Positions 1 through 64,000 of a stretch of 64,000 nucleotides of DNA are shown here, in pieces. Made by a program: the position numbers and the translations under genes. Position 1 is the stretch's first letter. Each line of letters starts with the position of its first letter. Source of the DNA: Streptomyces sp. Go-475 (GTDB lineage Bacteria; Actinomycetota; Actinomycetes; Streptomycetales; Streptomycetaceae); NCBI RefSeq assembly GCF_003330845.1, contig NZ_CP026121.1, positions 5,995,501 through 6,059,500 on the forward strand, written 5' to 3'. The notes below the pieces were generated by a model that did not search any database, had not been told where the DNA came from, and saw nothing but the letters and a program-made list of their open reading frames with translations.

Positions 1-440
1 GCCGGGACACCTGGGAGCTGATCGAGGACATCCGCGCGAACGGCGTGACCGTCCTGCTCGTCACCCACTTCATGGAGGAGGCACAGCGGCTGTGCGACCG
101 GATCGCCGTGATCGACGAGGGCCGGGTGGCCGCCCTGGACACCCCGGCCTGCCTGATCCGCCGCTCGGCGGGTGCCACCGTCATCAGCTTCACGCCGTCC
201 GCCCCGCTGGACGACCGTGACCTGAACGCGCTGCCCGCGCTCGCGTCGGTCGAGTACCGGGACGGCCGCGTCACCCTGTCCGGCACCGACGAGACCGTCA
301 ACGCCGTCATCACCCTCCTCGCCCGCGCCCGCGTCACGGCCCACCAGCTCCGGGTCACCGACGCCACGCTGGACGGCGCGTTCCTCGACCTCACGAAGGA
401 AGCAGCGGCATGGTGCCAAGCCCGAGCCCCGGCGCGCTGA
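1..440 (+). CDS. ABC exporter ATP-binding protein, C-terminal part (partial)
   Basis: Only the last 145 or so codons are in the window; the reading frame is open from base 3 and stops at TGA 438-440. The visible part begins just before the switch-histidine strand (LLVTHFMEEAQRLCDRIAVI), followed by the EGRVAALDTP turn and a C-terminal regulatory tail. MEEA after the switch histidine and a roughly 80-residue tail are typical of drug- or antibiotic-export ATPases (DrrA/CcmA type) that pair with ABC-2 permeases. The Walker A, signature and Walker B motifs and any permease gene lie outside the window, so the substrate cannot be assigned. It converges on glgX with a gap of only 9 bases. Confidence 0.85.
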   Translation, partial: RDTWELIEDIRANGVTVLLVTHFMEEAQRLCDRIAVIDEGRVAALDTPACLIRRSAGATVISFTPSAPLDDRDLNALPALASVEYRDGRVTLSGTDETVNAVITLLARARVTAHQLRVTDATLDGAFLDLTKEAAAWCQARAPAR

Positions 441-449
441 AACGATGCC

Positions 450-2702
<2,253 letters not shown>

Positions 2703-2888
2703 CTGTCAGCCTCCCGCGGCTCGTGGGACGACGGGGGACAGAGGGGTGCGGCCCTGCTGCGGCCCGGTCCGCGGCTCCCCTGCGCGTCGTCCTCCCCACT
2801 GTTCTGCCCAGAGGGTGGGTCGCACTCACGTTTCCCCGGGGGCGGGCATGGTCGTTTCCCGGGGCCGCGGCCGGTCGTTGGGCACCTC

Positions 2889-4133
2889 GTGAGGCACGTA
2901 CAAGGGCGCGCGCGGCGCGCGAGGGCCGCGCTGGCCGCCGTAGTGACATGGGCAGGGCTCCTCGCCGGGGCCACGGGCTGTACCTCGGACGACGCGGGCG
3001 GGATCGCCGGGGCGTTCGGCGCGCCCCCGGCGCCCGAGGACGTCATCAAGGTCTCGCCCGGCGACGGCAGCAAGGGCGTGCGCCCCGGGAGGAAGCTGCG
3101 GGTGCGCGTGCCCGACGGCCGGCTGGAGTCGGTGAAGGTCGTCAGGTCACAGGACGCCCAGGAGTCCCCCGTGCCCGGGCGGATCTCCGCCGACGGCCTG
3201 ACCTGGGAGCCCGTGGAGGAGCGGCTGGCGCTGGCCGCCGAGTACACGGTCGACGCGGTCGCCGTGGGCGGCGACGGACGCCGCTCGGCCCGCCACACCA
3301 CCTTCACGACGTACGTCCCCGAGGAGCGCTTCATCGGCTACGTCGCCCCGGAGGACCGCGCCACGGTCGGCACCGGCATGATCGTCTCTCTGGAGTTCAA
3401 CCGGGAGATCAGGCACCGCGCCGCCGTCGAACGCGCGGTGCGGGTCACCGCCCGCCCGGCCGTCGAGATCCGCCCGCACTGGTTCGGCCGGACCCGCCTC
3501 GACTTCCGACCCGAGCACTACTGGAAGCCCGGAACCCAGGTCACCGTCTCCCTGCGCCTGCGGGACGTCGAGGGGGCGCCCGGGGTCTACGGCCTGCAGC
3601 ACAAGACGTTCTCCTTCACCGTCGGCCGTAGCCAGGTCTCCGTCGTCGACGCCGCCCGGCACTCCATGGAGGTGCGCCGCGACGGCGAGCCCCTCGCCAC
3701 CGTGCCGATCACCGCCGGCGCCCCGAAGACCACCACCTACAACGGCAAGATGGTGGTGACCGAGATGCTCGAGGTCACCCGGATGAACGGCGCCACGGTC
3801 GGCTTCAAGAAGCGCGACGGCAAGGGCGAGTACGACATCCCGGACGTCCCGCACGCCATGCGCCTGACCGACTCCGGCACCTTCCTGCACGGCAACTACT
3901 GGGCGCCCGCCACCGTCTTCGGCCGCACCAACGTCAGCCACGGCTGCGTCGGACTGCGCGATGTGAAGGGCGGCGGCTCCGACACCCCGGCCGGCTGGTT
4001 CTTCGACCGCAGCCTCATCGGGGACGTCGTCGAGGTCGTCAACAGCAATGACAAAAAGGTCGCTCCCGACAACGGGCTCGGAGGCTGGAATATGGGCTGG
4101 AATGCATGGAAGGCGGGCAGTGCGGTGAAGTAG
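2889..4133 (+). CDS. L,D-transpeptidase lipoprotein (YkuD fold), copy 1
   Basis: Exported peptidoglycan cross-linking enzyme that would form 3-3 links between meso-/LL-DAP stems. The N-terminus has arginines, a hydrophobic stretch and a lipobox-like LAGATGC near residue 31, so it is probably a lipoprotein. Two immunoglobulin-like domains follow, then the YkuD catalytic domain with HGNYW near 334 and the active-site SHGCVGLRD near 348-356 (catalytic Cys about 351). The protein ends in a Trp-rich segment (GLGGWNMGWNAW) as in mycobacterial LdtMt2-type enzymes. The GTG start is the first in frame and the spacing to the signal sequence fits. The downstream neighbour encodes a close paralogue in the same orientation 155 bases later. 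Confidence 0.92.
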   Translation: MRHVQGRARRARAALAAVVTWAGLLAGATGCTSDDAGGIAGAFGAPPAPEDVIKVSPGDGSKGVRPGRKLRVRVPDGRLESVKVVRSQDAQESPVPGRISADGLTWEPVEERLALAAEYTVDAVAVGGDGRRSARHTTFTTYVPEERFIGYVAPEDRATVGTGMIVSLEFNREIRHRAAVERAVRVTARPAVEIRPHWFGRTRLDFRPEHYWKPGTQVTVSLRLRDVEGAPGVYGLQHKTFSFTVGRSQVSVVDAARHSMEVRRDGEPLATVPITAGAPKTTTYNGKMVVTEMLEVTRMNGATVGFKKRDGKGEYDIPDVPHAMRLTDSGTFLHGNYWAPATVFGRTNVSHGCVGLRDVKGGGSDTPAGWFFDRSLIGDVVEVVNSNDKKVAPDNGLGGWNMGWNAWKAGSAVK

Positions 4134-4288
4134 CCCGACAGAGGGGTGGGTTGACCTGGCATTCCGTTGGGACCGAACAGTGACAATCGCGGGCCGCCTG
4201 CGCCCCGCACCCTGTGGTTACTATTCGCCGGTGCGCGGGGGACGCGCAGGGGTGCGGGCCTGACCAGGCCCGGGGAGGGGAGAACAAC

Positions 4289-5521
4289 GTGAACGGGCGA
4301 CCGATATCGGGGGCGTCGGTTGGGGGCGGGAAGGGACTGCTCGCGCTGATCCTGGGCGTGCTTCTGTTCGCCGTCACGGCGTGCGGCGGCGGGGGGACCG
4401 GTTCCGGTTCCGGCGCGGGCGAGGGCAAGGGCAAGGACGCGGACACCGCGCAGAGCAAGCAGTCCGAGGCCGTCGTCAGCATCACCCCCAAGGACGGCGC
4501 CAAGTCCGTCGACACCAGCGGCGCGCTGAAGGTCACCGCCGCCAAGGGCAAGCTGACCGAGGTCGAGGTCAAGGACGGCGAGGGCAGGAAGGTCGACGGC
4601 GAGATATCCGGCGACGGCGCCAGCTGGACGCCGTCCACCCACCTGTCCGCCGCCACGAAGTACACGGTGCACGCGGTCGCCAAGGACGCCGAGGGCCGCA
4701 CGGCCGCGGAGGACGCCGGCTTCACGACGCTGACGCCGAAGAACACCTTCATCGGCACCTTCACCCCCGAGGACGGCTCCAAGGTCGGCGTCGGCATGCC
4801 GTTCTCGATCCGCTTCTCCCGGGGCATCACCAGCCCGGAGGCCGTCGAGAAGGCCATCCGCATCAGGACCGAGCCGGCCGTCGACGTCGAGGGCCACTGG
4901 TTCGGCAACGACCGCCTGGACTTCCGCCCCGAGAAGTACTGGAAGCCCGGCACCAAGGTGACCGTCGACCTGAACCTCGACGGCGTCGAGGGCCGCCCCG
5001 GGGTCTACGGCGAGCAGGACAAGACCATCGACTTCACCATCGGCCGCAACCAGGTCTCCGTCGTCGACGCCAAGAAGCTGACGATGAAGGTCATGCGGGA
5101 CGGCAAGCTCTTCAAGACCATCCCGGTCACCACCGGCAAGCCCGGCATGGAGACCTGGAACGGCCAGATGGTCATCAGCGAGATGCTCACAGTGACCCGG
5201 ATGAACGGCGAGACCGTCGGCTACGGCGGCGAGTACGACATCAAGGACGTCCCGCACGCCATCCGGCTGACGACCTCCGGCACGTTCCTGCACGGCAACT
5301 ACTGGGCGAGCGGCGCCTTCGGCAACTACAACGCCAGCCACGGCTGCATCGGCCTGCGCGATGTGCGCGGCGGCTGGGACAAGAACGCGCCGGCCGCGTG
5401 GTTCTTCAACCACTCGATGATCGGTGACGTGGTGGTCGTCAAGAACTCCGAGGACCGGATCGTCGACCCGGACAACGGGCTCAACGGCTGGAACATGTCG
5501 TGGGAGAAGTGGAAGAAGTAG
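4289..5521 (+). CDS. L,D-transpeptidase lipoprotein (YkuD fold), copy 2
   Basis: Second enzyme of the tandem pair, same architecture as the upstream gene: signal peptide with lipobox VTAC near residue 31, a Gly/Ser/Lys-rich linker, two Ig-like domains, and the YkuD domain with HGNYW and NASHGCIGLRD (catalytic Cys about residue 352), then the conserved tail GLNGWNMSWEKW. I chose GTG 4289 because GGGGAGGGGAG lies a few bases upstream and because the hydrophobic core then sits at the expected distance; an upstream in-frame start at 4214 would add a non-signal-like 25 residues. A perfect 11-bp hairpin just after the stop probably ends the transcript. Confidence 0.93.
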   Translation: MNGRPISGASVGGGKGLLALILGVLLFAVTACGGGGTGSGSGAGEGKGKDADTAQSKQSEAVVSITPKDGAKSVDTSGALKVTAAKGKLTEVEVKDGEGRKVDGEISGDGASWTPSTHLSAATKYTVHAVAKDAEGRTAAEDAGFTTLTPKNTFIGTFTPEDGSKVGVGMPFSIRFSRGITSPEAVEKAIRIRTEPAVDVEGHWFGNDRLDFRPEKYWKPGTKVTVDLNLDGVEGRPGVYGEQDKTIDFTIGRNQVSVVDAKKLTMKVMRDGKLFKTIPVTTGKPGMETWNGQMVISEMLTVTRMNGETVGYGGEYDIKDVPHAIRLTTSGTFLHGNYWASGAFGNYNASHGCIGLRDVRGGWDKNAPAAWFFNHSMIGDVVVVKNSEDRIVDPDNGLNGWNMSWEKWKK

Positions 5522-5537
5522 CACCCCGCTGACGGCA

Positions 5538-5569
5538 GGGCCCCGGTGTGACGGACCGCACCGGGGCCC
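5538..5569 (+). terminator. Rho-independent-type hairpin after the L,D-transpeptidase pair
   Basis: Perfect 11-bp inverted repeat GGGCCCCGGTG / CACCGGGGCCC with a 10-base loop, located 16 bases after the stop codon and 30 bases before the next start. As in most Streptomyces terminators there is only a weak T-tract afterwards. Confidence 0.8.
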
Positions 5570-5599
5570 TTCCCGTTAGCCCCCGTTAACCTGCTCCCT

Positions 5600-6367
5600 A
5601 TGACCGTCTCTCTCGAAGTCGCCGAAGGCGTCGGCACGCTCCGTCTCGACCGCCCGCCCATGAACGCGCTGGACATCGCCACGCAGGACCGGCTGAAGGA
5701 ACTCGCCGACGAGGCCGCGCGCCGCGCGGACGTGCGGGCCGTGGTGGTCTACGGCGGGGAGAAGGTGTTCGCGGCCGGCGCGGACATCAAGGAGATGCAG
5801 GCGATGGACCACACCGCGATGGTCCTGCGCGCCCGCGCCCTCCAGGACTCCTTCACGGCGGTGGCCCGGATCCCCAAGCCGGTCGTCGCGGCCGTGACGG
5901 GCTACGCGCTGGGCGGCGGCTGCGAGCTGGCGCTGTGCGCGGACTACCGCATCGCCGCCGAGAACGCCAAGCTCGGCCAGCCGGAGATCCTGCTCGGCCT
6001 GATCCCCGGCGCGGGCGGCACCCAGCGCCTGGCCCGCCTGGTCGGCCCCGCCAAGGCCAAGGACCTGATCTTCACCGGCCGCATGGTCAAGGCCGACGAG
6101 GCCGAGAGGATCGGTCTGGTCGACCGGGTCGTGCCCGCCGACGAGGTGTACGCGCAGGCGCACGCCTGGGCCGCGAAGCTGGCGCAGGGCCCCGCCCTCG
6201 CGCTGCGCGCCGCGAAGGAGGCCGTCGACACGGGCCTGGAGACGGACATCGACACGGGCCTGGCGATCGAACGGAACTGGTTCGCGGGCCTGTTCGCCAC
6301 CGAGGACCGCGAGCGCGGGATGCGCAGCTTCGTGGAGGAGGGGCCGGGCAAGGCGAAGTTCCTCTGA
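5600..6367 (+). CDS. Enoyl-CoA hydratase/isomerase family protein (crotonase)
   Basis: Crotonase-fold enzyme that would hydrate a trans-2-enoyl-CoA in the cytoplasm. Visible family features are the CoA/oxyanion segment FAAGADIKEM near residue 55-64, GYALGGGCELALCADYRI near 100-118, and GQPEILLGLIPGAGGTQRL near 130, which holds a Glu at the usual general-acid position; hence a hydratase is favoured over an isomerase. Length (255) is standard. ATG 5600 follows directly on the hairpin ending the previous unit, so it is transcribed separately. The acyl chain specificity cannot be read from the sequence. Confidence 0.9.
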   Translation: MTVSLEVAEGVGTLRLDRPPMNALDIATQDRLKELADEAARRADVRAVVVYGGEKVFAAGADIKEMQAMDHTAMVLRARALQDSFTAVARIPKPVVAAVTGYALGGGCELALCADYRIAAENAKLGQPEILLGLIPGAGGTQRLARLVGPAKAKDLIFTGRMVKADEAERIGLVDRVVPADEVYAQAHAWAAKLAQGPALALRAAKEAVDTGLETDIDTGLAIERNWFAGLFATEDRERGMRSFVEEGPGKAKFL

Positions 6368-6432
6368 ACCTCCCTCCAGGGGCTTGCCATTGACGCGGTG
6401 TCTGATCCGGGTCCCTCGAAGGGGCGGTTTAT

Positions 6433-6454
6433 GGCAGCCTTAAGGCAGCCTTAA
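6433..6454. repeat. Two tandem copies of an 11-bp unit upstream of the RsbW-like gene
   Basis: GGCAGCCTTAA occurs twice head-to-tail without a gap in the 6368-6640 intergenic stretch. Eleven-base direct repeats are one helical turn apart, the arrangement used by winged-helix response regulators such as PhoP of Streptomyces, but the unit does not match the PHO-box consensus I know. A regulator site is an inference only. Confidence 0.5.
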
Positions 6455-6640
6455 GCGTGGTCGGCCGAGGGAGTCCGTCGATTGCCCCGAAACGGTTCGT
6501 TCCAGCAGGTCGGAGGGGGTGCGGACGACTCCGAAGTGCCGTTGGCATATGACGGTGGACCGTCGGTCCGCGGGCCGTGCCCGGGGGCGTATTCCCCGGG
6601 AACGGCCCCGTCGGGCGCTCCCGGCGGCCATGATGGGGGC

Positions 6641-7144
6641 ATGGCGGGGCTGGAGGGTATGGAACAGCCGCGGGGAGACGCACATGCGGCCGCGGCGCGC
6701 TGGTCGCCGACCGTCGAGGACGAACACGCGCTGAAGGCGCTGGAGTTGTACGGCAACCCGACGGAGGCAGAGGTCCCGCTGCCGTCCCGCCCCGAGTCCG
6801 CGGCCACCGCCAGACGCCTCACCCAGGTCGTGGTCCTGCGCCACTGGGGGCTCACCCCCAAGACCACGGAGGACGCGGTCCTCCTCGTCTCCGAACTGGT
6901 CGGCAACGCCGTACGCCACACCGGCGCCCGCGTCTTCGGGCTGCGCCTGCACCGGCGCCGCGGCTGGATCCGCGTCGAGGTCCGCGACCCCTCCCGCGGG
7001 CTGCCGTGCCTGATGCCGGTGCAGGAGCTGGACGTCAGCGGCCGGGGCCTGTTCCTCGTCGACAAGCTGGCGGACCGCTGGGGCGTCGACCTGCTGCCCC
7101 GGGGGAAGACCACGTGGTTCGAGATGCGGGTCGGCGACCGCTGA
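6641..7144 (+). CDS. Anti-sigma-factor-like ATP-binding protein (RsbW/HATPase_c_2)
   Basis: Single GHKL ATPase domain. The N-box region reads LLVSELVGNAVRHTGAR and the G1/G2 region reads VEVRDPSRG and GRGLFLVDKLADRWGV, followed by the conserved end GKTTWFEMRV. This is the small RsbW-like type, abundant in Streptomyces, that acts as a Ser/Thr kinase toward anti-anti-sigma factors or binds a sigma factor. The start is uncertain: ATG 6641 is given; ATG 6659 has a closer GGAGG, and an in-frame start exists at 6482, but the added residues there are Gly/Pro-rich and not family-like. No partner sigma or anti-anti-sigma gene lies next to it, so its target is unknown. Confidence 0.82.
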   Translation: MAGLEGMEQPRGDAHAAAARWSPTVEDEHALKALELYGNPTEAEVPLPSRPESAATARRLTQVVVLRHWGLTPKTTEDAVLLVSELVGNAVRHTGARVFGLRLHRRRGWIRVEVRDPSRGLPCLMPVQELDVSGRGLFLVDKLADRWGVDLLPRGKTTWFEMRVGDR

Positions 7145-7235
7145 GAGCCGGGGCCGGCTGTCCGCGCGGCGGCTCACCCGGCCGCCGATCGGGCGAATAG
7201 CCCGTTTCCAGGTGACACACACCTTAAATGGTGGA

Positions 7236-8411
7236 ATGCACCGTCACCTCATCAAGAGTGCCCTGGTCACGGGTGCCGCCCTCGCCGTCCTCGCCGCCTG
7301 CGGCACGGGCGGGGAGCGGGCCTCCGAGGCGCGCGGCACCAAGGCCGCCGTACCCGCCCCGCCCGAGAAGAAGCCCGTCGAGGGCCTGCCCGGCATGCCG
7401 CCCGTCCTCGACCCCGAGGACGTGTACGCGGCCGACCGCCCGAACAAGCTGTCCCCGGTGGTCAAGGACTTCCCGTCCCGCGTCTACGTGCCCAACACCG
7501 AGTCCGACACGGTCTCCGTCATCGACCCGAAGACGTACGAGATCATCGAGACGATCCCCGTGGGCCGGCAGCCCCAGCACGTCGTGCCCTCCTGGGACCT
7601 GAAGACGCTCTGGGTCAACAACAACCGCGGCCACACCCTCACCCCCATCGACCCCAAGACCGGCAAGGCGGGCAAGGAGGTCGAGGTCCACGACCCGTAC
7701 AACCTCTACTTCACGCCCAACGGCAGGTACGCCGTCGTCATGGCCTCCCTCGACCGGGAGCTGGTCTTCCGCGACCCGCACACCATGGAGCGCAAGAAGA
7801 CCGTCCCGGTCTCCTGCTACGGCGTCAACCACGCCGACTTCTCCCTCGACGGCCGCTACTTCATCGTCTCCTGCGAGTTCAGCGGCGAACTGCTCAAGGT
7901 CGACACCGAGAAGATGAAGGTCGTCGGACAGCAGCGGCTGCCGTTCGAGGGCGCCATGCCGCAGGACGTGAAGGTCTCGCCCGACGGCAAGAAGTTCTAC
8001 ATCGCCGACATGATGGCCCACGGCATGTGGGTCCTGGACGGCGACACGTTCACCGAGCCCACCCTGCTGCCCACCGGCAAGGGCTGCCACGGCCTGTACG
8101 TCAGCCGCGACTCCCGCGAGATGTACGTGTCCAACCGCGGCGAGGGCACGATCTCCGTCTTCGACTTCACCCAGGACAAGCTGACCAAGAAGTGGGAGCT
8201 GCCCGACGGCGGCAGCCCCGACATGGGCGGCGTCTCCGCCGACGGCAAGGTGCTCTGGCTCTCCGGCCGCTACGACGCCGAGGTGTACGCCATCGACACC
8301 CGCACCGGCACCCAGCTCGCCCGCATCCCCGTCGGCAGCGGCCCGCACGGCCTCGCGGTCTACCCGCAGCCCGGCCGCTACTCGCTCGGCCACACCGGCA
8401 TCTTCCGGTGA
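7236..8411 (+). CDS. YVTN/YncE-type beta-propeller lipoprotein
   Basis: Secreted lipoprotein made of about seven 40-45-residue repeats of the YVTN type (for example RVYVPNTESDTVSVID, EMYVSNRGEGTISVFD, LARIPVGSGPHGLAV). A signal peptide with lipobox LAAC near residue 22 precedes a proline-rich linker. Such propellers sit on the outer membrane face and usually bind a partner or a redox cofactor-containing protein; the family does not define a reaction. ATG 7236 is preferred because its hydrophobic segment is then N-terminal; GTG 7212 in frame is an alternative. It ends about 90 bases before the ADP-ribosyltransferase gene and may share a transcript with it. Confidence 0.85.
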   Translation: MHRHLIKSALVTGAALAVLAACGTGGERASEARGTKAAVPAPPEKKPVEGLPGMPPVLDPEDVYAADRPNKLSPVVKDFPSRVYVPNTESDTVSVIDPKTYEIIETIPVGRQPQHVVPSWDLKTLWVNNNRGHTLTPIDPKTGKAGKEVEVHDPYNLYFTPNGRYAVVMASLDRELVFRDPHTMERKKTVPVSCYGVNHADFSLDGRYFIVSCEFSGELLKVDTEKMKVVGQQRLPFEGAMPQDVKVSPDGKKFYIADMMAHGMWVLDGDTFTEPTLLPTGKGCHGLYVSRDSREMYVSNRGEGTISVFDFTQDKLTKKWELPDGGSPDMGGVSADGKVLWLSGRYDAEVYAIDTRTGTQLARIPVGSGPHGLAVYPQPGRYSLGHTGIFR

Positions 8412-8495
8412 CGCCCATCGGCCCTCCACGCGCCAGCAGTTGACACGCCCCTGATCGGGTGAGGGTCCCCGGCCCGCCGCAGCGGAACCGCGATC

Positions 8496-9128
8496 GTGCC
8501 CTGCATGATCACTCTTCGTCTGCGGCGGCGCACCACCGCCGCCGCCCTCTGCTTCACCGCCGTCCTCACGACCACGGCCGCCGCGCCCGCCCAGGCACCG
8601 GCCAAGCCGACGGCCCCCGCCAAGCCCGCGGCCCCCGCGCCGGCCGCCTGTCCCGTCCAGTTCGACGACGCGATCAAGGCCGCCGCCGACCGCCGTGTCG
8701 ACGTCGACCGCATCACCCCCGACCCGTCCTGGCGGACCACCTGCGGCACGCTCTACCGCGCCGACGGCCGCGGCCCCTCCGTCGTCTTCGAGCAGGGCTT
8801 CCACCCCAAGGACGTCGTCAACGGCCAGTACGACCTGGAGAAGTACGTCCTGGTCAACCAGCCGTCCCCGTACGTGTCCACGACGTACGACCACGACCTC
8901 TACAAGAAGTGGAAGTCCGCCTTCAACTACTACGTCGACGCCCCGGGCGGCATCGACGTGAACAAGACCATCGGCGACACCCACAAATGGGCCGACCAGC
9001 AGGAGGTCGCCTTCCCCGGCGGCATCGCCCGGCAGTACATCATCGGCGTCTGCCCGGTGGACAAGCGGACCAGGACCGAGATCATGAGCGAGTGCGAGAG
9101 CAACCCGCACTACGAGCCGTGGCACTGA
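8496..9128 (+). CDS. Secreted guanine-specific ADP-ribosyltransferase (ScARP/Scabin/pierisin family)
   Basis: Exported mono-ADP-ribosyltransferase; the family modifies the exocyclic amino group of guanine in nucleosides, nucleotides or DNA. A signal peptide (twin-Arg-rich start, then TAAAPAQA) and a Pro/Ala/Lys linker are followed by the catalytic domain. It keeps RADGR (NAD-binding Arg), the FEQGF segment, SPYVSTTYD (STS-type motif), GGIDVN, and the ARTT loop W-A-D-Q-Q-E with the Q-x-E catalytic pair at about Q168 and E170 counted from GTG 8496, matching the W-x-x-Q-x-E spacing I recall for Scabin. Cysteines near both ends suggest disulfides. ATG 8505 is an alternative start. The 3' end overlaps the convergent GNAT gene by 47 bases. 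Its physiological target is unknown. Confidence 0.88.
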   Translation: MPCMITLRLRRRTTAAALCFTAVLTTTAAAPAQAPAKPTAPAKPAAPAPAACPVQFDDAIKAAADRRVDVDRITPDPSWRTTCGTLYRADGRGPSVVFEQGFHPKDVVNGQYDLEKYVLVNQPSPYVSTTYDHDLYKKWKSAFNYYVDAPGGIDVNKTIGDTHKWADQQEVAFPGGIARQYIIGVCPVDKRTRTEIMSECESNPHYEPWH

Positions 9129-9753
9129 GCAGCACCTCCGAGCCCACGGGCCGGTAACCGGCCGCCTGGAACGCCCGCAGCCCACGGGCGTTCCCGGCGG
9201 CCACCTGTGCCCACACGGGCGCCCCGCCGACCAGGTGCCGCGCCGACTCCACCAGCCGCCGGCCCAGCCCCCGCCGCCGCGCCCCCTCCTCGACGTCGAC
9301 CGCGACCTCCCACCGGCCGGCCACCCCGCGGCCCAGGGCGAGCACCCCGCCGTCCGCCTCCCACACCCGCACCTCGTCACGCCGTCCGCGCGCGGAGAGC
9401 ACCCGCGGATGGCGGGAGCCCTCCGTCTCCGTCAGCCGGACCGGCGGTTCCCCGGGCAGCGCGGCGCCGGTCAGCAGCACGTCGACGGTGTCCGACGTAC
9501 GCCCCGTCCGGTCCATGAGGGCCGTCAGGAAGCGGGCGTTCATCGTGGCCGCGAGCCGGTCGCAGTCGGTGTCGGTCAGCGACCCGCGCACCCAGTCAGG
9601 ATCCTCGTCGGTGAAGACGACCGAGTGCGCCGTGAAGGCGAGGACGCCCGCGTCCCGGGCCGAGGGCTGCGGCACGATCGTCGTACCGCCGTCGGCCGGC
9701 GGGAAGACGCCCCGCGCCGCCGCGTCGAGAATGTCCCGCAGCGTGTCCGCCAC
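9082..9753 (-). CDS. GNAT family N-acetyltransferase
   Basis: The C-terminal half is a GNAT fold with the acetyl-CoA loop in EEGARRRGLGRRLVESARHL and the following NARGLRAFQAAGYRPVGSEVLL helix-strand, so it acetylates an amine. The N-terminal 100 residues resemble other Streptomyces acetyltransferases of this length but carry no motif I can name. GTG 9753 is chosen because AAGGAG lies 6-11 bases upstream; a longer frame reaching 9876 would run through the divergent MerR gene. Its substrate cannot be predicted; the divergent regulator may control it. The 3' end overlaps the ADP-ribosyltransferase gene tail to tail. Confidence 0.8.
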   Translation of the reverse strand: MADTLRDILDAAARGVFPPADGGTTIVPQPSARDAGVLAFTAHSVVFTDEDPDWVRGSLTDTDCDRLAATMNARFLTALMDRTGRTSDTVDVLLTGAALPGEPPVRLTETEGSRHPRVLSARGRRDEVRVWEADGGVLALGRGVAGRWEVAVDVEEGARRRGLGRRLVESARHLVGGAPVWAQVAAGNARGLRAFQAAGYRPVGSEVLLSATARSAGCSRTRS

Positions 9754-9766
9754 CGGCCCGCTCCTT

Positions 9767-9796
9767 GAGTCTCCGCCCGCTGGAAGGTCCAGACTC
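9767..9796. promoter_or_regulatory. Inverted repeat between divergent GNAT and MerR genes
   Basis: GAGTCT and AGACTC form perfect 6-bp arms separated by 18 bases in the 49-base gap between the two divergent starts. MerR-family proteins bind dyads lying within an over-long promoter spacer, so this is a candidate operator for the adjacent MerR gene. I could not place matching -35 and -10 boxes with confidence. Confidence 0.4.
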
Positions 9797-9802
9797 CCAG
9801 AC

Positions 9803-10717
9803 ATGACCGACGACGGCACCGGACTGCTCACCATCGGCGCACTGGCCCGGGCCACCGGACTGACCGTGCGCACCATCCGCTACTGGTCCGACGAGGGCGC
9901 CCTGCCCCCGGTGGCCCGGTCCGAGGGCGGCTACCGGCTGTACGACGCCGCCTCCGTGGCCCGGCTGGAGCTGATCCGGACGCTGCGCGAGCTCGGCCTG
10001 GGCCTCGCGGACGTCCGCCGGGTGCTGGCCGGCGAGACGACCGTCGCGCGGGTCGCGGCCGCGCACGTGGTCGCGCTGGACGCGCAGATCAGGTCCCTGA
10101 AGGTGACGCGTGCGGTGCTGTCGACGGTCGCGAAGCGGGGTTCCGACGCGGAGGAGATGACGGTGGTCAACAAACTGGCACGACTGTCGGCGGCCGAGCG
10201 GCGGCGCATCCTGGAGGAGTTCGTGGACGAGGTGTTCCACGGGCTGGACACGGCGGACCCGGTGATCCGCGAACGCATGCGGAACACCGCCGCCGACCTG
10301 CCCGAGGAGCCCACGCCCGAGCAGGTGGACGCCTGGCTGGAACTGGCCGAGATGCTCCAGGACCCCGGCTTCCGGGCCGAGATGCGCAAGGTCGCCGAGT
10401 TCAACGCGGCGGACCACGGCCACACCACGCCCGCCGGGGCGTCCCTGTGGTTCTCCCGCCGGCTCGTCCAGCTGGGAGCCTCGGCCCGCGAGCGCGGCAT
10501 CGCCCCCGACTCGCCCGAGGCGGCCGAGGTGCTGCGCGAGCTGCTGGGCGGTGCCGACCCCGCGACCGTGCTGGAACGGCTGCGGTCGCACGCCACCGAC
10601 CGGGTCGCCCGCTACCGGGAGTTGATGGCCGTCGTGAACGGGTCCGGGCCACAGGCGGCGTACCGCGAGGAGTTCGCCTGGGTGGTCGCCGCGCTGGAGG
10701 TCCGGGCGGGCGGTTAA
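9803..10717 (+). CDS. MerR family transcriptional regulator with C-terminal extension
   Basis: The winged-helix DNA-binding domain is at residues 8-75: LLTIGALARATGLTVRTIRYW and GYRLYDAASVARLELIRTLRELGLGL, then the dimerisation helix up to about 115 (ALDAQIRSLKVTRAVL). The remaining 190 residues are alpha-helical and resemble the effector regions of multidrug-sensing MerR proteins in Streptomyces; no cysteine metal site is visible, so an organic ligand is likelier than a metal. ATG 9803 gives a standard N-terminus. Divergent from a GNAT gene across an inverted repeat. Confidence 0.9.
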   Translation: MTDDGTGLLTIGALARATGLTVRTIRYWSDEGALPPVARSEGGYRLYDAASVARLELIRTLRELGLGLADVRRVLAGETTVARVAAAHVVALDAQIRSLKVTRAVLSTVAKRGSDAEEMTVVNKLARLSAAERRRILEEFVDEVFHGLDTADPVIRERMRNTAADLPEEPTPEQVDAWLELAEMLQDPGFRAEMRKVAEFNAADHGHTTPAGASLWFSRRLVQLGASARERGIAPDSPEAAEVLRELLGGADPATVLERLRSHATDRVARYRELMAVVNGSGPQAAYREEFAWVVAALEVRAGG

Positions 10718-10765
10718 TCTGACCTGCGTCAGTACGACGTACAGCACGAGATGAGGGGCGGATCG

Positions 10766-10978
10766 GTGGCGGACATCGAGGAAGCACGCAAGCAGTTCGA
10801 GCGGATCGATACGGACGGTGACGGATTCATCACCGCTGCCGAGTTCAAGACCGCCCTGGCCCGGTCGGGCGACTGGAACGTCACCGAGTCGGTCGCCGAG
10901 GTCGTCATCAAGGCCCGCGACCTCGACGGCGACAAGAAGCTGAGCTTCGACGAGTTCTGGGCCTACCTGAACAAGTAA
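10766..10978 (+). CDS. Small EF-hand calcium-binding protein
   Basis: A 70-residue cytoplasmic protein with two EF-hands. Loop 1 is DTDGDGFITAAE at residues 15-26 and loop 2 is DLDGDKKLSFDE at 52-63; both keep acidic residues at positions 1, 3, 5 and 12, so both should bind Ca2+. It resembles the small CabC/CabD-type calmodulin-like proteins of Streptomyces, which buffer calcium during development. GTG 10766 gives the family's usual start (MADIEEARKQFERID) and has a GAGGGG sequence upstream; an in-frame start at 10751 would add five residues. Confidence 0.9.
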   Translation: MADIEEARKQFERIDTDGDGFITAAEFKTALARSGDWNVTESVAEVVIKARDLDGDKKLSFDEFWAYLNK

Positions 10979-11007
10979 GCCGCCGGGGACGCCCGCACCT
11001 GCACGAA

Positions 11008-11037
11008 GGGGCCCGGTCCACGAACGGACCGGGCCCC
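11008..11037. terminator. Bidirectional hairpin between convergent genes
   Basis: Perfect 12-bp stem GGGGCCCGGTCC / GGACCGGGCCCC with a 6-base loop, placed between the end of the calcium-protein gene (10978) and the end of the leftward ABC ATPase gene (11041). It can serve both strands. Confidence 0.85.
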
Positions 11038-11040
11038 TCG

Positions 11041-11832
11041 TCATGCCCGGCGGGCCGTGCGCACACTCCACCGGCCCTCGCGCCGCTCCAGCGCCAGCGG
11101 CAGGTCGAAGCACTTGCCCAGCCGGTCGGCCGTGAGCACCTCGCCCACCGGGCCGCCCGCGAGCGGACGGCCCTCGCGCAGCAGCAGGGCGTGCGTGGTG
11201 TGGACCGGCAGCTCCTCCAGGTGATGGGTGACCAGGACCGTGGCGAGACGCGGATGCTCCCTGCGCAGGTCCTCCAGCGCCCCGAGCAACTGCTCCCGGC
11301 CCGGCAGGTCCAGCCCGGTCGCCGGCTCGTCGAGCAGCAGCAGCCGGGGTTCCGGCATCAGGGCCCGGGCGATCAGGGCCCGGCCGCGCTGCCCCTGCGA
11401 GAGCGTGGGCCAACGCGCCTCGGCGTGCTCGGCCAGCCCCAGCGTCCCGATCAGCCGCTCGGCCCGCTCGGCCTGCCCGGGCGCCGGACGCCACCGGGGC
11501 AGCGGCTCCACCGAGTTGGTCAGGCCGGTCAGCACCACGTCCCGCACCCGCAGCGGCGAGGCGAGCGGATGCCGGGGATCGACATGCCCCACGTGGGCCC
11601 GCAGCTCCCGCAGGTCGACCCGGCCCAGCCGGTGACCCAGCACCTCCACGGTGCCCCGGGTGGGATGGACCAGCGCGCCCAGCAGCCGGAGCAGCGTGGA
11701 CTTGCCCGCGCCGTTGGCCCCCAGCAGCGCCCAGTGCTCCCCGGCCCGGACGGTCAGGGACACCTCCGCCAGGATCGGCCGGCCGTCGCGCACGACCTCG
11801 ACGTCCTCGGCCCGCAGGACGATCCCCGTCAC
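11041..11832 (-). CDS. ABC transporter ATP-binding protein
   Basis: Stand-alone ABC ATPase of 263 residues: Walker [10 protein letters not shown] near residue 40, Q-loop region [10 protein letters not shown], signature in [15 protein letters not shown], Walker [13 protein letters not shown], and switch histidine in LVTHHLEEL. No membrane partner is encoded next to it, so it may pair with a distant permease or act on another target. The start GTG 11832-11830 overlaps the TGA of leuA (11831-11829) by four bases, so translation is coupled to leuA. That coupling is the strongest hint to its context, but a role in leucine metabolism is not shown by the sequence. Confidence 0.87.
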
Positions 11833-13550
11833 CGCAGCGCCCTGTTCACCGCGGCCAGCACCGCCCGCACGGACGCGGCCAGGGCCGAGGCGTCCCGGCC
11901 CGCGCCCCAGCACGTCGCGGAGCCGACCCGGCACTCGGCGAACACGTCCGTGCCCTCGTCACCGGCCCGCTCGCAGAAGTCCAGGACCTCCACGGCGATC
12001 CCGGCCCCCGCCAGCGCGTCCACGAACGCGGAGACGGGGCCGGCGCCCGTGCCCTCGTAGTCGCCGGTGCGCTCGCCGGTCCGCAGGGTGCACACGAAGC
12101 GGTGCCCGCCCGTGGCCCCGTCCCGGTGCACGGACCAGGCGTCCAGCGCCACCTCCCCGTCCTCCACCGCGTACGTCGCCCGGAACAGCGCGTACAGCTC
12201 CTTCGCCGTCATCTCCCGCCCGCTGTCGTCCGTCGCACGCTGCACCGCCCGGGAGAAGTCCGGCCGCATGCGCGCCGGGAGGTCCACGCCGTGCGCGGTG
12301 CGCAGCAGATAGGCCGCGCCGCCTTTGCCCGACTGCGAGTTCACCCGGATCACCGCCTCGTAGGAGCGGCCCACGTCCGCCGGGTCGATCGGCAGGTACG
12401 GCACCGACCAGGGCGCCCGCCCCTCCGGCACCCCCAGCTCCCGCGCCCGCTCGGCGTGCCGGGCCAGGCCCTTGCCGATGGCGTCCTGGTGGGTGCCCGA
12501 AAAGGCCGTGTGGACCAGCTCCCCGGCATACGGATGGCGCGGGTGCACGGGCAGCCGGTTGCAGTGCTCGACCGTCTCCCGTACGGCGTCGAGGTCCCGG
12601 AAGTCGAGCATCGGGTCGACCCCCTGCGCGTACAGGTTCAGCGCGAGGGTCACCAGGTCGACGTTGCCGGTGCGCTCCCCGTTGCCGAACAGGCAGCCCT
12701 CCACCCGCTGGGCACCGGCCAGCACGGCCAGTTCGGCGCAGGCGACACCGGTGCCGCGGTCGTTGTGCGGGTGCACGGAGAGGATCACGCTGTCGCGGCG
12801 GGACAGATTCCGGTGGACGTACTCGATCTGGTCGGCGTAGACGTTCGGCGTCGCGATCTCCACCGTCGCGGGCAGGTTGTGGGTGACCGGCCGGTCGGGG
12901 CTCGCGTCCCACAACTCGCTCAGCCCGTCGCACAGTTCGAGCACGAAGTCCGGCTCGGTCAGGTTGAAGGTCTCCGGGGAGAACTGGAAACGGACGTACG
13001 AGGAGCGGTCCGCGCGGCGGGCCATGTGCTCGGCGGCCTCCCGCACGGTCCGCCACACCGCCGCCCGGTCCCGCCCCAGGACGACCTCCCGCCACACCGG
13101 CGAGGTCGCGATGTACAGGTGGACGACGGCCCTCGGCAGCCCCTCGATCGCCTCGAAGGTGCGGTCGATCAGATCGTGGCGGGCCGGGGTGAACACCACG
13201 GGCGTGACGTCGTCCGGTACGGCGCCGCTGGTCACCAGGTGCCGGACGAAGTCGAAGTCGGTGCGGCTGGCCGACGGGTAGCCGACCTCGATCTCCTTGA
13301 AGCCCACGCCGGTCAGCAGGTCGAAGAAGCGGCGCTTGCGGGGCGTGTCCATCGGTTCGGCGAGGGCCTGGTTGCCGTCGCGCAGGTCGACGGGGACCCA
13401 GAGGGGAGCGCGCTCGATCCGGGCGGCGGGCCAGGCGCGGCCGGCGGCGGGGACGTGCACGCGCTCCTGGAAGGGGCGGTAGCGGTGGTACGGCATGGGG
13501 CCCGGGCGCTGGGGGTTCCAGGCCGGGGCGGGGGTGGTGGTCGTGGTCAT
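11829..13550 (-). CDS. leuA: 2-isopropylmalate synthase
   Basis: First committed step of leucine synthesis: condenses acetyl-CoA with 2-oxoisovalerate. The DRE-TIM catalytic domain starts with the metal/catalytic motif [10 protein letters not shown] near residue 58 and [15 protein letters not shown], followed by HPHNDRGTG with the metal-binding His residues and [12 protein letters not shown]. The C-terminal regulatory LeuA dimer domain (residues about 440-573) gives leucine feedback inhibition. This is the long actinobacterial form. ATG 13550 is preferred over an upstream in-frame start at 13595 because the alignment-like N-terminus begins here. A leucine-rich leader peptide and hairpin precede it. 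Confidence 0.95.
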
Positions 13551-13595
13551 CGTCGGCTGTGGCCTTCGGCTCGGTCGGACGGTGACCGGCAGCAC

Positions 13596-13616
13596 GGCGC
13601 CCCGCGGCGGGGTGCC
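13596..13616 (-). terminator. Candidate attenuator hairpin in the leuA leader
   Basis: Inverted repeat GGCgCCCCGcggCGGGGtGCC, between the leader-peptide stop (13624) and the leuA start (13550). It is placed where a transcription attenuator should be. A T-run is missing and I have not folded the alternative antiterminator, so the mechanism is inferred from position. Confidence 0.5.
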
Positions 13617-13623
13617 GGTCGCG

Positions 13624-13671
13624 TCAGGCCCCGCCGCGGCAGCCGAGGAGAAGGAGACCGCGCAGCGTCAC
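13624..13671 (-). CDS. leuA leader peptide (15 residues, four consecutive leucines)
   Basis: Reading leftward from GTG 13671 the frame is [15 protein letters not shown] followed by TGA 13626-13624. Five of the first nine residues are leucine, four in a row, which is the hallmark of ribosome-stalling attenuation of leucine biosynthesis. It ends 73 bases before the leuA ATG and a GC-rich hairpin lies between them. Leader peptides of this kind are known before leuA in streptomycetes. The run uses CTC and CTT codons rather than only the commonest CTG/CTC set. Confidence 0.78.
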
Positions 13672-13697
13672 GCGCAGTACGCTAACCACTGCTCAGG

Positions 13698-13736
13698 TCC
13701 TCAGACAAGTGGAATCCCCTCTCTCCTCAGACAAGT
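13698..13736. promoter_or_regulatory. Direct repeat of a 13-bp element upstream of the GntR gene
   Basis: TCCTCAGACAAGT occurs identically at 13698-13710 and 13724-13736, start-to-start spacing 26 bases, immediately before the GntR start and within the leuA/GntR divergent region. Autoregulatory operator half-sites for the adjacent FadR-type regulator are the simplest reading; leuA expression could be affected too. Confidence 0.55.
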
Positions 13737-13747
13737 TGGTGAACCCC

Positions 13748-14473
13748 ATGCCGCTAGGTGCCGTCCGCCCCAGCCCCCTGGTCGAGCAGGCCGCCGCCCG
13801 GCTGCGCGAGCAGATCACCGGCGGCCACTGGCCGGTCGGCACCAAACTGCCCGGCGAGACGACCCTGGCGAAGGAACTGGGAGTCGGCCGCTCCACCGTC
13901 CGCGAGGCGCTGCGCGCGCTCACCGGTGCCGGACTGGTACGGCCCCGCCAGGGCGCCGGCGTCTTCGTCATCGCCACCGAGCCGGTCGAGGACTGGCCCA
14001 CCCGGCTGCGCCGGGCCGCCGTCACCGACGTCTACGAGGTCCGGATGGCGGTCGAGGTGCACGCGGCCCGGCTGGCCGCGCGCCGCCGCGCGCCGGAGGA
14101 CGTCACGGCACTGTGGGCGGCCCTCCGGGCCCGCCGGGCCGCCGGCCCTCTCGACGACGCCGCCTTCGTCGACGCGGACATCGCCTTCCACGCCGCCGTG
14201 GTCGCCGCCGCCCACAACCCCGTGCTCGCCGACCTGTTCACCGAGTTCACGCCCGTCCTGCGGGAGGGCCTGATCGACCTGCTCTCTCTGACCGGCCTGC
14301 GCGCCCACGACCCGGACACCGGCGACGAGGCCCACGAGGCGCTCGTCCGGGCGGTGGCGGACGGGGACGCGGAGGGCGCGGCGGAGGTGCTGCGCGCGGA
14401 GCTGGAGGACCCGTTCGCACCCGCCCGGGACCCGGAACAGCCCGTCCGCCCCGGAGGTCGCCCTGGGCACTGA
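13748..14473 (+). CDS. GntR/FadR-type transcriptional regulator (FCD domain)
   Basis: N-terminal winged helix at residues about 8-75 (EQAAARLREQITGGHWPVG, KELGVGRSTVREALRALTGAGL) followed by an all-helical FCD ligand domain of about 140 residues (VYEVRMAVEVHAARLAA, DIAFHAAVVAAAHNPVL). The Asp/His positions expected for metal-dependent carboxylate binding are visible (ADIAFHAAV and the later EAHEAL). FCD regulators answer to organic acids. The start is ambiguous among 13709, GTG 13739 and ATG 13748; the last leaves the 13-bp direct repeats outside the gene. Its target could be itself, leuA or a distant operon. Confidence 0.87.
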   Translation: MPLGAVRPSPLVEQAAARLREQITGGHWPVGTKLPGETTLAKELGVGRSTVREALRALTGAGLVRPRQGAGVFVIATEPVEDWPTRLRRAAVTDVYEVRMAVEVHAARLAARRRAPEDVTALWAALRARRAAGPLDDAAFVDADIAFHAAVVAAAHNPVLADLFTEFTPVLREGLIDLLSLTGLRAHDPDTGDEAHEALVRAVADGDAEGAAEVLRAELEDPFAPARDPEQPVRPGGRPGH

Positions 14474-14518
14474 GGCTCCGCGAGGCGCTGTCCACATCCC
14501 GAAAGGCGAGGCGAGGAC

Positions 14519-15181
14519 ATGAAGATCGGCATCATCGGAGCGGGCAACATCGGCGGCAACCCGACCCGGCGGCTCACCGCCCTCGGTCACGACGTGTCCG
14601 TCGCCAACTCCCGCGGCCCGCACACGCTCACGGCCCTGGCGGAGGAGACCGGGGCGACGCCCGTGCCGGTCGAGGAGGCGGCGCGGGGAGCGGACGTGGT
14701 CGTGGTGACCATCCCCCTGAAGGCGGTCCCGGACCTGCCGTCCGGTCTCCTCGACGGCGCGGCGGACGGCGTCGCCGTCATCGACACCGGCAACTACCAC
14801 CCGCGGCAGCGGGACGGCAGGATCGCCGCGATCGAGGACGAGGGCCTCACGGAGAGCCGCTGGACCGAGCGGCAGATCGGCCACCCGGTGGTCAAGGCGT
14901 TCAACGGCACCTACGCCCAGGACATCCTGGACCGCCCGCTCCCGGCCGGCGACCCCGACCGCATGGCCCTCCCGGTGGCCGGCGACGACGAGGCGGCCAA
15001 GCGCACGGTGCGCGACCTGATCGACGCACTCGGCTTCGACACCGTCGACGCGGGCGGCATCGACGACTCCTGGCGCCAGCAGCCCGGCACCCCGGTCTAC
15101 GGCCTGCGCGCCGGCACCGACGCGATCACCAAGGCCCTGGCCGAGGCGTCCCCGGAACGCCCGGCGGACTTCCGCGGCTGA
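14519..15181 (+). CDS. NADP-binding oxidoreductase of the F420-dependent NADP reductase family
   Basis: Rossmann protein starting with MKIGIIGAGNIGGNPTRRL (dinucleotide-binding GxGxxG variant) and NSRG at the end of strand 2, the pattern of NADP-preferring Fno-like enzymes. VVVVTIPLKAVPDLP and GNYHPRQRDGRI follow. It is close in length (220) to F420H2:NADP oxidoreductase but the middle segment (ESRWTERQIGHPVVKAFNG) is that of the wider family of NAD(P)-binding proteins annotated as putative reductases, so the F420 link is unproven. A GAGGCGAGGAC sequence precedes the ATG. It stands alone between the GntR regulator and the biosynthetic cluster. Confidence 0.78.
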   Translation: MKIGIIGAGNIGGNPTRRLTALGHDVSVANSRGPHTLTALAEETGATPVPVEEAARGADVVVVTIPLKAVPDLPSGLLDGAADGVAVIDTGNYHPRQRDGRIAAIEDEGLTESRWTERQIGHPVVKAFNGTYAQDILDRPLPAGDPDRMALPVAGDDEAAKRTVRDLIDALGFDTVDAGGIDDSWRQQPGTPVYGLRAGTDAITKALAEASPERPADFRG

Positions 15182-15413
15182 AGAGCGGAGGCTGGTCGGC
15201 TTCGGTGGGGCGTGGGCCGTGGGCCGTGGGGGGGTCGGCGGCGGCGCCCGCACCTGGCGCCGCGGTCGCGGTGATCCGGTCCGCCAGGATGGCCACGGCC
15301 GACAGCAGCTCGGCCGGCGGGCGGGCCAGGTCCAGGGCGTGGGCGGTGACGGTGATGTCTGCACGCCGCCGGGCCCGCCTTCCGGGCGGACGACGGGAAG
15401 GTGACGAAAGGCC

Positions 15414-16484
15414 CTAGCAGTCCCGGTAGGCGACGGACACCGCCATGGCCGTGAGTTCCTCCGCCCATCCCGGGGCGAGACCGGCGTCACGTACGGCCGC
15501 CTGAGCCGCTTCCACCTGCTTCTCGATCAACGCCTCCACACGTTCGTGGACGCGATGCTCCACGAGCAGGTCGTACAGCTCCTGCGGAGCCACCGCTGAC
15601 CAGTCGTCTCCCATCAGCGTGGCGATCGACGGTTCGTCAGCCATCGCGAAACACATCAGCAGTGTCATCTTGTGACCGGCGAAGTCCAGCCTGTTCGGCT
15701 TGCCGGTCACCCGCGGATCGCCGAAGGCGTCCAGCAGGTCGTCGCGCAGCTGGAACGCCTCACCGACAGCACTCCCGTACTCCTCGAACGTCTGTGACAG
15801 GGCCGTGTTTCCGGCCAGAGCGGCGCCCAGCCACAGGGGCCTCTGGATCGTGTACCGGCCCGACTTGAACCGCGCGATCCAACGGGCGAGATCCGCGTCG
15901 GGCTGACATCGGGCGGCCGCCCGGATGTCCAGGAACTGCCCCATCATCAGTTCGGAGCACAACTCGCCCCAGACCGCCGCGACCTGCGGCGGCGAGCCCG
16001 CGACGAGACGGTTGGCGAACACCGACGCGAGATTGCCGGCGAGGACGGCCACGCTCTCACCGTACCGGCGAGCTTCTCCCTTCCAGGAGCGCCGCCTGTG
16101 CAGTTCCGAGTGCCGGACGTGTGCTGTGGGCGCGTTCCTGCGCACCTGCGAGCCGTCCATGACGTCGTCATGCAGGAGCGCGAACGTGTGCAGGAGTTCC
16201 AGTGCGGCGGCGACATCGACGATCGCCGCCGAGTCGGGAGAACCGCCGGCGGCCAGGTAACCCGATACGCAGAACGCGGGGCGCAGCCGCTTGCCTCCAC
16301 TGGCGACCATGTCCGCCACGCAGTCGATCAGCTCGACGGAGTCGGGGTTCAGCTGGTGCCAGCTGTTCCGCTCGTCCCGCAGCAGCTCCGCGAGGCGCCG
16401 CTCGACGCGCTCCATGACCTGCTGCCGCAGCACACCGGCGTTCAAGGACTGTGTCGTGTCTTCCACTGCTGTCACGTCGACCAT
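15414..16484 (-). CDS. Polyprenyl (probably geranylgeranyl) diphosphate synthase
   Basis: Trans-prenyl chain elongation enzyme using IPP and an allylic primer. It has GGKRLRP near residue 64, the first Asp-rich motif LLHDDVMDGSQVRR near 105, and the second in FQLRDDLLDAFGDP near 245, so it should be active. The first motif is DDxxD without a two-residue insertion and has Phe five residues before the first Asp, a pattern associated with C20 products; chain length is therefore inferred, not proven. A standard 356 residues. It is the last gene of the leftward operon, 42 bases after ispH, and would use the extra IPP/DMAPP made by the cluster's dxs, ispG and ispH. Confidence 0.9.
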   Translation of the reverse strand: MVDVTAVEDTTQSLNAGVLRQQVMERVERRLAELLRDERNSWHQLNPDSVELIDCVADMVASGGKRLRPAFCVSGYLAAGGSPDSAAIVDVAAALELLHTFALLHDDVMDGSQVRRNAPTAHVRHSELHRRRSWKGEARRYGESVAVLAGNLASVFANRLVAGSPPQVAAVWGELCSELMMGQFLDIRAAARCQPDADLARWIARFKSGRYTIQRPLWLGAALAGNTALSQTFEEYGSAVGEAFQLRDDLLDAFGDPRVTGKPNRLDFAGHKMTLLMCFAMADEPSIATLMGDDWSAVAPQELYDLLVEHRVHERVEALIEKQVEAAQAAVRDAGLAPGWAEELTAMAVSVAYRDC

Positions 16485-16526
16485 GTCAATACCTCGGTAG
16501 GGGATGCCACAGGGCGAGTGGAGGGG

Positions 16527-17516
16527 TCAGTCCCGGTGTCCAGCGTGGTCGAACAGACTGCCCGGAACGGCGAAGGTCACGTTCTCGGTGGTGGTACGCA
16601 CCACTTCCCGGCCGGTGTACCCGAGTTCGTCCAGCCGGTTCAGCAGTTGCCGCACCAGGAACTCGGGGGCGCTGGCGCCGGCGGTGACGCCGACGGCGTC
16701 GGCCCCGGCGAGCCGGCTCTCGTCGAGCCGCGACACGTCGTTGACGAGGTACGCCGGGGTGCCCCGGCCCCTGGCCACCTCGACCATGCGAACGGAGTTG
16801 CTGGAATTGTCCGAGCCCACGACCAGGACCACATCCGAGCGCGCCGCGATCTCCTTCACCGCGTTCTGGCGGTTCTGGCTGGCGTAGCAGATGTCGTCGG
16901 TGCCCGGGCCCTGTATCCCGGGGAACCGCCGGGTCAGTTCGGTGATGATGTCACGCGTCTCGTCCAGAGAGAGCGTGGTCTGCGTGAGGAACGTGACCTC
17001 CGTCCCCTCCGGGAGTTCGAGGCGCCGGGCACTGTCCACGGTGGGCACCACCACGGTGCGGTCCGGGGCTTCGCCGAAGGTGCCCTCCACCTCCTCGTGA
17101 TCGGCGTGGCCGATCAGCACGATGGTGCGGCCGTTCGCGGAGGCCCGTTTGGCCTCCTGGTGCACCTTGGCCACGAGTGGGCAGGTGGCGTCGATCACGC
17201 GAAGGCCGCGCCGGGCGCTGTTGTCGCGCACGGCGGGAGAGACGCCATGCGCGGAGAAAACGCATATCGCGCCTTCGGGCACCTCGTCCTCCGAATCCAC
17301 GAACCGGGCACCACGGCCCTGCAGTTCACGGACGACATGCTCGTTGTGCACGATCTGCTTGCGCACGTAGACGGGTTCCCCGTACGTTTCCAGCGCCTGC
17401 TCCACCATGCTGATGGCGCGGTCGACGCCGGCACAGAACCCGCGGGGTTCGGCCAGCAGCACCCGTTTCACGGTACGTCCTGCAGAAGGCGACTCCGAAT
17501 TCTTGATCGTGGGCAC
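16527..17516 (-). CDS. ispH: 4-hydroxy-3-methylbut-2-enyl diphosphate reductase
   Basis: Last enzyme of the MEP pathway; an iron-sulfur reductase giving IPP and DMAPP. The three cluster-ligand cysteines are visible in PRGFCAGVDRA (residue about 28), DATCPLVAKVH and DDICYASQNRQ, together with the substrate histidines in VHNEHVV and IGHADHEEVEG and the SDNSSNS loop. Length 329 is slightly above E. coli IspH. GTG 17516 starts it. It lies between the BenE-like transporter gene (108-base gap) and the prenyl synthase gene, in an operon that is clearly not the housekeeping setting, so this is likely a cluster-specific extra copy. Confidence 0.96.
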   Translation of the reverse strand: MPTIKNSESPSAGRTVKRVLLAEPRGFCAGVDRAISMVEQALETYGEPVYVRKQIVHNEHVVRELQGRGARFVDSEDEVPEGAICVFSAHGVSPAVRDNSARRGLRVIDATCPLVAKVHQEAKRASANGRTIVLIGHADHEEVEGTFGEAPDRTVVVPTVDSARRLELPEGTEVTFLTQTTLSLDETRDIITELTRRFPGIQGPGTDDICYASQNRQNAVKEIAARSDVVLVVGSDNSSNSVRMVEVARGRGTPAYLVNDVSRLDESRLAGADAVGVTAGASAPEFLVRQLLNRLDELGYTGREVVRTTTENVTFAVPGSLFDHAGHRD

Positions 17517-17624
17517 CTGTCACCCTTTCCGTTATTCTTTTTCATGAGCCGGCCGCTCACATCCGGGATGTCTCGCACCGCAATGGTCCGTGCGTAATTC
17601 AGTGGCTGCCATAGCAAACACCTG

Positions 17625-18905
17625 TCAGCCTGTACGGTCCTTCCTCAATGGGACGCTCCGCGCCCGGACGATGATCAGGTGGACCGCTGTTCCCGCAACC
17701 AGCCCCCAGAATGCGGAACCGATGCCGAGGAATTCCACTCCCGATGCGGTCAGGAGCATGGTGACCAAGGCGCCGTCACGATCCGCCGCGGTCTGCGTGG
17801 CCGACGCGATCGCACCACCGAGCGCACCCAGCAGCGCCGTCCCCACCACCGCGCTCACCAGGGCGTCGGGCAACGCGGTGAACAGGCCCACGACCGCGGT
17901 GCCGAAGAGGCCGACGAGCAGATAGAAGAAGCCGCAGTACACCCCCGCGATGTAGCGCCGCTCGGGCTGCTCGTCCGCTTCCGGACCGGTGCAGATGGCG
18001 GCAGTGATCGCTCCGAGGTTGATCGCGTGACAGCCGAAGGGCGCCAGCAGCGCGGAAGCCGCTCCGGTCGCCAGCACGAGTCTGCCCGCGTCGGGCCGGT
18101 AGCCGGCGGCACGCAGGACGGCGAGGCCCGGCGCGTTCTGGGACGCCATGGTGACCAGGAACAGGGGAACGGCCAGGCCGACCACCGCATCGAGGGAGAA
18201 CGCCGGGACGGTGATCTGCGGCCGGACGAGGCCCAGGTGGATGGCGTCCCAGTGGAACCGGCCGGTCAGCACGGCGCACGCGCAGCCGATGAGCAGCGCG
18301 ACGGCGATGGACCAGCGGGGTGCGAGACGTCGGCAGCAGACATAGCCGGCCAGCATGCCCGCGACCATGGTGAGGTCGGCCTGTGCCGCCCGGAACAGAT
18401 CGATGCCGAACTCCAGCAGAATCCCGGCGAGCATGGCGGCGCCGATCGACGCCGGTATCGCTCGGACCAGCGCGTCGAACAGCCCGGTGGCCGCGACCAC
18501 GAGGGTGAGCGCCGCGGCGACCACATACGCTCCGACCGCCTCGGCGAAGGAATATCTGTCCAGGGCCGCCACCAGCAGGGCCGCGCCGGGTGTCGACCAC
18601 GCGGCGACGACGGGCATCCGCAGGGCGATGCTGAGAAGCACCCCTACGAGACCGCTGCCGAGGGAGACCGCCCAGACCCATGACTCCAGTGCCCCGGACG
18701 GCAGCTCCGCCGCCCGCGCGGCCTGGACGATCACCGCCATGGGCCCCGAATAGGCGACGATCACGGCTATGAGGCCGGCCACGGCGGCGGACAGGTTCCA
18801 GGCCGGATGGCGGGAGCGCGTGGCCCTGCCGTCCCCCGCGGGGCCCCCGCCCCCGGACGCCCGCGGCGTGCCGCCGGGCTGGGAGAGGCCCTTTCCGTGG
18901 GTCAT
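17625..18905 (-). CDS. BenE-family (benzoate/H+ symporter-like) membrane transporter
   Basis: Integral membrane protein of 426 residues with about 12 hydrophobic segments in the UraA/SLC26-like fold. It has the BenE-type GLIAVIVAYSGPMAVI start and later MASQNAPGLAVLRAAGYRP, CHAINLGAITAAICTG. BenE proteins are annotated as benzoate:proton symporters. In this operon, coupled to a UbiA prenyltransferase gene (ATG 18905 overlaps its TGA by four bases), it may bring in or move an aromatic acid acceptor or a cluster intermediate; that is an inference. A longer in-frame open stretch upstream runs inside ubiA and is not coding. Confidence 0.85.
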   Translation of the reverse strand: MTHGKGLSQPGGTPRASGGGGPAGDGRATRSRHPAWNLSAAVAGLIAVIVAYSGPMAVIVQAARAAELPSGALESWVWAVSLGSGLVGVLLSIALRMPVVAAWSTPGAALLVAALDRYSFAEAVGAYVVAAALTLVVAATGLFDALVRAIPASIGAAMLAGILLEFGIDLFRAAQADLTMVAGMLAGYVCCRRLAPRWSIAVALLIGCACAVLTGRFHWDAIHLGLVRPQITVPAFSLDAVVGLAVPLFLVTMASQNAPGLAVLRAAGYRPDAGRLVLATGAASALLAPFGCHAINLGAITAAICTGPEADEQPERRYIAGVYCGFFYLLVGLFGTAVVGLFTALPDALVSAVVGTALLGALGGAIASATQTAADRDGALVTMLLTASGVEFLGIGSAFWGLVAGTAVHLIIVRARSVPLRKDRTG

Positions 18906-19864
18906 CGGGCCACGTGGACGGCGAGAAGGTTGCCGGCCAACAGCAGCACGACCCCAAGACGCTGACACTTGATGCCCAGCACGCGGGCCGCCAGCGCCTC
19001 GCCCCGTACCACGCCCTTGTACACCTGTACGGCACGCGCCAGGAACAGGGGCGTGAGGATCGCCAGGAACCACGCCGGCACGACGTCGAGTACGACCGCG
19101 GCCACCACGGCCCCCGGTTCCACCAGGGTGAGTGCGGCGATGATCGACCGGTAGGCGCGCGGTCCGGTCATGGTGGCCAGGTTGCGCCGGCCCGCGAACC
19201 GGTCCCCGGCGATGTCGTTCATGTTCGAGTACAGCGAGACGAGGATGCTCCACAACCCGAACAAGACGGACTCCAGCACGACAAGACCGGTGACCCTGCC
19301 GCTGACCAGCGCGTACGGCAGCAGCACCACGAGTCCGGACGAGGAGACCAGCAGCAGTTCCTGCCCGCCGCGGTAGCTGAGCTTCAAGCCGTAGGAGTAC
19401 TGCATGGAGGACAGGGCGACGTAGAGCAGCGCGACGCATGCCCACAGCGGCTGGTGCGGCGCGGTGGCGGCGGTGACCGTCCACAGCGCGACCCCCCAGG
19501 CGGCCGCTCCCCAGGCGAACCGGGTGGCCTCCCGGACGGTCAGGACACCGGAGAGCAGCGGCTTGCGGGAGAGGTCGCGCAACGCCCCGGTCTCCGGCGT
19601 GTAGTTGCGTGCGTCGCTGCCGTCTCTGACGCCGGTCAGGTCATCGAACGCGACCGTGGCGGCCACGACGCCGACCTGCCCCGCCAGGAAGAGGGTGAGG
19701 GTGAGCCAGGTCGACGCCTGCCACAGCAGGGCGCCCGGCAACGCCGTCCACACCAGCGGGACGCACAGGTAGAAATCGAAGAAGGAGAGCTTTCCCAGCC
19801 TGGCGTACGCCCCGAGCTTCGACCTGCCTGGGGCCTCGGTGGGAACGGCTGTCTTCACGGCCAT
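18902..19864 (-). CDS. UbiA-superfamily prenyltransferase
   Basis: Intramembrane aromatic/polyprenyl transferase of 320 residues with about eight or nine hydrophobic helices. The first Asp-rich motif is divergent, FDDLTGVRDGSD, in place of the usual NDxxDxxxD; the second is normal, NMNDIAGDRFAGRRN near residue 215. Both should hold Mg-diphosphate. The family joins a polyprenyl diphosphate to an acceptor (4-hydroxybenzoate, DHNA, homogentisate, phosphoribose, glycerol phosphate), and a few members cyclise. The neighbouring synthase gene suggests a C20 or longer donor. The acceptor is unknown; BenE coupling hints at an aromatic acid, the rightward operon at a sugar or cyclitol. Confidence 0.88.
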   Translation of the reverse strand: MAVKTAVPTEAPGRSKLGAYARLGKLSFFDFYLCVPLVWTALPGALLWQASTWLTLTLFLAGQVGVVAATVAFDDLTGVRDGSDARNYTPETGALRDLSRKPLLSGVLTVREATRFAWGAAAWGVALWTVTAATAPHQPLWACVALLYVALSSMQYSYGLKLSYRGGQELLLVSSSGLVVLLPYALVSGRVTGLVVLESVLFGLWSILVSLYSNMNDIAGDRFAGRRNLATMTGPRAYRSIIAALTLVEPGAVVAAVVLDVVPAWFLAILTPLFLARAVQVYKGVVRGEALAARVLGIKCQRLGVVLLLAGNLLAVHVAR

Positions 19865-19909
19865 CGCCGATCGGCCTTTCGTGGAGGAGTCGGGGTGGCG
19901 GCCGGGGGC

Positions 19910-20734
19910 TCAGGCCGGCTTGCGACCGTAGGTCGAGATGAGCACCTGGCTCAGCCAGTGGTTGTCCGGGTCGTTCATGGCACGGACGGCCTCGTCGATG
20001 CGCTCGGGGGTCAGCAGGCCTTGGCCGAGCAGCCGTGGACGCAGGTACTCCAGCCACAGCACGTACATCCGCGCCCTGTCGGAACCGCCCTGCACCATCA
20101 CGGCCCGGCCCTCGGCCCACACGTCCTCCAGGCCGGCCCGCAGGGCCGCCTGGTGGTCGATGTGGCCACCGCGCATGCAGTAGTCGGTCTGCTCCATGAC
20201 CGTGTAGGCAGCGGTGTGCACGTCCTTCAGGAAGTCCTCCGAGGCGGCCGACCTGAACAGCGTCAGGGCGTCGGTGTCCTCCAGGAAGAGCAGCCCGCCG
20301 GGACGCAGGGCGCGAACCATCCGCTCCACCGCGGCGTACGGATCCTTCAGGTGTTGCAGCACCATCCGGGCATGGACGAGGTCGAACTGCTCGGCGGGCA
20401 GTTCGTCGTCGCGGATGTCGAGCGCGGCCACCTCGACGGGCGGCCGGGCGAGCGGGAGCAGCGGCCGCGTGGACAGGTCCACCGCGAGGACGCGCCCGCC
20501 AGGGCCGACGCGCTCGGCCAGCTCTCTGACGATGGAGCCCTGTCCGGCCCCCACTTCGAGGCACGACCAGCCGGTCGTCACCCCCAGGCGGTCCAGGCGT
20601 TCGATCGTGCCCTCGTCCCACAGCGCCTCATTGGCCCGCACGCGCTCCGCCTCGTGGTCCCATTCTGTGTCGAAGAGATAGTCGTCCTCCTTTCCCTTCG
20701 CCTTCTCGGGGGCGGTTCCGCCGACAACACTCAT
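19910..20734 (-). CDS. SAM-dependent methyltransferase (class I)
   Basis: Rossmann methyltransferase: motif I CLEVGAGQGSIVRELAERVG near residue 60, VLAVDLSTRPL, then DIRDDELPAEQFDLVHARMVLQHLKDP with the acidic motif II, and ALRPGGLLFLED. It is UbiE/Coq5-like in fold; O-, C- or N-methylation cannot be told apart. ATG 20734 has GAGAGG upstream; an in-frame open extension to 20911 is not family-like. It is the first gene of the leftward operon (methyltransferase, UbiA, BenE, ispH, prenyl synthase), 45 bases before the UbiA start, so it probably modifies the prenyl acceptor or product. Confidence 0.87.
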   Translation of the reverse strand: MSVVGGTAPEKAKGKEDDYLFDTEWDHEAERVRANEALWDEGTIERLDRLGVTTGWSCLEVGAGQGSIVRELAERVGPGGRVLAVDLSTRPLLPLARPPVEVAALDIRDDELPAEQFDLVHARMVLQHLKDPYAAVERMVRALRPGGLLFLEDTDALTLFRSAASEDFLKDVHTAAYTVMEQTDYCMRGGHIDHQAALRAGLEDVWAEGRAVMVQGGSDRARMYVLWLEYLRPRLLGQGLLTPERIDEAVRAMNDPDNHWLSQVLISTYGRKPA

Positions 20735-21088
20735 GTGGAGTCCTCTCCCCGCGGCCCGGAACCGCGCGGCTGCCGTACGGCGAAGCCGCAGGCGGATTCG
20801 GCCGGGACTTTCCGAACGGTCACACCCTAGAAACGCGGGTGTGGCCGGGCCATAGCAGGTCGCTGTGCTTCCCGCGGCGCCCACAGGCAGCAACCTGTCA
20901 TTCGGGGTCACGCCCGATGGCGCATAACCTGCACTGCGGGGACGTTATCGACCGTTCATGCGGAACCGCGCATCCGTCTTCCGATGCCGTATTCACGTGC
21001 GCGTTGATCGACTACCTGTATCGGCCACCGGCCGGAAGGGACGCAGGAAGAGCGGAACGACCCGTACGACAAGTCGGAGGCATTCACC
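20735..21088. promoter_or_regulatory. Divergent control region between the two cluster operons
   Basis: 354 non-coding bases from which the methyltransferase operon reads left and the oxidoreductase operon reads right. It holds a perfect dyad CACACCC-N9-GGGTGTG at 20821-20843 and two related sites, AACCTGtcatTCGGGG at 20892 and AACCTGcactGCGGGG at 20926, start-to-start 34 bases. The dyad and repeats are candidate binding sites for the cluster's LuxR-type regulator. I could not fix -35/-10 boxes with confidence. Confidence 0.6.
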
Positions 21089-22150
21089 TTGTTGCAGACA
21101 TTGATCGTCGGTTTGGGAAGGTCGGGACTCGGTCTCCACCTGTCCATCCTGCGGAAATTGCGCCACGGCGTGCCCGGCGAGAACGCGGATCTGTTCGCCC
21201 CGGAGGCGCCTGTCGGCTACGACATCCGCGCCGTCCCGGTGGAGGGGGGAACCGGCGGGCTGCGTCCGGTCCGGTCCCTGGCCGAGGCGCGGGCACTGCT
21301 CGATCCCGAGCGCACGGTCGTGCACTTGTGCACCCCACCGCGGGTACGTGCCGAAGTCTTGGAGGAACTGGCCGTACTCGGCTTCCGCGCGATCCTGGTG
21401 GAAAAGCCGCTGGCCGCGGACAACGCGGAGGTGGACAGGATCCGCGCGCTGCGTGACCGGCACGGTCTGCGCCTGGCTGTCGTCGCACCGTGGCTGCACA
21501 GCACCTTGACGCAGCGGCTGGAGGCGGCGGTGCTGTCGGGCGGAATGGGCGCGCTGCGCTCCATCGACATCCGTCAGAACAAGCCACGCCTGACCAGGAC
21601 GCTGCAGAGCCGGAGCCATCCGACGGTCTTCGACATCGAGTTGCCGCACGCGGTCGGCGTCGCGCTGCGGCTGGCAGGGCACGGCCGCGTCACCGAGGCG
21701 TCCTGCGAGGACGCCAGGGCCGGCGACGTCATGGTCAGGTTCATGGGCGCCGCCCGGTCGTCGATCCGGCACGACAGCGGCGTGGTCACCACCATCACCT
21801 CCGACCTCATGTCCGCCACCCGCGAACGAACCATCACCCTGCGCTTCTCCGGCGGCACGCTGACCGGGCACTACCCGGTCAGCGCGGCCGACTCCTACGC
21901 GCAGTTGCACACCGAGGTGCCCGGGCGCCCCGGCACGAGCGACGTCTTCGAGGACGAGGCGCTGACCGCGTGTCTCCTGCAGACGTACCGCGACTTCGCC
22001 GCAGGCGCGGACCTGACCGCCGGCTTCGCGCTGCAGGCGCAGGTCGTCTCCCTGCTCACCGCGGCGAAGAGGCTGTCCATACGCGGGGCGGCCGCCGAGC
22101 GCGCCGCCGACCCGGCGCCCGTGCGGGAAGGGGCGGTTCATGCCTGCTGA
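21089..22150 (+). CDS. Gfo/Idh/MocA family NAD(P)-dependent oxidoreductase 1
   Basis: N-terminal Rossmann domain (LIVGLGRSGLGLHLSIL, a GxGxxG variant) and the conserved VEKPLAADNAE segment near residue 113, where the catalytic Lys of the family resides; the C-terminal alpha/beta domain follows. Members oxidise or reduce a hydroxyl of sugars, inositols or nucleotide sugars, often at C3. TTG 21089 is used because GGAGG ends 8 bases upstream; a second TTG follows directly. It is the first gene of a tightly packed rightward operon and overlaps the next gene by 11 bases. The usual C-terminal His motif is not obvious to me, so catalytic details are uncertain. Confidence 0.85.
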   Translation: MLQTLIVGLGRSGLGLHLSILRKLRHGVPGENADLFAPEAPVGYDIRAVPVEGGTGGLRPVRSLAEARALLDPERTVVHLCTPPRVRAEVLEELAVLGFRAILVEKPLAADNAEVDRIRALRDRHGLRLAVVAPWLHSTLTQRLEAAVLSGGMGALRSIDIRQNKPRLTRTLQSRSHPTVFDIELPHAVGVALRLAGHGRVTEASCEDARAGDVMVRFMGAARSSIRHDSGVVTTITSDLMSATRERTITLRFSGGTLTGHYPVSAADSYAQLHTEVPGRPGTSDVFEDEALTACLLQTYRDFAAGADLTAGFALQAQVVSLLTAAKRLSIRGAAAERAADPAPVREGAVHAC

Positions 22151-23045
22151 CCGGTTCGCGTTGCCGCCCGGCATCGAGTGGTGCGGCATCGGGGACGAGG
22201 CGGCGGTGGCGCTCGATCGCCAGCTCGCGGCGCTCACCGAGCTCGGCTGGGGCCTCATCGAAGTGCGCAACGTGGACGGTGCGGCCCTCGCGGACCTCGA
22301 CGACGACGCGTTCGACCGGCTGGTCCAGCGTCTGGACGCGGCCGGGTTGGGCGTGGCCTGCGTCGACTCCCGCATCGCCAACTGGGGTCGCCCGATCACC
22401 TCCGACTTCGCCACTGATCTCCGCGAGCTGGAGATCCTCACCGAGCGCTGTGCCCGTCTCGGCACCCGCCGGATCCGGATCATGTCCTATCCCCAGGGTG
22501 GCCTGGAAGAGGGCCGATGGCGCAGCGAGGTGTACGCGCGGATCACCGAGCTCGCCCGGCGCGCGGAAAGCGCGGGTCTCACCCTGCTGCACGAGAACTG
22601 CGCCGGGTGGGCCGGGCGCGAGGCGGGCCGGATGCTCGATCTGCTGGCGCACGTGGACAGCCCGGCGCTGAAGCTGCTGTTCGACACCGGCAACGGCGTC
22701 GCCTACTCCTACGACTCCTACCGGCTGCTCCTGGACATCGCCCCCCACGTGGAGCACGTCCACATCAAGGACGCGGTGCCCGAGGGGTCGGGGGCCGCCT
22801 ACGTGATGCCCGGGGAAGGCGTCTGCCGGGTCGCCGACAGCCTGCGCGTGCTGGTCGACCACGGGTACCGGGGGGTGTGGTCCATCGAACCGCACCTCAA
22901 CGTCCGGCCCCACGAGTCCGTGGCGGCGACCGGCTCGGACTACGTGAAGGAGTTCATCGCCTACGGACGGGCGCTGGAGGAACTGGTGAGCACACGTGTG
23001 CTGGGCGACCCCCGCCACGAGGACGAGCCGCGGCGGTCGGTGTGA
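22140..23045 (+). CDS. TIM-barrel sugar isomerase/epimerase family protein (AP_endonuc_2)
   Basis: Xylose-isomerase-like TIM barrel, relatives of IolE (inosose dehydratase), IolH and D-psicose epimerase. Metal ligands expected for the family are visible: Glu in LLHENCAG (near residue 145), Asp in LLFDTGN, His in EHVHIKD, Glu in WSIEPHLN. With two Gfo/Idh enzymes in the same operon it fits a keto-sugar/keto-cyclitol step: epimerisation, isomerisation or dehydration next to a keto group. Length 301 is typical. The stop overlaps the next start as GTGA. Confidence 0.85.
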   Translation: MPADRFALPPGIEWCGIGDEAAVALDRQLAALTELGWGLIEVRNVDGAALADLDDDAFDRLVQRLDAAGLGVACVDSRIANWGRPITSDFATDLRELEILTERCARLGTRRIRIMSYPQGGLEEGRWRSEVYARITELARRAESAGLTLLHENCAGWAGREAGRMLDLLAHVDSPALKLLFDTGNGVAYSYDSYRLLLDIAPHVEHVHIKDAVPEGSGAAYVMPGEGVCRVADSLRVLVDHGYRGVWSIEPHLNVRPHESVAATGSDYVKEFIAYGRALEELVSTRVLGDPRHEDEPRRSV

Positions 23046-24334
23046 AACGGATCCCGTTCCTGCCGCACGAGTGCGAACTGCTGCTGCGGCTGCTGGAGAT
23101 GAACACGGTCGGGCTGCTGGAGCTCGGCGCCGACGGTCCGCGACCGAGGCTTCGCGAGGCTCAGCTGGCGTACGCGGAGGCGGCCGCGGAGCTGGGCTTC
23201 TCCGTGGCGTACCACGGACACCCCGACCCGTCCGCGCTCGACCGGCGCGACGTGCCGCGCATGGTCCGCGAGGCCCTGGCCGACGTGCCCGACTTCCTCG
23301 AGTGCCAGCCCAGCATGGTGCTCCGCCTGGGGCCCGAGATGCCCCGGGAGCGGACGGTCATGTTCAACGTCCATCTGGACACGGTGAGCGGTTGGGAACC
23401 GTCCCGCTTCCTCGACGGGAGATTCCACGGACGCGGTGCGATCGACGCCAAGGGGCCGGCCGTCGCCCTGCTCGCGGCGGTGAGGGCCGCCGCGGGGCTG
23501 CTGCCGGAGCTGGGGCGCACCACCGGGGTCCTCATCCAACTGGTCTCCGGCGAGGAGGGTGGGGCGATGGGCGTCTTCGGTACCCGCCCGCTCCTGGAAC
23601 AGGGGTTCGTCGGCCGGCTGAACATCTTCTGCGAACCCACCGGCTCCCGGCTGCTGCCGCGCTCGACCGCGTCGATGACCGCGCGCGTCGTGGTCGACGG
23701 GCTGGACTCCATCGACGACCGGCCAGGTGGCGGTCACAACGCCAGCGTCCTGCTGGGATTCCTCGCCCAGCACCTGGCCGAGCGACTGTCGCACCGGAAC
23801 GACGGCATCCGGGTCTGTGTGGCAGGCCTGCGCACAGGGCCGCTGCACAACCGCGTCTACGGCACCGGCGAGCTGCTGCTGAACCTCGCCTACGAGGACA
23901 GCCTCGACGGCAGGAAACTCGAGGGCACCATGGAAGCGCTGCTGGCCGAGGGCCTGACGGCCTTCACCGAGAAGTTCCGCGGCCTCCCGGACTTCCGGCT
24001 GACCGCCGAGGAAGCGGAGTCGGTGACCCGTCTGGAGTGGCTCAAGCGCGGGCTTCCCGCCCTGGTCGCGCGCGAGGACCCCTGGGCCGAATCGGTTCTC
24101 CGGGCAGCGGACCTCCCCTGGGTGCCGGCCGATGAGCCGTCGTTCACCTGTGACGCCATCTGGCTGGACCGGTTCCCGGGCACCTACACCACCGTCTTCG
24201 GGCCCGGGGATCTCGGCTCGAACAACGCACACGCGCAGGGAGAGTTCGCGGACCTCGCGGACCTGGAGGCCTACGCCGCGGGCGTGGCGCGTCTGCTGCG
24301 CCATTTCACACGAGCGACGAACGGACAGTCATGA
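23042..24334 (+). CDS. M20-family metallo-amidohydrolase (ArgE/DapE-like)
   Basis: Di-zinc hydrolase of N-acyl amino acids or small amides. Active-site motifs in order: NVHLDTVSGW (first His and the following Asp), GAIDAKGP (bridging Asp), SGEEGG (catalytic Glu), FCEPTG, and near the C-terminus SNNAHAQGEF (last His). 430 residues, with the dimerisation domain in the middle. GTG 23042 overlaps the preceding TGA and the gene ends overlapping the next ATG, so it is translationally linked to both. In a sugar/aminotransferase context it may remove an N-acyl group, acting on an N-acetylated amino sugar or a protected amino acid; inference. Confidence 0.88.
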   Translation: MKRIPFLPHECELLLRLLEMNTVGLLELGADGPRPRLREAQLAYAEAAAELGFSVAYHGHPDPSALDRRDVPRMVREALADVPDFLECQPSMVLRLGPEMPRERTVMFNVHLDTVSGWEPSRFLDGRFHGRGAIDAKGPAVALLAAVRAAAGLLPELGRTTGVLIQLVSGEEGGAMGVFGTRPLLEQGFVGRLNIFCEPTGSRLLPRSTASMTARVVVDGLDSIDDRPGGGHNASVLLGFLAQHLAERLSHRNDGIRVCVAGLRTGPLHNRVYGTGELLLNLAYEDSLDGRKLEGTMEALLAEGLTAFTEKFRGLPDFRLTAEEAESVTRLEWLKRGLPALVAREDPWAESVLRAADLPWVPADEPSFTCDAIWLDRFPGTYTTVFGPGDLGSNNAHAQGEFADLADLEAYAAGVARLLRHFTRATNGQS

Positions 24335-25467
24335 CAACGACCGCAGAACCGGCAGCCCGTGGGACCGACGTGCGGCTGCCCTACGACGGCCTGCTGGACC
24401 TCGCGACGGCGGTGTTCGCCGCCCGCGGCATGCCCCGAGCACGTGCGTCCGCCGCGGCGGAGGCGCTGCTGTACGGCGATGTGACGGGCATGCGCTCGCA
24501 CGGTCTGGTCAACCTCACCCGTCTGTACCTGCCCCTGTTCGACGACAACAGGGCGGACCCGGCGGCCGACCTGGAGATCGTGGCGGACCGGCGGGCCGCC
24601 GTGCTCGTCGACGCCCGACGGAGCCTCGGTCTGTGGGCTGCCGGCGAGGCCATGGACATGGCGGTCGCGCGCAGCGCCGAGTACGGCGTCGGCATGGTCT
24701 CGGTTCGGGGCGGCACGCATTTCGGCTGCGCCGGCCACCACACTCGGCGGGCCGTGCGGCAGGGGGCCGTCGGCGTGCTCCTGTCCAACTGCGGACGGCA
24801 GCGCATCGCCCGGCCGCCGGGCGGACGCTCCGCCATGCTCGGCACCAACCCGCTCAGCGTCGCCGCCCCGGCCGGGCCCGGCCTGCCGCCGTTCGTGCTG
24901 GACATGAGCACCACCGCGGTACCCACCGGCAAGGTACGCGAAGCGGCACGGGCCGGCCGCGGCATCCCGGAAGGGTGGCTGCAGGACGCGTCCGGCCAGC
25001 CGGTCACCGATCCCGCCGCGCTCGACCGGGGGGAGGGCTTCCTCATGTGGCTGGGGGGCCGCCCCGAGACCGGCGCCTTCAAGGGCTACGGACTCGCACT
25101 CGTGGTCGAGGTGCTGGCCGCGCTGGTGGCCGGTGCCGGCCTCGGCCCCGCACCGGAGGCGTTCGGCGGGGACGGCAGCCCCACCGGCCGGGACGACGAC
25201 ATCGGTTTCCTGGCGCTGGCCGTCCAGCCCGCGGCGCTGCGGCCGCGGGAGGATTTCCTCAGTGACGCCGCGGGGATGTTCCAGAGCCTCCTGGACTGCC
25301 CTCCGCTTCAGGCCGGCTCGCCGGTCGGCTACCCGGGGACCAGGGAGGCGGCCTACGAGGAGGACGCGCGTCGGCATGGCGTCGCGGTCAGCGAGGCCCT
25401 GTACGCGGAGCTCGGTGAGGTGGCGGAAACGATCGGTGCCCGCGCCCCGCGGGTGGTGGCACCATGA
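24331..25467 (+). CDS. Ldh2/malate-L-sulfolactate dehydrogenase family oxidoreductase
   Basis: NAD(P)-dependent 2-hydroxyacid or delta-1-piperideine/pyrroline-type reductase of the Ldh2_MDH2 fold. The family marks are MRSHGLVNLTRL near residue 54 with the catalytic His, VRGGTHFGCAGHHTRRA, GTNPLSVAAP, VLDMSTTAVPTGKV and the end-region FKGYGLALVVE. 378 residues, slightly longer than E. coli YbiC or YlbC. The family is separate from Rossmann dehydrogenases and also includes imine reductases, so either a keto acid or a cyclic imine could be the substrate. ATGA overlaps at both ends. Confidence 0.86.
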   Translation: MTTTAEPAARGTDVRLPYDGLLDLATAVFAARGMPRARASAAAEALLYGDVTGMRSHGLVNLTRLYLPLFDDNRADPAADLEIVADRRAAVLVDARRSLGLWAAGEAMDMAVARSAEYGVGMVSVRGGTHFGCAGHHTRRAVRQGAVGVLLSNCGRQRIARPPGGRSAMLGTNPLSVAAPAGPGLPPFVLDMSTTAVPTGKVREAARAGRGIPEGWLQDASGQPVTDPAALDRGEGFLMWLGGRPETGAFKGYGLALVVEVLAALVAGAGLGPAPEAFGGDGSPTGRDDDIGFLALAVQPAALRPREDFLSDAAGMFQSLLDCPPLQAGSPVGYPGTREAAYEEDARRHGVAVSEALYAELGEVAETIGARAPRVVAP

Positions 25468-26384
25468 GGCGGCCGATGCGCGTCGGCCTCGTGGGCCTCG
25501 GTGTCATCTCCCGTTTCTACGCCGCGGCGTTCGAGGCGGTGCCGGAGATGTCCCTGGACGCGGTCTGCGATCTGCGCCCGGATGCGCTGCGGCCCTATCA
25601 GGACCGGGTGCGCCGCTACACCGACCATCGGGCGATGCTGGCCGAGGGCGGTCTCGACGCCGTCGTCGTCAACGTGCCCAACGACGCCCACGCCACCGTG
25701 TGCGGTGATGCGATCCGGGCGGGCGTGGCGGTGTGCGTGGAGAAGCCGCTCGCCACGACGGTCGCGGACGGACGGGCGCTCGTACGGGCGGCGAGAGAGC
25801 GGAAGGTCCTGCTCTTCACCTCCTTCCACCGGCGGTACAACGACAACGTACTGGCCTTGCTGGACCGGATCCCCGGCGACAGCAGCGTGGAGTCGCTCAC
25901 CGTCCGCTACCTGGAGCGCATAGAGGAGCACGCGGGTGACGATCGCTGGTACCTCGATCCGCGGCGCTGCGGAGGCGGCTGCGTGGCCGACAACGGCCCC
26001 AACGCCTTCGACCTGGTCCGGCAGTTCCTCGGCGACGTGGAACTGGTGGACGCGAAGCTGACACGGACCGGGGACGGCGTGGACCGGCAGGCCGTGGTCG
26101 ACCTGCGCAGCCTCTCGGGAGCGACCGCACGCGTGGAACTCGACTGGTCGTACGACGGGGAGTGCAAGGACGTCGCGGTCCGTCTGACGGACGGCTCCGT
26201 GCTCCATGCCGACATGCTCGGCGGCCACATCGGTTTCAAGTCGTCCCTCTGGCACGAGTACGTCGGTGTCCTGAGGGATTTCGCCGGTGCGCTGGAGGCC
26301 GGCGAGGACCGGTGCGCCGAGGGGCTGGCCGCACTCGAACTCGTCCACGACGTGTACCGGCAGGAAGAGCGGGGGCGGCTGTGA
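25464..26384 (+). CDS. Gfo/Idh/MocA family NAD(P)-dependent oxidoreductase 2
   Basis: Canonical short member: RVGLVGLGVISRFYAAAFEAV at the N-terminus, PNDAHATVC, VCVEKPLATT with the catalytic Lys near residue 90, FHRRYNDN, and GGCVADNGPNAFDLVRQFLG in the second domain where the family's substrate-handling G-x-x-x-D/N-x-x-x-H pattern has Asn-Ala in place of the usual Asp-x-x-x-His. That change may alter substrate choice or rate. 306 residues; no zinc motif. It is coupled by GTGA/ATGA overlaps to the Ldh2 gene and to the unknown small gene. Works on a sugar, cyclitol or nucleotide sugar. Confidence 0.86.
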   Translation: MRRPMRVGLVGLGVISRFYAAAFEAVPEMSLDAVCDLRPDALRPYQDRVRRYTDHRAMLAEGGLDAVVVNVPNDAHATVCGDAIRAGVAVCVEKPLATTVADGRALVRAARERKVLLFTSFHRRYNDNVLALLDRIPGDSSVESLTVRYLERIEEHAGDDRWYLDPRRCGGGCVADNGPNAFDLVRQFLGDVELVDAKLTRTGDGVDRQAVVDLRSLSGATARVELDWSYDGECKDVAVRLTDGSVLHADMLGGHIGFKSSLWHEYVGVLRDFAGALEAGEDRCAEGLAALELVHDVYRQEERGRL

Positions 26385-26791
26385 ACATCGCTGAGGACGG
26401 CGCGAAGCGCCCCGTGCGGGGTGAGTTGGTGAAGATCCTCGTGCACCGGCGTGAGGACCGGGGAATGGTCCTCGAGGAATTCGCCAGCCGCTGTGTGCGC
26501 CGGGAGGAGATCCACGAGCTGGTGACGACCGACCAGCACGACACCGCCCCCGGGGCGGTCGTCGACCGGGTGGGGTTCCTGGGGTTCGTGGAGATCGCGT
26601 CCGGCGGCGTCATCGACCGTGGGGACGCGGTGTGGATCGGCGATCGCCGGATCGGCACCGTACTCGGATACGACTCCTGCCATTTCCCCAACCACTACAA
26701 CATCCTGATCGCCACCGACCGGACGACGACGGGCGCCGAGCTCGGGCTGCGGCCTGCCTTGGAGGTGCGCTTTGGACAGCAACAGCAGTGA
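26381..26791 (+). CDS. Small protein of unknown function in the biosynthetic operon
   Basis: A 136-residue soluble protein that I do not recognise. It begins at GTG 26381 overlapping the preceding TGA, and its end overlaps the dxs start by 20 bases, so it is firmly part of the operon. Visible features: a basic N-terminal segment ([18 protein letters not shown]), then [33 protein letters not shown] with alternating hydrophobic residues that suggest beta strands, [11 protein letters not shown], and a C-terminal run of four glutamines. One Cys and two His lie close together (CHFPNH) and could bind a metal. No signal peptide or membrane segment. It might be an accessory or substrate-binding protein; no function is claimed. 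Confidence 0.8.
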
Positions 26792-28703
26792 CCGGCAACC
26801 ATCCGCGCCGGGCGGGCGGCTGCTGGACACCGTGGACGGGCCGGCGGATCTGAGCCGTCTCGGCCTGCCGGAACTGCGCACACTCGCGCAGGAGATACGC
26901 CGGTTCCTCGTCACCGAAGTCTCGCGCACCGGTGGGCATCTGGGTCCCAACCTCGGCGTGGTGGAGCTGACGATCGCTCTGCACCGTGTGTTCGACTCCC
27001 CGCGGGACGTGCTGCTGTGGGACACCGGCCATCAGGCCTATGTCCACAAACTGCTCACCGGTCGCAAGGACTTCAGCAGACTGCGGGCCAAGGGCGGGTT
27101 GTCCGGCTATCCGTCCCGGTCCGAGTCCGAACACGACGTCATCGAGAACTCGCACGCCTCCACCGCGCTGTCGTACGCGGACGGCCTGGCCACGGCCAAC
27201 CGGCTGAGGGGATTCCACGACCGGTGCGTGGTGGCGGTGGTCGGTGACGGGGCGCTCACCGGTGGCATGGCCTGGGAGGCCCTGAACAACATCGCCGCCG
27301 CCAAGGACCGGCCGTTGGTCATCGTCGTCAACGACAACGAACGCTCCTACGCGCCCACCGTCGGTGGTCTGGCCGACCACCTGGCGACGCTGCGGACGTC
27401 GGCCGGCTATGAGGCTTTCCTGCAACGGGGCAAGGAGATCCTCACCGGCGTGCCCTTCGCCGGGCGGACGCTCTACGACGCGCTGCACGGGGCCAAGAAG
27501 GGGCTGAAGGACTTTCTCACCCCCCAGGGCCTCTTCGAGGACCTGGGGCTGAAGTACGTGGGCCCTGTCGACGGACACGACCTGGTCGCGCTGGAGACGG
27601 CTCTGCGTCGGGCCAAGGGATTCCCCGGTCCCGTGGTCGTCCACTGCCTGACCCGTAAAGGCAAGGGGTACCGGCCGGCGGAGGAGCACCAGGCCGACCG
27701 TCTTCACGCCATCGGCCCCAGGCGGGCGGCGCCACGGGCGACCGGTCCGTCGTGGACCTCGGTCTTCTCGGACGAGATCGTCAGGATCGGGGCAGAGCGG
27801 CCCGACGTGGTCGCGATCACCGCGGCGATGCGCGAGCCCGTCGGGCTGGAGGCGTTCGCGGCGGCCTTCCCGGAACGCACCTTCGACGTGGGCATCGCCG
27901 AACAGCACGCCGTCACCTGCGCGGCCGGACTGGCCGCGGGCGGGATGCACCCGGTGGTCGCCCTCTACGCCACCTTCCTCAACCGGGCCTTCGACCAGGT
28001 GCTGATGGATGTGGCCCTGCACAAGGCAGGAGTCACGTTCGTCCTCGACCGGGCCGGCGTCACCGGCAACGACGGGCCGAGCCACCACGGCATGTGGGAC
28101 ATGTCCATACTCCAGGTGGTGCCCGGCCTGCGACTGGCGGCCCCGCGTGACGGGGCCCGGCTGAGGGCCAGGCTGGCTGAGGCCGTGGCCGTTTCCGACG
28201 CTCCGACGGTCGTGCGCTACCCGAAGGGCGCCGTGCCGGACGAGGTGCCGGCCGTCGGGCATGTCGACGGCGTCGACATCCTGGCCGGCAGTGCGGAGGC
28301 GTCGGCCGACGTCCTGATCGTCTCGGTCGGAGCCATGGCCGCGACCGCTGTGCGGGTCGGCGAGGCGCTCGCCGGTGCGGGTGTCTCGGTGACGGTGGTG
28401 GACCCGGAATGGGTCCAGCCTGTCGCACCGGCCCTGACGACCGTGGCCGGCCGGCACGGCCTGGTGGCCGTGCTCGAAGACAACGTGGTCGTCGGCGGCG
28501 TGGGCTCGGTTCTCTCCCACACGCTGCGCGAGGCACATGTCAGCACTCCCGTGCTGCAGTTCGGCCTCCCGCGGTGTTTCCTTCCGCACGCGGACCGATC
28601 AGAACTGCTCGAAGAAGCCGGCCTGACACCCGACCAGATCTCCCGGTCCCTGCTGGACTCGGTGACCAGGTGTGGGCTGCTTGACGACCGGAGGGCCTCG
28701 TGA
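26772..28703 (+). CDS. dxs: 1-deoxy-D-xylulose-5-phosphate synthase
   Basis: First enzyme of the MEP isoprenoid pathway: joins pyruvate and glyceraldehyde 3-phosphate using thiamine diphosphate. It has the N-terminal [18 protein letters not shown] and [15 protein letters not shown], the ThDP motif [16 protein letters not shown] near residue 157 (GDG...NN), the catalytic Glu region [18 protein letters not shown] near 375, and [18 protein letters not shown] near 420. 643 residues, full length. TTG 26772 is chosen for the GGAGGT about 5 bases upstream. Being inside a biosynthetic operon, it is presumably a second copy that lifts the rate-limiting step. Confidence 0.96.
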
Positions 28704-29854
28704 CCTCGATCGCTCTGGGAATGCCGTCCGTTCCGCTGAAACTGGCGCAGCGCCGCAAGAGCCGGCGGATCCAGGTAGGGAAGGTCGCGGTGGGTGGTGA
28801 CGCGCCGGTGTCGGTGCAGTCGATGACCACGACGGTGACCGCGGATGTGGGTGCGACGCTGCGGCAGATCGCGGAACTGACCGCGTCGGGCTGCGAGATC
28901 GTGCGGGTCGCCTGCCCGTCGCAGGACGACGCGGACGCGTTGCCGGAGATCGCGCGCAAGTCGCAGATCCCGGTGATCGCCGACATTCACTTCCAGCCGA
29001 AGTACGTGTTCGCCGCGATCGACGCGGGGTGTGCGGCGGTACGGGTGAATCCGGGGAACATCCGGCAGTTCGACGACAAGGTGAAGGAGATCTCCAGGGC
29101 GGCGTCGGCGGCGGGGGTGCCGATCCGGATCGGAGTGAACGCCGGGTCGCTGGACAAGCGGCTGCTGGCGAAGTACGGCCGGGCCACGCCGGAGGCGCTG
29201 GTGGAGTCGGCGTTGTGGGAGTGCTCGCTGTTCGAGGAGCACGGGTTCACCCAGCTCAAGATCTCGGTGAAGCACCACGATCCGGTGGTGATGGTGAACG
29301 CGTACCGGCTGCTGGCGGAGCGATGTGACTATCCGCTGCATCTGGGGGTGACGGAGGCGGGTCCGGCGTTCCAGGGGACGATCAAGTCGGCGGTGGCGTT
29401 CGGTGCGCTGCTGTCGGAGGGGATCGGGGACACGATCCGGGTGTCGTTGTCGGCTCCTCCGGCGGAGGAGGTGAAGGTCGGCATTCAGATTCTGGAGTCG
29501 CTGGGGTTGCGGCAGCGGCGGCTGGAGATCGTGTCGTGTCCGTCGTGCGGTCGGGCACAGGTGGACGTCTACAAGCTGGCCGATGAGGTGACGGCGGGCT
29601 TGGAGGGCATGGAGGTGCCGCTGCGGGTGGCGGTGATGGGCTGTGTGGTCAACGGTCCTGGCGAGGCTCGGGAGGCCGATCTGGGAGTGGCGTCGGGCAA
29701 CGGCAAGGGACAGATCTTCGTCAAGGGCGAGGTGATCAAGACGGTCCCGGAGTCGAAGATCGTGGAGACGCTGATCGGGGAGGCGATGAAGATCGCCGAG
29801 CGGATGGAGGCCGACGGCGTCCCGTCCGGACGACCGAGGGTCGACGTCGGCTGA
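28700..29854 (+). CDS. ispG: 4-hydroxy-3-methylbut-2-en-1-yl diphosphate synthase
   Basis: Penultimate MEP-pathway enzyme, converts MEcPP to HMBPP with a [4Fe-4S] cluster. TIM-barrel part with [13 protein letters not shown] near residue 36 and [15 protein letters not shown]; cluster cysteines in [11 protein letters not shown] near 278 and [14 protein letters not shown] near 312 with the Glu ligand. 384 residues, standard two-domain bacterial form. GTG 28700 overlaps the dxs stop by four bases. Codon use in the second half shows more G-ending and mixed third positions (gtg, tcg, ggg runs) than neighbouring genes, which may reflect a different origin. A hairpin follows the stop. Confidence 0.96.
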
Positions 29855-29875
29855 GGCGGGCCCGCCTCCGTTTAC

Positions 29876-29908
29876 CGCCATCGCCCCCGCGTCCCGGCGG
29901 CGATGGCG
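29876..29908 (+). terminator. Hairpin after ispG
   Basis: Perfect 10-bp stem CGCCATCGCC / GGCGATGGCG with a 13-base loop, 21 bases after the ispG stop. It closes the nine-gene rightward operon. The rest of the 29855-30290 gap holds the promoter of the regulator gene. Confidence 0.72.
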
Positions 29909-30096
29909 CCCTGGCCACGATGGCCACCGGCCCCTTCCGGCAACCGCTCACAAGAAGGCGGTGCCCGTGTCAAGCCTCCGTTTTCCCCCGGCGGTGGCCA
30001 CGGTCCGTGGGCCCTGTGGTGAGGATGGTGCGTGCGACGGGTGAAGGGACCGCCACTTCGCGGCCCCGCCGTCACGTGTCATGGAGAATCAAGGCG

Positions 30097-30126
30097 TTGA
30101 CGGAAACTTTACCCGCTGAGTACGGT
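30097..30126 (+). promoter_or_regulatory. Candidate promoter of the LuxR/STAND regulator
   Basis: TTGACG, 18-base spacer, TACGGT: a good match to the streptomycete vegetative (HrdB) consensus, ending 164 bases before the ATG. Just upstream of the ribosome site, at about 30228, lies TACCTGACAGGGG, which resembles the AACCTG elements of the divergent region at 20892 and 20926 and could be an autoregulatory site. Confidence 0.5.
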
Positions 30127-30290
30127 TGCTGCCGCGTCATTGACGGGGCCGCGGAGAGCTCGCGGGAGCAAAATCGGCGTCTCCTGTGCAGAACAGCTGG
30201 GTTTCAGGGCTGCGGGACAGCCCGCCTTACCTGACAGGGGCACGATAATCAAGCTGCCTTAGCGCAATTTACTTCTTGGGGGAGAGGTTT

Positions 30291-32660
30291 ATGCGTCGTC
30301 CGTCCGACCCGAATCGATCACCGAATGCCACCGGGTCTCCGGCGGAACGCGTTCGCAGAACGGTTCTCCGAGCCGGGAATCGGACCTTCGGCCGCGCTGC
30401 GGAGCTCAAGTCGATCAGGGCCGCCCTGACAGAACCGACCACGCGGCTCCTCACACTCACCGGCCCCGCCGGGGTCGGGAAGAGCCGGCTGGCTCTTGAG
30501 GCGGCGGGCCTCGTCCAGTCGGCCTTCCGTGACGGGGCAGTGCTGATCAACCTGTCCGAGACCCACACCGCCGAGGAAGCATGGCACCAGATCGGGCGCG
30601 CGCTCGGCTGCGACGGCCCGGTCACCGCGCAGGACTTGGCCGCGGTCGTCGCGGACCAGGAGATCCTGCTCATCCTGGACGACTGCGATCTGCTTGCCTC
30701 CGAACTGTCCCTGGGGATCGCCGAGTTGCTCGCCACCTGCCCCGGACTGCGGATCACCGCGACCAGCCGTACGCCCATCGACATCTACGCCGAGCATCTG
30801 TTCCTCGTGCAACCGCTGCGGGTGGCCTCGGACAGCGACACGGACTCCGACGGTAAGTCCCCTGCCGTGCAGCTCTTCGAGGACCGGCTCAGGGAGCAGT
30901 ACTGCGACAATGCCGTCCTCGACTGCGACCTGGACGTCATCGCGGAGATCTGCGCATTGCTCGACGGGTTACCCCTGGCCATAGAGCTCACCGCCCGCAG
31001 CATCGGCACACTCACCTTGCACTCCGCTCTCGACCAACTGCGCCAGGGCAACCTGACGCCTCCCTCCAGCCGACTGCACGACACGTCGGTCAGGCAACGG
31101 TCCATGGAGGACGCGCTCTCCTGGACGGACGGCAAGCTCGGTCCTGAGGAGAGAGAGCTCATCCAGCGGCTGTCCTGCTGTGAGGCACCCTTCGACTTGG
31201 ACACCGCCGAGTACCTCGGTGGGCTCTCCCGGCCGCAAACCCTTCGCCTGTTGGACGAGCTGGTCCACAAGGGCCTGCTGCTGTTCGGACAGGACGAAAC
31301 CGGTGAACCCCTGTTCCGAGTGCTCTCGGCCACCAGGAGTTTCTACCGCAGGCAGCTGTCGGCGGACAGGACCCGCGCCGCCGACGCGCGAGCCCGCCAC
31401 GCCCGCCGCGTGACGGCGCCGGACAACTGGAAGCCGCTCGCCGAACTGTCCCTCGACCAGATCAACGCCGACACCGAACGCCGCGTCGAGGACGTGCGCA
31501 CCGCCCTGCTGCCGCTGCGGGCTCTGGGGGAGCACCTGCGACTTGTCGAGGTCGTCCTCGCTCTCGAGAACATATGGATCGCCCAGGGCCGCCTGCCCGA
31601 GATGGCGGATCATCTGGAGCGGTCAGTCGAGGCGCTCGGGGCGGACGGCGGCCACGGCGACATCGGCCACCTGCTGTGCCGTGCCCTGGAGACCGCGGGA
31701 CGCTGGCGGGCCGAGAACGGTCAACTCCAACTGGCCGAGCGCGCCTGGAAGTCCGTGACGGCGCTGTACGAGGAGCGCGGCGACCGGATCGGACGTGCCC
31801 GGACCGCCGGTCATCTGGGGGATCTGGCCCGCCGGAGGGGTCACCACGCCGAAGCCGGAGAGCAGCTCACCTCAGCCGCCGGCGAGCTGTCGGAACTCGG
31901 CGACGAACGCGGCCTCGCGCTGGTCCGGCGCTACAAGGCCCTGCTCGCCCACGACCAGGGAGCCCCGGACGCGGAGAACGACTTGCGCTCGGCCATCGCT
32001 TCCTTCCGTTCGCTGGGCGAACAGCGTGAGCTGGCGCTGTCGTTCCTGGCGCTGTCGCGGCTCCACCTGCTGACGGAAAAGCCCGGACGCGCCTGCCAGG
32101 AGGTGCGGTCCGCGCTGAGCTCGCTGCGGCAGCTCGGCGGTCCGGGGGATGTGGCGGCGGCGCTGGAGATCTACGGCTGCGCTCTGTACGCGCTCAACGC
32201 GCGTTGCCATGAGCACATCGCCCGCATGCTCGTGGCGGCGGACGCTCTGCGCTCGTGCCACGCGCTGCCGGCCGGTGACATCGCCGACCTGGTCGACGAC
32301 GTGGTGCGTCGTCTGCGGACCGCACTGGGCCCGGACCACTTTTCGCGGCTGCGCCGGCGGCTGCGCAGCGTCCGCACCGAAGCGCTGATGGACGACGCAC
32401 TCTCCGTGGCCGCGGACGAGACTGCGGCCACGGTGACGGAGGCGTCGCACGATTGCCTCACGCCCCGCCAGACGGAGATCGCGCTGATGGTGGCGGAAGG
32501 GATGACCAACCGTCAGATCGCCAACCGGCTCAGTCTGTCGGAGTGGACGGTCGTCAACCACCTCCGGCAGGTGATGCAGAAGCTGGAGGCGCCCTCACGC
32601 GTGCATGTGGCCCGCCACATGCAGCAGCAGCGGCACAACCAGCCGAAGGTGTCGCTCTGA
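30291..32660 (+). CDS. LuxR-family regulator with N-terminal STAND ATPase (probable cluster activator)
   Basis: 789 residues. N-terminal P-loop ATPase: Walker A GPAGVGKSR at about 58-66, Walker B LLILDDCD near 125, and ITATSRTPI sensor-like strand, as in AfsR/NB-ARC and LAL proteins. A central alpha-helical, TPR-like region (residues about 380-690) follows. The LuxR helix-turn-helix is at the C-terminus: LTPRQTEIALMVAEGMTNRQIA and LSLSEWTVVNHLRQVMQKL. There is no SARP domain. ATG 30291 has a very strong GGGGGAGAGG site. A TTA codon at 30969-30971 (codon 227) makes translation dependent on the bldA tRNA. Placed between the isoprenoid operon and the aminotransferases, it is the likely pathway-specific activator. 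Confidence 0.88.
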   Translation: MRRPSDPNRSPNATGSPAERVRRTVLRAGNRTFGRAAELKSIRAALTEPTTRLLTLTGPAGVGKSRLALEAAGLVQSAFRDGAVLINLSETHTAEEAWHQIGRALGCDGPVTAQDLAAVVADQEILLILDDCDLLASELSLGIAELLATCPGLRITATSRTPIDIYAEHLFLVQPLRVASDSDTDSDGKSPAVQLFEDRLREQYCDNAVLDCDLDVIAEICALLDGLPLAIELTARSIGTLTLHSALDQLRQGNLTPPSSRLHDTSVRQRSMEDALSWTDGKLGPEERELIQRLSCCEAPFDLDTAEYLGGLSRPQTLRLLDELVHKGLLLFGQDETGEPLFRVLSATRSFYRRQLSADRTRAADARARHARRVTAPDNWKPLAELSLDQINADTERRVEDVRTALLPLRALGEHLRLVEVVLALENIWIAQGRLPEMADHLERSVEALGADGGHGDIGHLLCRALETAGRWRAENGQLQLAERAWKSVTALYEERGDRIGRARTAGHLGDLARRRGHHAEAGEQLTSAAGELSELGDERGLALVRRYKALLAHDQGAPDAENDLRSAIASFRSLGEQRELALSFLALSRLHLLTEKPGRACQEVRSALSSLRQLGGPGDVAAALEIYGCALYALNARCHEHIARMLVAADALRSCHALPAGDIADLVDDVVRRLRTALGPDHFSRLRRRLRSVRTEALMDDALSVAADETAATVTEASHDCLTPRQTEIALMVAEGMTNRQIANRLSLSEWTVVNHLRQVMQKLEAPSRVHVARHMQQQRHNQPKVSL

Positions 32661-32714
32661 CGCCGGTGCGCGTGATCCTGCCTGGTGCTGTACCGGTCGG
32701 GTACTGATTTCTTC

Positions 32715-32729
32715 CTGCCATGGTGGCAG
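32715..32729. repeat. Inverted repeat upstream of the aminotransferase operon
   Basis: CTGCCA-TGG-TGGCAG, perfect 6-bp arms, 25 bases before the candidate -35 box at 32754. Position fits an activator site. It differs from the CACACCC dyad at 20821, so a shared regulator is not demonstrated. Confidence 0.4.
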
Positions 32730-32753
32730 TCATCTGCCTGCAAAGACTTGCCG

Positions 32754-32783
32754 TTGTCGGTCAGGACAGCACGTGCCTAACGT
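32754..32783 (+). promoter_or_regulatory. Candidate promoter of the aminotransferase/sugar dehydrogenase operon
   Basis: TTGTCG, 18-base spacer, TAACGT, ending 54 bases upstream of the DegT gene start. The -35 TTGTCG recurs in the candidate promoters at 36568 and 51755. Confidence 0.45.
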
Positions 32784-32837
32784 CGACCAGGCGTCGTCCG
32801 CAGCACCAACCCTTTCTTCCCGTGCTGAAGGAGACAG

Positions 32838-34052
32838 ATGAGCACAGCAACCGCAGGCATGACACCCGGTCGCGGAAAAACGCCGGGCGACAGCCCTGGG
32901 GGAGTCCCTTTCTTCTCCCAGGCAGCCACATTCAGGAACATGTGGCCGCTCATCAGCAGCCACGTCAATGACGTCTTCGAGCGCGGAAAGTTCTCGCACG
33001 GACGCAAGGTCGCCGAGTTCGAGCGAGCGATGGCCTCCTTCACGGGAGCCCGGCACGCCATTGCCGTGAACAGCGGGACCGACGCCCTGGTCATCCTGCT
33101 GCGCGCGGCCGGCGTCGGTCCCGGCGACGAAGTCATCGTCCCGGCCTTCACGTTCTTCGCCTCGGCTTCCGCGGTGACGATGGCCGGGGCCACCCCGGTC
33201 TTCGCGGACATCACCGATGACGGCGCGTACGCACTGGATCCCGCGTCGGTCGAAGCCGCGATCACCGAACGCACCCGGGCGGTGCTGCCCGTGCATCTCT
33301 TCTGCCAGCCGGCGGACATGGGAGCCCTGATGGACCTGGCCCGCCGCCGGGACCTGATGGTCCTGGAGGACAGCGCCGAGGCGGTGGGCATGCGCTGGGA
33401 CGGCACCCACGCAGGGCTCATCGGTTCCGGCGGCGTTCTGTCCTTCTTCCCCACGAAGACGCTCGGGGCGCTCGGCGACGCCGGGATGATCCTCACCGAC
33501 GACGACCGGACGGCCGAAGAGGCGAGCGTGTTACGGCACCACGGACGCATGGGCAGGACCATCGACCACATCGCCGGGATATCCAACCTCTCACGGGTTT
33601 CGGGCACCAACAGCAAGATGGACGACATCCAGGCGGCGGTCCTGATGGCCAAGCTGAGCCGGCTCGATGAGGACATCCGGCGGCGCAGTGTGCTCGCGGA
33701 CGCCTACACCGAGCGGCTCCGCGGCGCCGATGGCGTGCTGGCCGTGCCGCGCCTGGTTCCGCGCGCCGTACCGGTCGACCCCGTCTTCTACGTGTATCTC
33801 GTCGAAGTCGAGAGGCGGGACGAGTTGGCGGAGCATCTGGCGGGGCGCGGCATCGGCACCGAGACCTACTACCCGCGCCCGCTGCACACACAGCCGTGCT
33901 ACGCGGGGCGGCAGGCCCCCGGCTCACTCCCGCGGGCCGAGGCGGCGTGCCGGCGCACTCTGGCGCTTCCTCTGTATCCGGACCTCACCGAAGAGCAGGT
34001 GGACACGGTGTGCGCGGCCATATCGGACTTCTACGCCAGGGGGCCAAGGTGA
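32838..34052 (+). CDS. DegT/DnrJ/EryC1/StrS family aminotransferase 1
   Basis: PLP-dependent sugar aminotransferase that converts a keto sugar or keto-cyclitol to the amine, usually with Glu or Gln as donor. Family marks: VNSGTDALVILLRA near residue 78, GDEVIVPAFTFFASA, PVHLFCQPADM, VLEDSAEAVG with the PLP-ring Asp, SFFPTKTLGALGDAG with the Schiff-base Lys near 203, and a C-terminal YYPRPLHTQP. 404 residues, with a 25-residue N-terminal tail. An in-frame TTA at 33531 (codon 232) adds bldA control. It overlaps the second aminotransferase gene by four bases (GTGA). Exact substrate unknown. Confidence 0.92.
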   Translation: MSTATAGMTPGRGKTPGDSPGGVPFFSQAATFRNMWPLISSHVNDVFERGKFSHGRKVAEFERAMASFTGARHAIAVNSGTDALVILLRAAGVGPGDEVIVPAFTFFASASAVTMAGATPVFADITDDGAYALDPASVEAAITERTRAVLPVHLFCQPADMGALMDLARRRDLMVLEDSAEAVGMRWDGTHAGLIGSGGVLSFFPTKTLGALGDAGMILTDDDRTAEEASVLRHHGRMGRTIDHIAGISNLSRVSGTNSKMDDIQAAVLMAKLSRLDEDIRRRSVLADAYTERLRGADGVLAVPRLVPRAVPVDPVFYVYLVEVERRDELAEHLAGRGIGTETYYPRPLHTQPCYAGRQAPGSLPRAEAACRRTLALPLYPDLTEEQVDTVCAAISDFYARGPR

Positions 34053-35161
34053 TCCCGTTCTTCCCGCCGGATCTCTTCGAAGCCGACCGCCAGGCACTGC
34101 TCGATCTGCTCTACGACGTCGGTACGGACGAGGAACAGCGGTTCATCCTCGGCCGCCGCACAGCGGAATTCGAGGACCTGCTGTGCCGCACGACCGGCGC
34201 GGCCCACGTCATCGCGTGCTCCAGCGGCACCGGGGGACTGAACCTGGCGGTCCAGGCTCTCGGAATCGGCCCGGGCGACGAGGTCATCGTCCCGGCCTTC
34301 TGCTGCCAGCCGGTGGCCAGCTCGGTGGCGAACGCGGGGGCGACGCCGGTCTTCGCCGACGTCGATCCACACACCATGGTGATCGACCCGGACAACGTGG
34401 CAGAACTGATCACTGACAGGACCCGGGCGGTGATGCCCGCTCACATCTTCTCGATCATGGCCGACATGCCCCGCATCAACAAGGTGGCCAGGGCGCACGG
34501 CATCAAGGTCATCGAGGACGCGGCCGTCGCCCAGGGCGCCGTCCTGGACGGTGTGCCCTCCGGGCGGTGGGGGGACATCGGAGTCTTCTCGCTCTTCCAG
34601 GTCAAGTCCTTCGGCACGGTCGGCGAAGGAGGTGTGGTCCTCACCGACGACGCGACGACGGCACAGGCCGTCCGTATGCTGCGCAACCACGGCCAGGACG
34701 GCGTCCACCGCTTCCTGCACCACATGGTCGGCCAGAACAACCGGTTCGACGAGATCATCGCGGCGTTCCAGCTGCACCGGCACGACGGCTTCGCCGGGCG
34801 GCTCGAACGCAGGGCGCGGATAGCCGACTACTACTCGGAGCGGCTGGTGCCCCTGGCCGACCGCGGTGTGCTGGCGCCGCCCGCGGGGCGCAACGGGCGT
34901 TGCTACTACGTCTACGCGCTCCTGGTCGAGCAGCGCGAGGAGCTGCGTGCCTGGCTGGCCGAGAAGGGGGTCGGCACCCACGTCTACTATCCCAGGCCGC
35001 TGCCCGCGCAACCGGCCTTCAGCGCGTTCGCACCCACGGGACGGGACCTGCCAGGTGCTCGGCACGCGAGTGACCACAACCTCGCCATTCCGATCTGGCC
35101 GCATCTCACGGATGCTCAAGTCGAGTACGTCGCCGATTCGATCTGCGAATTCTTCACCTGA
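34049..35161 (+). CDS. DegT/DnrJ/EryC1/StrS family aminotransferase 2
   Basis: Second PLP-dependent sugar-type aminotransferase, 370 residues: ACSSGTGGLNLAVQAL near residue 57, GDEVIVPAFCCQPVASSVA, VIEDAAVAQGAVLDG with the PLP Asp, and SLFQVKSFGTVGEGG with the Schiff-base Lys near 188, then VYYPRPLPAQP. GTG 34049 overlaps the preceding TGA; an open N-terminal stretch from 33896 only reads through the upstream gene. Two such genes in series suggest either two amination steps or a heterodimer in which one partner is altered; both copies keep the Lys, so two activities are likelier. Confidence 0.92.
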   Translation: MIPFFPPDLFEADRQALLDLLYDVGTDEEQRFILGRRTAEFEDLLCRTTGAAHVIACSSGTGGLNLAVQALGIGPGDEVIVPAFCCQPVASSVANAGATPVFADVDPHTMVIDPDNVAELITDRTRAVMPAHIFSIMADMPRINKVARAHGIKVIEDAAVAQGAVLDGVPSGRWGDIGVFSLFQVKSFGTVGEGGVVLTDDATTAQAVRMLRNHGQDGVHRFLHHMVGQNNRFDEIIAAFQLHRHDGFAGRLERRARIADYYSERLVPLADRGVLAPPAGRNGRCYYVYALLVEQREELRAWLAEKGVGTHVYYPRPLPAQPAFSAFAPTGRDLPGARHASDHNLAIPIWPHLTDAQVEYVADSICEFFT

Positions 35162-35230
35162 TGCATCTCGCCCATCCGCTGGGGCGATCTTCCATGGTTC
35201 GGCAAGCCGCAGAAAGTACGGGGCAATTCG

Positions 35231-36493
35231 ATGGCGTCCAAAATCGTCGTGTTAGGGCAGGGCTATGTCGGCCTTCCGCTCGCCGTGGCAGCCGCGGAGC
35301 GGGGATACGAAGTCATCGGTTACGACACCGATGAGAACCGCGTGAAGAAGTTGGCGACCGGAGAGTCGTACGTCGCCGACATCGGCGCAGAGCGTCTGGC
35401 CGCGGTCCTCGCCCGGGCGACATACCGGCCTTCCGTCTCCGCCGGCGACCTCGACGGCTTCGACGTGGCGGTGATCGCCGTGCCCACGCCGATGGTCGAC
35501 GGGATTCCGGATCTCTCCTTCGTCCGAGCGGCGGGGGAGGCCCTGGGCGCGGTACTGCGCCCGGGTGCCACGGTGATCCTGGAATCGACGAGCTATCCGG
35601 GAACCACCCGGGAAGTGCTGGCTCCGCAGCTGGAGAGGCTGTCGGGACTCACCCCGGGCAGGGATTTCCACCTGGGATACAGCCCCGAGCGGATCGATCC
35701 CGGCAACGGCCGCTGGGTGTTCGAGAACACACCCAAGGTGGTGTCAGGGATCGACGAGACCTCTTTGACCAAGGTGGCGGAGTTCTACGAGTCCATCGTG
35801 GACGAGGTCGTCCGTGCGGACTCCCCGGAGGTCGCCGAGTTGGCGAAGGTCGTGGAGAACACGTTCCGCCACGTCAACATCGCGCTCGTCAACGAACTGG
35901 CCATGCACGCGGAGGGCCTTGGCATCGACGTGTGGAAGGCGCTGGACGTCGCGGCCACGAAGCCCTTCGGATACATGCCGTTCAAGCCGGGGCCGGGCGT
36001 CGGGGGACACTGCCTGCCGGTCGACCCCCTGTATCTCTCCTGGAAGGTGGAACGCACTCTGCGCAGACCCTTCCGGCTCGTGGCGCTCGCGGACGAACTG
36101 AACAACCGGATGCCCGAGTACGTCGTGTGCAGGATCGCCCGGGGCCTGGACCGGCGCGGGCAGACGATGAGCGGCTCACGCCTGTTGCTGCTCGGGCTGG
36201 CCTACAAGGCGGACACAGGGGACATCCGGGAGTCGCCGGCCCTGGACATCGCCACGTTGCTCATCAAGGAGGGAGCCACGGTCCGTGCCGTGGATCCCCA
36301 CGTCACCGAGCCGACCGACGTACCGGGGCTGGTCCGCGCCGACCTCACCACCGAGGAGATCGAGGCGGCGGACGCCGTCGTCGTCGTCACCGATCACAGT
36401 GCCTTCGATTACGACGCGATCACCGCTTCGGCGCGTTACGTCTTCGACTGCCGTCATCGGCTGACCCCCTCCGAGCGGATCGAGTCCCTGTGA
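35231..36493 (+). CDS. Nucleotide-sugar 6-dehydrogenase (UDP-glucose/GDP-mannose dehydrogenase family)
   Basis: NAD-dependent four-electron oxidation of a UDP-hexose(-NAc) to the uronic acid. Motifs: VVLGQGYVGLPLAVAAAERG at the N-terminus, VPTPMVDGIPDLSFV, ESTSYPGTTREV, YSPERIDPGN, VENTFRHVNIALVNELA, and GVGGHCLPVDPLYL with the catalytic Cys near residue 259. The sequence is of the WecC/WbpO-like class that takes N-acetylhexosamine derivatives more often than plain UDP-Glc, but the class does not fix the substrate. Codon 8 is TTA (35252-35254), so the gene is under bldA control. It starts 69 bases after the second aminotransferase gene and is probably cotranscribed. Confidence 0.92.
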   Translation: MASKIVVLGQGYVGLPLAVAAAERGYEVIGYDTDENRVKKLATGESYVADIGAERLAAVLARATYRPSVSAGDLDGFDVAVIAVPTPMVDGIPDLSFVRAAGEALGAVLRPGATVILESTSYPGTTREVLAPQLERLSGLTPGRDFHLGYSPERIDPGNGRWVFENTPKVVSGIDETSLTKVAEFYESIVDEVVRADSPEVAELAKVVENTFRHVNIALVNELAMHAEGLGIDVWKALDVAATKPFGYMPFKPGPGVGGHCLPVDPLYLSWKVERTLRRPFRLVALADELNNRMPEYVVCRIARGLDRRGQTMSGSRLLLLGLAYKADTGDIRESPALDIATLLIKEGATVRAVDPHVTEPTDVPGLVRADLTTEEIEAADAVVVVTDHSAFDYDAITASARYVFDCRHRLTPSERIESL

Positions 36494-36567
36494 GACCACG
36501 GGCGTCGGCGTACCACGTGGCTGAAGCGTGTCAGACCGTCCTCAGCCACCCGCGCACAGATTTGTCA

Positions 36568-36596
36568 TTGTCGCCGGGACCCGCCACTCCTAGCTT
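36568..36596 (+). promoter_or_regulatory. Candidate promoter of the ligase/flavoprotein genes
   Basis: TTGTCG, 17-base spacer, TAGCTT, in the 193-base gap before the adenylate-forming ligase gene, ending 90 bases upstream of its TTG start. Confidence 0.45.
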
Positions 36597-36686
36597 GTCG
36601 ATCAGGCCTGGCCGGGGCGGGGGTCCGGAACGGCGGAGCACTCGTCCCCGTGTGCCCGAGCCCGGAACTTCGCAGAGGAGAGCACG

Positions 36687-38297
36687 TTGAGAAAGGCCAA
36701 GGTCAAAGGGTACGGAATAGGCGCACTGTTCGACGTCTACGGAGAGCTCGGCCGTAGCACGGTCTTCCACCTCAGCCGCCCGCTGGACATCGCCCCCACG
36801 AGCGGTACCCGCTACGACGTGCCGGCGCTCGGCGCACTGGTCGCGCAGGCGGCCGGGTGGCTGGCGGCGGCGGGTGCCAAGGCGGGGGACCGGATCGCGA
36901 TCATCAAGGACAACCACTGGGACTGCACCCTGCTGGCGTGCGCGGCGGCGCGCCTGGGTGCGCTGCCGGCGATGATCTCCGCAACGGTGGCCCCGGCGTA
37001 CCTGGAGGAACTGCTGCGCCGGCTGGAGCCCGCCGTGACCGTCACGCAGGAACGCCTGCTGTCCGCTTGCCGGGAAGCGGGAGTGGATCCGACGAAGCTG
37101 TCCAGGGCCGTCGTCAGCCTCGACGGCCAGGTGCCGGGGACGCTGAGCCTGACGGACCTGCCGAAGGACCAGTCCCCACCGCCGCAGCGGCGCGATCCGA
37201 GCGCGCCGATGATCGTCACCCACACCTCCGGCACCACCGGGGTCCCCAAACTGGTCGTGCACTCCTGCGACACGATCCTCGGCATCCTCGGCAAGGTCGA
37301 GTCGGTCCGCTGGCCGATCGTCGCCACCCGCCGCAGCGACACGGTGGCCAGTGCCATCTCCTTCGTGCACGGGCGAAGCATCCCCTGGACCGCCGGCACC
37401 CTCATTCTGGAGCCGCGCAAGGCGGTGATCGTGGCCGACGGCGACCCGGCCGTCGCCGAACGCGTCCTCAGCGCCCACCGGCCCACCACCTGCGAGGCGC
37501 TGCCCAGCACCTTCACGCGCTGGGAGCGGCTCGCCCAGGCCCCTCACAACGTCTTCTCGGACGTGAGGCTGTATGTGAGCACCTTCGACGCCATGCACCC
37601 GCCCACGATCCGCACGTTCCTGGCGGCCTCGCGGCGCCGGATGCCGGTCTGGCTCCAGGGCTGGGGCCAGTCCGAGGCCGGGCCGCTGGCGTTCCGGCTG
37701 CTCACCCGGCGCGCCCTGGCCCGCACCGGGGAACGGCACCCCACCACCCGTCAGGTGGGCCGTCCCCTGCCCGGTTTCACCCGGCTCAAGGTGGTGGACC
37801 CGCAGACGATGCGGCCCTTGGAGGCCGGCGAGCGCGGCCTGGTCCTCGCCCGGACCCGCGGCCGGTGCCTGACCTACCTCGGTGAGGAGGACCGCTGGCG
37901 GGAGAAGGCACGCGGTCAGTGGTGGAACACCGGTGACATCGGCGTCCGCAGCCGCACCGGGAACGTGTCGCTGCTGGACCGAGAGGTCGACAGCATCCCG
38001 GGCATGAGCTGCATCGAACTCGAGGACGTCCTCACCGACCGGATTCCGCGGATCGAGGAGGTGGTGATCCTCGGTTCGCCCGGGCGCGAGCCGTTGCCCG
38101 TCGTCTGCACACCGGACGGGACGCTGGACGCGGCCGAGTGGCGGCGAGCCACCGGCGACCTGCCGCCGCTGGCCGAACCTGTCTGCGTCACCTGGGACGA
38201 GGTGCCCCGCACCGGCACCGGGAAGGTGCGCCGCGGTGAACTCCGCGCACGGTTCCTCGACGGGGCGGCGACCCACGGGACCGGAAGGTGGACATGA
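36687..38297 (+). CDS. Adenylate-forming acyl-CoA synthetase/ligase (ANL superfamily)
   Basis: Activates a carboxylic acid as the acyl-AMP and passes it to CoA, a carrier or directly to an amine. Core motifs: THTSGTTGVPKLV near residue 173-185 (A3, with His for the usual Tyr), WLQGWGQSEAGP (A5-like, near 325), GQWWNTGDIG with the ribose-binding Asp (A7), and PRTGTGKVRRGEL with the A10 Lys near 515. 536 residues, stand-alone, with no carrier protein gene in the cluster. TTG 36687 follows AGAGGAG. With the BenE and UbiA genes it could activate an aromatic or polyprenyl-derived acid; or the uronic acid made by the dehydrogenase. The substrate pocket cannot be read by eye. Confidence 0.87.
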   Translation: MRKAKVKGYGIGALFDVYGELGRSTVFHLSRPLDIAPTSGTRYDVPALGALVAQAAGWLAAAGAKAGDRIAIIKDNHWDCTLLACAAARLGALPAMISATVAPAYLEELLRRLEPAVTVTQERLLSACREAGVDPTKLSRAVVSLDGQVPGTLSLTDLPKDQSPPPQRRDPSAPMIVTHTSGTTGVPKLVVHSCDTILGILGKVESVRWPIVATRRSDTVASAISFVHGRSIPWTAGTLILEPRKAVIVADGDPAVAERVLSAHRPTTCEALPSTFTRWERLAQAPHNVFSDVRLYVSTFDAMHPPTIRTFLAASRRRMPVWLQGWGQSEAGPLAFRLLTRRALARTGERHPTTRQVGRPLPGFTRLKVVDPQTMRPLEAGERGLVLARTRGRCLTYLGEEDRWREKARGQWWNTGDIGVRSRTGNVSLLDREVDSIPGMSCIELEDVLTDRIPRIEEVVILGSPGREPLPVVCTPDGTLDAAEWRRATGDLPPLAEPVCVTWDEVPRTGTGKVRRGELRARFLDGAATHGTGRWT

Positions 38298-38328
38298 CCG
38301 CGCCCGGCAGGACGGATGAGGTGCATCG

Positions 38329-39708
38329 GTGAGCGAGATCGACGTGGCGGTCGTCGGCGCGGGGATCTCGGGCCTCGCGACGGCGCACTGGTTGACCCGC
38401 CAGGGGCGCTCGGTCCAGGTCTTCGAGGCCGACGACGGCGTCGGCGGCCGGATGCGCAGCCACCGGCGGAACGGATACCTCCTGGACACGGGCGCCGAGA
38501 CACTGGCGGCTCATGGCTATCCGAGCACCTGGCGGTTGCTGAGGGAACTCGGCGTCGCGCCGGGCGATGTCCTTCCCGTGCGCAGCGCCGTGGGGCTGTG
38601 GCGTGACGGTCGCGTACATCCCTGGGTGGGGCACCCGCTGGGCGGGATCACCGGTGCGGGGCTGTCGCCTGGAGGACGCCTGCACATGATGCGCATGACC
38701 GGGCGCCTGCTGCGCGGCGCCCGCAGGTTCGACGTGCGCCGCCCGGAGGACACGCCGCTGGGGACGATGACAGTGGCCGAATTCGCCCGGTCCTACCCGC
38801 CGGAGCTGCACGACTACCTGCTTCAGCCGGCCGTGGGCACGGCCTTCGGCTGGCGACCGGAACATGCCTGCATGGGGCCCTTCGTCAGCAGCATGCTCTC
38901 CACCCGCGGCATCTGGAAGTGGCGCACCTACCGCGATGGGATGGATTTCCCGGCCCGGACCATCGCCGAGCGCGTTCCGGTGCGCACCACGAGGCCGGTC
39001 GCCGAGGTCGTCCCGGCGGGCACGGGCGTACGGGTGACGTTCCGCGACGGTGACACGCTCACCGCGCGTCAGGTCGTGCTGGCGGTGCCCGCTCCGGTGG
39101 CCGCCGAGTTGTATCCGGCCATGCCCGAGGAGGAGAGGGCCTACGTGCGGTCCTGCCACTACGCCCCGATGGCCCGGGTGAGCTGCCTGCTCGACCGGCC
39201 GCTCGAGCCGCCGCGTGGCCGGGCACAGCCGCATGTGTACGCGCTGCTGGTGCCGGGCGCCGTGGACGACGTGCTCAGCGGGCTGACCATCGAGCACAAC
39301 AAGGCGGCCGACCGGGCTCCCCGTGGACGCGGCCTGGTCACCCTGTTGCCCGCGGCGGACGTCACAGCGGACTTGCTGAGCACGTCCGACGGCGCTGTCA
39401 TCGCGACGCTGCTGGAACGAGCCGAGCGCTACCTGCCGGGAGTGAAGGAGGCGTGCCTCGACGCGGTGCTGCACCGGTTCCCGCACGGCTCCATCGAGGC
39501 GCGCCCGGAGACGCTCGGCGCCCGCCCGGCGTTCGTGCGCCGCGCCCCGCGAGCCGTGGAGTACGCCGGTGACTGGCTCTTCCTCAGGGCGAGCAGCGAG
39601 GGCGCCGTCGATTCCGCCGGTCTCGCGGCCGCCAGGGTCATGGAACGCCACAGGGCGGGGCGGACCCCGGGCTCCGCGCATCGGCGCCCGTCCACGCAGG
39701 CCCCGTAG
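38329..39708 (+). CDS. FAD-dependent oxidoreductase, protoporphyrinogen-oxidase/phytoene-desaturase-like 1
   Basis: Flavoprotein with the N-terminal dinucleotide motif VAVVGAGISGLATAHWLTRQG and the following VFEADDGVGGRMRSH, typical of the amine oxidase/HemY/CrtI superfamily. 459 residues; the C-terminal FAD-contact region is LFLRASSEGAVDSAGLAAARV. Members dehydrogenate C-C or C-N bonds of lipophilic substrates. GTG 38329 has GAGG upstream. It follows the ligase gene by 31 bases and precedes a second, related flavoprotein. In this cluster it may desaturate the polyprenyl chain or oxidise the ring to which it is attached; unproven. Confidence 0.85.
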   Translation: MSEIDVAVVGAGISGLATAHWLTRQGRSVQVFEADDGVGGRMRSHRRNGYLLDTGAETLAAHGYPSTWRLLRELGVAPGDVLPVRSAVGLWRDGRVHPWVGHPLGGITGAGLSPGGRLHMMRMTGRLLRGARRFDVRRPEDTPLGTMTVAEFARSYPPELHDYLLQPAVGTAFGWRPEHACMGPFVSSMLSTRGIWKWRTYRDGMDFPARTIAERVPVRTTRPVAEVVPAGTGVRVTFRDGDTLTARQVVLAVPAPVAAELYPAMPEEERAYVRSCHYAPMARVSCLLDRPLEPPRGRAQPHVYALLVPGAVDDVLSGLTIEHNKAADRAPRGRGLVTLLPAADVTADLLSTSDGAVIATLLERAERYLPGVKEACLDAVLHRFPHGSIEARPETLGARPAFVRRAPRAVEYAGDWLFLRASSEGAVDSAGLAAARVMERHRAGRTPGSAHRRPSTQAP

Positions 39709-39754
39709 TCGTACGGGACACCCAGCCGCTATTCGTGTGCCAAGGAGGCCAAAC

Positions 39755-41101
39755 ATGTCCAAGACACGTCGAGTCGCCGTGATCGGTGGCGGTATGTCGG
39801 GCTGCGCGGCAGCCCGCGAACTCATCATGGCGGGACGCGACGTCACGGTGTTCGAGGCCGGCGACGGACTCGGCGGGCGGGCCCGGTCGTGGCACCGGCC
39901 GGAGATCGAGCCCGACACCGGCATCAACCTGTGGTTCACCAGCTTCTACGACGTCCTGTTCGAGCGCATCCGCGAGTACGGGCTGGAACACGACATGGTC
40001 GAGATGCGCAACTCCATGGTGATCGTGGCGAACGGGAAACCGGTCAATCTGGCCGCGGACTCCATGGCCGACCTGCTGTCCTACTCGCACTGCGGAATGC
40101 GGGACAAACTGCGCTTCCTCGCCACCTCGGCGCGTATGACAGCACGTCGCCGACGTCTGGACCTGTTCGAGCCGGAGCAGCTCGCCGCCTTCGACGACGG
40201 CGTCTCGGCCGCGGACTGGTCCCGCGCCGTCATGTCGGAGAACGCTTATCAGTACCTGATACGGCCGATGATCGAGTCGTTCTGGCTGTGGCGCTGCGAG
40301 GAGATCTCCAAGGTGCACGTCATGGCGATGCTGGCCAACGTCGCGGGGTCGAAGTTCTACGTCTTCGGCCGCGGCATGGAGACCGTGGCGCAGCGGATGG
40401 CGAACGGCGCCACCGTGCGTCTGAGCACGTCCGTCTCCGAGATCACGGTGGACAGCAGCCGGCAGGTGCGGATTTCGGCCGTGGACGCCAACGGCGAGAC
40501 CTCCAGCGAGGCGTTCGACGAGGTCGTGATCGCCACGCCCGCCCCGACCGCCGCGAAGCTGGCCGCCTCGCTGCCCGGCGACATCGCGCCCGCGGACATG
40601 CTGCGGTTCGCCGAGACCCAGCGGTACGAACCGGCTCTGTCGGTCTCCTTCCTCATCGACCGGGGCCGTATGCCCTCGGGTGAGCACATCGTGCCCGCCG
40701 GCCCCGGGATCCGCTCGGTACGCAGCATCATCACCGTTCCGAAGACGCTGATCACCGCTGACGGCCGATACCGGGAGAAGGAGCTCACTTTCGTCTACCT
40801 GGGCCGGCAGGCGACAAGTGAACTCATCGGCGCCCCCGCGGACCGGCAGTACGAGCGGGCGCTGGAGCTGGCGCCGCAGCTGTGGCCCGAATTCCCCCGG
40901 GACGCCGAGCCGTTCCATATCGTGGAGCGTCCGGTGGGCCTGGCATGGCCGGAGCCGGGCCGCTTCCGCCGCGCCGCCCAGCTGGCCAGGGAACAGCGCG
41001 GACCTGTCGTCTTCGCCGGCGACTACCTGGGCTGCCCGACGGCGGAGGCTTCCATGCGTACGGGTATCAGGGCCGCGAACTCGCTGCTGGCGACTGTCTG
41101 A
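39755..41101 (+). CDS. FAD-dependent oxidoreductase, protoporphyrinogen-oxidase/phytoene-desaturase-like 2
   Basis: Second flavoprotein of the same superfamily: VAVIGGGMSGCAAARELIMAG, VFEAGDGLGGRARSW, and the C-terminal FAD segment VVFAGDYLGCPTAEASMRTG. 448 residues. It is more like the HpnE/carotenoid-type amine oxidases in its C-terminal motif (AGDYLG...ASMRTG) than the upstream copy. ATG 39755 has a textbook AAGGAGG site; an open stretch from 39569 reads through the upstream gene. The two copies differ enough to suggest two different oxidation steps and not a recent duplication. Confidence 0.86.
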   Translation: MSKTRRVAVIGGGMSGCAAARELIMAGRDVTVFEAGDGLGGRARSWHRPEIEPDTGINLWFTSFYDVLFERIREYGLEHDMVEMRNSMVIVANGKPVNLAADSMADLLSYSHCGMRDKLRFLATSARMTARRRRLDLFEPEQLAAFDDGVSAADWSRAVMSENAYQYLIRPMIESFWLWRCEEISKVHVMAMLANVAGSKFYVFGRGMETVAQRMANGATVRLSTSVSEITVDSSRQVRISAVDANGETSSEAFDEVVIATPAPTAAKLAASLPGDIAPADMLRFAETQRYEPALSVSFLIDRGRMPSGEHIVPAGPGIRSVRSIITVPKTLITADGRYREKELTFVYLGRQATSELIGAPADRQYERALELAPQLWPEFPRDAEPFHIVERPVGLAWPEPGRFRRAAQLAREQRGPVVFAGDYLGCPTAEASMRTGIRAANSLLATV

Positions 41102-41210
41102 TATCCGCTCTTGCCACTTCCCCCCTCCGGGGCGGCTCACCACACTGTCGGTGGCGACGCAGGTGGGCAAGTTGCCCGCCGGGTGACGGGGGATGTGACC
41201 ACTAAGGAGA

Positions 41211-43442
41211 ATGATGTTCCACCGACTGGCGCAGGCCCTGCTGCGGCGGCCGAAGCGCCTGCTTTACGCCAGCTTGATGCTCTTTGTCGTGGCGGCGGCA
41301 GTGGGCGCCACCGTGCTGCCGAAACTGTCCGCCGGGGGCTACACCGACACCGGCACCGAGTCGGCACGGGCGGCCGAGGTGCTCGAAGAGCGGTTCGGCG
41401 TGGGGCAGCCCAATCTGGTGCTGCTCGTCGAGGATCGACGCGGTGTGGATGATGCGGCCGTCTCGGCCGCCGCCGCCCGGGTCACGAGCCGGCTGGCCAA
41501 GGAACCGAGCGTTGCCGAAGCGTACTCGTACTGGACCACGGGCCGCCCGGCTGCGCTGAAATCCGACGACTCCCGCAGTGCCCTGATCATGGCCTGGATC
41601 AAGGGCGACGAGGACGACGTCCAGGCGTGGATGACCGATCACGGCGCCGACTACCAGGGACGCGTGCAGGGTCTGGAGATCAAGCAGGGCGGCACCGCCA
41701 AGGCGAACGAAGAACTCACCTCCCAGACGGCGAAGGATCTGTTCAAGGCCGAGGCCATCGCCATGCCGATCCTCCTCGTCGTGCTGATCTTCGTCTTCCG
41801 CGGGATCGTCGCCGCCGCCATGCCGCTGCTCCTCGGCACGCTGACGATGGCCGGCGCCTTCTGCGTCCTGCGCATCATCAGCCTGTTCACCGACGTCTCC
41901 GTCTTCGCGATGAACATCACCAGCGGACTCGGGCTCGGGCTGGCGGTCGACTACAGCCTCTTCATCATCAGCCGGTACCGGGAGGAACTCCGCCGGGGGG
42001 CCGGAACGGACCAAGCGCTGCTGACCAGTATGCGCACGGCCGGCCGGACGGTCGCGTTCTCCGCCGTCACCGTGGCTCTCGCCCTGAGCGGACTGCTGGT
42101 CTTCCCGTTCTACTTCCTGCGTTCCTTCGCCTACGCGGGCATTCCGGTCTCGCTGCTCGCGGCCGTCGCCTCGGTCACCGTCCTGCCCGCGCTGCTGAAG
42201 GTTCTGGGCCCGCGGATCGACAGCCTGCCCGTGCTGCGGCGCAGGAAGCCGCAGACCGATACCGGCTTCTGGTATCGCACGGCCAAGAAGGTGATGCGCT
42301 TCCCGGTGTCCGTGGGTACCGTCGGCGTCATCATTCTGCTCGCCCTCGGCGCGCCGTTCCTCGACCTGAAGATGACCCTGGCCGATGAGCGGGTCCTTCC
42401 GTCTTCCGCGAGTTCCTACCAGGTCGGCCAGGCCATGCGCGAACGCTTCGACTCGCAGCAGAGCCAGGCCGAGATGGTCGTCATGAGGAAATCCGGACCC
42501 ACCGAGACCGACCGCCTCAGCGACTACGCCGAACGCCTGTCCCGCCTGAAGGGTGTGGCCTCGGTGGAGACCGTCACCGGCAGCTACGCCGGCGGATCCC
42601 AGGTTGCCCGGCCCGGCCCGGCGTCTTCCAGCTTCGCGTCCGACTACGGGGTCTACCTGAAGGTGGTGCCCAAGGAGCCGGAAGTGTCCGAGAAGGGGCG
42701 GCAGTTGGTCCGTGAGATCCGGGCCGAGCGCGCACCCTACCCGGTCGAGGTGACGGGGCCCGGCGCCACCCTCGAGGACTCGATGAACTCGCTGAACTCC
42801 AAACTGCCCTGGGCGCTCGGTATCGTCGGGGGCAGCACCCTGATCCTGCTGTTCCTGCTGACGGGCAGCGTGCTCCTCCCGTTCAAGGCGCTCGTGCTCA
42901 ATACCCTCAGCCTGAGCGCGACGTTCGGGGTCCTCGTGTGGGGCTTCCAGGATGGGCATCTGGACGGAGTCATCGGCGACTTCACCCCGACCGGCGCGAT
43001 CACCTGGAGCGTGCCGATGCTCCTGTTCTGCGTCGCGTTCGGCCTGTCCATGGACTACGAGGTCTTCCTGCTCTCCCGGATCAAGGAAGAGTACGAGCAG
43101 ACCCACGACAACGTCTCCTCGGTGTCCAGAGGGCTGGGCCGGACCGGAAGCCTGGTGTCCGCGGCAGCGGTGCTCATCGCGATCGTGTTCGCCGGCTTCA
43201 TGACGTCGAGCATCACCTATCTGAAGGCGATCGGCCTGGGGCTGGCCCTCGCCGTGATCGTGGACGCCACCCTGGTCCGCGGTGCCCTGGTGCCGGCGTT
43301 CATGCGACTCGCCGGGAGCGCCAACTGGTGGGCGCCGGGGCCGCTGCGCCGGTTCCACCAGCGGGTCGGGCTGCGCGAGTCCGGTGAACCCCTGCCCCCG
43401 CGCGACGGCGCCGAAGCCGCGATGGCGGGCGACCGTAGCTGA
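41211..43442 (+). CDS. MMPL-family RND exporter
   Basis: Integral membrane exporter of 743 residues with the MMPL layout: one N-terminal helix (residues about 13-36), a periplasmic-type domain, five helices in the first half including GLGLGLAVDYSLFIISRYREEL, a second extracellular domain and five helices in the second half with FGLSMDYEVFLLSRIKEEY. The paired Asp-Tyr motifs in those helices are the proton-relay residues. Members export lipids, siderophores and antibiotics (ActII-3 and MmpL3 are examples). AAGGAG lies just before the tandem ATGATG start. Last gene of the cluster, before a strong hairpin; it probably exports the lipophilic product. Confidence 0.92.
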   Translation: MMFHRLAQALLRRPKRLLYASLMLFVVAAAVGATVLPKLSAGGYTDTGTESARAAEVLEERFGVGQPNLVLLVEDRRGVDDAAVSAAAARVTSRLAKEPSVAEAYSYWTTGRPAALKSDDSRSALIMAWIKGDEDDVQAWMTDHGADYQGRVQGLEIKQGGTAKANEELTSQTAKDLFKAEAIAMPILLVVLIFVFRGIVAAAMPLLLGTLTMAGAFCVLRIISLFTDVSVFAMNITSGLGLGLAVDYSLFIISRYREELRRGAGTDQALLTSMRTAGRTVAFSAVTVALALSGLLVFPFYFLRSFAYAGIPVSLLAAVASVTVLPALLKVLGPRIDSLPVLRRRKPQTDTGFWYRTAKKVMRFPVSVGTVGVIILLALGAPFLDLKMTLADERVLPSSASSYQVGQAMRERFDSQQSQAEMVVMRKSGPTETDRLSDYAERLSRLKGVASVETVTGSYAGGSQVARPGPASSSFASDYGVYLKVVPKEPEVSEKGRQLVREIRAERAPYPVEVTGPGATLEDSMNSLNSKLPWALGIVGGSTLILLFLLTGSVLLPFKALVLNTLSLSATFGVLVWGFQDGHLDGVIGDFTPTGAITWSVPMLLFCVAFGLSMDYEVFLLSRIKEEYEQTHDNVSSVSRGLGRTGSLVSAAAVLIAIVFAGFMTSSITYLKAIGLGLALAVIVDATLVRGALVPAFMRLAGSANWWAPGPLRRFHQRVGLRESGEPLPPRDGAEAAMAGDRS

Positions 43443-43457
43443 TCGGGCGGTCCTGGG

Positions 43458-43488
43458 GAGGGCCCGTGGCGCTGCGCCACGGGCCCTC
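43458..43488 (+). terminator. Strong hairpin closing the biosynthetic cluster
   Basis: Perfect 15-bp inverted repeat GAGGGCCCGTGGCGC / GCGCCACGGGCCCTC with one central T, 16 bases after the MMPL stop. It separates the cluster from the leftward AhpD-like gene (end 43541) and could act on both strands. Confidence 0.88.
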
Positions 43489-43540
43489 TCGCGTGCTTCC
43501 GCTCCTCGGGAGCGCCCGCCGGTACCCGCGGGACTACCGG

Positions 43541-44107
43541 TCAGCGAGCCCTGGGGACATCACACCGGTCCTTGAAACCCTGGCTGGTGAGACCAAGCGC
43601 GAGATTGGTCCGGGAACGCTGGTTCTCGACGGCGACCATGGCGGTCAGTTCCACCAGGGCCGCGTCCCCGAGCCGGGCGCGCAGTTCAGCGACCTGTTCG
43701 TCGGTGACCTCGACCGGCAGTTGTGTCATGGCCTCGGCATAGGCCATGACCTTGCGCTCCAGGTCGGTGAAGACGTCACTGTCGCGCCAGTTGGGCACCT
43801 CTCGGAGCTTGCGGAGGTCGACCCCCTTGCGATGGTTCTCCCAGTACCCGAAGTCCAGGCACCACGGGCAGTTCAGCGCCACCGCCGCCGCGGTCGTAGC
43901 CAGGCTCTTCAATGTCGTGTCCAGCCGGTTCCACCGCGCCACGCCGGCTTCCATGAGGCTGATCGTCCGTAAGACCTGAGGCTGGTGAGAGGCCGCGAGC
44001 ACGGGCTGCAGCGCCGCTCCATAACGCCGTCTCATGACCCAGCCCTGAAGCTTTCCGAAAAGGCCCTGATTTCGGTTGGGCTCAAGAGGAATCCGGGACA
44101 CGATCAT
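43541..44107 (-). CDS. Carboxymuconolactone decarboxylase (AhpD-like) family protein
   Basis: 188-residue helical protein with the AhpD-type redox motif NCPWCLDFGYWENH near residue 80 (two Cys and the following His), so an alkylhydroperoxidase-like thiol peroxidase role is possible; true carboxymuconolactone decarboxylases lack this Cys pair. It is convergent to the MMPL gene across the terminator. Its upstream neighbour is sdaA in the same orientation, 108 bases away; no functional tie is evident. It could be a flanking gene not related to the cluster. Confidence 0.82.
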   Translation of the reverse strand: MIVSRIPLEPNRNQGLFGKLQGWVMRRRYGAALQPVLAASHQPQVLRTISLMEAGVARWNRLDTTLKSLATTAAAVALNCPWCLDFGYWENHRKGVDLRKLREVPNWRDSDVFTDLERKVMAYAEAMTQLPVEVTDEQVAELRARLGDAALVELTAMVAVENQRSRTNLALGLTSQGFKDRCDVPRAR

Positions 44108-44215
44108 CCTCCCTCAGTAGGCGAAGAGCGGCCGTCGATGCTACTTGATCGTATGCCGCCTGATAAGAGGCACGGGTACGCCAACCTCCTCTCGCCGCCG
44201 AGGATTTGGAACCGG

Positions 44216-45583
<1,368 letters not shown>

Positions 45584-45620
45584 GGGGGAACTCCTGACTA
45601 CGGGGTGGTGCAGAGGGGGT

Positions 45621-45655
45621 GGGTGCCGCGCCCGCTTGTGGCCGGCGCGGCACCC
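45621..45655 (-). terminator. Hairpin after glyA
   Basis: Perfect 12-bp stem GGGTGCCGCGCC / GGCGCGGCACCC with an 11-base loop, between the glyA stop (45690) and the sdaA start (45583). It ends the gcvT-gcvH-glyA transcript. Confidence 0.8.
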
Positions 45656-45689
45656 GAAAGGTTTCTTCGCGATCGTTGGCTGTCGCTTG

Positions 45690-46952
<1,263 letters not shown>

Positions 46953-46966
46953 ACGGCTACGACTCC

Positions 46967-47344
46967 TCAGCCGGCGGAGAACGCGGTGTACTCGTCGGCG
47001 GAGAGCAGGTCGCCCGGCTCGTCCGTGACCCGCACCTTGAACAGCCAGCCGCCCTCGAAGGGGGCCGAGTTCACCAGCGACGGGTCGTTCACGACGTCCT
47101 CGTTGACCTCCGTGACCTCACCGGAGACCGGGGAGTACAGGTCGGACACCGACTTGGTCGACTCCAGCTCGCCGCAGGTCTCGCCCGCGGACACCGTGTC
47201 ACCGACCTCGGGGAGCTGGACGAAGACCACGTCGCCGAGCGCGTTGGCCGCGTGCTCCGTGATGCCGACCGTCGACACGCCGTCCTCGGCGGCCGACAGC
47301 CACTCGTGCTCCTTGCTGTAGCGCAGCTGCTGGGGGTTGCTCAT
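46967..47344 (-). CDS. gcvH: Glycine cleavage system H protein
   Basis: Lipoyl carrier that moves the aminomethyl group between P and T proteins of the glycine cleavage complex. 125 residues: RYSKEHEWL at the N-terminus, [19 protein letters not shown], and the lipoylation site [17 protein letters not shown] with Lys about 64. ATG 47344 gives the canonical start; a longer open frame to 47518 is unrelated. It is 97 bases after gcvT. The P protein gene (gcvP) is not in the window. Confidence 0.97.
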
Positions 47345-47441
47345 GGCCTGGATTCTCCTGTACGCGCGGGAGTGCTGGTGAAGGGGACCGCTGGTGAGCG
47401 GGTTGATGTGCCCGGGAACTCGTGGCGCCCGTGGCCAGTGT

Positions 47442-48563
47442 CTACTTCTGCCGCTTGTAGAACGGCAGCGCCACGACCTCGTACGGCTCGTGACTGCCCC
47501 GGATGTCCACGCCCACACCGGGCGTGCCGGGCGCGGCGTGCGCGGCGTCGACGTAGGCCATGGCGATCGGCTTGCCGAGGGTGGGGGAGGGGGCGCCGGA
47601 GGTGACCTCGCCGATCACCTCGCCGCCGGCGACGACGGCGTACCCGGCGCGCGGGACGCGGCGGCCCTCGGCGACCAGGCCGACCAGCACGCGCGGCGGG
47701 TTCTGCTCGGCCCGGGCGGCTGCCTCGCGCAGGGCCTCGCGGCCCACGAAGTCGCCCTCCTTCTCGAACTTCACCACCCGGCCGAGCCCGGCGTCGAAGG
47801 GCGTCAGGGAGGTGCTCAGCTCGTGCCCGTACAGCGGCATGCCCGCCTCCAGGCGCAGCGTGTCGCGGCAGGACAGCCCGCACGGGACCAGTCCGGCGCC
47901 CTCGCCGGCCTTGGTCAGGGCCTGCCACAGCTCCACGGCGTGCTCCGGCTTCACGAACAGCTCGAAGCCGTCCTCGCCGGTGTAGCCGGTGCGGGCGATC
48001 AGGGCCGGGACCCCGGCGACCGTGCCGGGCAGACCGGCGTAGTACTTCAGCCCGTCGAGGTCGGCGTCCGTGAGGGACGCCAGGATGCCGGGGGACTCCG
48101 GGCCCTGGACGGCGATCAGCGCGTAGGCGTCCCGGTCGTCGCGCACCTCGGCGTCGAAGCCCTCGGCGCGCTCGGTCAGCGCGTCCAGGACGACCTGGGC
48201 GTTGGAGGCGTTGGCGACGACCATGTACTCCGTCTCGCCCAGCCGGTACACGATCAGGTCGTCGAGGATGCCGCCGTCGGCCCGGCAGATCATGGTGTAG
48301 CGGGCGCGGCCCGGCTTCACGCCGCCGATGTTGCCCACCAGGGCGTAGTCGAGGAGGGCGGCGGCCTGCGGGCCGGTGACGGTGATCTCACCCATGTGGG
48401 AGAGGTCGAACAGGCCGGCCTTCGTGCGCACGGCGGTGTGCTCGTCGCGCTCGGAGCCGTAGCGCAGGGGCATGTCCCAGCCGGCGAAGTCGGTCATCGT
48501 CGCGCCGAGCGAACGATGCAGGGCATCGAGCGCGGTGTGACGGAGTTCTCCTGTACTGCTCAC
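47442..48563 (-). CDS. gcvT: Glycine cleavage system T protein (aminomethyltransferase)
   Basis: Transfers the methylene carbon from aminomethyl-GcvH to tetrahydrofolate, releasing ammonia. Conserved stretches [56 protein letters not shown] and the folate-site Asp near residue 105 in that third stretch. GTG 48563 is chosen because the family start ([15 protein letters not shown]) begins here, with GGGAG upstream; a frame to 48611 has no family similarity. A glycine riboswitch lies in the leader. 373 residues. Confidence 0.95.
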
Positions 48564-48604
48564 GGTCGGTCGTCTCCCAAGGCAATGACGGGCGAGGTCG
48601 TTCC

Positions 48605-48804
48605 TCCCCATCTGTCATCGGAACCTGAGAGGTTCGCCATGACCGCGCCGGTCCATGGCTTGCACCTTGGGTGGGACCGCTGTCGCAGCGGCCCGCTTTT
48701 CAGATGTGCCTCGCCCGCGCGGTAACGGGGCCTGAGAGATTCAAGGGAGGGACTTGCTCCTTCGGCGCCCCAGCGTCAGCGGTGCTGGGAACTCTCCCGC
48801 GCGG
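48605..48804 (-). ncRNA. Tandem glycine riboswitch in the gcvT leader
   Basis: Reading leftward from 48804, the first aptamer has GCGCGGGAGAG, then GGGGCGCCGAAGGAGCAA and CTTGAATCTCTCAGGCCCC, the signature core of the glycine (gcvT) riboswitch. After a short linker the second aptamer has GGTCCCACCC, AAGGTGCAAGCC, and GCGAACCTCTCAGGTTCC followed by ACAGATGGGGAGG, the usual final helix. It ends 41 bases before gcvT. Glycine binding in most family members turns on the cleavage genes. The second core differs from the first in the CCGAAGGAG position (CCCAAGGTG). The 48805-49051 stretch beyond it presumably holds the riboswitch promoter; I saw no other feature there. Confidence 0.93.
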
Positions 48805-49051
48805 ATTCAAACGGCCGGTATGCAGTTGGCGCGCACATCATTGCACGCATCCTTCCGGCGCGGCAGGGGGACCTTTCCCAGGGAGTGCACAGCGTCCCCC
48901 GCGCCGGACACAGCGAGCCGCAGCGACCCGCGACACCCTGTAGCAGCCCTGTTGCAGGACAAGGACCGAAACGAGAGCCTCCGGCATTACCTTCTCTTTA
49001 CACTCGGCGGGGATGGGACTCCGTACCTGGCCCCAGGGGAGGACGATCACG

Positions 49052-49723
49052 GTGAACAGGACCACGGCGTACGCCACGACCACGGGCATCGCGCTGCCCG
49101 AGCAGCCGGCCGCCGCACCGGCCCGGGCGGCCTGCGGCCCGGTGCCGGCGCCGGTCGTCCGCGATCTGCGCGAGCGCGCCGGCCGCGGCCCGCGCGCGCT
49201 GCTGTTCGGCCCCCGCGACCTCGTCGTGGTCACGGGCCTGCCCGGCAGCGGCAAGTCCACGCTCATGCGGCGCACCGTGCCGGGCCCGCGCGTCGACTCC
49301 CAGGACACCCGCGACCGCTGGGACCGCCGCATGCCGCCCTTCCTTCCCTACGCGGTCTACCGCCCCCTCGTCCGCCTCGCCCACTACGCCGGGCTGCGCC
49401 GCGCCCTGCGCGGCGGCGAGGGGGTCGTCGTGCACGACTGCGGCACGCAGGCGTGGGTCCGCCGCTGGCTGGCCCGCGAGGCCCGCCGCCGGGGCGGCAC
49501 CCTGCACCTGCTCCTCCTCGACGTCACGCCCGAACAGGCCCTGGCAGGCCAGCGCGACCGCGGCCGCGGCGTCTCGCGCTACGCGTTCCTGCGCCACCGC
49601 GCGGCGACCACCCGCCTGCTGCGCGCCGTGGAAGCCGGCGAACTGCCCTCGGGCTGCGGCGGCGCGATCGTGGTCGACCGCGACGCGGCGAACACCCTGC
49701 GCCGCATCGCCTTCACGGGCTGA
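49052..49723 (+). CDS. P-loop kinase-like ATPase (AAA_33 / zeta-toxin-like fold)
   Basis: Small nucleotide-binding protein of 223 residues. Walker A is VVVTGLPGSGKSTLMRR near residue 60, followed by SQDTRDRWDRRM, where the Asp after Walker A is usual for the gluconate-kinase/zeta-like fold, and LHLLLLDVTPEQALAGQRDRGRG, a lid-like segment with several Arg. It would phosphorylate a small molecule, but the substrate is not evident. GTG 49052 has GGGGAGG upstream; ATG-like start 49013 in frame is less likely. It stands alone between the riboswitch region and the SseB pair. Confidence 0.78.
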   Translation: MNRTTAYATTTGIALPEQPAAAPARAACGPVPAPVVRDLRERAGRGPRALLFGPRDLVVVTGLPGSGKSTLMRRTVPGPRVDSQDTRDRWDRRMPPFLPYAVYRPLVRLAHYAGLRRALRGGEGVVVHDCGTQAWVRRWLAREARRRGGTLHLLLLDVTPEQALAGQRDRGRGVSRYAFLRHRAATTRLLRAVEAGELPSGCGGAIVVDRDAANTLRRIAFTG

Positions 49724-49874
49724 GCCGGGGGCCGGCCGTGTGTCACGGGTCTGGAGCCGATGCCGTGCCTCACGGCTCCCGGACCGATCGCCCAGGGCCC
49801 CGGGCCCGCCGGTCGTCGGCCGGGAGCCGTTAGCCTTTGGGCCACAGCAGTGGTTCCAGGCAGGCGGTAGGCAG

Positions 49875-50663
49875 ATGGACTTCCCGGCGGACTTCTCCGC
49901 GGACTTCCCGGCGCAGACGCAGACCCACCCGCACGGCGGATGGCCCGGCAACGAGCTGGAGGAGGTGCTCTCGGCCTCCCTCGGCGCCGGGCCGTCCGCC
50001 GGCGGGCGGATCGTCGAGGTGCTCGGCCGGAGTTTCGTGTGGGTCCCGCTGCCCAACGGCGGCGGCCCGCACAGCGGCCCCCTCGACCTGCCCGGCATCG
50101 AGATCGACGGCCAGGCGTACGTCCCGGTGTTCAGCTCCGAGGAGCAGTTCCGCCAGGTCGCCGGCTCCCACATGCCGTACACCATCGCCCCCGCCGTGGA
50201 GTTCGCCCGCGGTCTGCCCCCGCACGCCGGGATCGCCGTCAACCCGGGCGGTGTCGTCGGCATCCCGCTCCCGCCGCCCGCCGTGGCCGAGCTGTGCCGG
50301 GCCGGCCGGACCCCCCTGGACGGCCCCGCCAGCGGCGGCCGGGTCCGCCTCTTCGAGCCGGACTGGCAGGACGACCCGGTGGACTTCCTCGCCGCCGCGT
50401 CCGCCGAGTTCGAGGCGATCGGCGTCGTCCTCACCGCCCGCCGCTGCCTCGCCGCCATCGAGACCGCCGACCCCGTGATGTTCGTGGGCGTGGAACTCTC
50501 CCAGTGGGAAGGCGACCTGCGGGCCCTGCCCCTGGAGGCCCTGACCCGGGCCGTCACCACGGCACCGGCGCCCTGGCCCGTCAACCTCGTCCTCCTGGAC
50601 GTGACGGAGGACCCGGTGGGCAACTGGATGAGGGACCGGGTCCGGCCCTTCTACCAGCGGTAG
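49875..50663 (+). CDS. SseB-family protein 1 (enhanced serine sensitivity protein-like)
   Basis: 262 residues with the SseB fold region GRSFVWVPLPNG, FSSEEQFRQVAGSHMPYTIAPAVEFARGLPPHAGIAVNPGG in the N-terminal half and a second domain ending MRDRVRPFYQR. SseB homologues are widespread in actinobacteria; the name comes from an E. coli serine-sensitivity phenotype but the biochemical role is unknown. The N-terminus has a repetitive acidic/Phe stretch (DFPADFSADFP). ATG 49875 is the family-like start; a frame to 49740 exists. A paralogue follows 160 bases later. Confidence 0.82.
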   Translation: MDFPADFSADFPAQTQTHPHGGWPGNELEEVLSASLGAGPSAGGRIVEVLGRSFVWVPLPNGGGPHSGPLDLPGIEIDGQAYVPVFSSEEQFRQVAGSHMPYTIAPAVEFARGLPPHAGIAVNPGGVVGIPLPPPAVAELCRAGRTPLDGPASGGRVRLFEPDWQDDPVDFLAAASAEFEAIGVVLTARRCLAAIETADPVMFVGVELSQWEGDLRALPLEALTRAVTTAPAPWPVNLVLLDVTEDPVGNWMRDRVRPFYQR

Positions 50664-50823
50664 GGCATCGACCTCGGGGCGCGCGGCAGTGACATGATGC
50701 GGCTCCGCCGCGCGGGCGCGACCGGCGACGCACGACCGCACCCGGGAACCGGCACCGGGTCCGAGCTCCCGCGCGGGCTTAAGCTAGGTCACGGTCGAGG
50801 CGTTGTACGAAGGGGCGGTAAAG

Positions 50824-51624
50824 GTGAGCGCGAGCGGCACGGCCGCGGCCGGACAGGTCGAGCACATGCTGCGCCAGGTCACGCCCGGGCGTTATGACGC
50901 CTACGAGGCCCTCCTGCGCGCGCTCGCCACCCCGCACACCGGCCAGATCTGGATGCTCCTGTGGCACGGCCAGGCGGGGTCACCCGACGCCCAGTACGGA
51001 AACATGGAGGTCGACGGCTACGGCTACGCCCCCTGCGTCACCTCCGCGCAGGAGCTGTCGGCCAGCGGCTGGAACCGCTCCTACGAGGTGGTCGACGGCG
51101 TCGACGTCGCCCGCGCCCTCTACCCCGACCACTACGGCCTCTGGCTCAACCCGCACGCCCCCGGCGGCGGCGTCGGCATCCCCTGGCTCGACCTGCGCCG
51201 GATCGCCACGGGCCTGGACCGCCAGCCCGCCGGACCGCTGCGGCTGTCCGAACCGGCCATCGAGGTCCCGCAGTTCTACGCCCTGCTCGCGCAGAACGCC
51301 CACCGCACCCCGGCCGTCCGCTCCCTGCGCCGCGCCTGGGTGCAGCCCGCGCTCGGGGCGCCGTACCTCGCGATCGGCCTGGATGTGTACGACGCCTCGC
51401 CGCCGGCCGTGGACTCGGTGCGCGCGATGATGCAGCAGTCCCTCGGCGCCGTACCGGACGGGCTCCCCGTCTCGACCGTCGCGATGTCCGACGAGCACGA
51501 CCCGGTCGCCATGTGGCTGCGGGCGAACGCCCGGCCCTTCTACGACCGCGAGGCCCACGCCACCGCCCCCGTCCAGGCCCCGGCCTCGGGCTACGGCTAC
51601 CCGCCGGCGCAGGGCCGGTACTGA
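50824..51624 (+). CDS. SseB-family protein 2
   Basis: Paralogue of the preceding gene: same alternating pattern of ~45-residue units (QIWMLLWHGQ, YGYAPCVTSAQELSASGWNRSYEVVDGVDVARALYPDHYGLWLNPHAPGGGVGI) and the same ending, LRANARPFYDRE, with a Tyr/Pro/Gly-rich tail. GTG 50824 follows AAGGGGCGG; TTG 50803 in frame is possible. 266 residues. Function unknown; conserved side by side with the first copy in many streptomycetes, which suggests the two proteins work together. Confidence 0.8.
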   Translation: MSASGTAAAGQVEHMLRQVTPGRYDAYEALLRALATPHTGQIWMLLWHGQAGSPDAQYGNMEVDGYGYAPCVTSAQELSASGWNRSYEVVDGVDVARALYPDHYGLWLNPHAPGGGVGIPWLDLRRIATGLDRQPAGPLRLSEPAIEVPQFYALLAQNAHRTPAVRSLRRAWVQPALGAPYLAIGLDVYDASPPAVDSVRAMMQQSLGAVPDGLPVSTVAMSDEHDPVAMWLRANARPFYDREAHATAPVQAPASGYGYPPAQGRY

Positions 51625-51754
51625 CGCGGTCGGCACCTGCCGTCGCCCCGCCGGCCGTCCCGCTCGCGGACGCCGGTGGCACGCGGCGTGACGCGTACGT
51701 CCAACGCCGTATCGTCCGGACCACGCGCCTGCGTGTCCGGATAACGGAATCCCC

Positions 51755-51782
51755 TTGTCGGCATCACGGTTGCGCATACTTT
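51755..51782 (+). promoter_or_regulatory. Candidate promoter of the oligopeptide transporter operon
   Basis: TTGTCG, 16-base spacer, TACTTT, in the 369-base gap 51625-51993 before the first permease gene. The rest of this gap shows no gene and no clear hairpin; the 211 bases between this site and the start would be a long leader. Confidence 0.45.
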
Positions 51783-51993
51783 CTCCATCAGGCCTGGCGT
51801 GTGATCGTGAGCGCGTTGAAGACTCGCCTCTCAGGCGCGAGGCCGTCGATCCTGTGAGCGATACCAAGCTGAGGATCGGCCTGACGGTGGCCGTACCATC
51901 TGCGGACGCCACGCCATAGCCACAGTGGATCAAGCCGCCGACAACGGTGGGCAAGGGGGCCGGTGACCACCGGCGAGAAGGGGCAGGGCACTT

Positions 51994-52992
51994 GTGACGG
52001 CACCGATCGAGACCACCGGATCGCAGGCCGAGGCCCAGCCGGAGGCCGTGCTGGCGGGTGTGAAGTCCCAGAACATCGAGGGCCGGTCCCTCGGGCAGAT
52101 CGCCTGGACCCGCTTCAAGCGCGACAAGGTGGCGGTCGCGGGCGGCGTCGTGGTCGTGCTGCTCATCCTGACGGCCGCACTGTCCCGCCCGCTCCAGTCG
52201 CTGCTGGGCCTCGACCCCAACGCCTTCCACCAGGACCTCATCGACCCCAACACCACCCTCCCCAAGGGTGACTTCGGCGGTATGAGCTGGGACCACCCCC
52301 TCGGTGTGGAGCCGAAGTTCGGGCGCGACATCCTCGCCCGCATCCTGGAGGGCTCCTGGGTCTCCCTCGTCGTGGCCTTCGGAGCTACGGTGCTGTCCAA
52401 TGCGATCGGCACCGTGCTCGGCCTGATCGCGGGCTACTACGGCGGGCGCGTCGACGCGGTCATCAGCCGGCTCATGGACACGTTCCTGGCCTTCCCGCTG
52501 CTGCTCTTCGCCATCGCCATCTCGGCGACGCTCCAGGGCGGCGCGTTCGGACTCGAGGGCCTCCCGCTGCACATCCTCGTGCTGATCTTCGTGATCGGCT
52601 TCTTCAACTGGCCCTACATGGGCCGCATCGTCCGCGGTCAGACGCTGGCGCTGCGCGAGCGGGAGTTCGTCGACGCCTCACGGGGGATGGGCGCCTCCGG
52701 GCCGTACATCCTCTTCAAGGAGCTGCTGCCGAACCTGGTCGCGCCGATCATCGTCTACTCGACGCTGCTCATCCCGACCAACATCCTCTTCGAGGCCTCC
52801 CTCAGCTTCCTCGGCGTGGGCATCCAGCCGCCGCAGGCGTCGTGGGGCGGCATGCTCAACCAGGCGGTCGACTTCTTCGAGGTCGATCCCCAGTACATGC
52901 TCGTCCCCGGTCTCGCCATCTTCGTCACCGTACTGGCCTTCAACCTCCTCGGTGACGGCCTCCGGGACGCTCTCGACCCCCGCAGCCGCTGA
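51994..52992 (+). CDS. Oligopeptide/dipeptide ABC transporter permease (DppC/OppC-like)
   Basis: Inner-membrane permease of 332 residues with an N-terminal helix near residue 50-65 (VAVAGGVVVVLLILTAAL), a short extracytoplasmic segment, and five further helices. The EAA coupling loop is EREFVDASRGMGASGPYILFKELLPN near residue 225, contacting the ATPases. Family OppC. GTG 51994 has GGGGCAGGG upstream. First gene of a five-gene operon: this permease, binding protein, second permease, and two ATPases. Imports peptides or other substrates captured by the lipoprotein. Confidence 0.92.
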   Translation: MTAPIETTGSQAEAQPEAVLAGVKSQNIEGRSLGQIAWTRFKRDKVAVAGGVVVVLLILTAALSRPLQSLLGLDPNAFHQDLIDPNTTLPKGDFGGMSWDHPLGVEPKFGRDILARILEGSWVSLVVAFGATVLSNAIGTVLGLIAGYYGGRVDAVISRLMDTFLAFPLLLFAIAISATLQGGAFGLEGLPLHILVLIFVIGFFNWPYMGRIVRGQTLALREREFVDASRGMGASGPYILFKELLPNLVAPIIVYSTLLIPTNILFEASLSFLGVGIQPPQASWGGMLNQAVDFFEVDPQYMLVPGLAIFVTVLAFNLLGDGLRDALDPRSR

Positions 52993-53060
52993 CGTCTGCG
53001 GTCGCGGCCGGTGCCGTGTCCAGCCCAAGTGTTCAACTTCAGAAGGGGAATCCGACCATC

Positions 53061-54815
53061 ATGCGAAGGTCAGCAATTGCCGTCGCTGCGGCCATCAGCA
53101 GCGCCAGCCTCGTGTTGGCGGGCTGCAGCAAGGCCGACGACAACGGCGACGACGGCGGCAGCAAGGCCACCGCCGATGCCGCCACCAAGTCGGTCGTGAA
53201 CGCCTCCACGGAGAAGGGCGGCACGGTCACCTACGCGATGTCCGACGTGCCGGACTCGTTCGACCCGGGCAACACGTACTACGCGTACATGTACAACTTC
53301 AGCCGCCTCTACGCGCGTCCGCTGCTCACCTTCAAGCCGGCCCCCGGCGAGAAGGGCAACGAGATCGTGCCGGACCTGGCGGAGGGCAAGGGTCAGTCGT
53401 CCGACGGCGGCAAGACCTGGACGTACAAGCTCCGCCAGGGCGTGAAGTACGAGGACGGCACGGAGGTCACCTCGGCGGACGTCAAGTACGCGGTGGAGCG
53501 CTCCAACTTCGCCCGTGACGTGCTCTCCCTCGGTCCGAACTACTTCGCCCAGTTCCTGGAGGGCGGCGACAAGTACAAGGGCCCGTACAAGGACAAGAGC
53601 GACAAGGGCCTGGCGTCGATCGAGACGCCGGACAAGTACACGATCACCTTCAAGCTCAAGCAGCCGTTCACGGACTTCGACTACCTGGTCACCGCCCCGC
53701 AGACGGCTCCGGTGCCGAAGGCCAAGGACACCGGCGTCGACTACACCAAGAAGATCGTCTCCTCTGGCTCGTACAAGTTCCAGAGCTACGAGGAGGGCAA
53801 GTCGGTCACCCTGGTGCGCAACCCCGAGTGGAGCGCCAAGACCGACCCGCTGCGCAAGCAGTACCCGGACAAGATCGTGGTCAACCTGAAGGTCAACCAG
53901 GCCACGATCGACAAGGACCTGATGGCCGGCACCACCACCGTCGACCTGGCGGGCCGCGGCGTGGACACGCAGACGCAGGCCCAGCTGCTCAACAACAAGG
54001 ACCAGAAGGCCAACACGGACAACACCTACGGTGGCCGTCTCGTCTACGCGGCGCTCAACACCACGGTCAAGCCGTTCGACAACGTCGAGTGCCGCAAGGC
54101 CGTGCAGTACGCCATCGACAAGGTGGCCGTGCAGACCGCGCAGGGCGGCCCGGTCCGCGGTGACATCGCCTCCACGGTGCTGCCGCCGGACGTCATCGGC
54201 TACCAGAAGTTCGACGCCTACCCCACCAAGGGCAACAAGGGTGACGCCGCCAAGGCCAAGGAGCACCTGAGCGCCTGCAAGCAGCCGAACGGCTTCAAGA
54301 CCTACATCTCCGCGCGCAGCGACCGTCAGCAGGAGGTCGACGCGGCCACGGCGATCATCGACTCGCTGAAGAAGGTCGGCATCAACGCCGAGATGAAGCA
54401 GTACCCGTCCGGCAAGTACTTCACGGACTACGCCGGTGTGCCCGCGTTCGCCAAGAAGCAGGGCATCGGCATCATGATGATGCAGTGGGGCGCCGACTGG
54501 CCGACCGGCTACGGCTACCTGAACCAGATCCTCAACGGCAAGGCCATCAGCGCCTCCGGCAACACCAACCTCTCGTCGTTCGACAACGCTGAGGTCAACA
54601 AGCTGCTCGACGAGGCCATCCAGAACCCCGACGAGTCGGCGCGCAACGCCGCCTACGCCGAGGCCGACAAGAAGACGATGGACGAGGCCGTCATCGTGCC
54701 GCTGACCTACTTCAAGGTCTTGCTGTACCGCTCGCCGAACGCCACCAACGTGGTCTCCTCGGCCGCCTGGAGCGGTCAGTACGACGCCCTCAACCTCGGT
54801 ACGACGAAGAAGTAG
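53061..54815 (+). CDS. Oligopeptide-type ABC transporter substrate-binding lipoprotein
   Basis: Cluster-5 (SBP_bac_5) binding protein, 584 residues. Signal peptide with lipobox SLVLAGCSK (Cys about 22), an Asp/Gly/Asn linker, then the binding fold with TYAMSDVPDSFDPGNTYY, YEDGTEVTSADVKYAVER, and the C-terminal lobe MQWGADWPTGYGYLNQIL. The mature protein is anchored outside the membrane. ATG 53061 is chosen because it leads directly into the signal peptide; an upstream start at 53016 would put 15 polar residues first. The peptide range is not predictable. It is high in Lys for this genome (many AAG codons), which fits high expression. Confidence 0.93.
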   Translation: MRRSAIAVAAAISSASLVLAGCSKADDNGDDGGSKATADAATKSVVNASTEKGGTVTYAMSDVPDSFDPGNTYYAYMYNFSRLYARPLLTFKPAPGEKGNEIVPDLAEGKGQSSDGGKTWTYKLRQGVKYEDGTEVTSADVKYAVERSNFARDVLSLGPNYFAQFLEGGDKYKGPYKDKSDKGLASIETPDKYTITFKLKQPFTDFDYLVTAPQTAPVPKAKDTGVDYTKKIVSSGSYKFQSYEEGKSVTLVRNPEWSAKTDPLRKQYPDKIVVNLKVNQATIDKDLMAGTTTVDLAGRGVDTQTQAQLLNNKDQKANTDNTYGGRLVYAALNTTVKPFDNVECRKAVQYAIDKVAVQTAQGGPVRGDIASTVLPPDVIGYQKFDAYPTKGNKGDAAKAKEHLSACKQPNGFKTYISARSDRQQEVDAATAIIDSLKKVGINAEMKQYPSGKYFTDYAGVPAFAKKQGIGIMMMQWGADWPTGYGYLNQILNGKAISASGNTNLSSFDNAEVNKLLDEAIQNPDESARNAAYAEADKKTMDEAVIVPLTYFKVLLYRSPNATNVVSSAAWSGQYDALNLGTTKK

Positions 54816-54896
54816 CGCGAAGAGCAGCCCTGGAAGGCAGGTGAAGGCATTGGCGCCCGTGGGGCTCACCCCCCGCGGGCGCCGGCGCCGGTCCCC

Positions 54897-55904
54897 GTGA
54901 TCTCGTACATCATCCGCCGGGCGATCGCGGCAGTGATCCTGCTGCTGGTCGTCACCGCGGTCACCTTCGGCATCTTCTTCCTGCTGCCGAGACTGGCCGG
55001 GCAGAGTCCCGACCAGCTGGCCGCCCAGTACATCGGAAAGAACCCTTCGCCCGAGGACATCCTGGCGGTCAAGCAGAACCTCGGGCTCGACAAGCCGGTC
55101 TACGAGCAGTACTGGGAGTTCATCAAGGGGATCGTCTCCGGCGCCACCTACAACCTCGGCCCGAACACGGTCAAGTGCGAGCTGCCCTGCTTCGGTTATT
55201 CCTTCAAGAACCACATCGAAGTCTGGCCCCAGCTCGTGGACCGGCTGCCGGTGACCATCTCCCTGGCCGCGGGCGCCGCCGTGCTGTGGCTGCTGTCGGG
55301 CGTCGCCGCCGGTGTGATCTCCGCGCTCAAGCCGGGCTCGTTCTTCGACCGCGCCGCGATGGGCGTGGCCCTCGCCGGTGTGTCGCTCCCCATGTTCTTC
55401 ACCGGCCAGCTGGCCCTGCTCGTCTTCAGCTATCAGCTGGACATCTTCGGGCGGACCTATGTGCCGTTCACCGAGAACCCGTCCCAGTGGGCCAACACCC
55501 TGTTCCTGCCGTGGTGTTCGCTGGCCTTGCTGTACTCCGCCATCTACGCGCGGCTCACCCGGTCCGGCATGCTCGAAACCATGAACGAGGACTTCATCCG
55601 CACCGCACGGGCCAAGGGCCTGAAGGAGCGCAAGGTCGTCGTCAAGCACGGCCTGCGGGCGGCGCTCACGCCGATCGTGACGGTCTTCGGCATGGACATC
55701 GGCCTGCTGCTCGGCGGCGCGGTGATCACCGAGTCGGTGTTCTCCCTGCCCGGCATCGGCCAGTACGCCGTCCAGGCCATCACCGACAACGACCTGCCGC
55801 CGATCCTCGGCGTCACCCTGCTGGCGGCCTTCTTCGTCGTGCTCTGCAACCTGGTGGTGGACGTGCTGTACGCCACCGTCGACCCGCGCGTGAGGCTCTC
55901 GTGA
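54897..55904 (+). CDS. Oligopeptide/dipeptide ABC transporter permease (DppB/OppB-like)
   Basis: Second permease, 335 residues: N-terminal helix IIRRAIAAVILLLVVTAVTFGIFFLL (residues 4-29), a large loop, then five helices with the EAA loop EDFIRTARAKGLKERKVVVKHGLRAALTP near residue 225 and the conserved end [16 protein letters not shown]. Family OppB. GTG 54897 begins it and its last four bases overlap the next gene. Forms the channel with the OppC-like subunit. Confidence 0.92.
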   Translation: MISYIIRRAIAAVILLLVVTAVTFGIFFLLPRLAGQSPDQLAAQYIGKNPSPEDILAVKQNLGLDKPVYEQYWEFIKGIVSGATYNLGPNTVKCELPCFGYSFKNHIEVWPQLVDRLPVTISLAAGAAVLWLLSGVAAGVISALKPGSFFDRAAMGVALAGVSLPMFFTGQLALLVFSYQLDIFGRTYVPFTENPSQWANTLFLPWCSLALLYSAIYARLTRSGMLETMNEDFIRTARAKGLKERKVVVKHGLRAALTPIVTVFGMDIGLLLGGAVITESVFSLPGIGQYAVQAITDNDLPPILGVTLLAAFFVVLCNLVVDVLYATVDPRVRLS

Positions 55905-56995
55905 CCGAACTGACCAAGACCGGGGCCGCCGTGGGCGAGCCGACGCCCAGCGGGGAGGGCCCCCGGGCCTTCCTCGACGTGCGTGACCTCAAGGTGCACT
56001 TCCCGACCGACGACGGCCTGGTCAAGTCCGTCGACGGGCTCTCCTTCCAGCTGGAGAAGGGCCAGACCCTCGGCATAGTGGGCGAGTCCGGCTCGGGCAA
56101 GTCGGTAACCTCGCTGGCCATCATGGGCCTGCACCGCCTGGGCAACCGCGGCAAGAACGTGCGGATGTCCGGCGAGATCTGGCTCGACGGCAAGGAACTC
56201 GTCTCGGCGAGCCCCGACGAGGTGCGCCGGCTGCGCGGCCATGAGATGGCGATGATCTTCCAGGACCCGCTGTCCGCGATGCACCCGTACTACACGGTCG
56301 GCAACCAGATCGTCGAGGCGTACCGGGTCCACCACGACGTCGACAAGAAGACCGCCCGCAGGCGCGCCGTCGAACTCCTCGACCGGGTCGGCATCCCCGA
56401 GCCCGACAAGCGCGTCAACAGCTACCCGCACGAATTCTCCGGCGGTATGCGCCAGCGCGCGATGATCGCCATGGCGCTGGTCAACAATCCCGAGCTGCTG
56501 ATCGCGGACGAGCCGACCACCGCGCTCGACGTGACCGTGCAGGCGCAGATCCTCGACCTGATCCGGGACCTGCAGAAGGAGTTCGGCTCCGCGGTCATCA
56601 TCATCACGCACGACCTCGGCGTGGTCGCCGAGATCGCCGACGACATCCTCGTGATGTACGGCGGGCGCTGTGTGGAGCGCGGACCGGTCGACACGATCTT
56701 CTACCAGCCGCAGCATCCCTACACCTGGGGCCTGCTCGGCTCGATGCCGCGGATCGACCGCGAGCAGACCGACCGGCTCATCCCGGTCAAGGGCCAGCCG
56801 CCCAGCCTCATCAACGTCCCCTCGGGGTGCGCGTTCAACCCCCGCTGTCCGTACGCGGACCTCCCCAAGGGCGGGATCACCCGCACCGAGCGGCCCGAGC
56901 TGCGCGAGGTGGGCGGCAGGCACTTCACCGCCTGCCACCTGTCGCAGGAGGACCGCACCCGGATCTGGAACGAAGAGATTGCGCCGAAGCTGTGA
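55901..56995 (+). CDS. Oligopeptide ABC transporter ATPase (OppD-like)
   Basis: 364-residue ATPase: Walker [18 protein letters not shown] near residue 55, Q-loop [16 protein letters not shown], signature [15 protein letters not shown], Walker [15 protein letters not shown], switch His in [16 protein letters not shown], and the C-terminal oligopeptide-transport domain [16 protein letters not shown]...TACHLSQ whose Cys can bind an iron-sulfur cluster in this family. GTG 55901 overlaps the OppB stop. A Thr/Ala/Gly-rich 25-residue N-terminus precedes the ATPase fold. Confidence 0.93.
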
Positions 56996-58275
56996 GCGAG
57001 ACCGATACCCGGGCAGGGACGACGGCCGTGACCGACGATGAGAAACCGCTGCTCAAGGTCGAGGGACTGGTCAAGCACTTCCCCATCAAGAAGGGCCTGC
57101 TGCAGCGGCAGGCCGGGGCGGTCAAGGCCGTGGACGGCATCGACTTCGAGGTGCGCCGCGGCGAGACCCTCGGCGTCGTCGGCGAGTCCGGCTGCGGCAA
57201 GTCGACCATGGGCCGTCTCATCACGCGGCTGCTCGAACCCAGCGGCGGGAAGATCGAGTTCGATGGCAAGGACATCACGCACCTCGGCACGAGCGGCATG
57301 CGCCCGCTCCGCCGCGACGTGCAGATGATCTTCCAGGACCCGTACGGCTCGCTGAACCCCCGGCACACCATCGGCACCATCGTCTCGGCGCCGTTCCGGT
57401 TGCAGGGCGTGGAACCGGAGGGCGGCGTCAAGCAGGAGGTCCAGCGCCTCCTGGAGCTGGTGGGTCTGAGCCCCGAGCACTACAACCGTTACCCGCACGA
57501 GTTCTCCGGCGGTCAGCGGCAGCGCATCGGCATCGCCCGGGCACTGGCCCTGAAGCCGCGGATGGTCGTGGCCGACGAGCCGGTCTCCGCGCTCGACGTG
57601 TCGATCCAGGCCCAGGTCGTCAACCTGATGGACGACCTCCAGGACGAGCTCGGCCTGACGTACGTGATCATCGCGCACGACCTGTCGGTCGTCCGGCACG
57701 TCTCGGACCGGATCGCGGTGATGTACCTCGGCAAGATCGTCGAGCTGGCCGACCGGGACGCGCTGTACGCCAGTCCGATGCACCCGTACACCAAGGCCCT
57801 GCTGTCCGCGGTGCCGATCCCGGATCCGCGGCGCAGGGCGGCCAAGAGCGAGCGCATCCTGCTCAGGGGCGACGTGCCCTCGCCGATCGCCCCGCCGAGC
57901 GGGTGCCGCTTCCACACCCGGTGCTGGAAGGCGACGGAGATCTGCAGGACGACCGAGCCGCCGCTGGCGGAGCTGCGCGCCGGGCAGCGGGTCGCCTGCC
58001 ACCACCCGGAGAACTTCGCCGACCAGCAGCCGCAGGACACCGTGCTCCTCTCGGAGGCCAAGCAGGCCGTGGAGCTCGTGCCGGCGGCGGCCGTGGAGAA
58101 GTCGGCGCAGGCGTCGAAGGCCGTGGCCGCCGAGGGTTCCTCCGCTGCCGAGGCCGTCGCGCGGTCGGCGGACTCCGGTGAGGCATCCGGTGAGGCATCC
58201 GGTGAGGCATCCGGCGAGGCCTCCGGTGCCGCCGGGGCCGAGGAGTCCCCGGAGGCCGGAGGTTCGAAGGCATAA
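56992..58275 (+). CDS. Oligopeptide ABC transporter ATPase (OppF-like) with repetitive tail
   Basis: Second ATPase of the transporter: Walker A GVVGESGCGKSTMGRLI near residue 65, IFQDPYGSLNPRHTIG, signature FSGGQRQRIGIARAL, Walker B MVVADEPVSALDVS, IIAHDLSVVRHVSDRI, and C-terminal CRFHTRCWKATEIC...ACHHPE. After the family's normal end (about residue 340) there is an 85-residue Ala/Glu/Ser/Gly-rich extension, including four exact or near-exact copies of Ser-Gly-Glu-Ala. 427 residues against about 330-350 for OppF. GTG 56992 overlaps OppD. The tail is unlike the neighbours in composition. Confidence 0.92.
   Translation: MSETDTRAGTTAVTDDEKPLLKVEGLVKHFPIKKGLLQRQAGAVKAVDGIDFEVRRGETLGVVGESGCGKSTMGRLITRLLEPSGGKIEFDGKDITHLGTSGMRPLRRDVQMIFQDPYGSLNPRHTIGTIVSAPFRLQGVEPEGGVKQEVQRLLELVGLSPEHYNRYPHEFSGGQRQRIGIARALALKPRMVVADEPVSALDVSIQAQVVNLMDDLQDELGLTYVIIAHDLSVVRHVSDRIAVMYLGKIVELADRDALYASPMHPYTKALLSAVPIPDPRRRAAKSERILLRGDVPSPIAPPSGCRFHTRCWKATEICRTTEPPLAELRAGQRVACHHPENFADQQPQDTVLLSEAKQAVELVPAAAVEKSAQASKAVAAEGSSAAEAVARSADSGEASGEASGEASGEASGAAGAEESPEAGGSKA
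58174..58221 (+). repeat. 12-bp tandem repeat encoding Ser-Gly-Glu-Ala
   Basis: Three identical TCCGGTGAGGCA units and one TCCGGCGAGGCC, followed by a partial unit. In frame within the OppF-like tail; copy number may vary between strains by slippage. Confidence 0.85.
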
Positions 58276-58329
58276 CCGCTGACCGGGTCCCGCAGTCCTG
58301 CTGCCGCGGCCCGGTCCGGAACGCGGCGA

Positions 58330-58366
58330 CTCGGCCCCCGATCCCTGGTGCGGATCGGGGGCCGAG
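58330..58366 (+). terminator. Hairpin after the oligopeptide transporter operon
   Basis: Perfect 15-bp stem CTCGGCCCCCGATCC / GGATCGGGGGCCGAG with a 7-base loop, about 55 bases after the OppF stop and 44 before the convergent regulator's end, so it may serve both genes. Confidence 0.87.
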
Positions 58367-58410
58367 GGCGTTGCCACCCGTCGCGTCGTCGGCGCACGCG
58401 ACGGTGCGGC

Positions 58411-59406
58411 TCAGCTCGCCTGCTGTCCTGCGGGCTGGTCCAGCACCCCCGACTGCGCGACCAAATAGGCGAGTTGGGCACGGCTGCGACTGCCCAGCGC
58501 CTCCGCGGCCTTCTTGATGTGGGCCGCGACCGTGCGGGAACTCATGCCGAGACGGCTCGCGATGCTCGCGTCGGTGTACCCGTCGACCATCAACCGCAAG
58601 ATGGCCTGCCGCGTCTGGTCGGTCAGCAGCGGCGGCCGCTGGCAGGACGCCACGACGGGGATGGGATCCGCTCGCTCCCAGGCGTGTTCGAAGACGCCGA
58701 CGAGGTAGGCGACGACCCCGGGGTGCTCGATCATGAGGGCCGACTGACGGCGCTCCTGCTGGGCGTTCGGGATGAAGGCCACGGTCCGGTCGCAGATGAT
58801 CAGGCGCTCGAACAGCTCGTCGAGCGTGCGGACCTCGGCGCCGTTCTTGGCCACCTGCTCGATGTAGGTCAGGGTGGGGCCGTGCGAGCGGGCGGTGTGC
58901 TGGTACAGGGTGCGCTGCCGGACACCCCGGGCCAGCAGGGCGAGGTCCCGGTCGAGGGCTTCGGCCAGGATGTTCTCGGAGCGGCCGCCGCCGGGCTGGG
59001 CGGTGAGGAGTTCCTCCCGGCAGGACCGTACGGCCTCCTCCAGCGAGGCGCTGATGGCCTCCTCCCCCAGGAGCGGCCGGACGGGCGCTCGTCGCTGCTG
59101 TTGCACGTCCGCGTAGGTGCTGTTGGCACGTGAAATCGCGAGGTGCAGTGCGGCCAGGGCATCCTGCTGTTCCAGGATGACGCGGTGGATGGGCTGGCTG
59201 AGCACGCTCAGGGCGACGTCCGGTGACACGGGTTCGAGCGTTCCGGAGTTCGATGCGGCGGGCCGGAGCAGCCCCAGGGTATGGAGACACTCCGCCACCT
59301 CCGTAGAGGTGCTGCCGTTCATGAGTGCGTCCCGGTACTGGGTGAGTCCCCGGTCGCAGAGTTCCACCTCACCGGTTCTGGCGAGGTTGTCCATTTCTGT
59401 GCACAT
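58411..59406 (-). CDS. LuxR-family transcriptional regulator (helix-turn-helix at C-terminus)
   Basis: 331 residues. The C-terminal LuxR-type HTH reads ILRLMVDGYTDASIASRLG and MSSRTVAAHIKKAAEALG near 275-305. The middle contains ERLIICDRTVAFIPNAQQERRQSALMIEHPGVVAYLVGVFEHAWERADP, the TrmB/phospholipase-D-like effector segment seen in many actinobacterial regulators of this kind, and the N-terminus CTEMDNLARTGEVELCDRGL resembles a small helical domain. No phospho-acceptor domain. ATG 59406 is chosen for the strong AAGGGGGG site; a start at 59499 is possible. It is divergent from the signal-like peptide gene and its ALAS-like partner and is the likely local regulator. Confidence 0.85.
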   Translation of the reverse strand: MCTEMDNLARTGEVELCDRGLTQYRDALMNGSTSTEVAECLHTLGLLRPAASNSGTLEPVSPDVALSVLSQPIHRVILEQQDALAALHLAISRANSTYADVQQQRRAPVRPLLGEEAISASLEEAVRSCREELLTAQPGGGRSENILAEALDRDLALLARGVRQRTLYQHTARSHGPTLTYIEQVAKNGAEVRTLDELFERLIICDRTVAFIPNAQQERRQSALMIEHPGVVAYLVGVFEHAWERADPIPVVASCQRPPLLTDQTRQAILRLMVDGYTDASIASRLGMSSRTVAAHIKKAAEALGSRSRAQLAYLVAQSGVLDQPAGQQAS

Positions 59407-59546
59407 GTGCCCCCCCTTCAGGTTTCCGTAGTGCAGATTCATGATCCCACCTGCGGCTGGATCTGTGCCCTCAGTGTCGGCAGGATCTCTTTCCGTCACA
59501 GGGGGCGGTGAAAAGGCCGTCTCGTGCAGGATTCTGGGGGACTGAG

Positions 59547-59699
59547 ATGAAGACGCGATATCGACGTGCTGTGAGCATGCTTGCGGCCGGAGCCTTCTCG
59601 GCTCTTGCGCTGTGGATGTCCGCTCCGACGGGGGGCGGCTTCGCGGTCGCCGAGGCGAACGTCACCGTCAAGCCCGACGATTCCGGGTGGGGCGCGTGA
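59547..59699 (+). CDS. 50-residue signal-peptide-like small protein, coupled to the ALAS-like gene
   Basis: The frame from ATG 59547 (GGGGGA seven bases upstream) gives a basic start MKTRYRRAV, a hydrophobic core (about residues 9-24, SMLAAGAFSALALWMS), then APTGGGFAVAEA, and a short polar end NVTVKPDDSGWGA. That is the build of an exported peptide of some 15-20 residues, or of a leader plus core of a modified peptide. Its stop overlaps the following GTG by four bases (GTGA), so the two genes are translationally coupled. It is divergent from a LuxR-type regulator. I do not recognise the family; a secreted signal, a RiPP-type precursor or a small membrane protein are all possible. Confidence 0.68.
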   Translation: MKTRYRRAVSMLAAGAFSALALWMSAPTGGGFAVAEANVTVKPDDSGWGA

Positions 59700-60904
59700 C
59701 CATCATCGGCAGCGAGGCGCGGGAAACGGTCCTCCTGGGAGAATTCCGCAGAAGGCTCGACGACCTGAAGGTGAACGGGCTCTACCGCGAGTTCATCGCG
59801 GGTGCCCACCGGGCCGACGACCGTGGTCAGACCCAGTACGGCGACCGGCGGCTCCAGGTCTGGTGCAGCAACGACTACCTGGGGCTGAGCCAGCATCCGG
59901 ACGTCATTCTCGCGCAGATCGAGTCCACCTTCCGGCACGGCACCGGAAACGGCGGGTCCCGCAATATCGCGGGCACCAGCGCCAGTCATGTGGAGCTGGA
60001 GGAGAGGCTCGCCGCCTGGCACGGGAAAGAGCGGGCGCTGATCTTCTCCAGCGGGTACGTCGCGAACTTCGAGTCGCTGAGCACGATGATCTCCGCGGTG
60101 CCGGACACGGTCGTGTTCTCGGACGCCCTGAATCACCGCTCGCTCATCGAGGGAATTTCCCGCACCGGATGCCGGAAGCATGTATTCCGGCACAACGACG
60201 CGGACGCCCTGGAAAGCGATCTCTCCCGGTACCCGCTTGAGCAGCCCAAGATCATCGTGTTCGAGACCGTCTATTCCATGGACGGGGACGTGGCGCCGCT
60301 GAGTGCCTTTCTCGATCTCGCCGAGAGGTACAACGCGCTCACATTCGTCGACGAGACGCACGCCATCGGTGTGCGGGGACCGACGGGCGCCGGCCTGAGC
60401 GAGGAACTCGGCGACCACCGGGCCACCTTCATCCAGGGGGTCTTCGGCAAGGCCATCGGGACGGTCGGCGGCTATGTGGCCGGGCCCGACACCGCCCTGG
60501 ACTACGTGCGCTCCTTCGCCCCCGGCTTCATCTTCACCACCGCCCTGCCCCAGGCCGGCGTCGACGCCACGCTCAAGGGCCTGGACCTGGTGCAGCGGGA
60601 CGGGGGACTGCGCGTCGCCCTGGACGCGGGGACCCGGTACACGAAGAACGCCCTGCGCGCGGCCGGCATCGACTTCATCGACGCCGACAGCCACCTCGTC
60701 CCCGTGATGGTCCCGGGCGCCGAGCGTGTCCGCCGCGTGGCCCGGCGCCTGCTGGACGAGTTCGGCATCTACGTCCAGCCCATCAACTTCCCCTCGGTGC
60801 CCCGGGGCACCGAACGGTTCCGGGTGACCGTGGCTCCGTACCGCACCCGCGAGCAGATCGACTACTTCGTCCAGGCGCTCACCGCGTGCCTGGCAGACGC
60901 CTGA
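59696..60904 (+). CDS. 5-aminolevulinate synthase family enzyme (alpha-oxoamine synthase)
   Basis: PLP enzyme that condenses glycine with an acyl-CoA, classically succinyl-CoA to give 5-aminolevulinate. Sequence marks: WCSNDYLGLSQHP near residue 58, GNGGSRNIAGTSASHVELE, SDALNHRSLIEG, FVDETHAIGVRGPTGAGLSEELG, and the Schiff-base Lys in GVFGKAIGTVGGY near 260, with SFAPGFIFTTALPQ, which matches ALAS more than KBL or BioF. Streptomycetes make heme by the C5 route, so ALAS copies are cluster enzymes, often supplying the C5N ring. The partner ligase and amide synthase of C5N are not in the window. GTG 59696 is used; the earlier in-frame ATG at 59612 lies within the peptide gene. Confidence 0.9.
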   Translation: MTIIGSEARETVLLGEFRRRLDDLKVNGLYREFIAGAHRADDRGQTQYGDRRLQVWCSNDYLGLSQHPDVILAQIESTFRHGTGNGGSRNIAGTSASHVELEERLAAWHGKERALIFSSGYVANFESLSTMISAVPDTVVFSDALNHRSLIEGISRTGCRKHVFRHNDADALESDLSRYPLEQPKIIVFETVYSMDGDVAPLSAFLDLAERYNALTFVDETHAIGVRGPTGAGLSEELGDHRATFIQGVFGKAIGTVGGYVAGPDTALDYVRSFAPGFIFTTALPQAGVDATLKGLDLVQRDGGLRVALDAGTRYTKNALRAAGIDFIDADSHLVPVMVPGAERVRRVARRLLDEFGIYVQPINFPSVPRGTERFRVTVAPYRTREQIDYFVQALTACLADA

Positions 60905-60915
60905 GGGAGACTCTC

Positions 60916-61770
60916 GTGAAGTTCACCGACATCACCCCGTACATCGGTGCCGAGCTGACCGGGGCCGTCTACGAGGACCTGGAGCGGCCCGAGGTCTTCG
61001 ACGAGCTCGTACGCAACGTGCACGAGCGGCAGCTGGTCGTCGTCCGCTCCATCGATCTCACGCCGAAGCAGCAGATCGCCCTGGCCTCGCGCCTCGGCCG
61101 GCCCGTGCCGTTCGTGATCAGCAAGTACCGCCACCCGGAGTACCCGGAGATCATGATCTCGTCCAACGAGGTCAAGAACGACAAGCCGATCGGCGTGGCC
61201 CGGGTGGGCAACTTCTGGCACCAGGACTCCACCTTCGTCGCCGACCCCGCGCCGTTCACCATGCTGCACGGCGTCAACGTCCCCGGCACCAGCGGCCACA
61301 CCCTCTTCGCCAGCGCCGTGGACGTGTACGACCGGCTGCCCGAGGAGTGGAAGCGGAAGCTGGCCGACGCCACGGGGATCCACACCGTGGCCAAGCGGCT
61401 GCGGATCCGCCCCGAGCACGTCGGGCTGTCCGCCGCGGAGTTCAAGGCGCAGGCCGAGACGGAACACCCGCCCGTGCGCCACCCGCTGGTGCGGCACGAC
61501 GAGGTCACCGGCCGCCCCTACCTGTACGGGTCCCGCGAGTACATGGAGGGCGTCGTGGGCTTCGACGCCAACGAGACCGAGGAGTTCTTCACCCTCGTCG
61601 ACGGCCTGATCCAGGACCCGGAGCACGTCTACACCCACCGGTGGACCACCAACGACCTGCTGGTGTGGAAGACCAGGACGACGTATCACGCGGCCACCGA
61701 CGTGGAGCCGGGCGTGAACCGGACGGTGCACCGGGTGAGCATCGAATCGGGTGAGCAGTGGGCGGCATAG
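60916..61770 (+). CDS. TauD/TfdA-family Fe(II)/2-oxoglutarate dioxygenase
   Basis: Non-haem iron dioxygenase (284 residues) that hydroxylates or otherwise oxidises a small substrate with 2-oxoglutarate and O2. Iron ligands: His and Asp of FWHQDSTF near residue 100 and the distal His in TTYHAATDVE near 255; the 2-oxoglutarate Arg is in NRTVHRVSI. N-terminal VKFTDITPYIGAELTG is a TauD-type start. GTG 60916 follows GAGGGAG. It begins 11 bases after the ALAS-like gene and overlaps the next gene by 13 bases. Confidence 0.88.
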   Translation: MKFTDITPYIGAELTGAVYEDLERPEVFDELVRNVHERQLVVVRSIDLTPKQQIALASRLGRPVPFVISKYRHPEYPEIMISSNEVKNDKPIGVARVGNFWHQDSTFVADPAPFTMLHGVNVPGTSGHTLFASAVDVYDRLPEEWKRKLADATGIHTVAKRLRIRPEHVGLSAAEFKAQAETEHPPVRHPLVRHDEVTGRPYLYGSREYMEGVVGFDANETEEFFTLVDGLIQDPEHVYTHRWTTNDLLVWKTRTTYHAATDVEPGVNRTVHRVSIESGEQWAA

Positions 61771-62729
61771 TCGACTTCGACGTATGCTTCCCCGCCTCCC
61801 GGATCAGCGCCGAGGACCTGCACACCACGTCCGGTGTGCCCGTCCCGGACATCCTGGAGGTCACCCACAGCAAGGAGTTCCCCGTCCTCGGGGAGCACGA
61901 GCTGTCCTGGGAGCTGGCGCTGCAGGCGGCCCTGGCCGTCCTGCGGCGCACGCCGGTGCCGCGCGGCGCCATCCGCCAGGTGATCTACGCGGGTTCGGGC
62001 GAGTGGGACGTCCCGTTCTGGTCGCCCGCCGCGAAGGTCGCCCATGAGCTGGGCATCGACCGCGCGCACTGCTTCGAGGTCACCAACTTCTGCAACGCCG
62101 GCTCGGTGGCGCTCCGGGTGGCCCTGGACGGGGCCGGCCCGGGCCCGGGCGAGTACGCCCTGGTGCTCGTCGCCGACCGGCTCAGCCGGATGGTGGACCG
62201 CACCGACCCGGGTTCCCGGGCGCTGTTCAACTTCGGGGACGCCGCGGCGGCGATGCTCGTCACCGCCGACGGCCCCCGGTCGTTCGAACTGCTGCACTCG
62301 GCCATGCGCACCGATCCCGGCTGGGTGGACTACTACGCGGGGGAGTGGCGGCAGGGCCGGGTCAGGATCCGCCGGGAGCCGCACCGGCCGGGGCTGTCCG
62401 AGGCGTACGTCGCCAACTTCTCGGCGCTGCTCCAGGAGACCCTGGCGGCGCTCGGCCGGACTCCCGACGACATCGACCACTTCCTGATCAACCAGGGCGA
62501 CCGGCGGATGCACGAACGGCTCCTGGACACCATCGGGATCCCGGCCGGGCGCAGCGTCTTCAACTACGACCGGCTCGGCCACATGGGCGGCGCCGACACC
62601 CTCATCGCCCTGCGGGAACTGGCGGACGAGCGGCGGCTGCGCAGCGGGGACCTGGTCGTGCTGGCGACCAGCGCCATGGGGTTCAGCTGGGGCATCACGG
62701 CCTTGGAATACCGGGGGATTCAAGGATGA
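61758..62729 (+). CDS. KASIII-like (FabH-type) condensing enzyme with exchanged catalytic residues
   Basis: Thiolase-fold protein of 323 residues. The nucleophile Cys is kept in FEVTNFCNAGSVAL near residue 113. By hand alignment to E. coli FabH, the catalytic His of HQAN is replaced by Asn (INQGD) and the later catalytic Asn of RxGNTSAAS is replaced by His (RLGHMGGAD), so the triad reads Cys-Asn-His. The end GFSWGITALEY is FabH-like. It may use an unusual acyl donor, form an ester or amide, or carry out C-C bond formation with a cluster intermediate. GTG 61758 overlaps the dioxygenase gene by 13 bases; ATGA overlaps the next gene. Confidence 0.83.
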   Translation: MGGIVDFDVCFPASRISAEDLHTTSGVPVPDILEVTHSKEFPVLGEHELSWELALQAALAVLRRTPVPRGAIRQVIYAGSGEWDVPFWSPAAKVAHELGIDRAHCFEVTNFCNAGSVALRVALDGAGPGPGEYALVLVADRLSRMVDRTDPGSRALFNFGDAAAAMLVTADGPRSFELLHSAMRTDPGWVDYYAGEWRQGRVRIRREPHRPGLSEAYVANFSALLQETLAALGRTPDDIDHFLINQGDRRMHERLLDTIGIPAGRSVFNYDRLGHMGGADTLIALRELADERRLRSGDLVVLATSAMGFSWGITALEYRGIQG

Positions 62730-64000
62730 GGATTCTCGTCATACACCAGGTTCCGTACCGCAAGATCGACTACCACCGCGGTATCGACCACGACCTTCAC
62801 GAGGTCACGTACATCGGCCAGCCGCACCGCATGGCCGACCTGCCCGCCGAACTCAGGTGCCGCAGGCTCGTGCTCGACGAGGGCGAAGACCTCCTGGACG
62901 GCATCCTCGCCCGCACCTCGCGCGCCGACGGCTACGAGAAGGTGCTCTCCCTCTCGGAGTTCGCCATGTTCGAGGCCCGGCGCGTACGGGAGCACCTCGG
63001 GCTGCCGGGCCCGGACCTCGCGCAGGTGGAACGGGTGCGCGACAAGGTCAGCATGAAGGCCGCCCTGGCCGGCTCGGGCATCCGGTACCCGCGGTTCGTC
63101 GCGGCCCCGCCCGCCTGCGGCCCGCTGCCCTGGTCCGGGCGGACCGTCGTCAAGCCCCGGCAGGGCGCCTCCAGCGAGGGCGTCGCCGTGTACGCGACCG
63201 CCAGGGAGGCCCTGAGCGCCTACCGCCGGCTGGACAACCCGCGCGAACACCAGCTGGAGGAGTACGTCGAGGGCGACATCCTGCACGCCGACGGGCTGGT
63301 CAGCGACGGCGAGCTGGTGCACCTCGTGGTGAGCCGGTACATCACCAAGCCGGTGGACTTCGTCACCGGCACACCGCTGGGCTCGTACCAACTGCCGTAC
63401 GACGAGACGCACTTCGCCTTCGCCGCCCGGGTCGTCAAGGCGCTCGGCATCACCGAGGGGTGCCTGCACCTGGAGATGTTCGAGACCCCCGAGGGGGACC
63501 TGGTCTTCCTGGAGGTCGCCAACCGGGTCGGCGGCGCCGGGGTCATCACCGCGCACGAACGGCACAGCGGCGTCCATCTGCCCACGCACGAGATCGCCGT
63601 CCGGCTGGGGCTCCCCCGGCCCGAGCCGTCCGGGGCGACCGGGCGCCACCACGCGTGGCTGGTGTTCCCCGGGCACCATCTGCCGCCGGGCACGACGGTC
63701 GACGTCACCGTGCCCGACCACCTGGCGCACCACCCGTGCGTCGACCGGCTGCACCGACTCGGCCCGACCGAGCCGCTGCCGGACCACGTCACCTACCAGG
63801 AGTGGCTGGTACCGGTGTTCGTGGAGGCCTCCCACCGGGACTCGGAGGTGCTGGGCGACTTCCTGCGGGAGTGCGTCCGCGCCATCACGGTGAAGCCGAC
63901 CGCTGCGGCGGCGGCCGCGCCGGAGGTGGGGCTTGCTGCGTCTGCGGTGGCCCTGCCGGGTGCGGGTCTGTCCGCTTCCGCGGCGGCTCCCGGTCCGGTG
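62726..64000 (+). CDS. ATP-grasp ligase (3' end beyond window)
   Basis: Open from ATG 62726 to the window end, at least 425 codons. A Rossmann-like N-domain (MRILVIHQVPYRKIDYHRG), then the ATP-grasp core: VRDKVSMKAALAGSGIRYPRF, TVVKPRQGASSEGV near residue 137, HQLEEYVEGDILHADGLV near 175, and LHLEMFETPEGDLVFLEVANRVGG near 250 with the Mg-binding Glu and Asn. It resembles D-Ala-D-Ala ligase-like and carbamoyl/peptide ligases, so it probably forms an amide from an acyl phosphate. The last 60 residues are Ala/Pro-rich and the stop is not seen. ATGA overlap with the KASIII-like gene. Substrates unknown. Confidence 0.86.
   Translation, partial: MRILVIHQVPYRKIDYHRGIDHDLHEVTYIGQPHRMADLPAELRCRRLVLDEGEDLLDGILARTSRADGYEKVLSLSEFAMFEARRVREHLGLPGPDLAQVERVRDKVSMKAALAGSGIRYPRFVAAPPACGPLPWSGRTVVKPRQGASSEGVAVYATAREALSAYRRLDNPREHQLEEYVEGDILHADGLVSDGELVHLVVSRYITKPVDFVTGTPLGSYQLPYDETHFAFAARVVKALGITEGCLHLEMFETPEGDLVFLEVANRVGGAGVITAHERHSGVHLPTHEIAVRLGLPRPEPSGATGRHHAWLVFPGHHLPPGTTVDVTVPDHLAHHPCVDRLHRLGPTEPLPDHVTYQEWLVPVFVEASHRDSEVLGDFLRECVRAITVKPTAAAAAAPEVGLAASAVALPGAGLSASAAAPGPV

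What the first reader, a model, noticed from the sequence alone, without database searches (positions are those of the whole stretch)
15414..43442. Unrecognised cluster joining a prenylation module to an amino-sugar/uronic-acid module
In about 28 kb the sequence shows isoprenoid supply genes (dxs, ispG, ispH), a prenyl synthase, a UbiA transferase, a transporter and an MMPL exporter together with two Gfo/Idh oxidoreductases, a TIM-barrel isomerase, an Ldh2 enzyme, an M20 hydrolase, two DegT aminotransferases, a nucleotide-sugar dehydrogenase, an ANL ligase and two flavoproteins. There is no terpene cyclase, glycosyltransferase, PKS, NRPS or P450. I know no described pathway with this set; a polyprenylated amino-sugar, aminocyclitol or amino-aromatic product is inferred.
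Basis: partly seen in the sequence, partly recalled or inferred. Interest (0 to 1): 0.85.

Follow-up and report, generated by a model that had tools for sequence, protein, structure and literature searches.

The report
Sugar-to-amino-acid module plus prenylation cluster
A Streptomyces gene island combines a reusable set of genes that probably turns a nucleotide sugar into an unusual amino acid with genes that attach a terpene chain to it, and related clusters with no product known to us occur in many actinomycetes.

Summary
The island (15414-44107) has third-position GC 0.88 against 0.96 in the flanks and is absent from the same site in the relatives checked. The halves are no chance neighbourhood. 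Of 80 named loci fetched with the M20 gene, 73 carry each DegT aminotransferase and 65 ubiA, across many actinomycete genera, usually with the methyltransferase, ANL ligase and flavoprotein. In Streptomyces, 39 of 43 genomes with this UbiA also have DUF6917. Fusions link gfo2-DUF6917, TIM-M20 and DUF6917-Dxs. Isoprenoid-supply genes are accessory (5-7 of 80).

The amino module also occurs without UbiA, beside ATP-grasp, trp or EgtD-like genes, in seven sampled Streptomyces genomes and on Rhizobium plasmids, so it looks like a portable sugar-to-amino-acid cassette. Best reading: a UDP-uronate is aminated and oxidised to an unusual amino acid, which UbiA prenylates and the methyltransferase and ANL ligase tailor. 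No product was identified; the paper searches found no description. Product structure and step order are inferred.

The parts
15414..16484 (-). idsA: short-chain polyprenyl diphosphate synthase
   Evidence: PF00348 158 bits; accessory: 6 of 80 named loci
16527..17516 (-). ispH, second copy in this genome
   Evidence: PF02401 / TIGR00216; 2 ispH in genome; start uncertain (17471 also possible)
17625..18905 (-). BenE-type (benzoate family) membrane transporter
   Evidence: PF03594 441 bits
18902..19864 (-). ubiA: divergent UbiA-family prenyltransferase
   Evidence: PF01040 65 bits; six Asp of the two motifs invariant in 65 aligned sequences
19910..20734 (-).
   Evidence: PF08241/PF13489; 56 of 80 loci
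21089..22150 (+). gfo1: divergent Gfo/Idh/MocA oxidoreductase
   Evidence: PF01408 23.9 bits, just under the 24-bit cut-off; Lys of EKP, Glu and His of ELPH invariant in 64 aligned sequences
22140..23045 (+). tim: xylose-isomerase-like TIM barrel
   Evidence: PF01261 102 bits; E152/D182/H206/E250 invariant in 70 aligned sequences; fused to m20 in eight relatives' gene calls
23042..24334 (+). m20: M20-family metallohydrolase
   Evidence: PF01546 66 bits; seven putative metal/catalytic residues invariant in 79 aligned sequences
24331..25467 (+). ldh2: Ldh2/malate-lactate dehydrogenase family
   Evidence: PF02615 315 bits
25464..26384 (+). gfo2: Gfo/Idh with the D-x3-N motif seen in L-arabinose 1-dehydrogenase
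   Evidence: PF01408 79 bits; alignment to 6jnj; K94/D176/N180 invariant in 75 aligned sequences
26381..26791 (+).
   Evidence: PF21891 195 bits; fused to gfo2 or to dxs in relatives
26772..28703 (+). dxs, one of three in this genome
   Evidence: TIGR00204 above cut-off; three strong matches in genome
28700..29854 (+). ispG, one of three in this genome
   Evidence: TIGR00612 above cut-off; three copies
30276..32660 (+). LuxR-type regulator with ATPase domain; one TTA codon; start uncertain
   Evidence: PF00196 60 bits; TTA
32838..34052 (+). degT1: DegT-family sugar aminotransferase; one TTA codon
   Evidence: PF01041 377 bits; nearest PDB 2oga, 7b0d, WbpE
34010..35161 (+). degT2: DegT-family sugar aminotransferase
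   Evidence: PF01041 310 bits; nearest PDB WbpE
35231..36493 (+). ugd: nucleotide-sugar (UDP-hexose/HexNAc) 6-dehydrogenase; one TTA codon
   Evidence: TIGR03026 389 bits, above cut-off; nearest PDB 4r16, Cap5O, 3g79, CalS8
36687..38297 (+). anl: ANL-superfamily adenylate-forming ligase
   Evidence: PF00501 149 bits; both Lys invariant in 57 aligned sequences
38329..39708 (+). fad1: amine-oxidase/PPOX/HpnE-type flavoprotein
   Evidence: PF01593 157 bits; 60 of 80 loci
39749..41101 (+). fad2: second amine-oxidase-type flavoprotein (start uncertain; ORF opens at 39569)
   Evidence: PF01593 114 bits; 3 of 80 loci
41211..43442 (+). MMPL-family transporter
   Evidence: PF03176 272 bits; best NCBIfam model MmpL3, 402 bits, far below its cut-off of 1400
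43541..44107 (-). Carboxymuconolactone-decarboxylase/AhpD-like protein; one TTA codon; probably the island edge
   Evidence: PF02627 48.5 bits; GC3 0.80

Best explanation
A dedicated, probably horizontally acquired biosynthetic island of a conserved actinobacterial family. Shown: gene content, conservation, intact active-site residues, fusions. Inferred: all chemistry. (1) ugd oxidises C6 of a UDP-hexose or UDP-HexNAc to the uronate. (2) A Gfo/Idh enzyme and a WbpE/DesV-like DegT enzyme oxidise and aminate a ring carbon; the second DegT enzyme adds or exchanges another amino group. (3) gfo2 with DUF6917, which carries the aldose-1-dehydrogenase D-x3-N signature, oxidises C1, giving an aldarate-level amino acid; TIM and M20 act consecutively to isomerise or eliminate and to hydrolyse; Ldh2 sets the oxidation state of the alpha-hydroxy/keto acid. 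The result is an unusual amino acid, perhaps an N-heterocycle. (4) fad1 may desaturate or aromatise it, UbiA attaches a prenyl chain (C10-C20 expected) made by idsA, the methyltransferase methylates and ANL activates the carboxylate. dxs, ispG and ispH are extra copies that raise precursor supply; BenE and MMPL transport.
For: Co-conservation: in 80 named loci gfo1 79, tim 78, ldh2 77, gfo2 76, DUF6917 75, degT1 73, degT2 73, ubiA 65, fad1 60, anl 58, MT 56, ugd 46; of 67 loci at least 20.9 kb long, 54 hold all 8 amino-module genes plus ubiA. In 392 genomes of the genus, DUF6917 is in 39 of 43 genomes with UbiA at >=200 bits and in 13 of the other 349. Where the local UbiA locus lacks the module (G047, G184, G012), a copy lies 185, 199 or 856 kb away. 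Fusions: gfo2::DUF6917 (10 loci), tim::m20 (8), DUF6917::dxs (3). Main active-site residues invariant in 57-79 aligned sequences per family, window included. Sugar-type assignment: WbpE nearest for DegT2 and among the nearest for DegT1, WecC/Cap5O/CalS8-like ugd, AraDH motif in gfo2. 'Amino acid' output: ATP-grasp proteins, EgtD-like methyltransferase and B3/4 domain beside UbiA-less modules. Extra MEP genes: 3 dxs, 3 ispG, 2 ispH in the genome.
Confidence: 0.5

Rival explanations
1. The sugar ring stays intact: the module makes an amino- or diamino-uronic acid and UbiA links it (or its phosphate) to a polyprenyl chain, giving an exported amino-glycolipid; ANL and MT decorate it. This is.
For: Wbp-like enzymes make UDP-diamino-uronates (recalled pathway; homology); MMPL transporter; UbiA-family enzymes can join polyprenyl phosphate to phosphoribose (DPPR synthase, recalled).
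Against: No glycosyltransferase family hit in the 22 genes. MMPL is in only 3 of 80 loci. TIM, M20, Ldh2 and the aldose-1-dehydrogenase motif have no clear role in an intact UDP-sugar route. UbiA-less variants sit beside ATP-grasp proteins.
Confidence: 0.22
2. The core makes an anthranilate-like N-heteroaromatic acid (ortho amino and carboxyl groups) from the sugar. TrpD-F-C-B-A convert it to a tryptophan analogue in one variant, and UbiA/ANL/MT convert it to a prenylated heteroarene in this one.
For: ugd-trpDCBA-degT1-degT2-tim-m20-ldh2-gfo2::DUF6917 in G304 (Pfam) and, by reading and position, in G313, G070, G195; a B3/4 (tRNA-editing type) domain protein beside it in G304 and G313 suggests an amino-acid antimetabolite; congocidine is a recalled precedent for a pyrrole from an amino sugar.
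Against: In G313 a chorismate-binding TrpE-like gene and a glutamine-amidotransferase (TrpG-like) gene are adjacent, and genes of matching size sit at the same place in G070 and G195, so the trp genes may simply make or protect tryptophan. No aromatising step has been shown.
Confidence: 0.18
3. A catabolic island for inositol or uronates that happens to sit beside an isoprenoid cluster.
For: Gfo/Idh, TIM-barrel and Ldh2 families are common in sugar catabolism (families; general knowledge).
Against: Both parts share one compositional island, recur together in many rearranged loci and are fused (DUF6917::dxs); no sugar uptake family among the 22 genes.
Confidence: 0.04

Closest known systems
Wbp/Wlb UDP-diamino-uronate pathway (WbpA, WbpB, WbpE; recalled)
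   Same: UDP-sugar 6-dehydrogenase, Gfo/Idh dehydrogenase and DegT aminotransferase; WbpE is the best PDB match of DegT2 and among the best of DegT1.
   Different: No acyltransferase or epimerase (WbpD/WbpI) family hit in the island; two Gfo/Idh and two DegT; added TIM, M20, Ldh2, DUF6917; gfo2 carries the D-x3-N motif of aldose 1-dehydrogenases.
Congocidine/pyrrolamide 4-acetamidopyrrole-2-carboxylate pathway (recalled; PMC4047045 seen in passages only, which do not describe the sugar route)
   Same: A Streptomyces route thought to build a pyrrole amino acid from an amino sugar with dehydrogenases and aminotransferases (recalled).
   Different: Not compared by sequence here; no terpene part; assembled by NRPS-like proteins (recalled).
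UbiA meroterpenoid clusters: xiamenmycin (recalled), aurachin (recalled), zigralone (PMC13307353, passages seen)
   Same: UbiA prenyltransferase; zigralone also polyprenyl synthase, aminotransferase and methyltransferases; xiamenmycin also an ANL ligase.
   Different: Their acceptors come from chorismate or tryptophan; the zig gene list seen has no gfo1-DUF6917 module, two DegT or ugd, and has five P450s and a Pyr4-like cyclase.
Streptomyces pyrroloterpenes: pyrrolostatin, nitropyrrolins, heronapyrroles (PMC11331545, passages seen)
   Same: Prenyl chain on a small N-heteroaromatic ring, the product type one reading predicts.
   Different: Pyrrole-2-carboxylic acid is stated there to derive from proline; the link to this cluster is speculation.

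Membership tests
UbiA-superfamily prenyltransferase | Pfam UbiA domain above cut-off | tested here: met
   64.6 bits vs 34.2
UbiA-superfamily prenyltransferase | Two Asp-rich motifs | tested here: met
   Six Asp positions invariant in 65 aligned sequences; flanking Asn/Arg/Gly of the second motif 59/59/61 of 65
MenA / UbiA (quinone) equivalogs | NCBIfam equivalog score | tested here: not met
   28.9 bits vs 277 for MenA
Wbp-type UDP-3-amino-uronate pathway | UDP-sugar 6-dehydrogenase + Gfo/Idh + DegT set | tested here: met
Wbp-type UDP-3-amino-uronate pathway | His-type catalytic motif in the 3-dehydrogenase (recalled for WlbA) | tested here: inconclusive
   gfo2 has Asn, invariant in 75; gfo1 has ELPH with His, invariant in 64
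Wbp-type UDP-3-amino-uronate pathway | Enzyme activity on UDP-GlcNAcA | not testable with these tools
   needs biochemistry
Aldose 1-dehydrogenase (AraDH/GalDH) Gfo subfamily, for gfo2 | EKP Lys plus D-x3-N | tested here: met
   alignment to 6jnj; K, D, N (and Trp228) invariant in 75 aligned sequences
Aldose 1-dehydrogenase (AraDH/GalDH) Gfo subfamily, for gfo2 | Best overall similarity to this subfamily | tested here: inconclusive
   AraDH entries rank third to fifth, 62.6-59.5 bits, after 6jw6 (68.6) and 3ezy (63.7)
MEP pathway supply genes | Equivalog scores above cut-off | tested here: met
   dxs TIGR00204 and ispG TIGR00612; ispH TIGR00216 296 vs 187.9
Known (MIBiG) cluster | Same gene set with a known product | not tested
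   MIBiG and antiSMASH are not available here; literature searches found none

The most novel reading that the evidence does not exclude
A portable cassette (ugd, gfo1, gfo2-DUF6917, degT1, degT2, TIM, M20, usually Ldh2) converts a nucleotide sugar into a heteroaromatic or otherwise unusual amino acid by a route independent of shikimate and of proteinogenic amino acids. Different clusters pass it to ATP-grasp ligases, tryptophan enzymes or a UbiA prenyltransferase; the window's version yields an undescribed class of sugar-derived meroterpenoids spread through actinomycetes.
Probability: 0.25. Interest if true: 0.85.

Novelty: new variant of a known kind. Interest (0 to 1): 0.68.

Why it matters
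Biosynthetic families without the usual signature enzymes are easily missed; this one shows no PKS, NRPS, terpene cyclase, P450 or glycosyltransferase in the window. The recurrence of the same 7-8 gene module beside UbiA, ATP-grasp, trp or EgtD-like genes predicts a common building block that can be sought by reconstitution. Finding it would name a product family for many actinomycetes, give DUF6917 a function and supply a new acceptor for UbiA prenyltransferases. In 57 of 80 loci an EF-hand protein (calerythrin-like by recall) lies alongside, which may give that protein type a pathway context.
Full report
Observation. The window is C1:5995501-6059500 of an 8.57-Mb single-contig genome held here without a name. 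Third-position GC of the 22 genes from 15414 to 44107 averages 0.882 against 0.955 in 25 flanking genes; TTA codons occur once each in luxR, degT1, ugd and the AhpD-like gene and in none of the 25 flanking genes. I fetched eight stretches next to sdaA from relatives: none holds a cluster gene at 40% identity and half coverage, and five of the eight keep left-flank genes near sdaA (about 1 kb from the small EF-hand gene in G003, about 2-2.6 kb in G006 and G007, 4.5 kb from the ABC gene in G010, 5.6 kb from the F420-type oxidoreductase gene in G009); the other three show no left-flank gene.

The two halves belong together. By tblastn those 80 loci hold m20 80, gfo1 79, tim 78, ldh2 77, gfo2 76, DUF6917 75, degT1 73, degT2 73, ubiA 65, fad1 60, anl 58, methyltransferase 56 and ugd 46. 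Of the 67 loci at least 20.9 kb long, 61 hold all eight of gfo1, tim, m20, ldh2, gfo2, DUF6917, degT1 and degT2, 54 these plus ubiA, and 35 all twelve with MT, anl and fad1; 11 lack ubiA. The titles include Streptomyces, Kitasatospora, Streptacidiphilus, Nocardiopsis, Streptomonospora, Actinomadura, Amycolatopsis, Saccharopolyspora, Saccharothrix, Lentzea, Umezawaea, Actinokineospora, Kibdelosporangium, Actinocrispum, Catenuloplanes and Nocardia (the Nocardia stretch shows neither degT nor ubiA). Order is reshuffled but content is kept; locus L065 (Streptomyces sp. NBRC 109706) holds nearly the window's set, fad2 and mmpl included, in another order.

Genome-level test. In 392 genomes of the genus the UbiA protein matches at 200 bits or more in 43; 39 of these also have DUF6917 (missing in G289, G325, G380, G385), against 13 of the other 349 (ancestry not corrected). 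Of 40 DUF6917 places with a UbiA on the same contig that I compared, 37 lie within 18 kb. The three exceptions (G047, G184, G012) have a module 185, 199 or 856 kb from their UbiA. On the plasmid of Streptomyces sp. NBC_00490 the module lies beyond a gap of about 17 kb from the degT-ubiA-anl-ugd-mmpl-anl genes. In G154, one locus has ubiA with the full module and another, about 357 kb away, has ubiA with idsA, ispH, dxs and ispG.

Fusions. In my gene calls gfo2::DUF6917 is one frame in 10 loci (L065, L087, L097, G304, G313, G070, G195, G247, G302, G252), tim::m20 in 8 (L068, L115, L127, L132, L136, G247, G302, G371), DUF6917::dxs in L070 and G012, and DUF6917::CMD once, in this genome's second copy; the annotated NBC_00490 dxs also begins with DUF6917. 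The DUF6917::dxs fusion physically joins the amino module to isoprenoid supply.

What is accessory. dxs, ispG, ispH and idsA are near the module in only 7, 5, 7 and 6 of the 80 loci, mmpl in 3, fad2 in 3 and benE in 2. The genome has three dxs, three ispG and two ispH, so the island copies are extra. The widespread form ('type B', of which this genome has a second, diverged copy at about 355-376 kb) instead carries an EF-hand protein (57 of 80), a family-III CoA-transferase (25 of 80 by tblastn, 33 by clustering) and in several loci a second ANL gene. The two copies in this genome are far apart in sequence (UbiA 41%, MT 35% identity), while G338 or L065 is the nearest relative of each of the seven window genes compared, so they are not a recent duplication.

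The module is portable. Twelve of the 392 genomes have DUF6917 and no match to this UbiA; seven of these carry the module. In G304, ugd-trpD-trpC-trpB-trpA-degT1-degT2-tim-m20-ldh2-gfo2::DUF6917 is followed by a B3/4-domain (tRNA-editing type) gene, with trpF and two ATP-grasp proteins (one above, one just below the Pfam cut-off) upstream. G313, G070 and G195 show the same order by matches, reading and gene length; look-alike ATP-grasp and MFS genes were read in G070 and G195 but lie outside, or are absent from, the short G313 stretch. G313's B3/4, TrpE-like and TrpG-like genes were confirmed by profile. G247 and G302 show no ldh2 but an adjacent glucarate-dehydratase-like gene (scanned in G247 only: TIGR03247, 251 bits, far below its cut-off of 829). 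G252 has the module with an ATP-grasp-like gene (by reading), a divergent 315-aa protein in degT2's place and no ldh2. Of the other five, G291, G318, G073 and G224 hold only distant or partial relatives and G320 was not opened. Plasmids of three Rhizobium strains encode M20 and gfo2 relatives; the one opened (T1470) has ectB-gfo1-degT1-degT2-tim-m20-ldh2-gfo2 followed by an EgtD-like methyltransferase, an MFS transporter and an ATP-grasp protein, without DUF6917 or an adjacent ugd. ATP-grasp proteins, an amino-acid N-methyltransferase family and an editing-type domain all point to an amino acid as the module's output.

How it may work. The main active-site residues tested are invariant in every core family across 57-79 aligned sequences, window included; some neighbouring motif positions vary. 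DegT2's nearest solved relative is WbpE, and DegT1's are 2oga, 7b0d and WbpE; ugd is nearest to 4r16 (annotated UDP-ManNAcA dehydrogenase), Cap5O, 3g79 and CalS8. gfo2 aligns over about 240 residues with L-arabinose 1-dehydrogenase and shares its D-x3-N motif, although two other Gfo proteins score a little higher. This points to oxidation at C1 and hence, after ugd, to an aldarate-level acid; the glucarate-dehydratase-like gene in a variant fits. The TIM barrel keeps an E/D/H/E set typical of metal-dependent members of its family (recalled). I therefore propose: UDP-uronate, one or two oxidation-amination cycles, release and C1 oxidation, isomerisation/hydrolysis by TIM and M20, adjustment by Ldh2; then desaturation by fad1, prenylation by UbiA, methylation and carboxylate activation by ANL. 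Every chemical step is inference. DUF6917 is a confident beta-rich model (pLDDT 93.6) without an informative structural match.

Known or not. Ten full-text searches found no description of the cluster. Five asked for its own terms and five for possible relatives or companions; DUF6917 appears in no held paper. MIBiG, antiSMASH and most subscription journals were not available. The zigralone paper (PMC13307353, passages read) describes a UbiA cluster whose gene list lacks this module. I file the island as a new variant of a known kind (a meroterpenoid-type biosynthetic cluster) with an unusual acceptor pathway; whether the module is categorically new depends on its product.

Noticed in passing
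L128:14043-14576 and 57 of 80 named loci; own genome C1 about 367-369 kb (between degT1 and gfo1 of the second copy): A 175-180 aa EF-hand protein is a constant companion of the type B clusters; it resembles calerythrin by recall only. DUF6917 is also present in Saccharopolyspora erythraea NRRL 2338, the calerythrin species.
   Followed up: partly
G000:C1 about 355-376 kb (L048, start of L050): Second, diverged copy of the same cluster family in this genome, with a CaiB-type CoA-transferase protein, a second ANL gene and a DUF6917::CMD fusion.
   Followed up: partly
L171:12362-24603 (Rhizobium sp. T1470 plasmid): The amino module with ectB, EgtD-like methyltransferase, MFS and ATP-grasp genes, with group II introns and transposase genes nearby: an apparent uncharacterised cluster on a plasmid typed as conjugative.
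   Followed up: partly
L151/L167 (G304), L153 (G313), L154-L155 (G070), L156-L157 (G195): trp genes embedded in the module with ATP-grasp proteins and a B3/4 editing-type protein: possible amino-acid antimetabolite cluster with built-in protection.
   Followed up: partly
window 10766-10978: Small 70-aa EF-hand gene on the left flank of the island; relatives keep it near sdaA.
   Followed up: no
window 58411-60904: Two genes with lower GC3 (0.88 and 0.91) than their neighbours, possibly the start of another acquired segment.
   Followed up: no
several type B loci, e.g. L074:1284-1592: A 102-aa secreted-looking protein without Pfam match recurs in 36 of 80 loci by tblastn, 33 by clustering.
   Followed up: no
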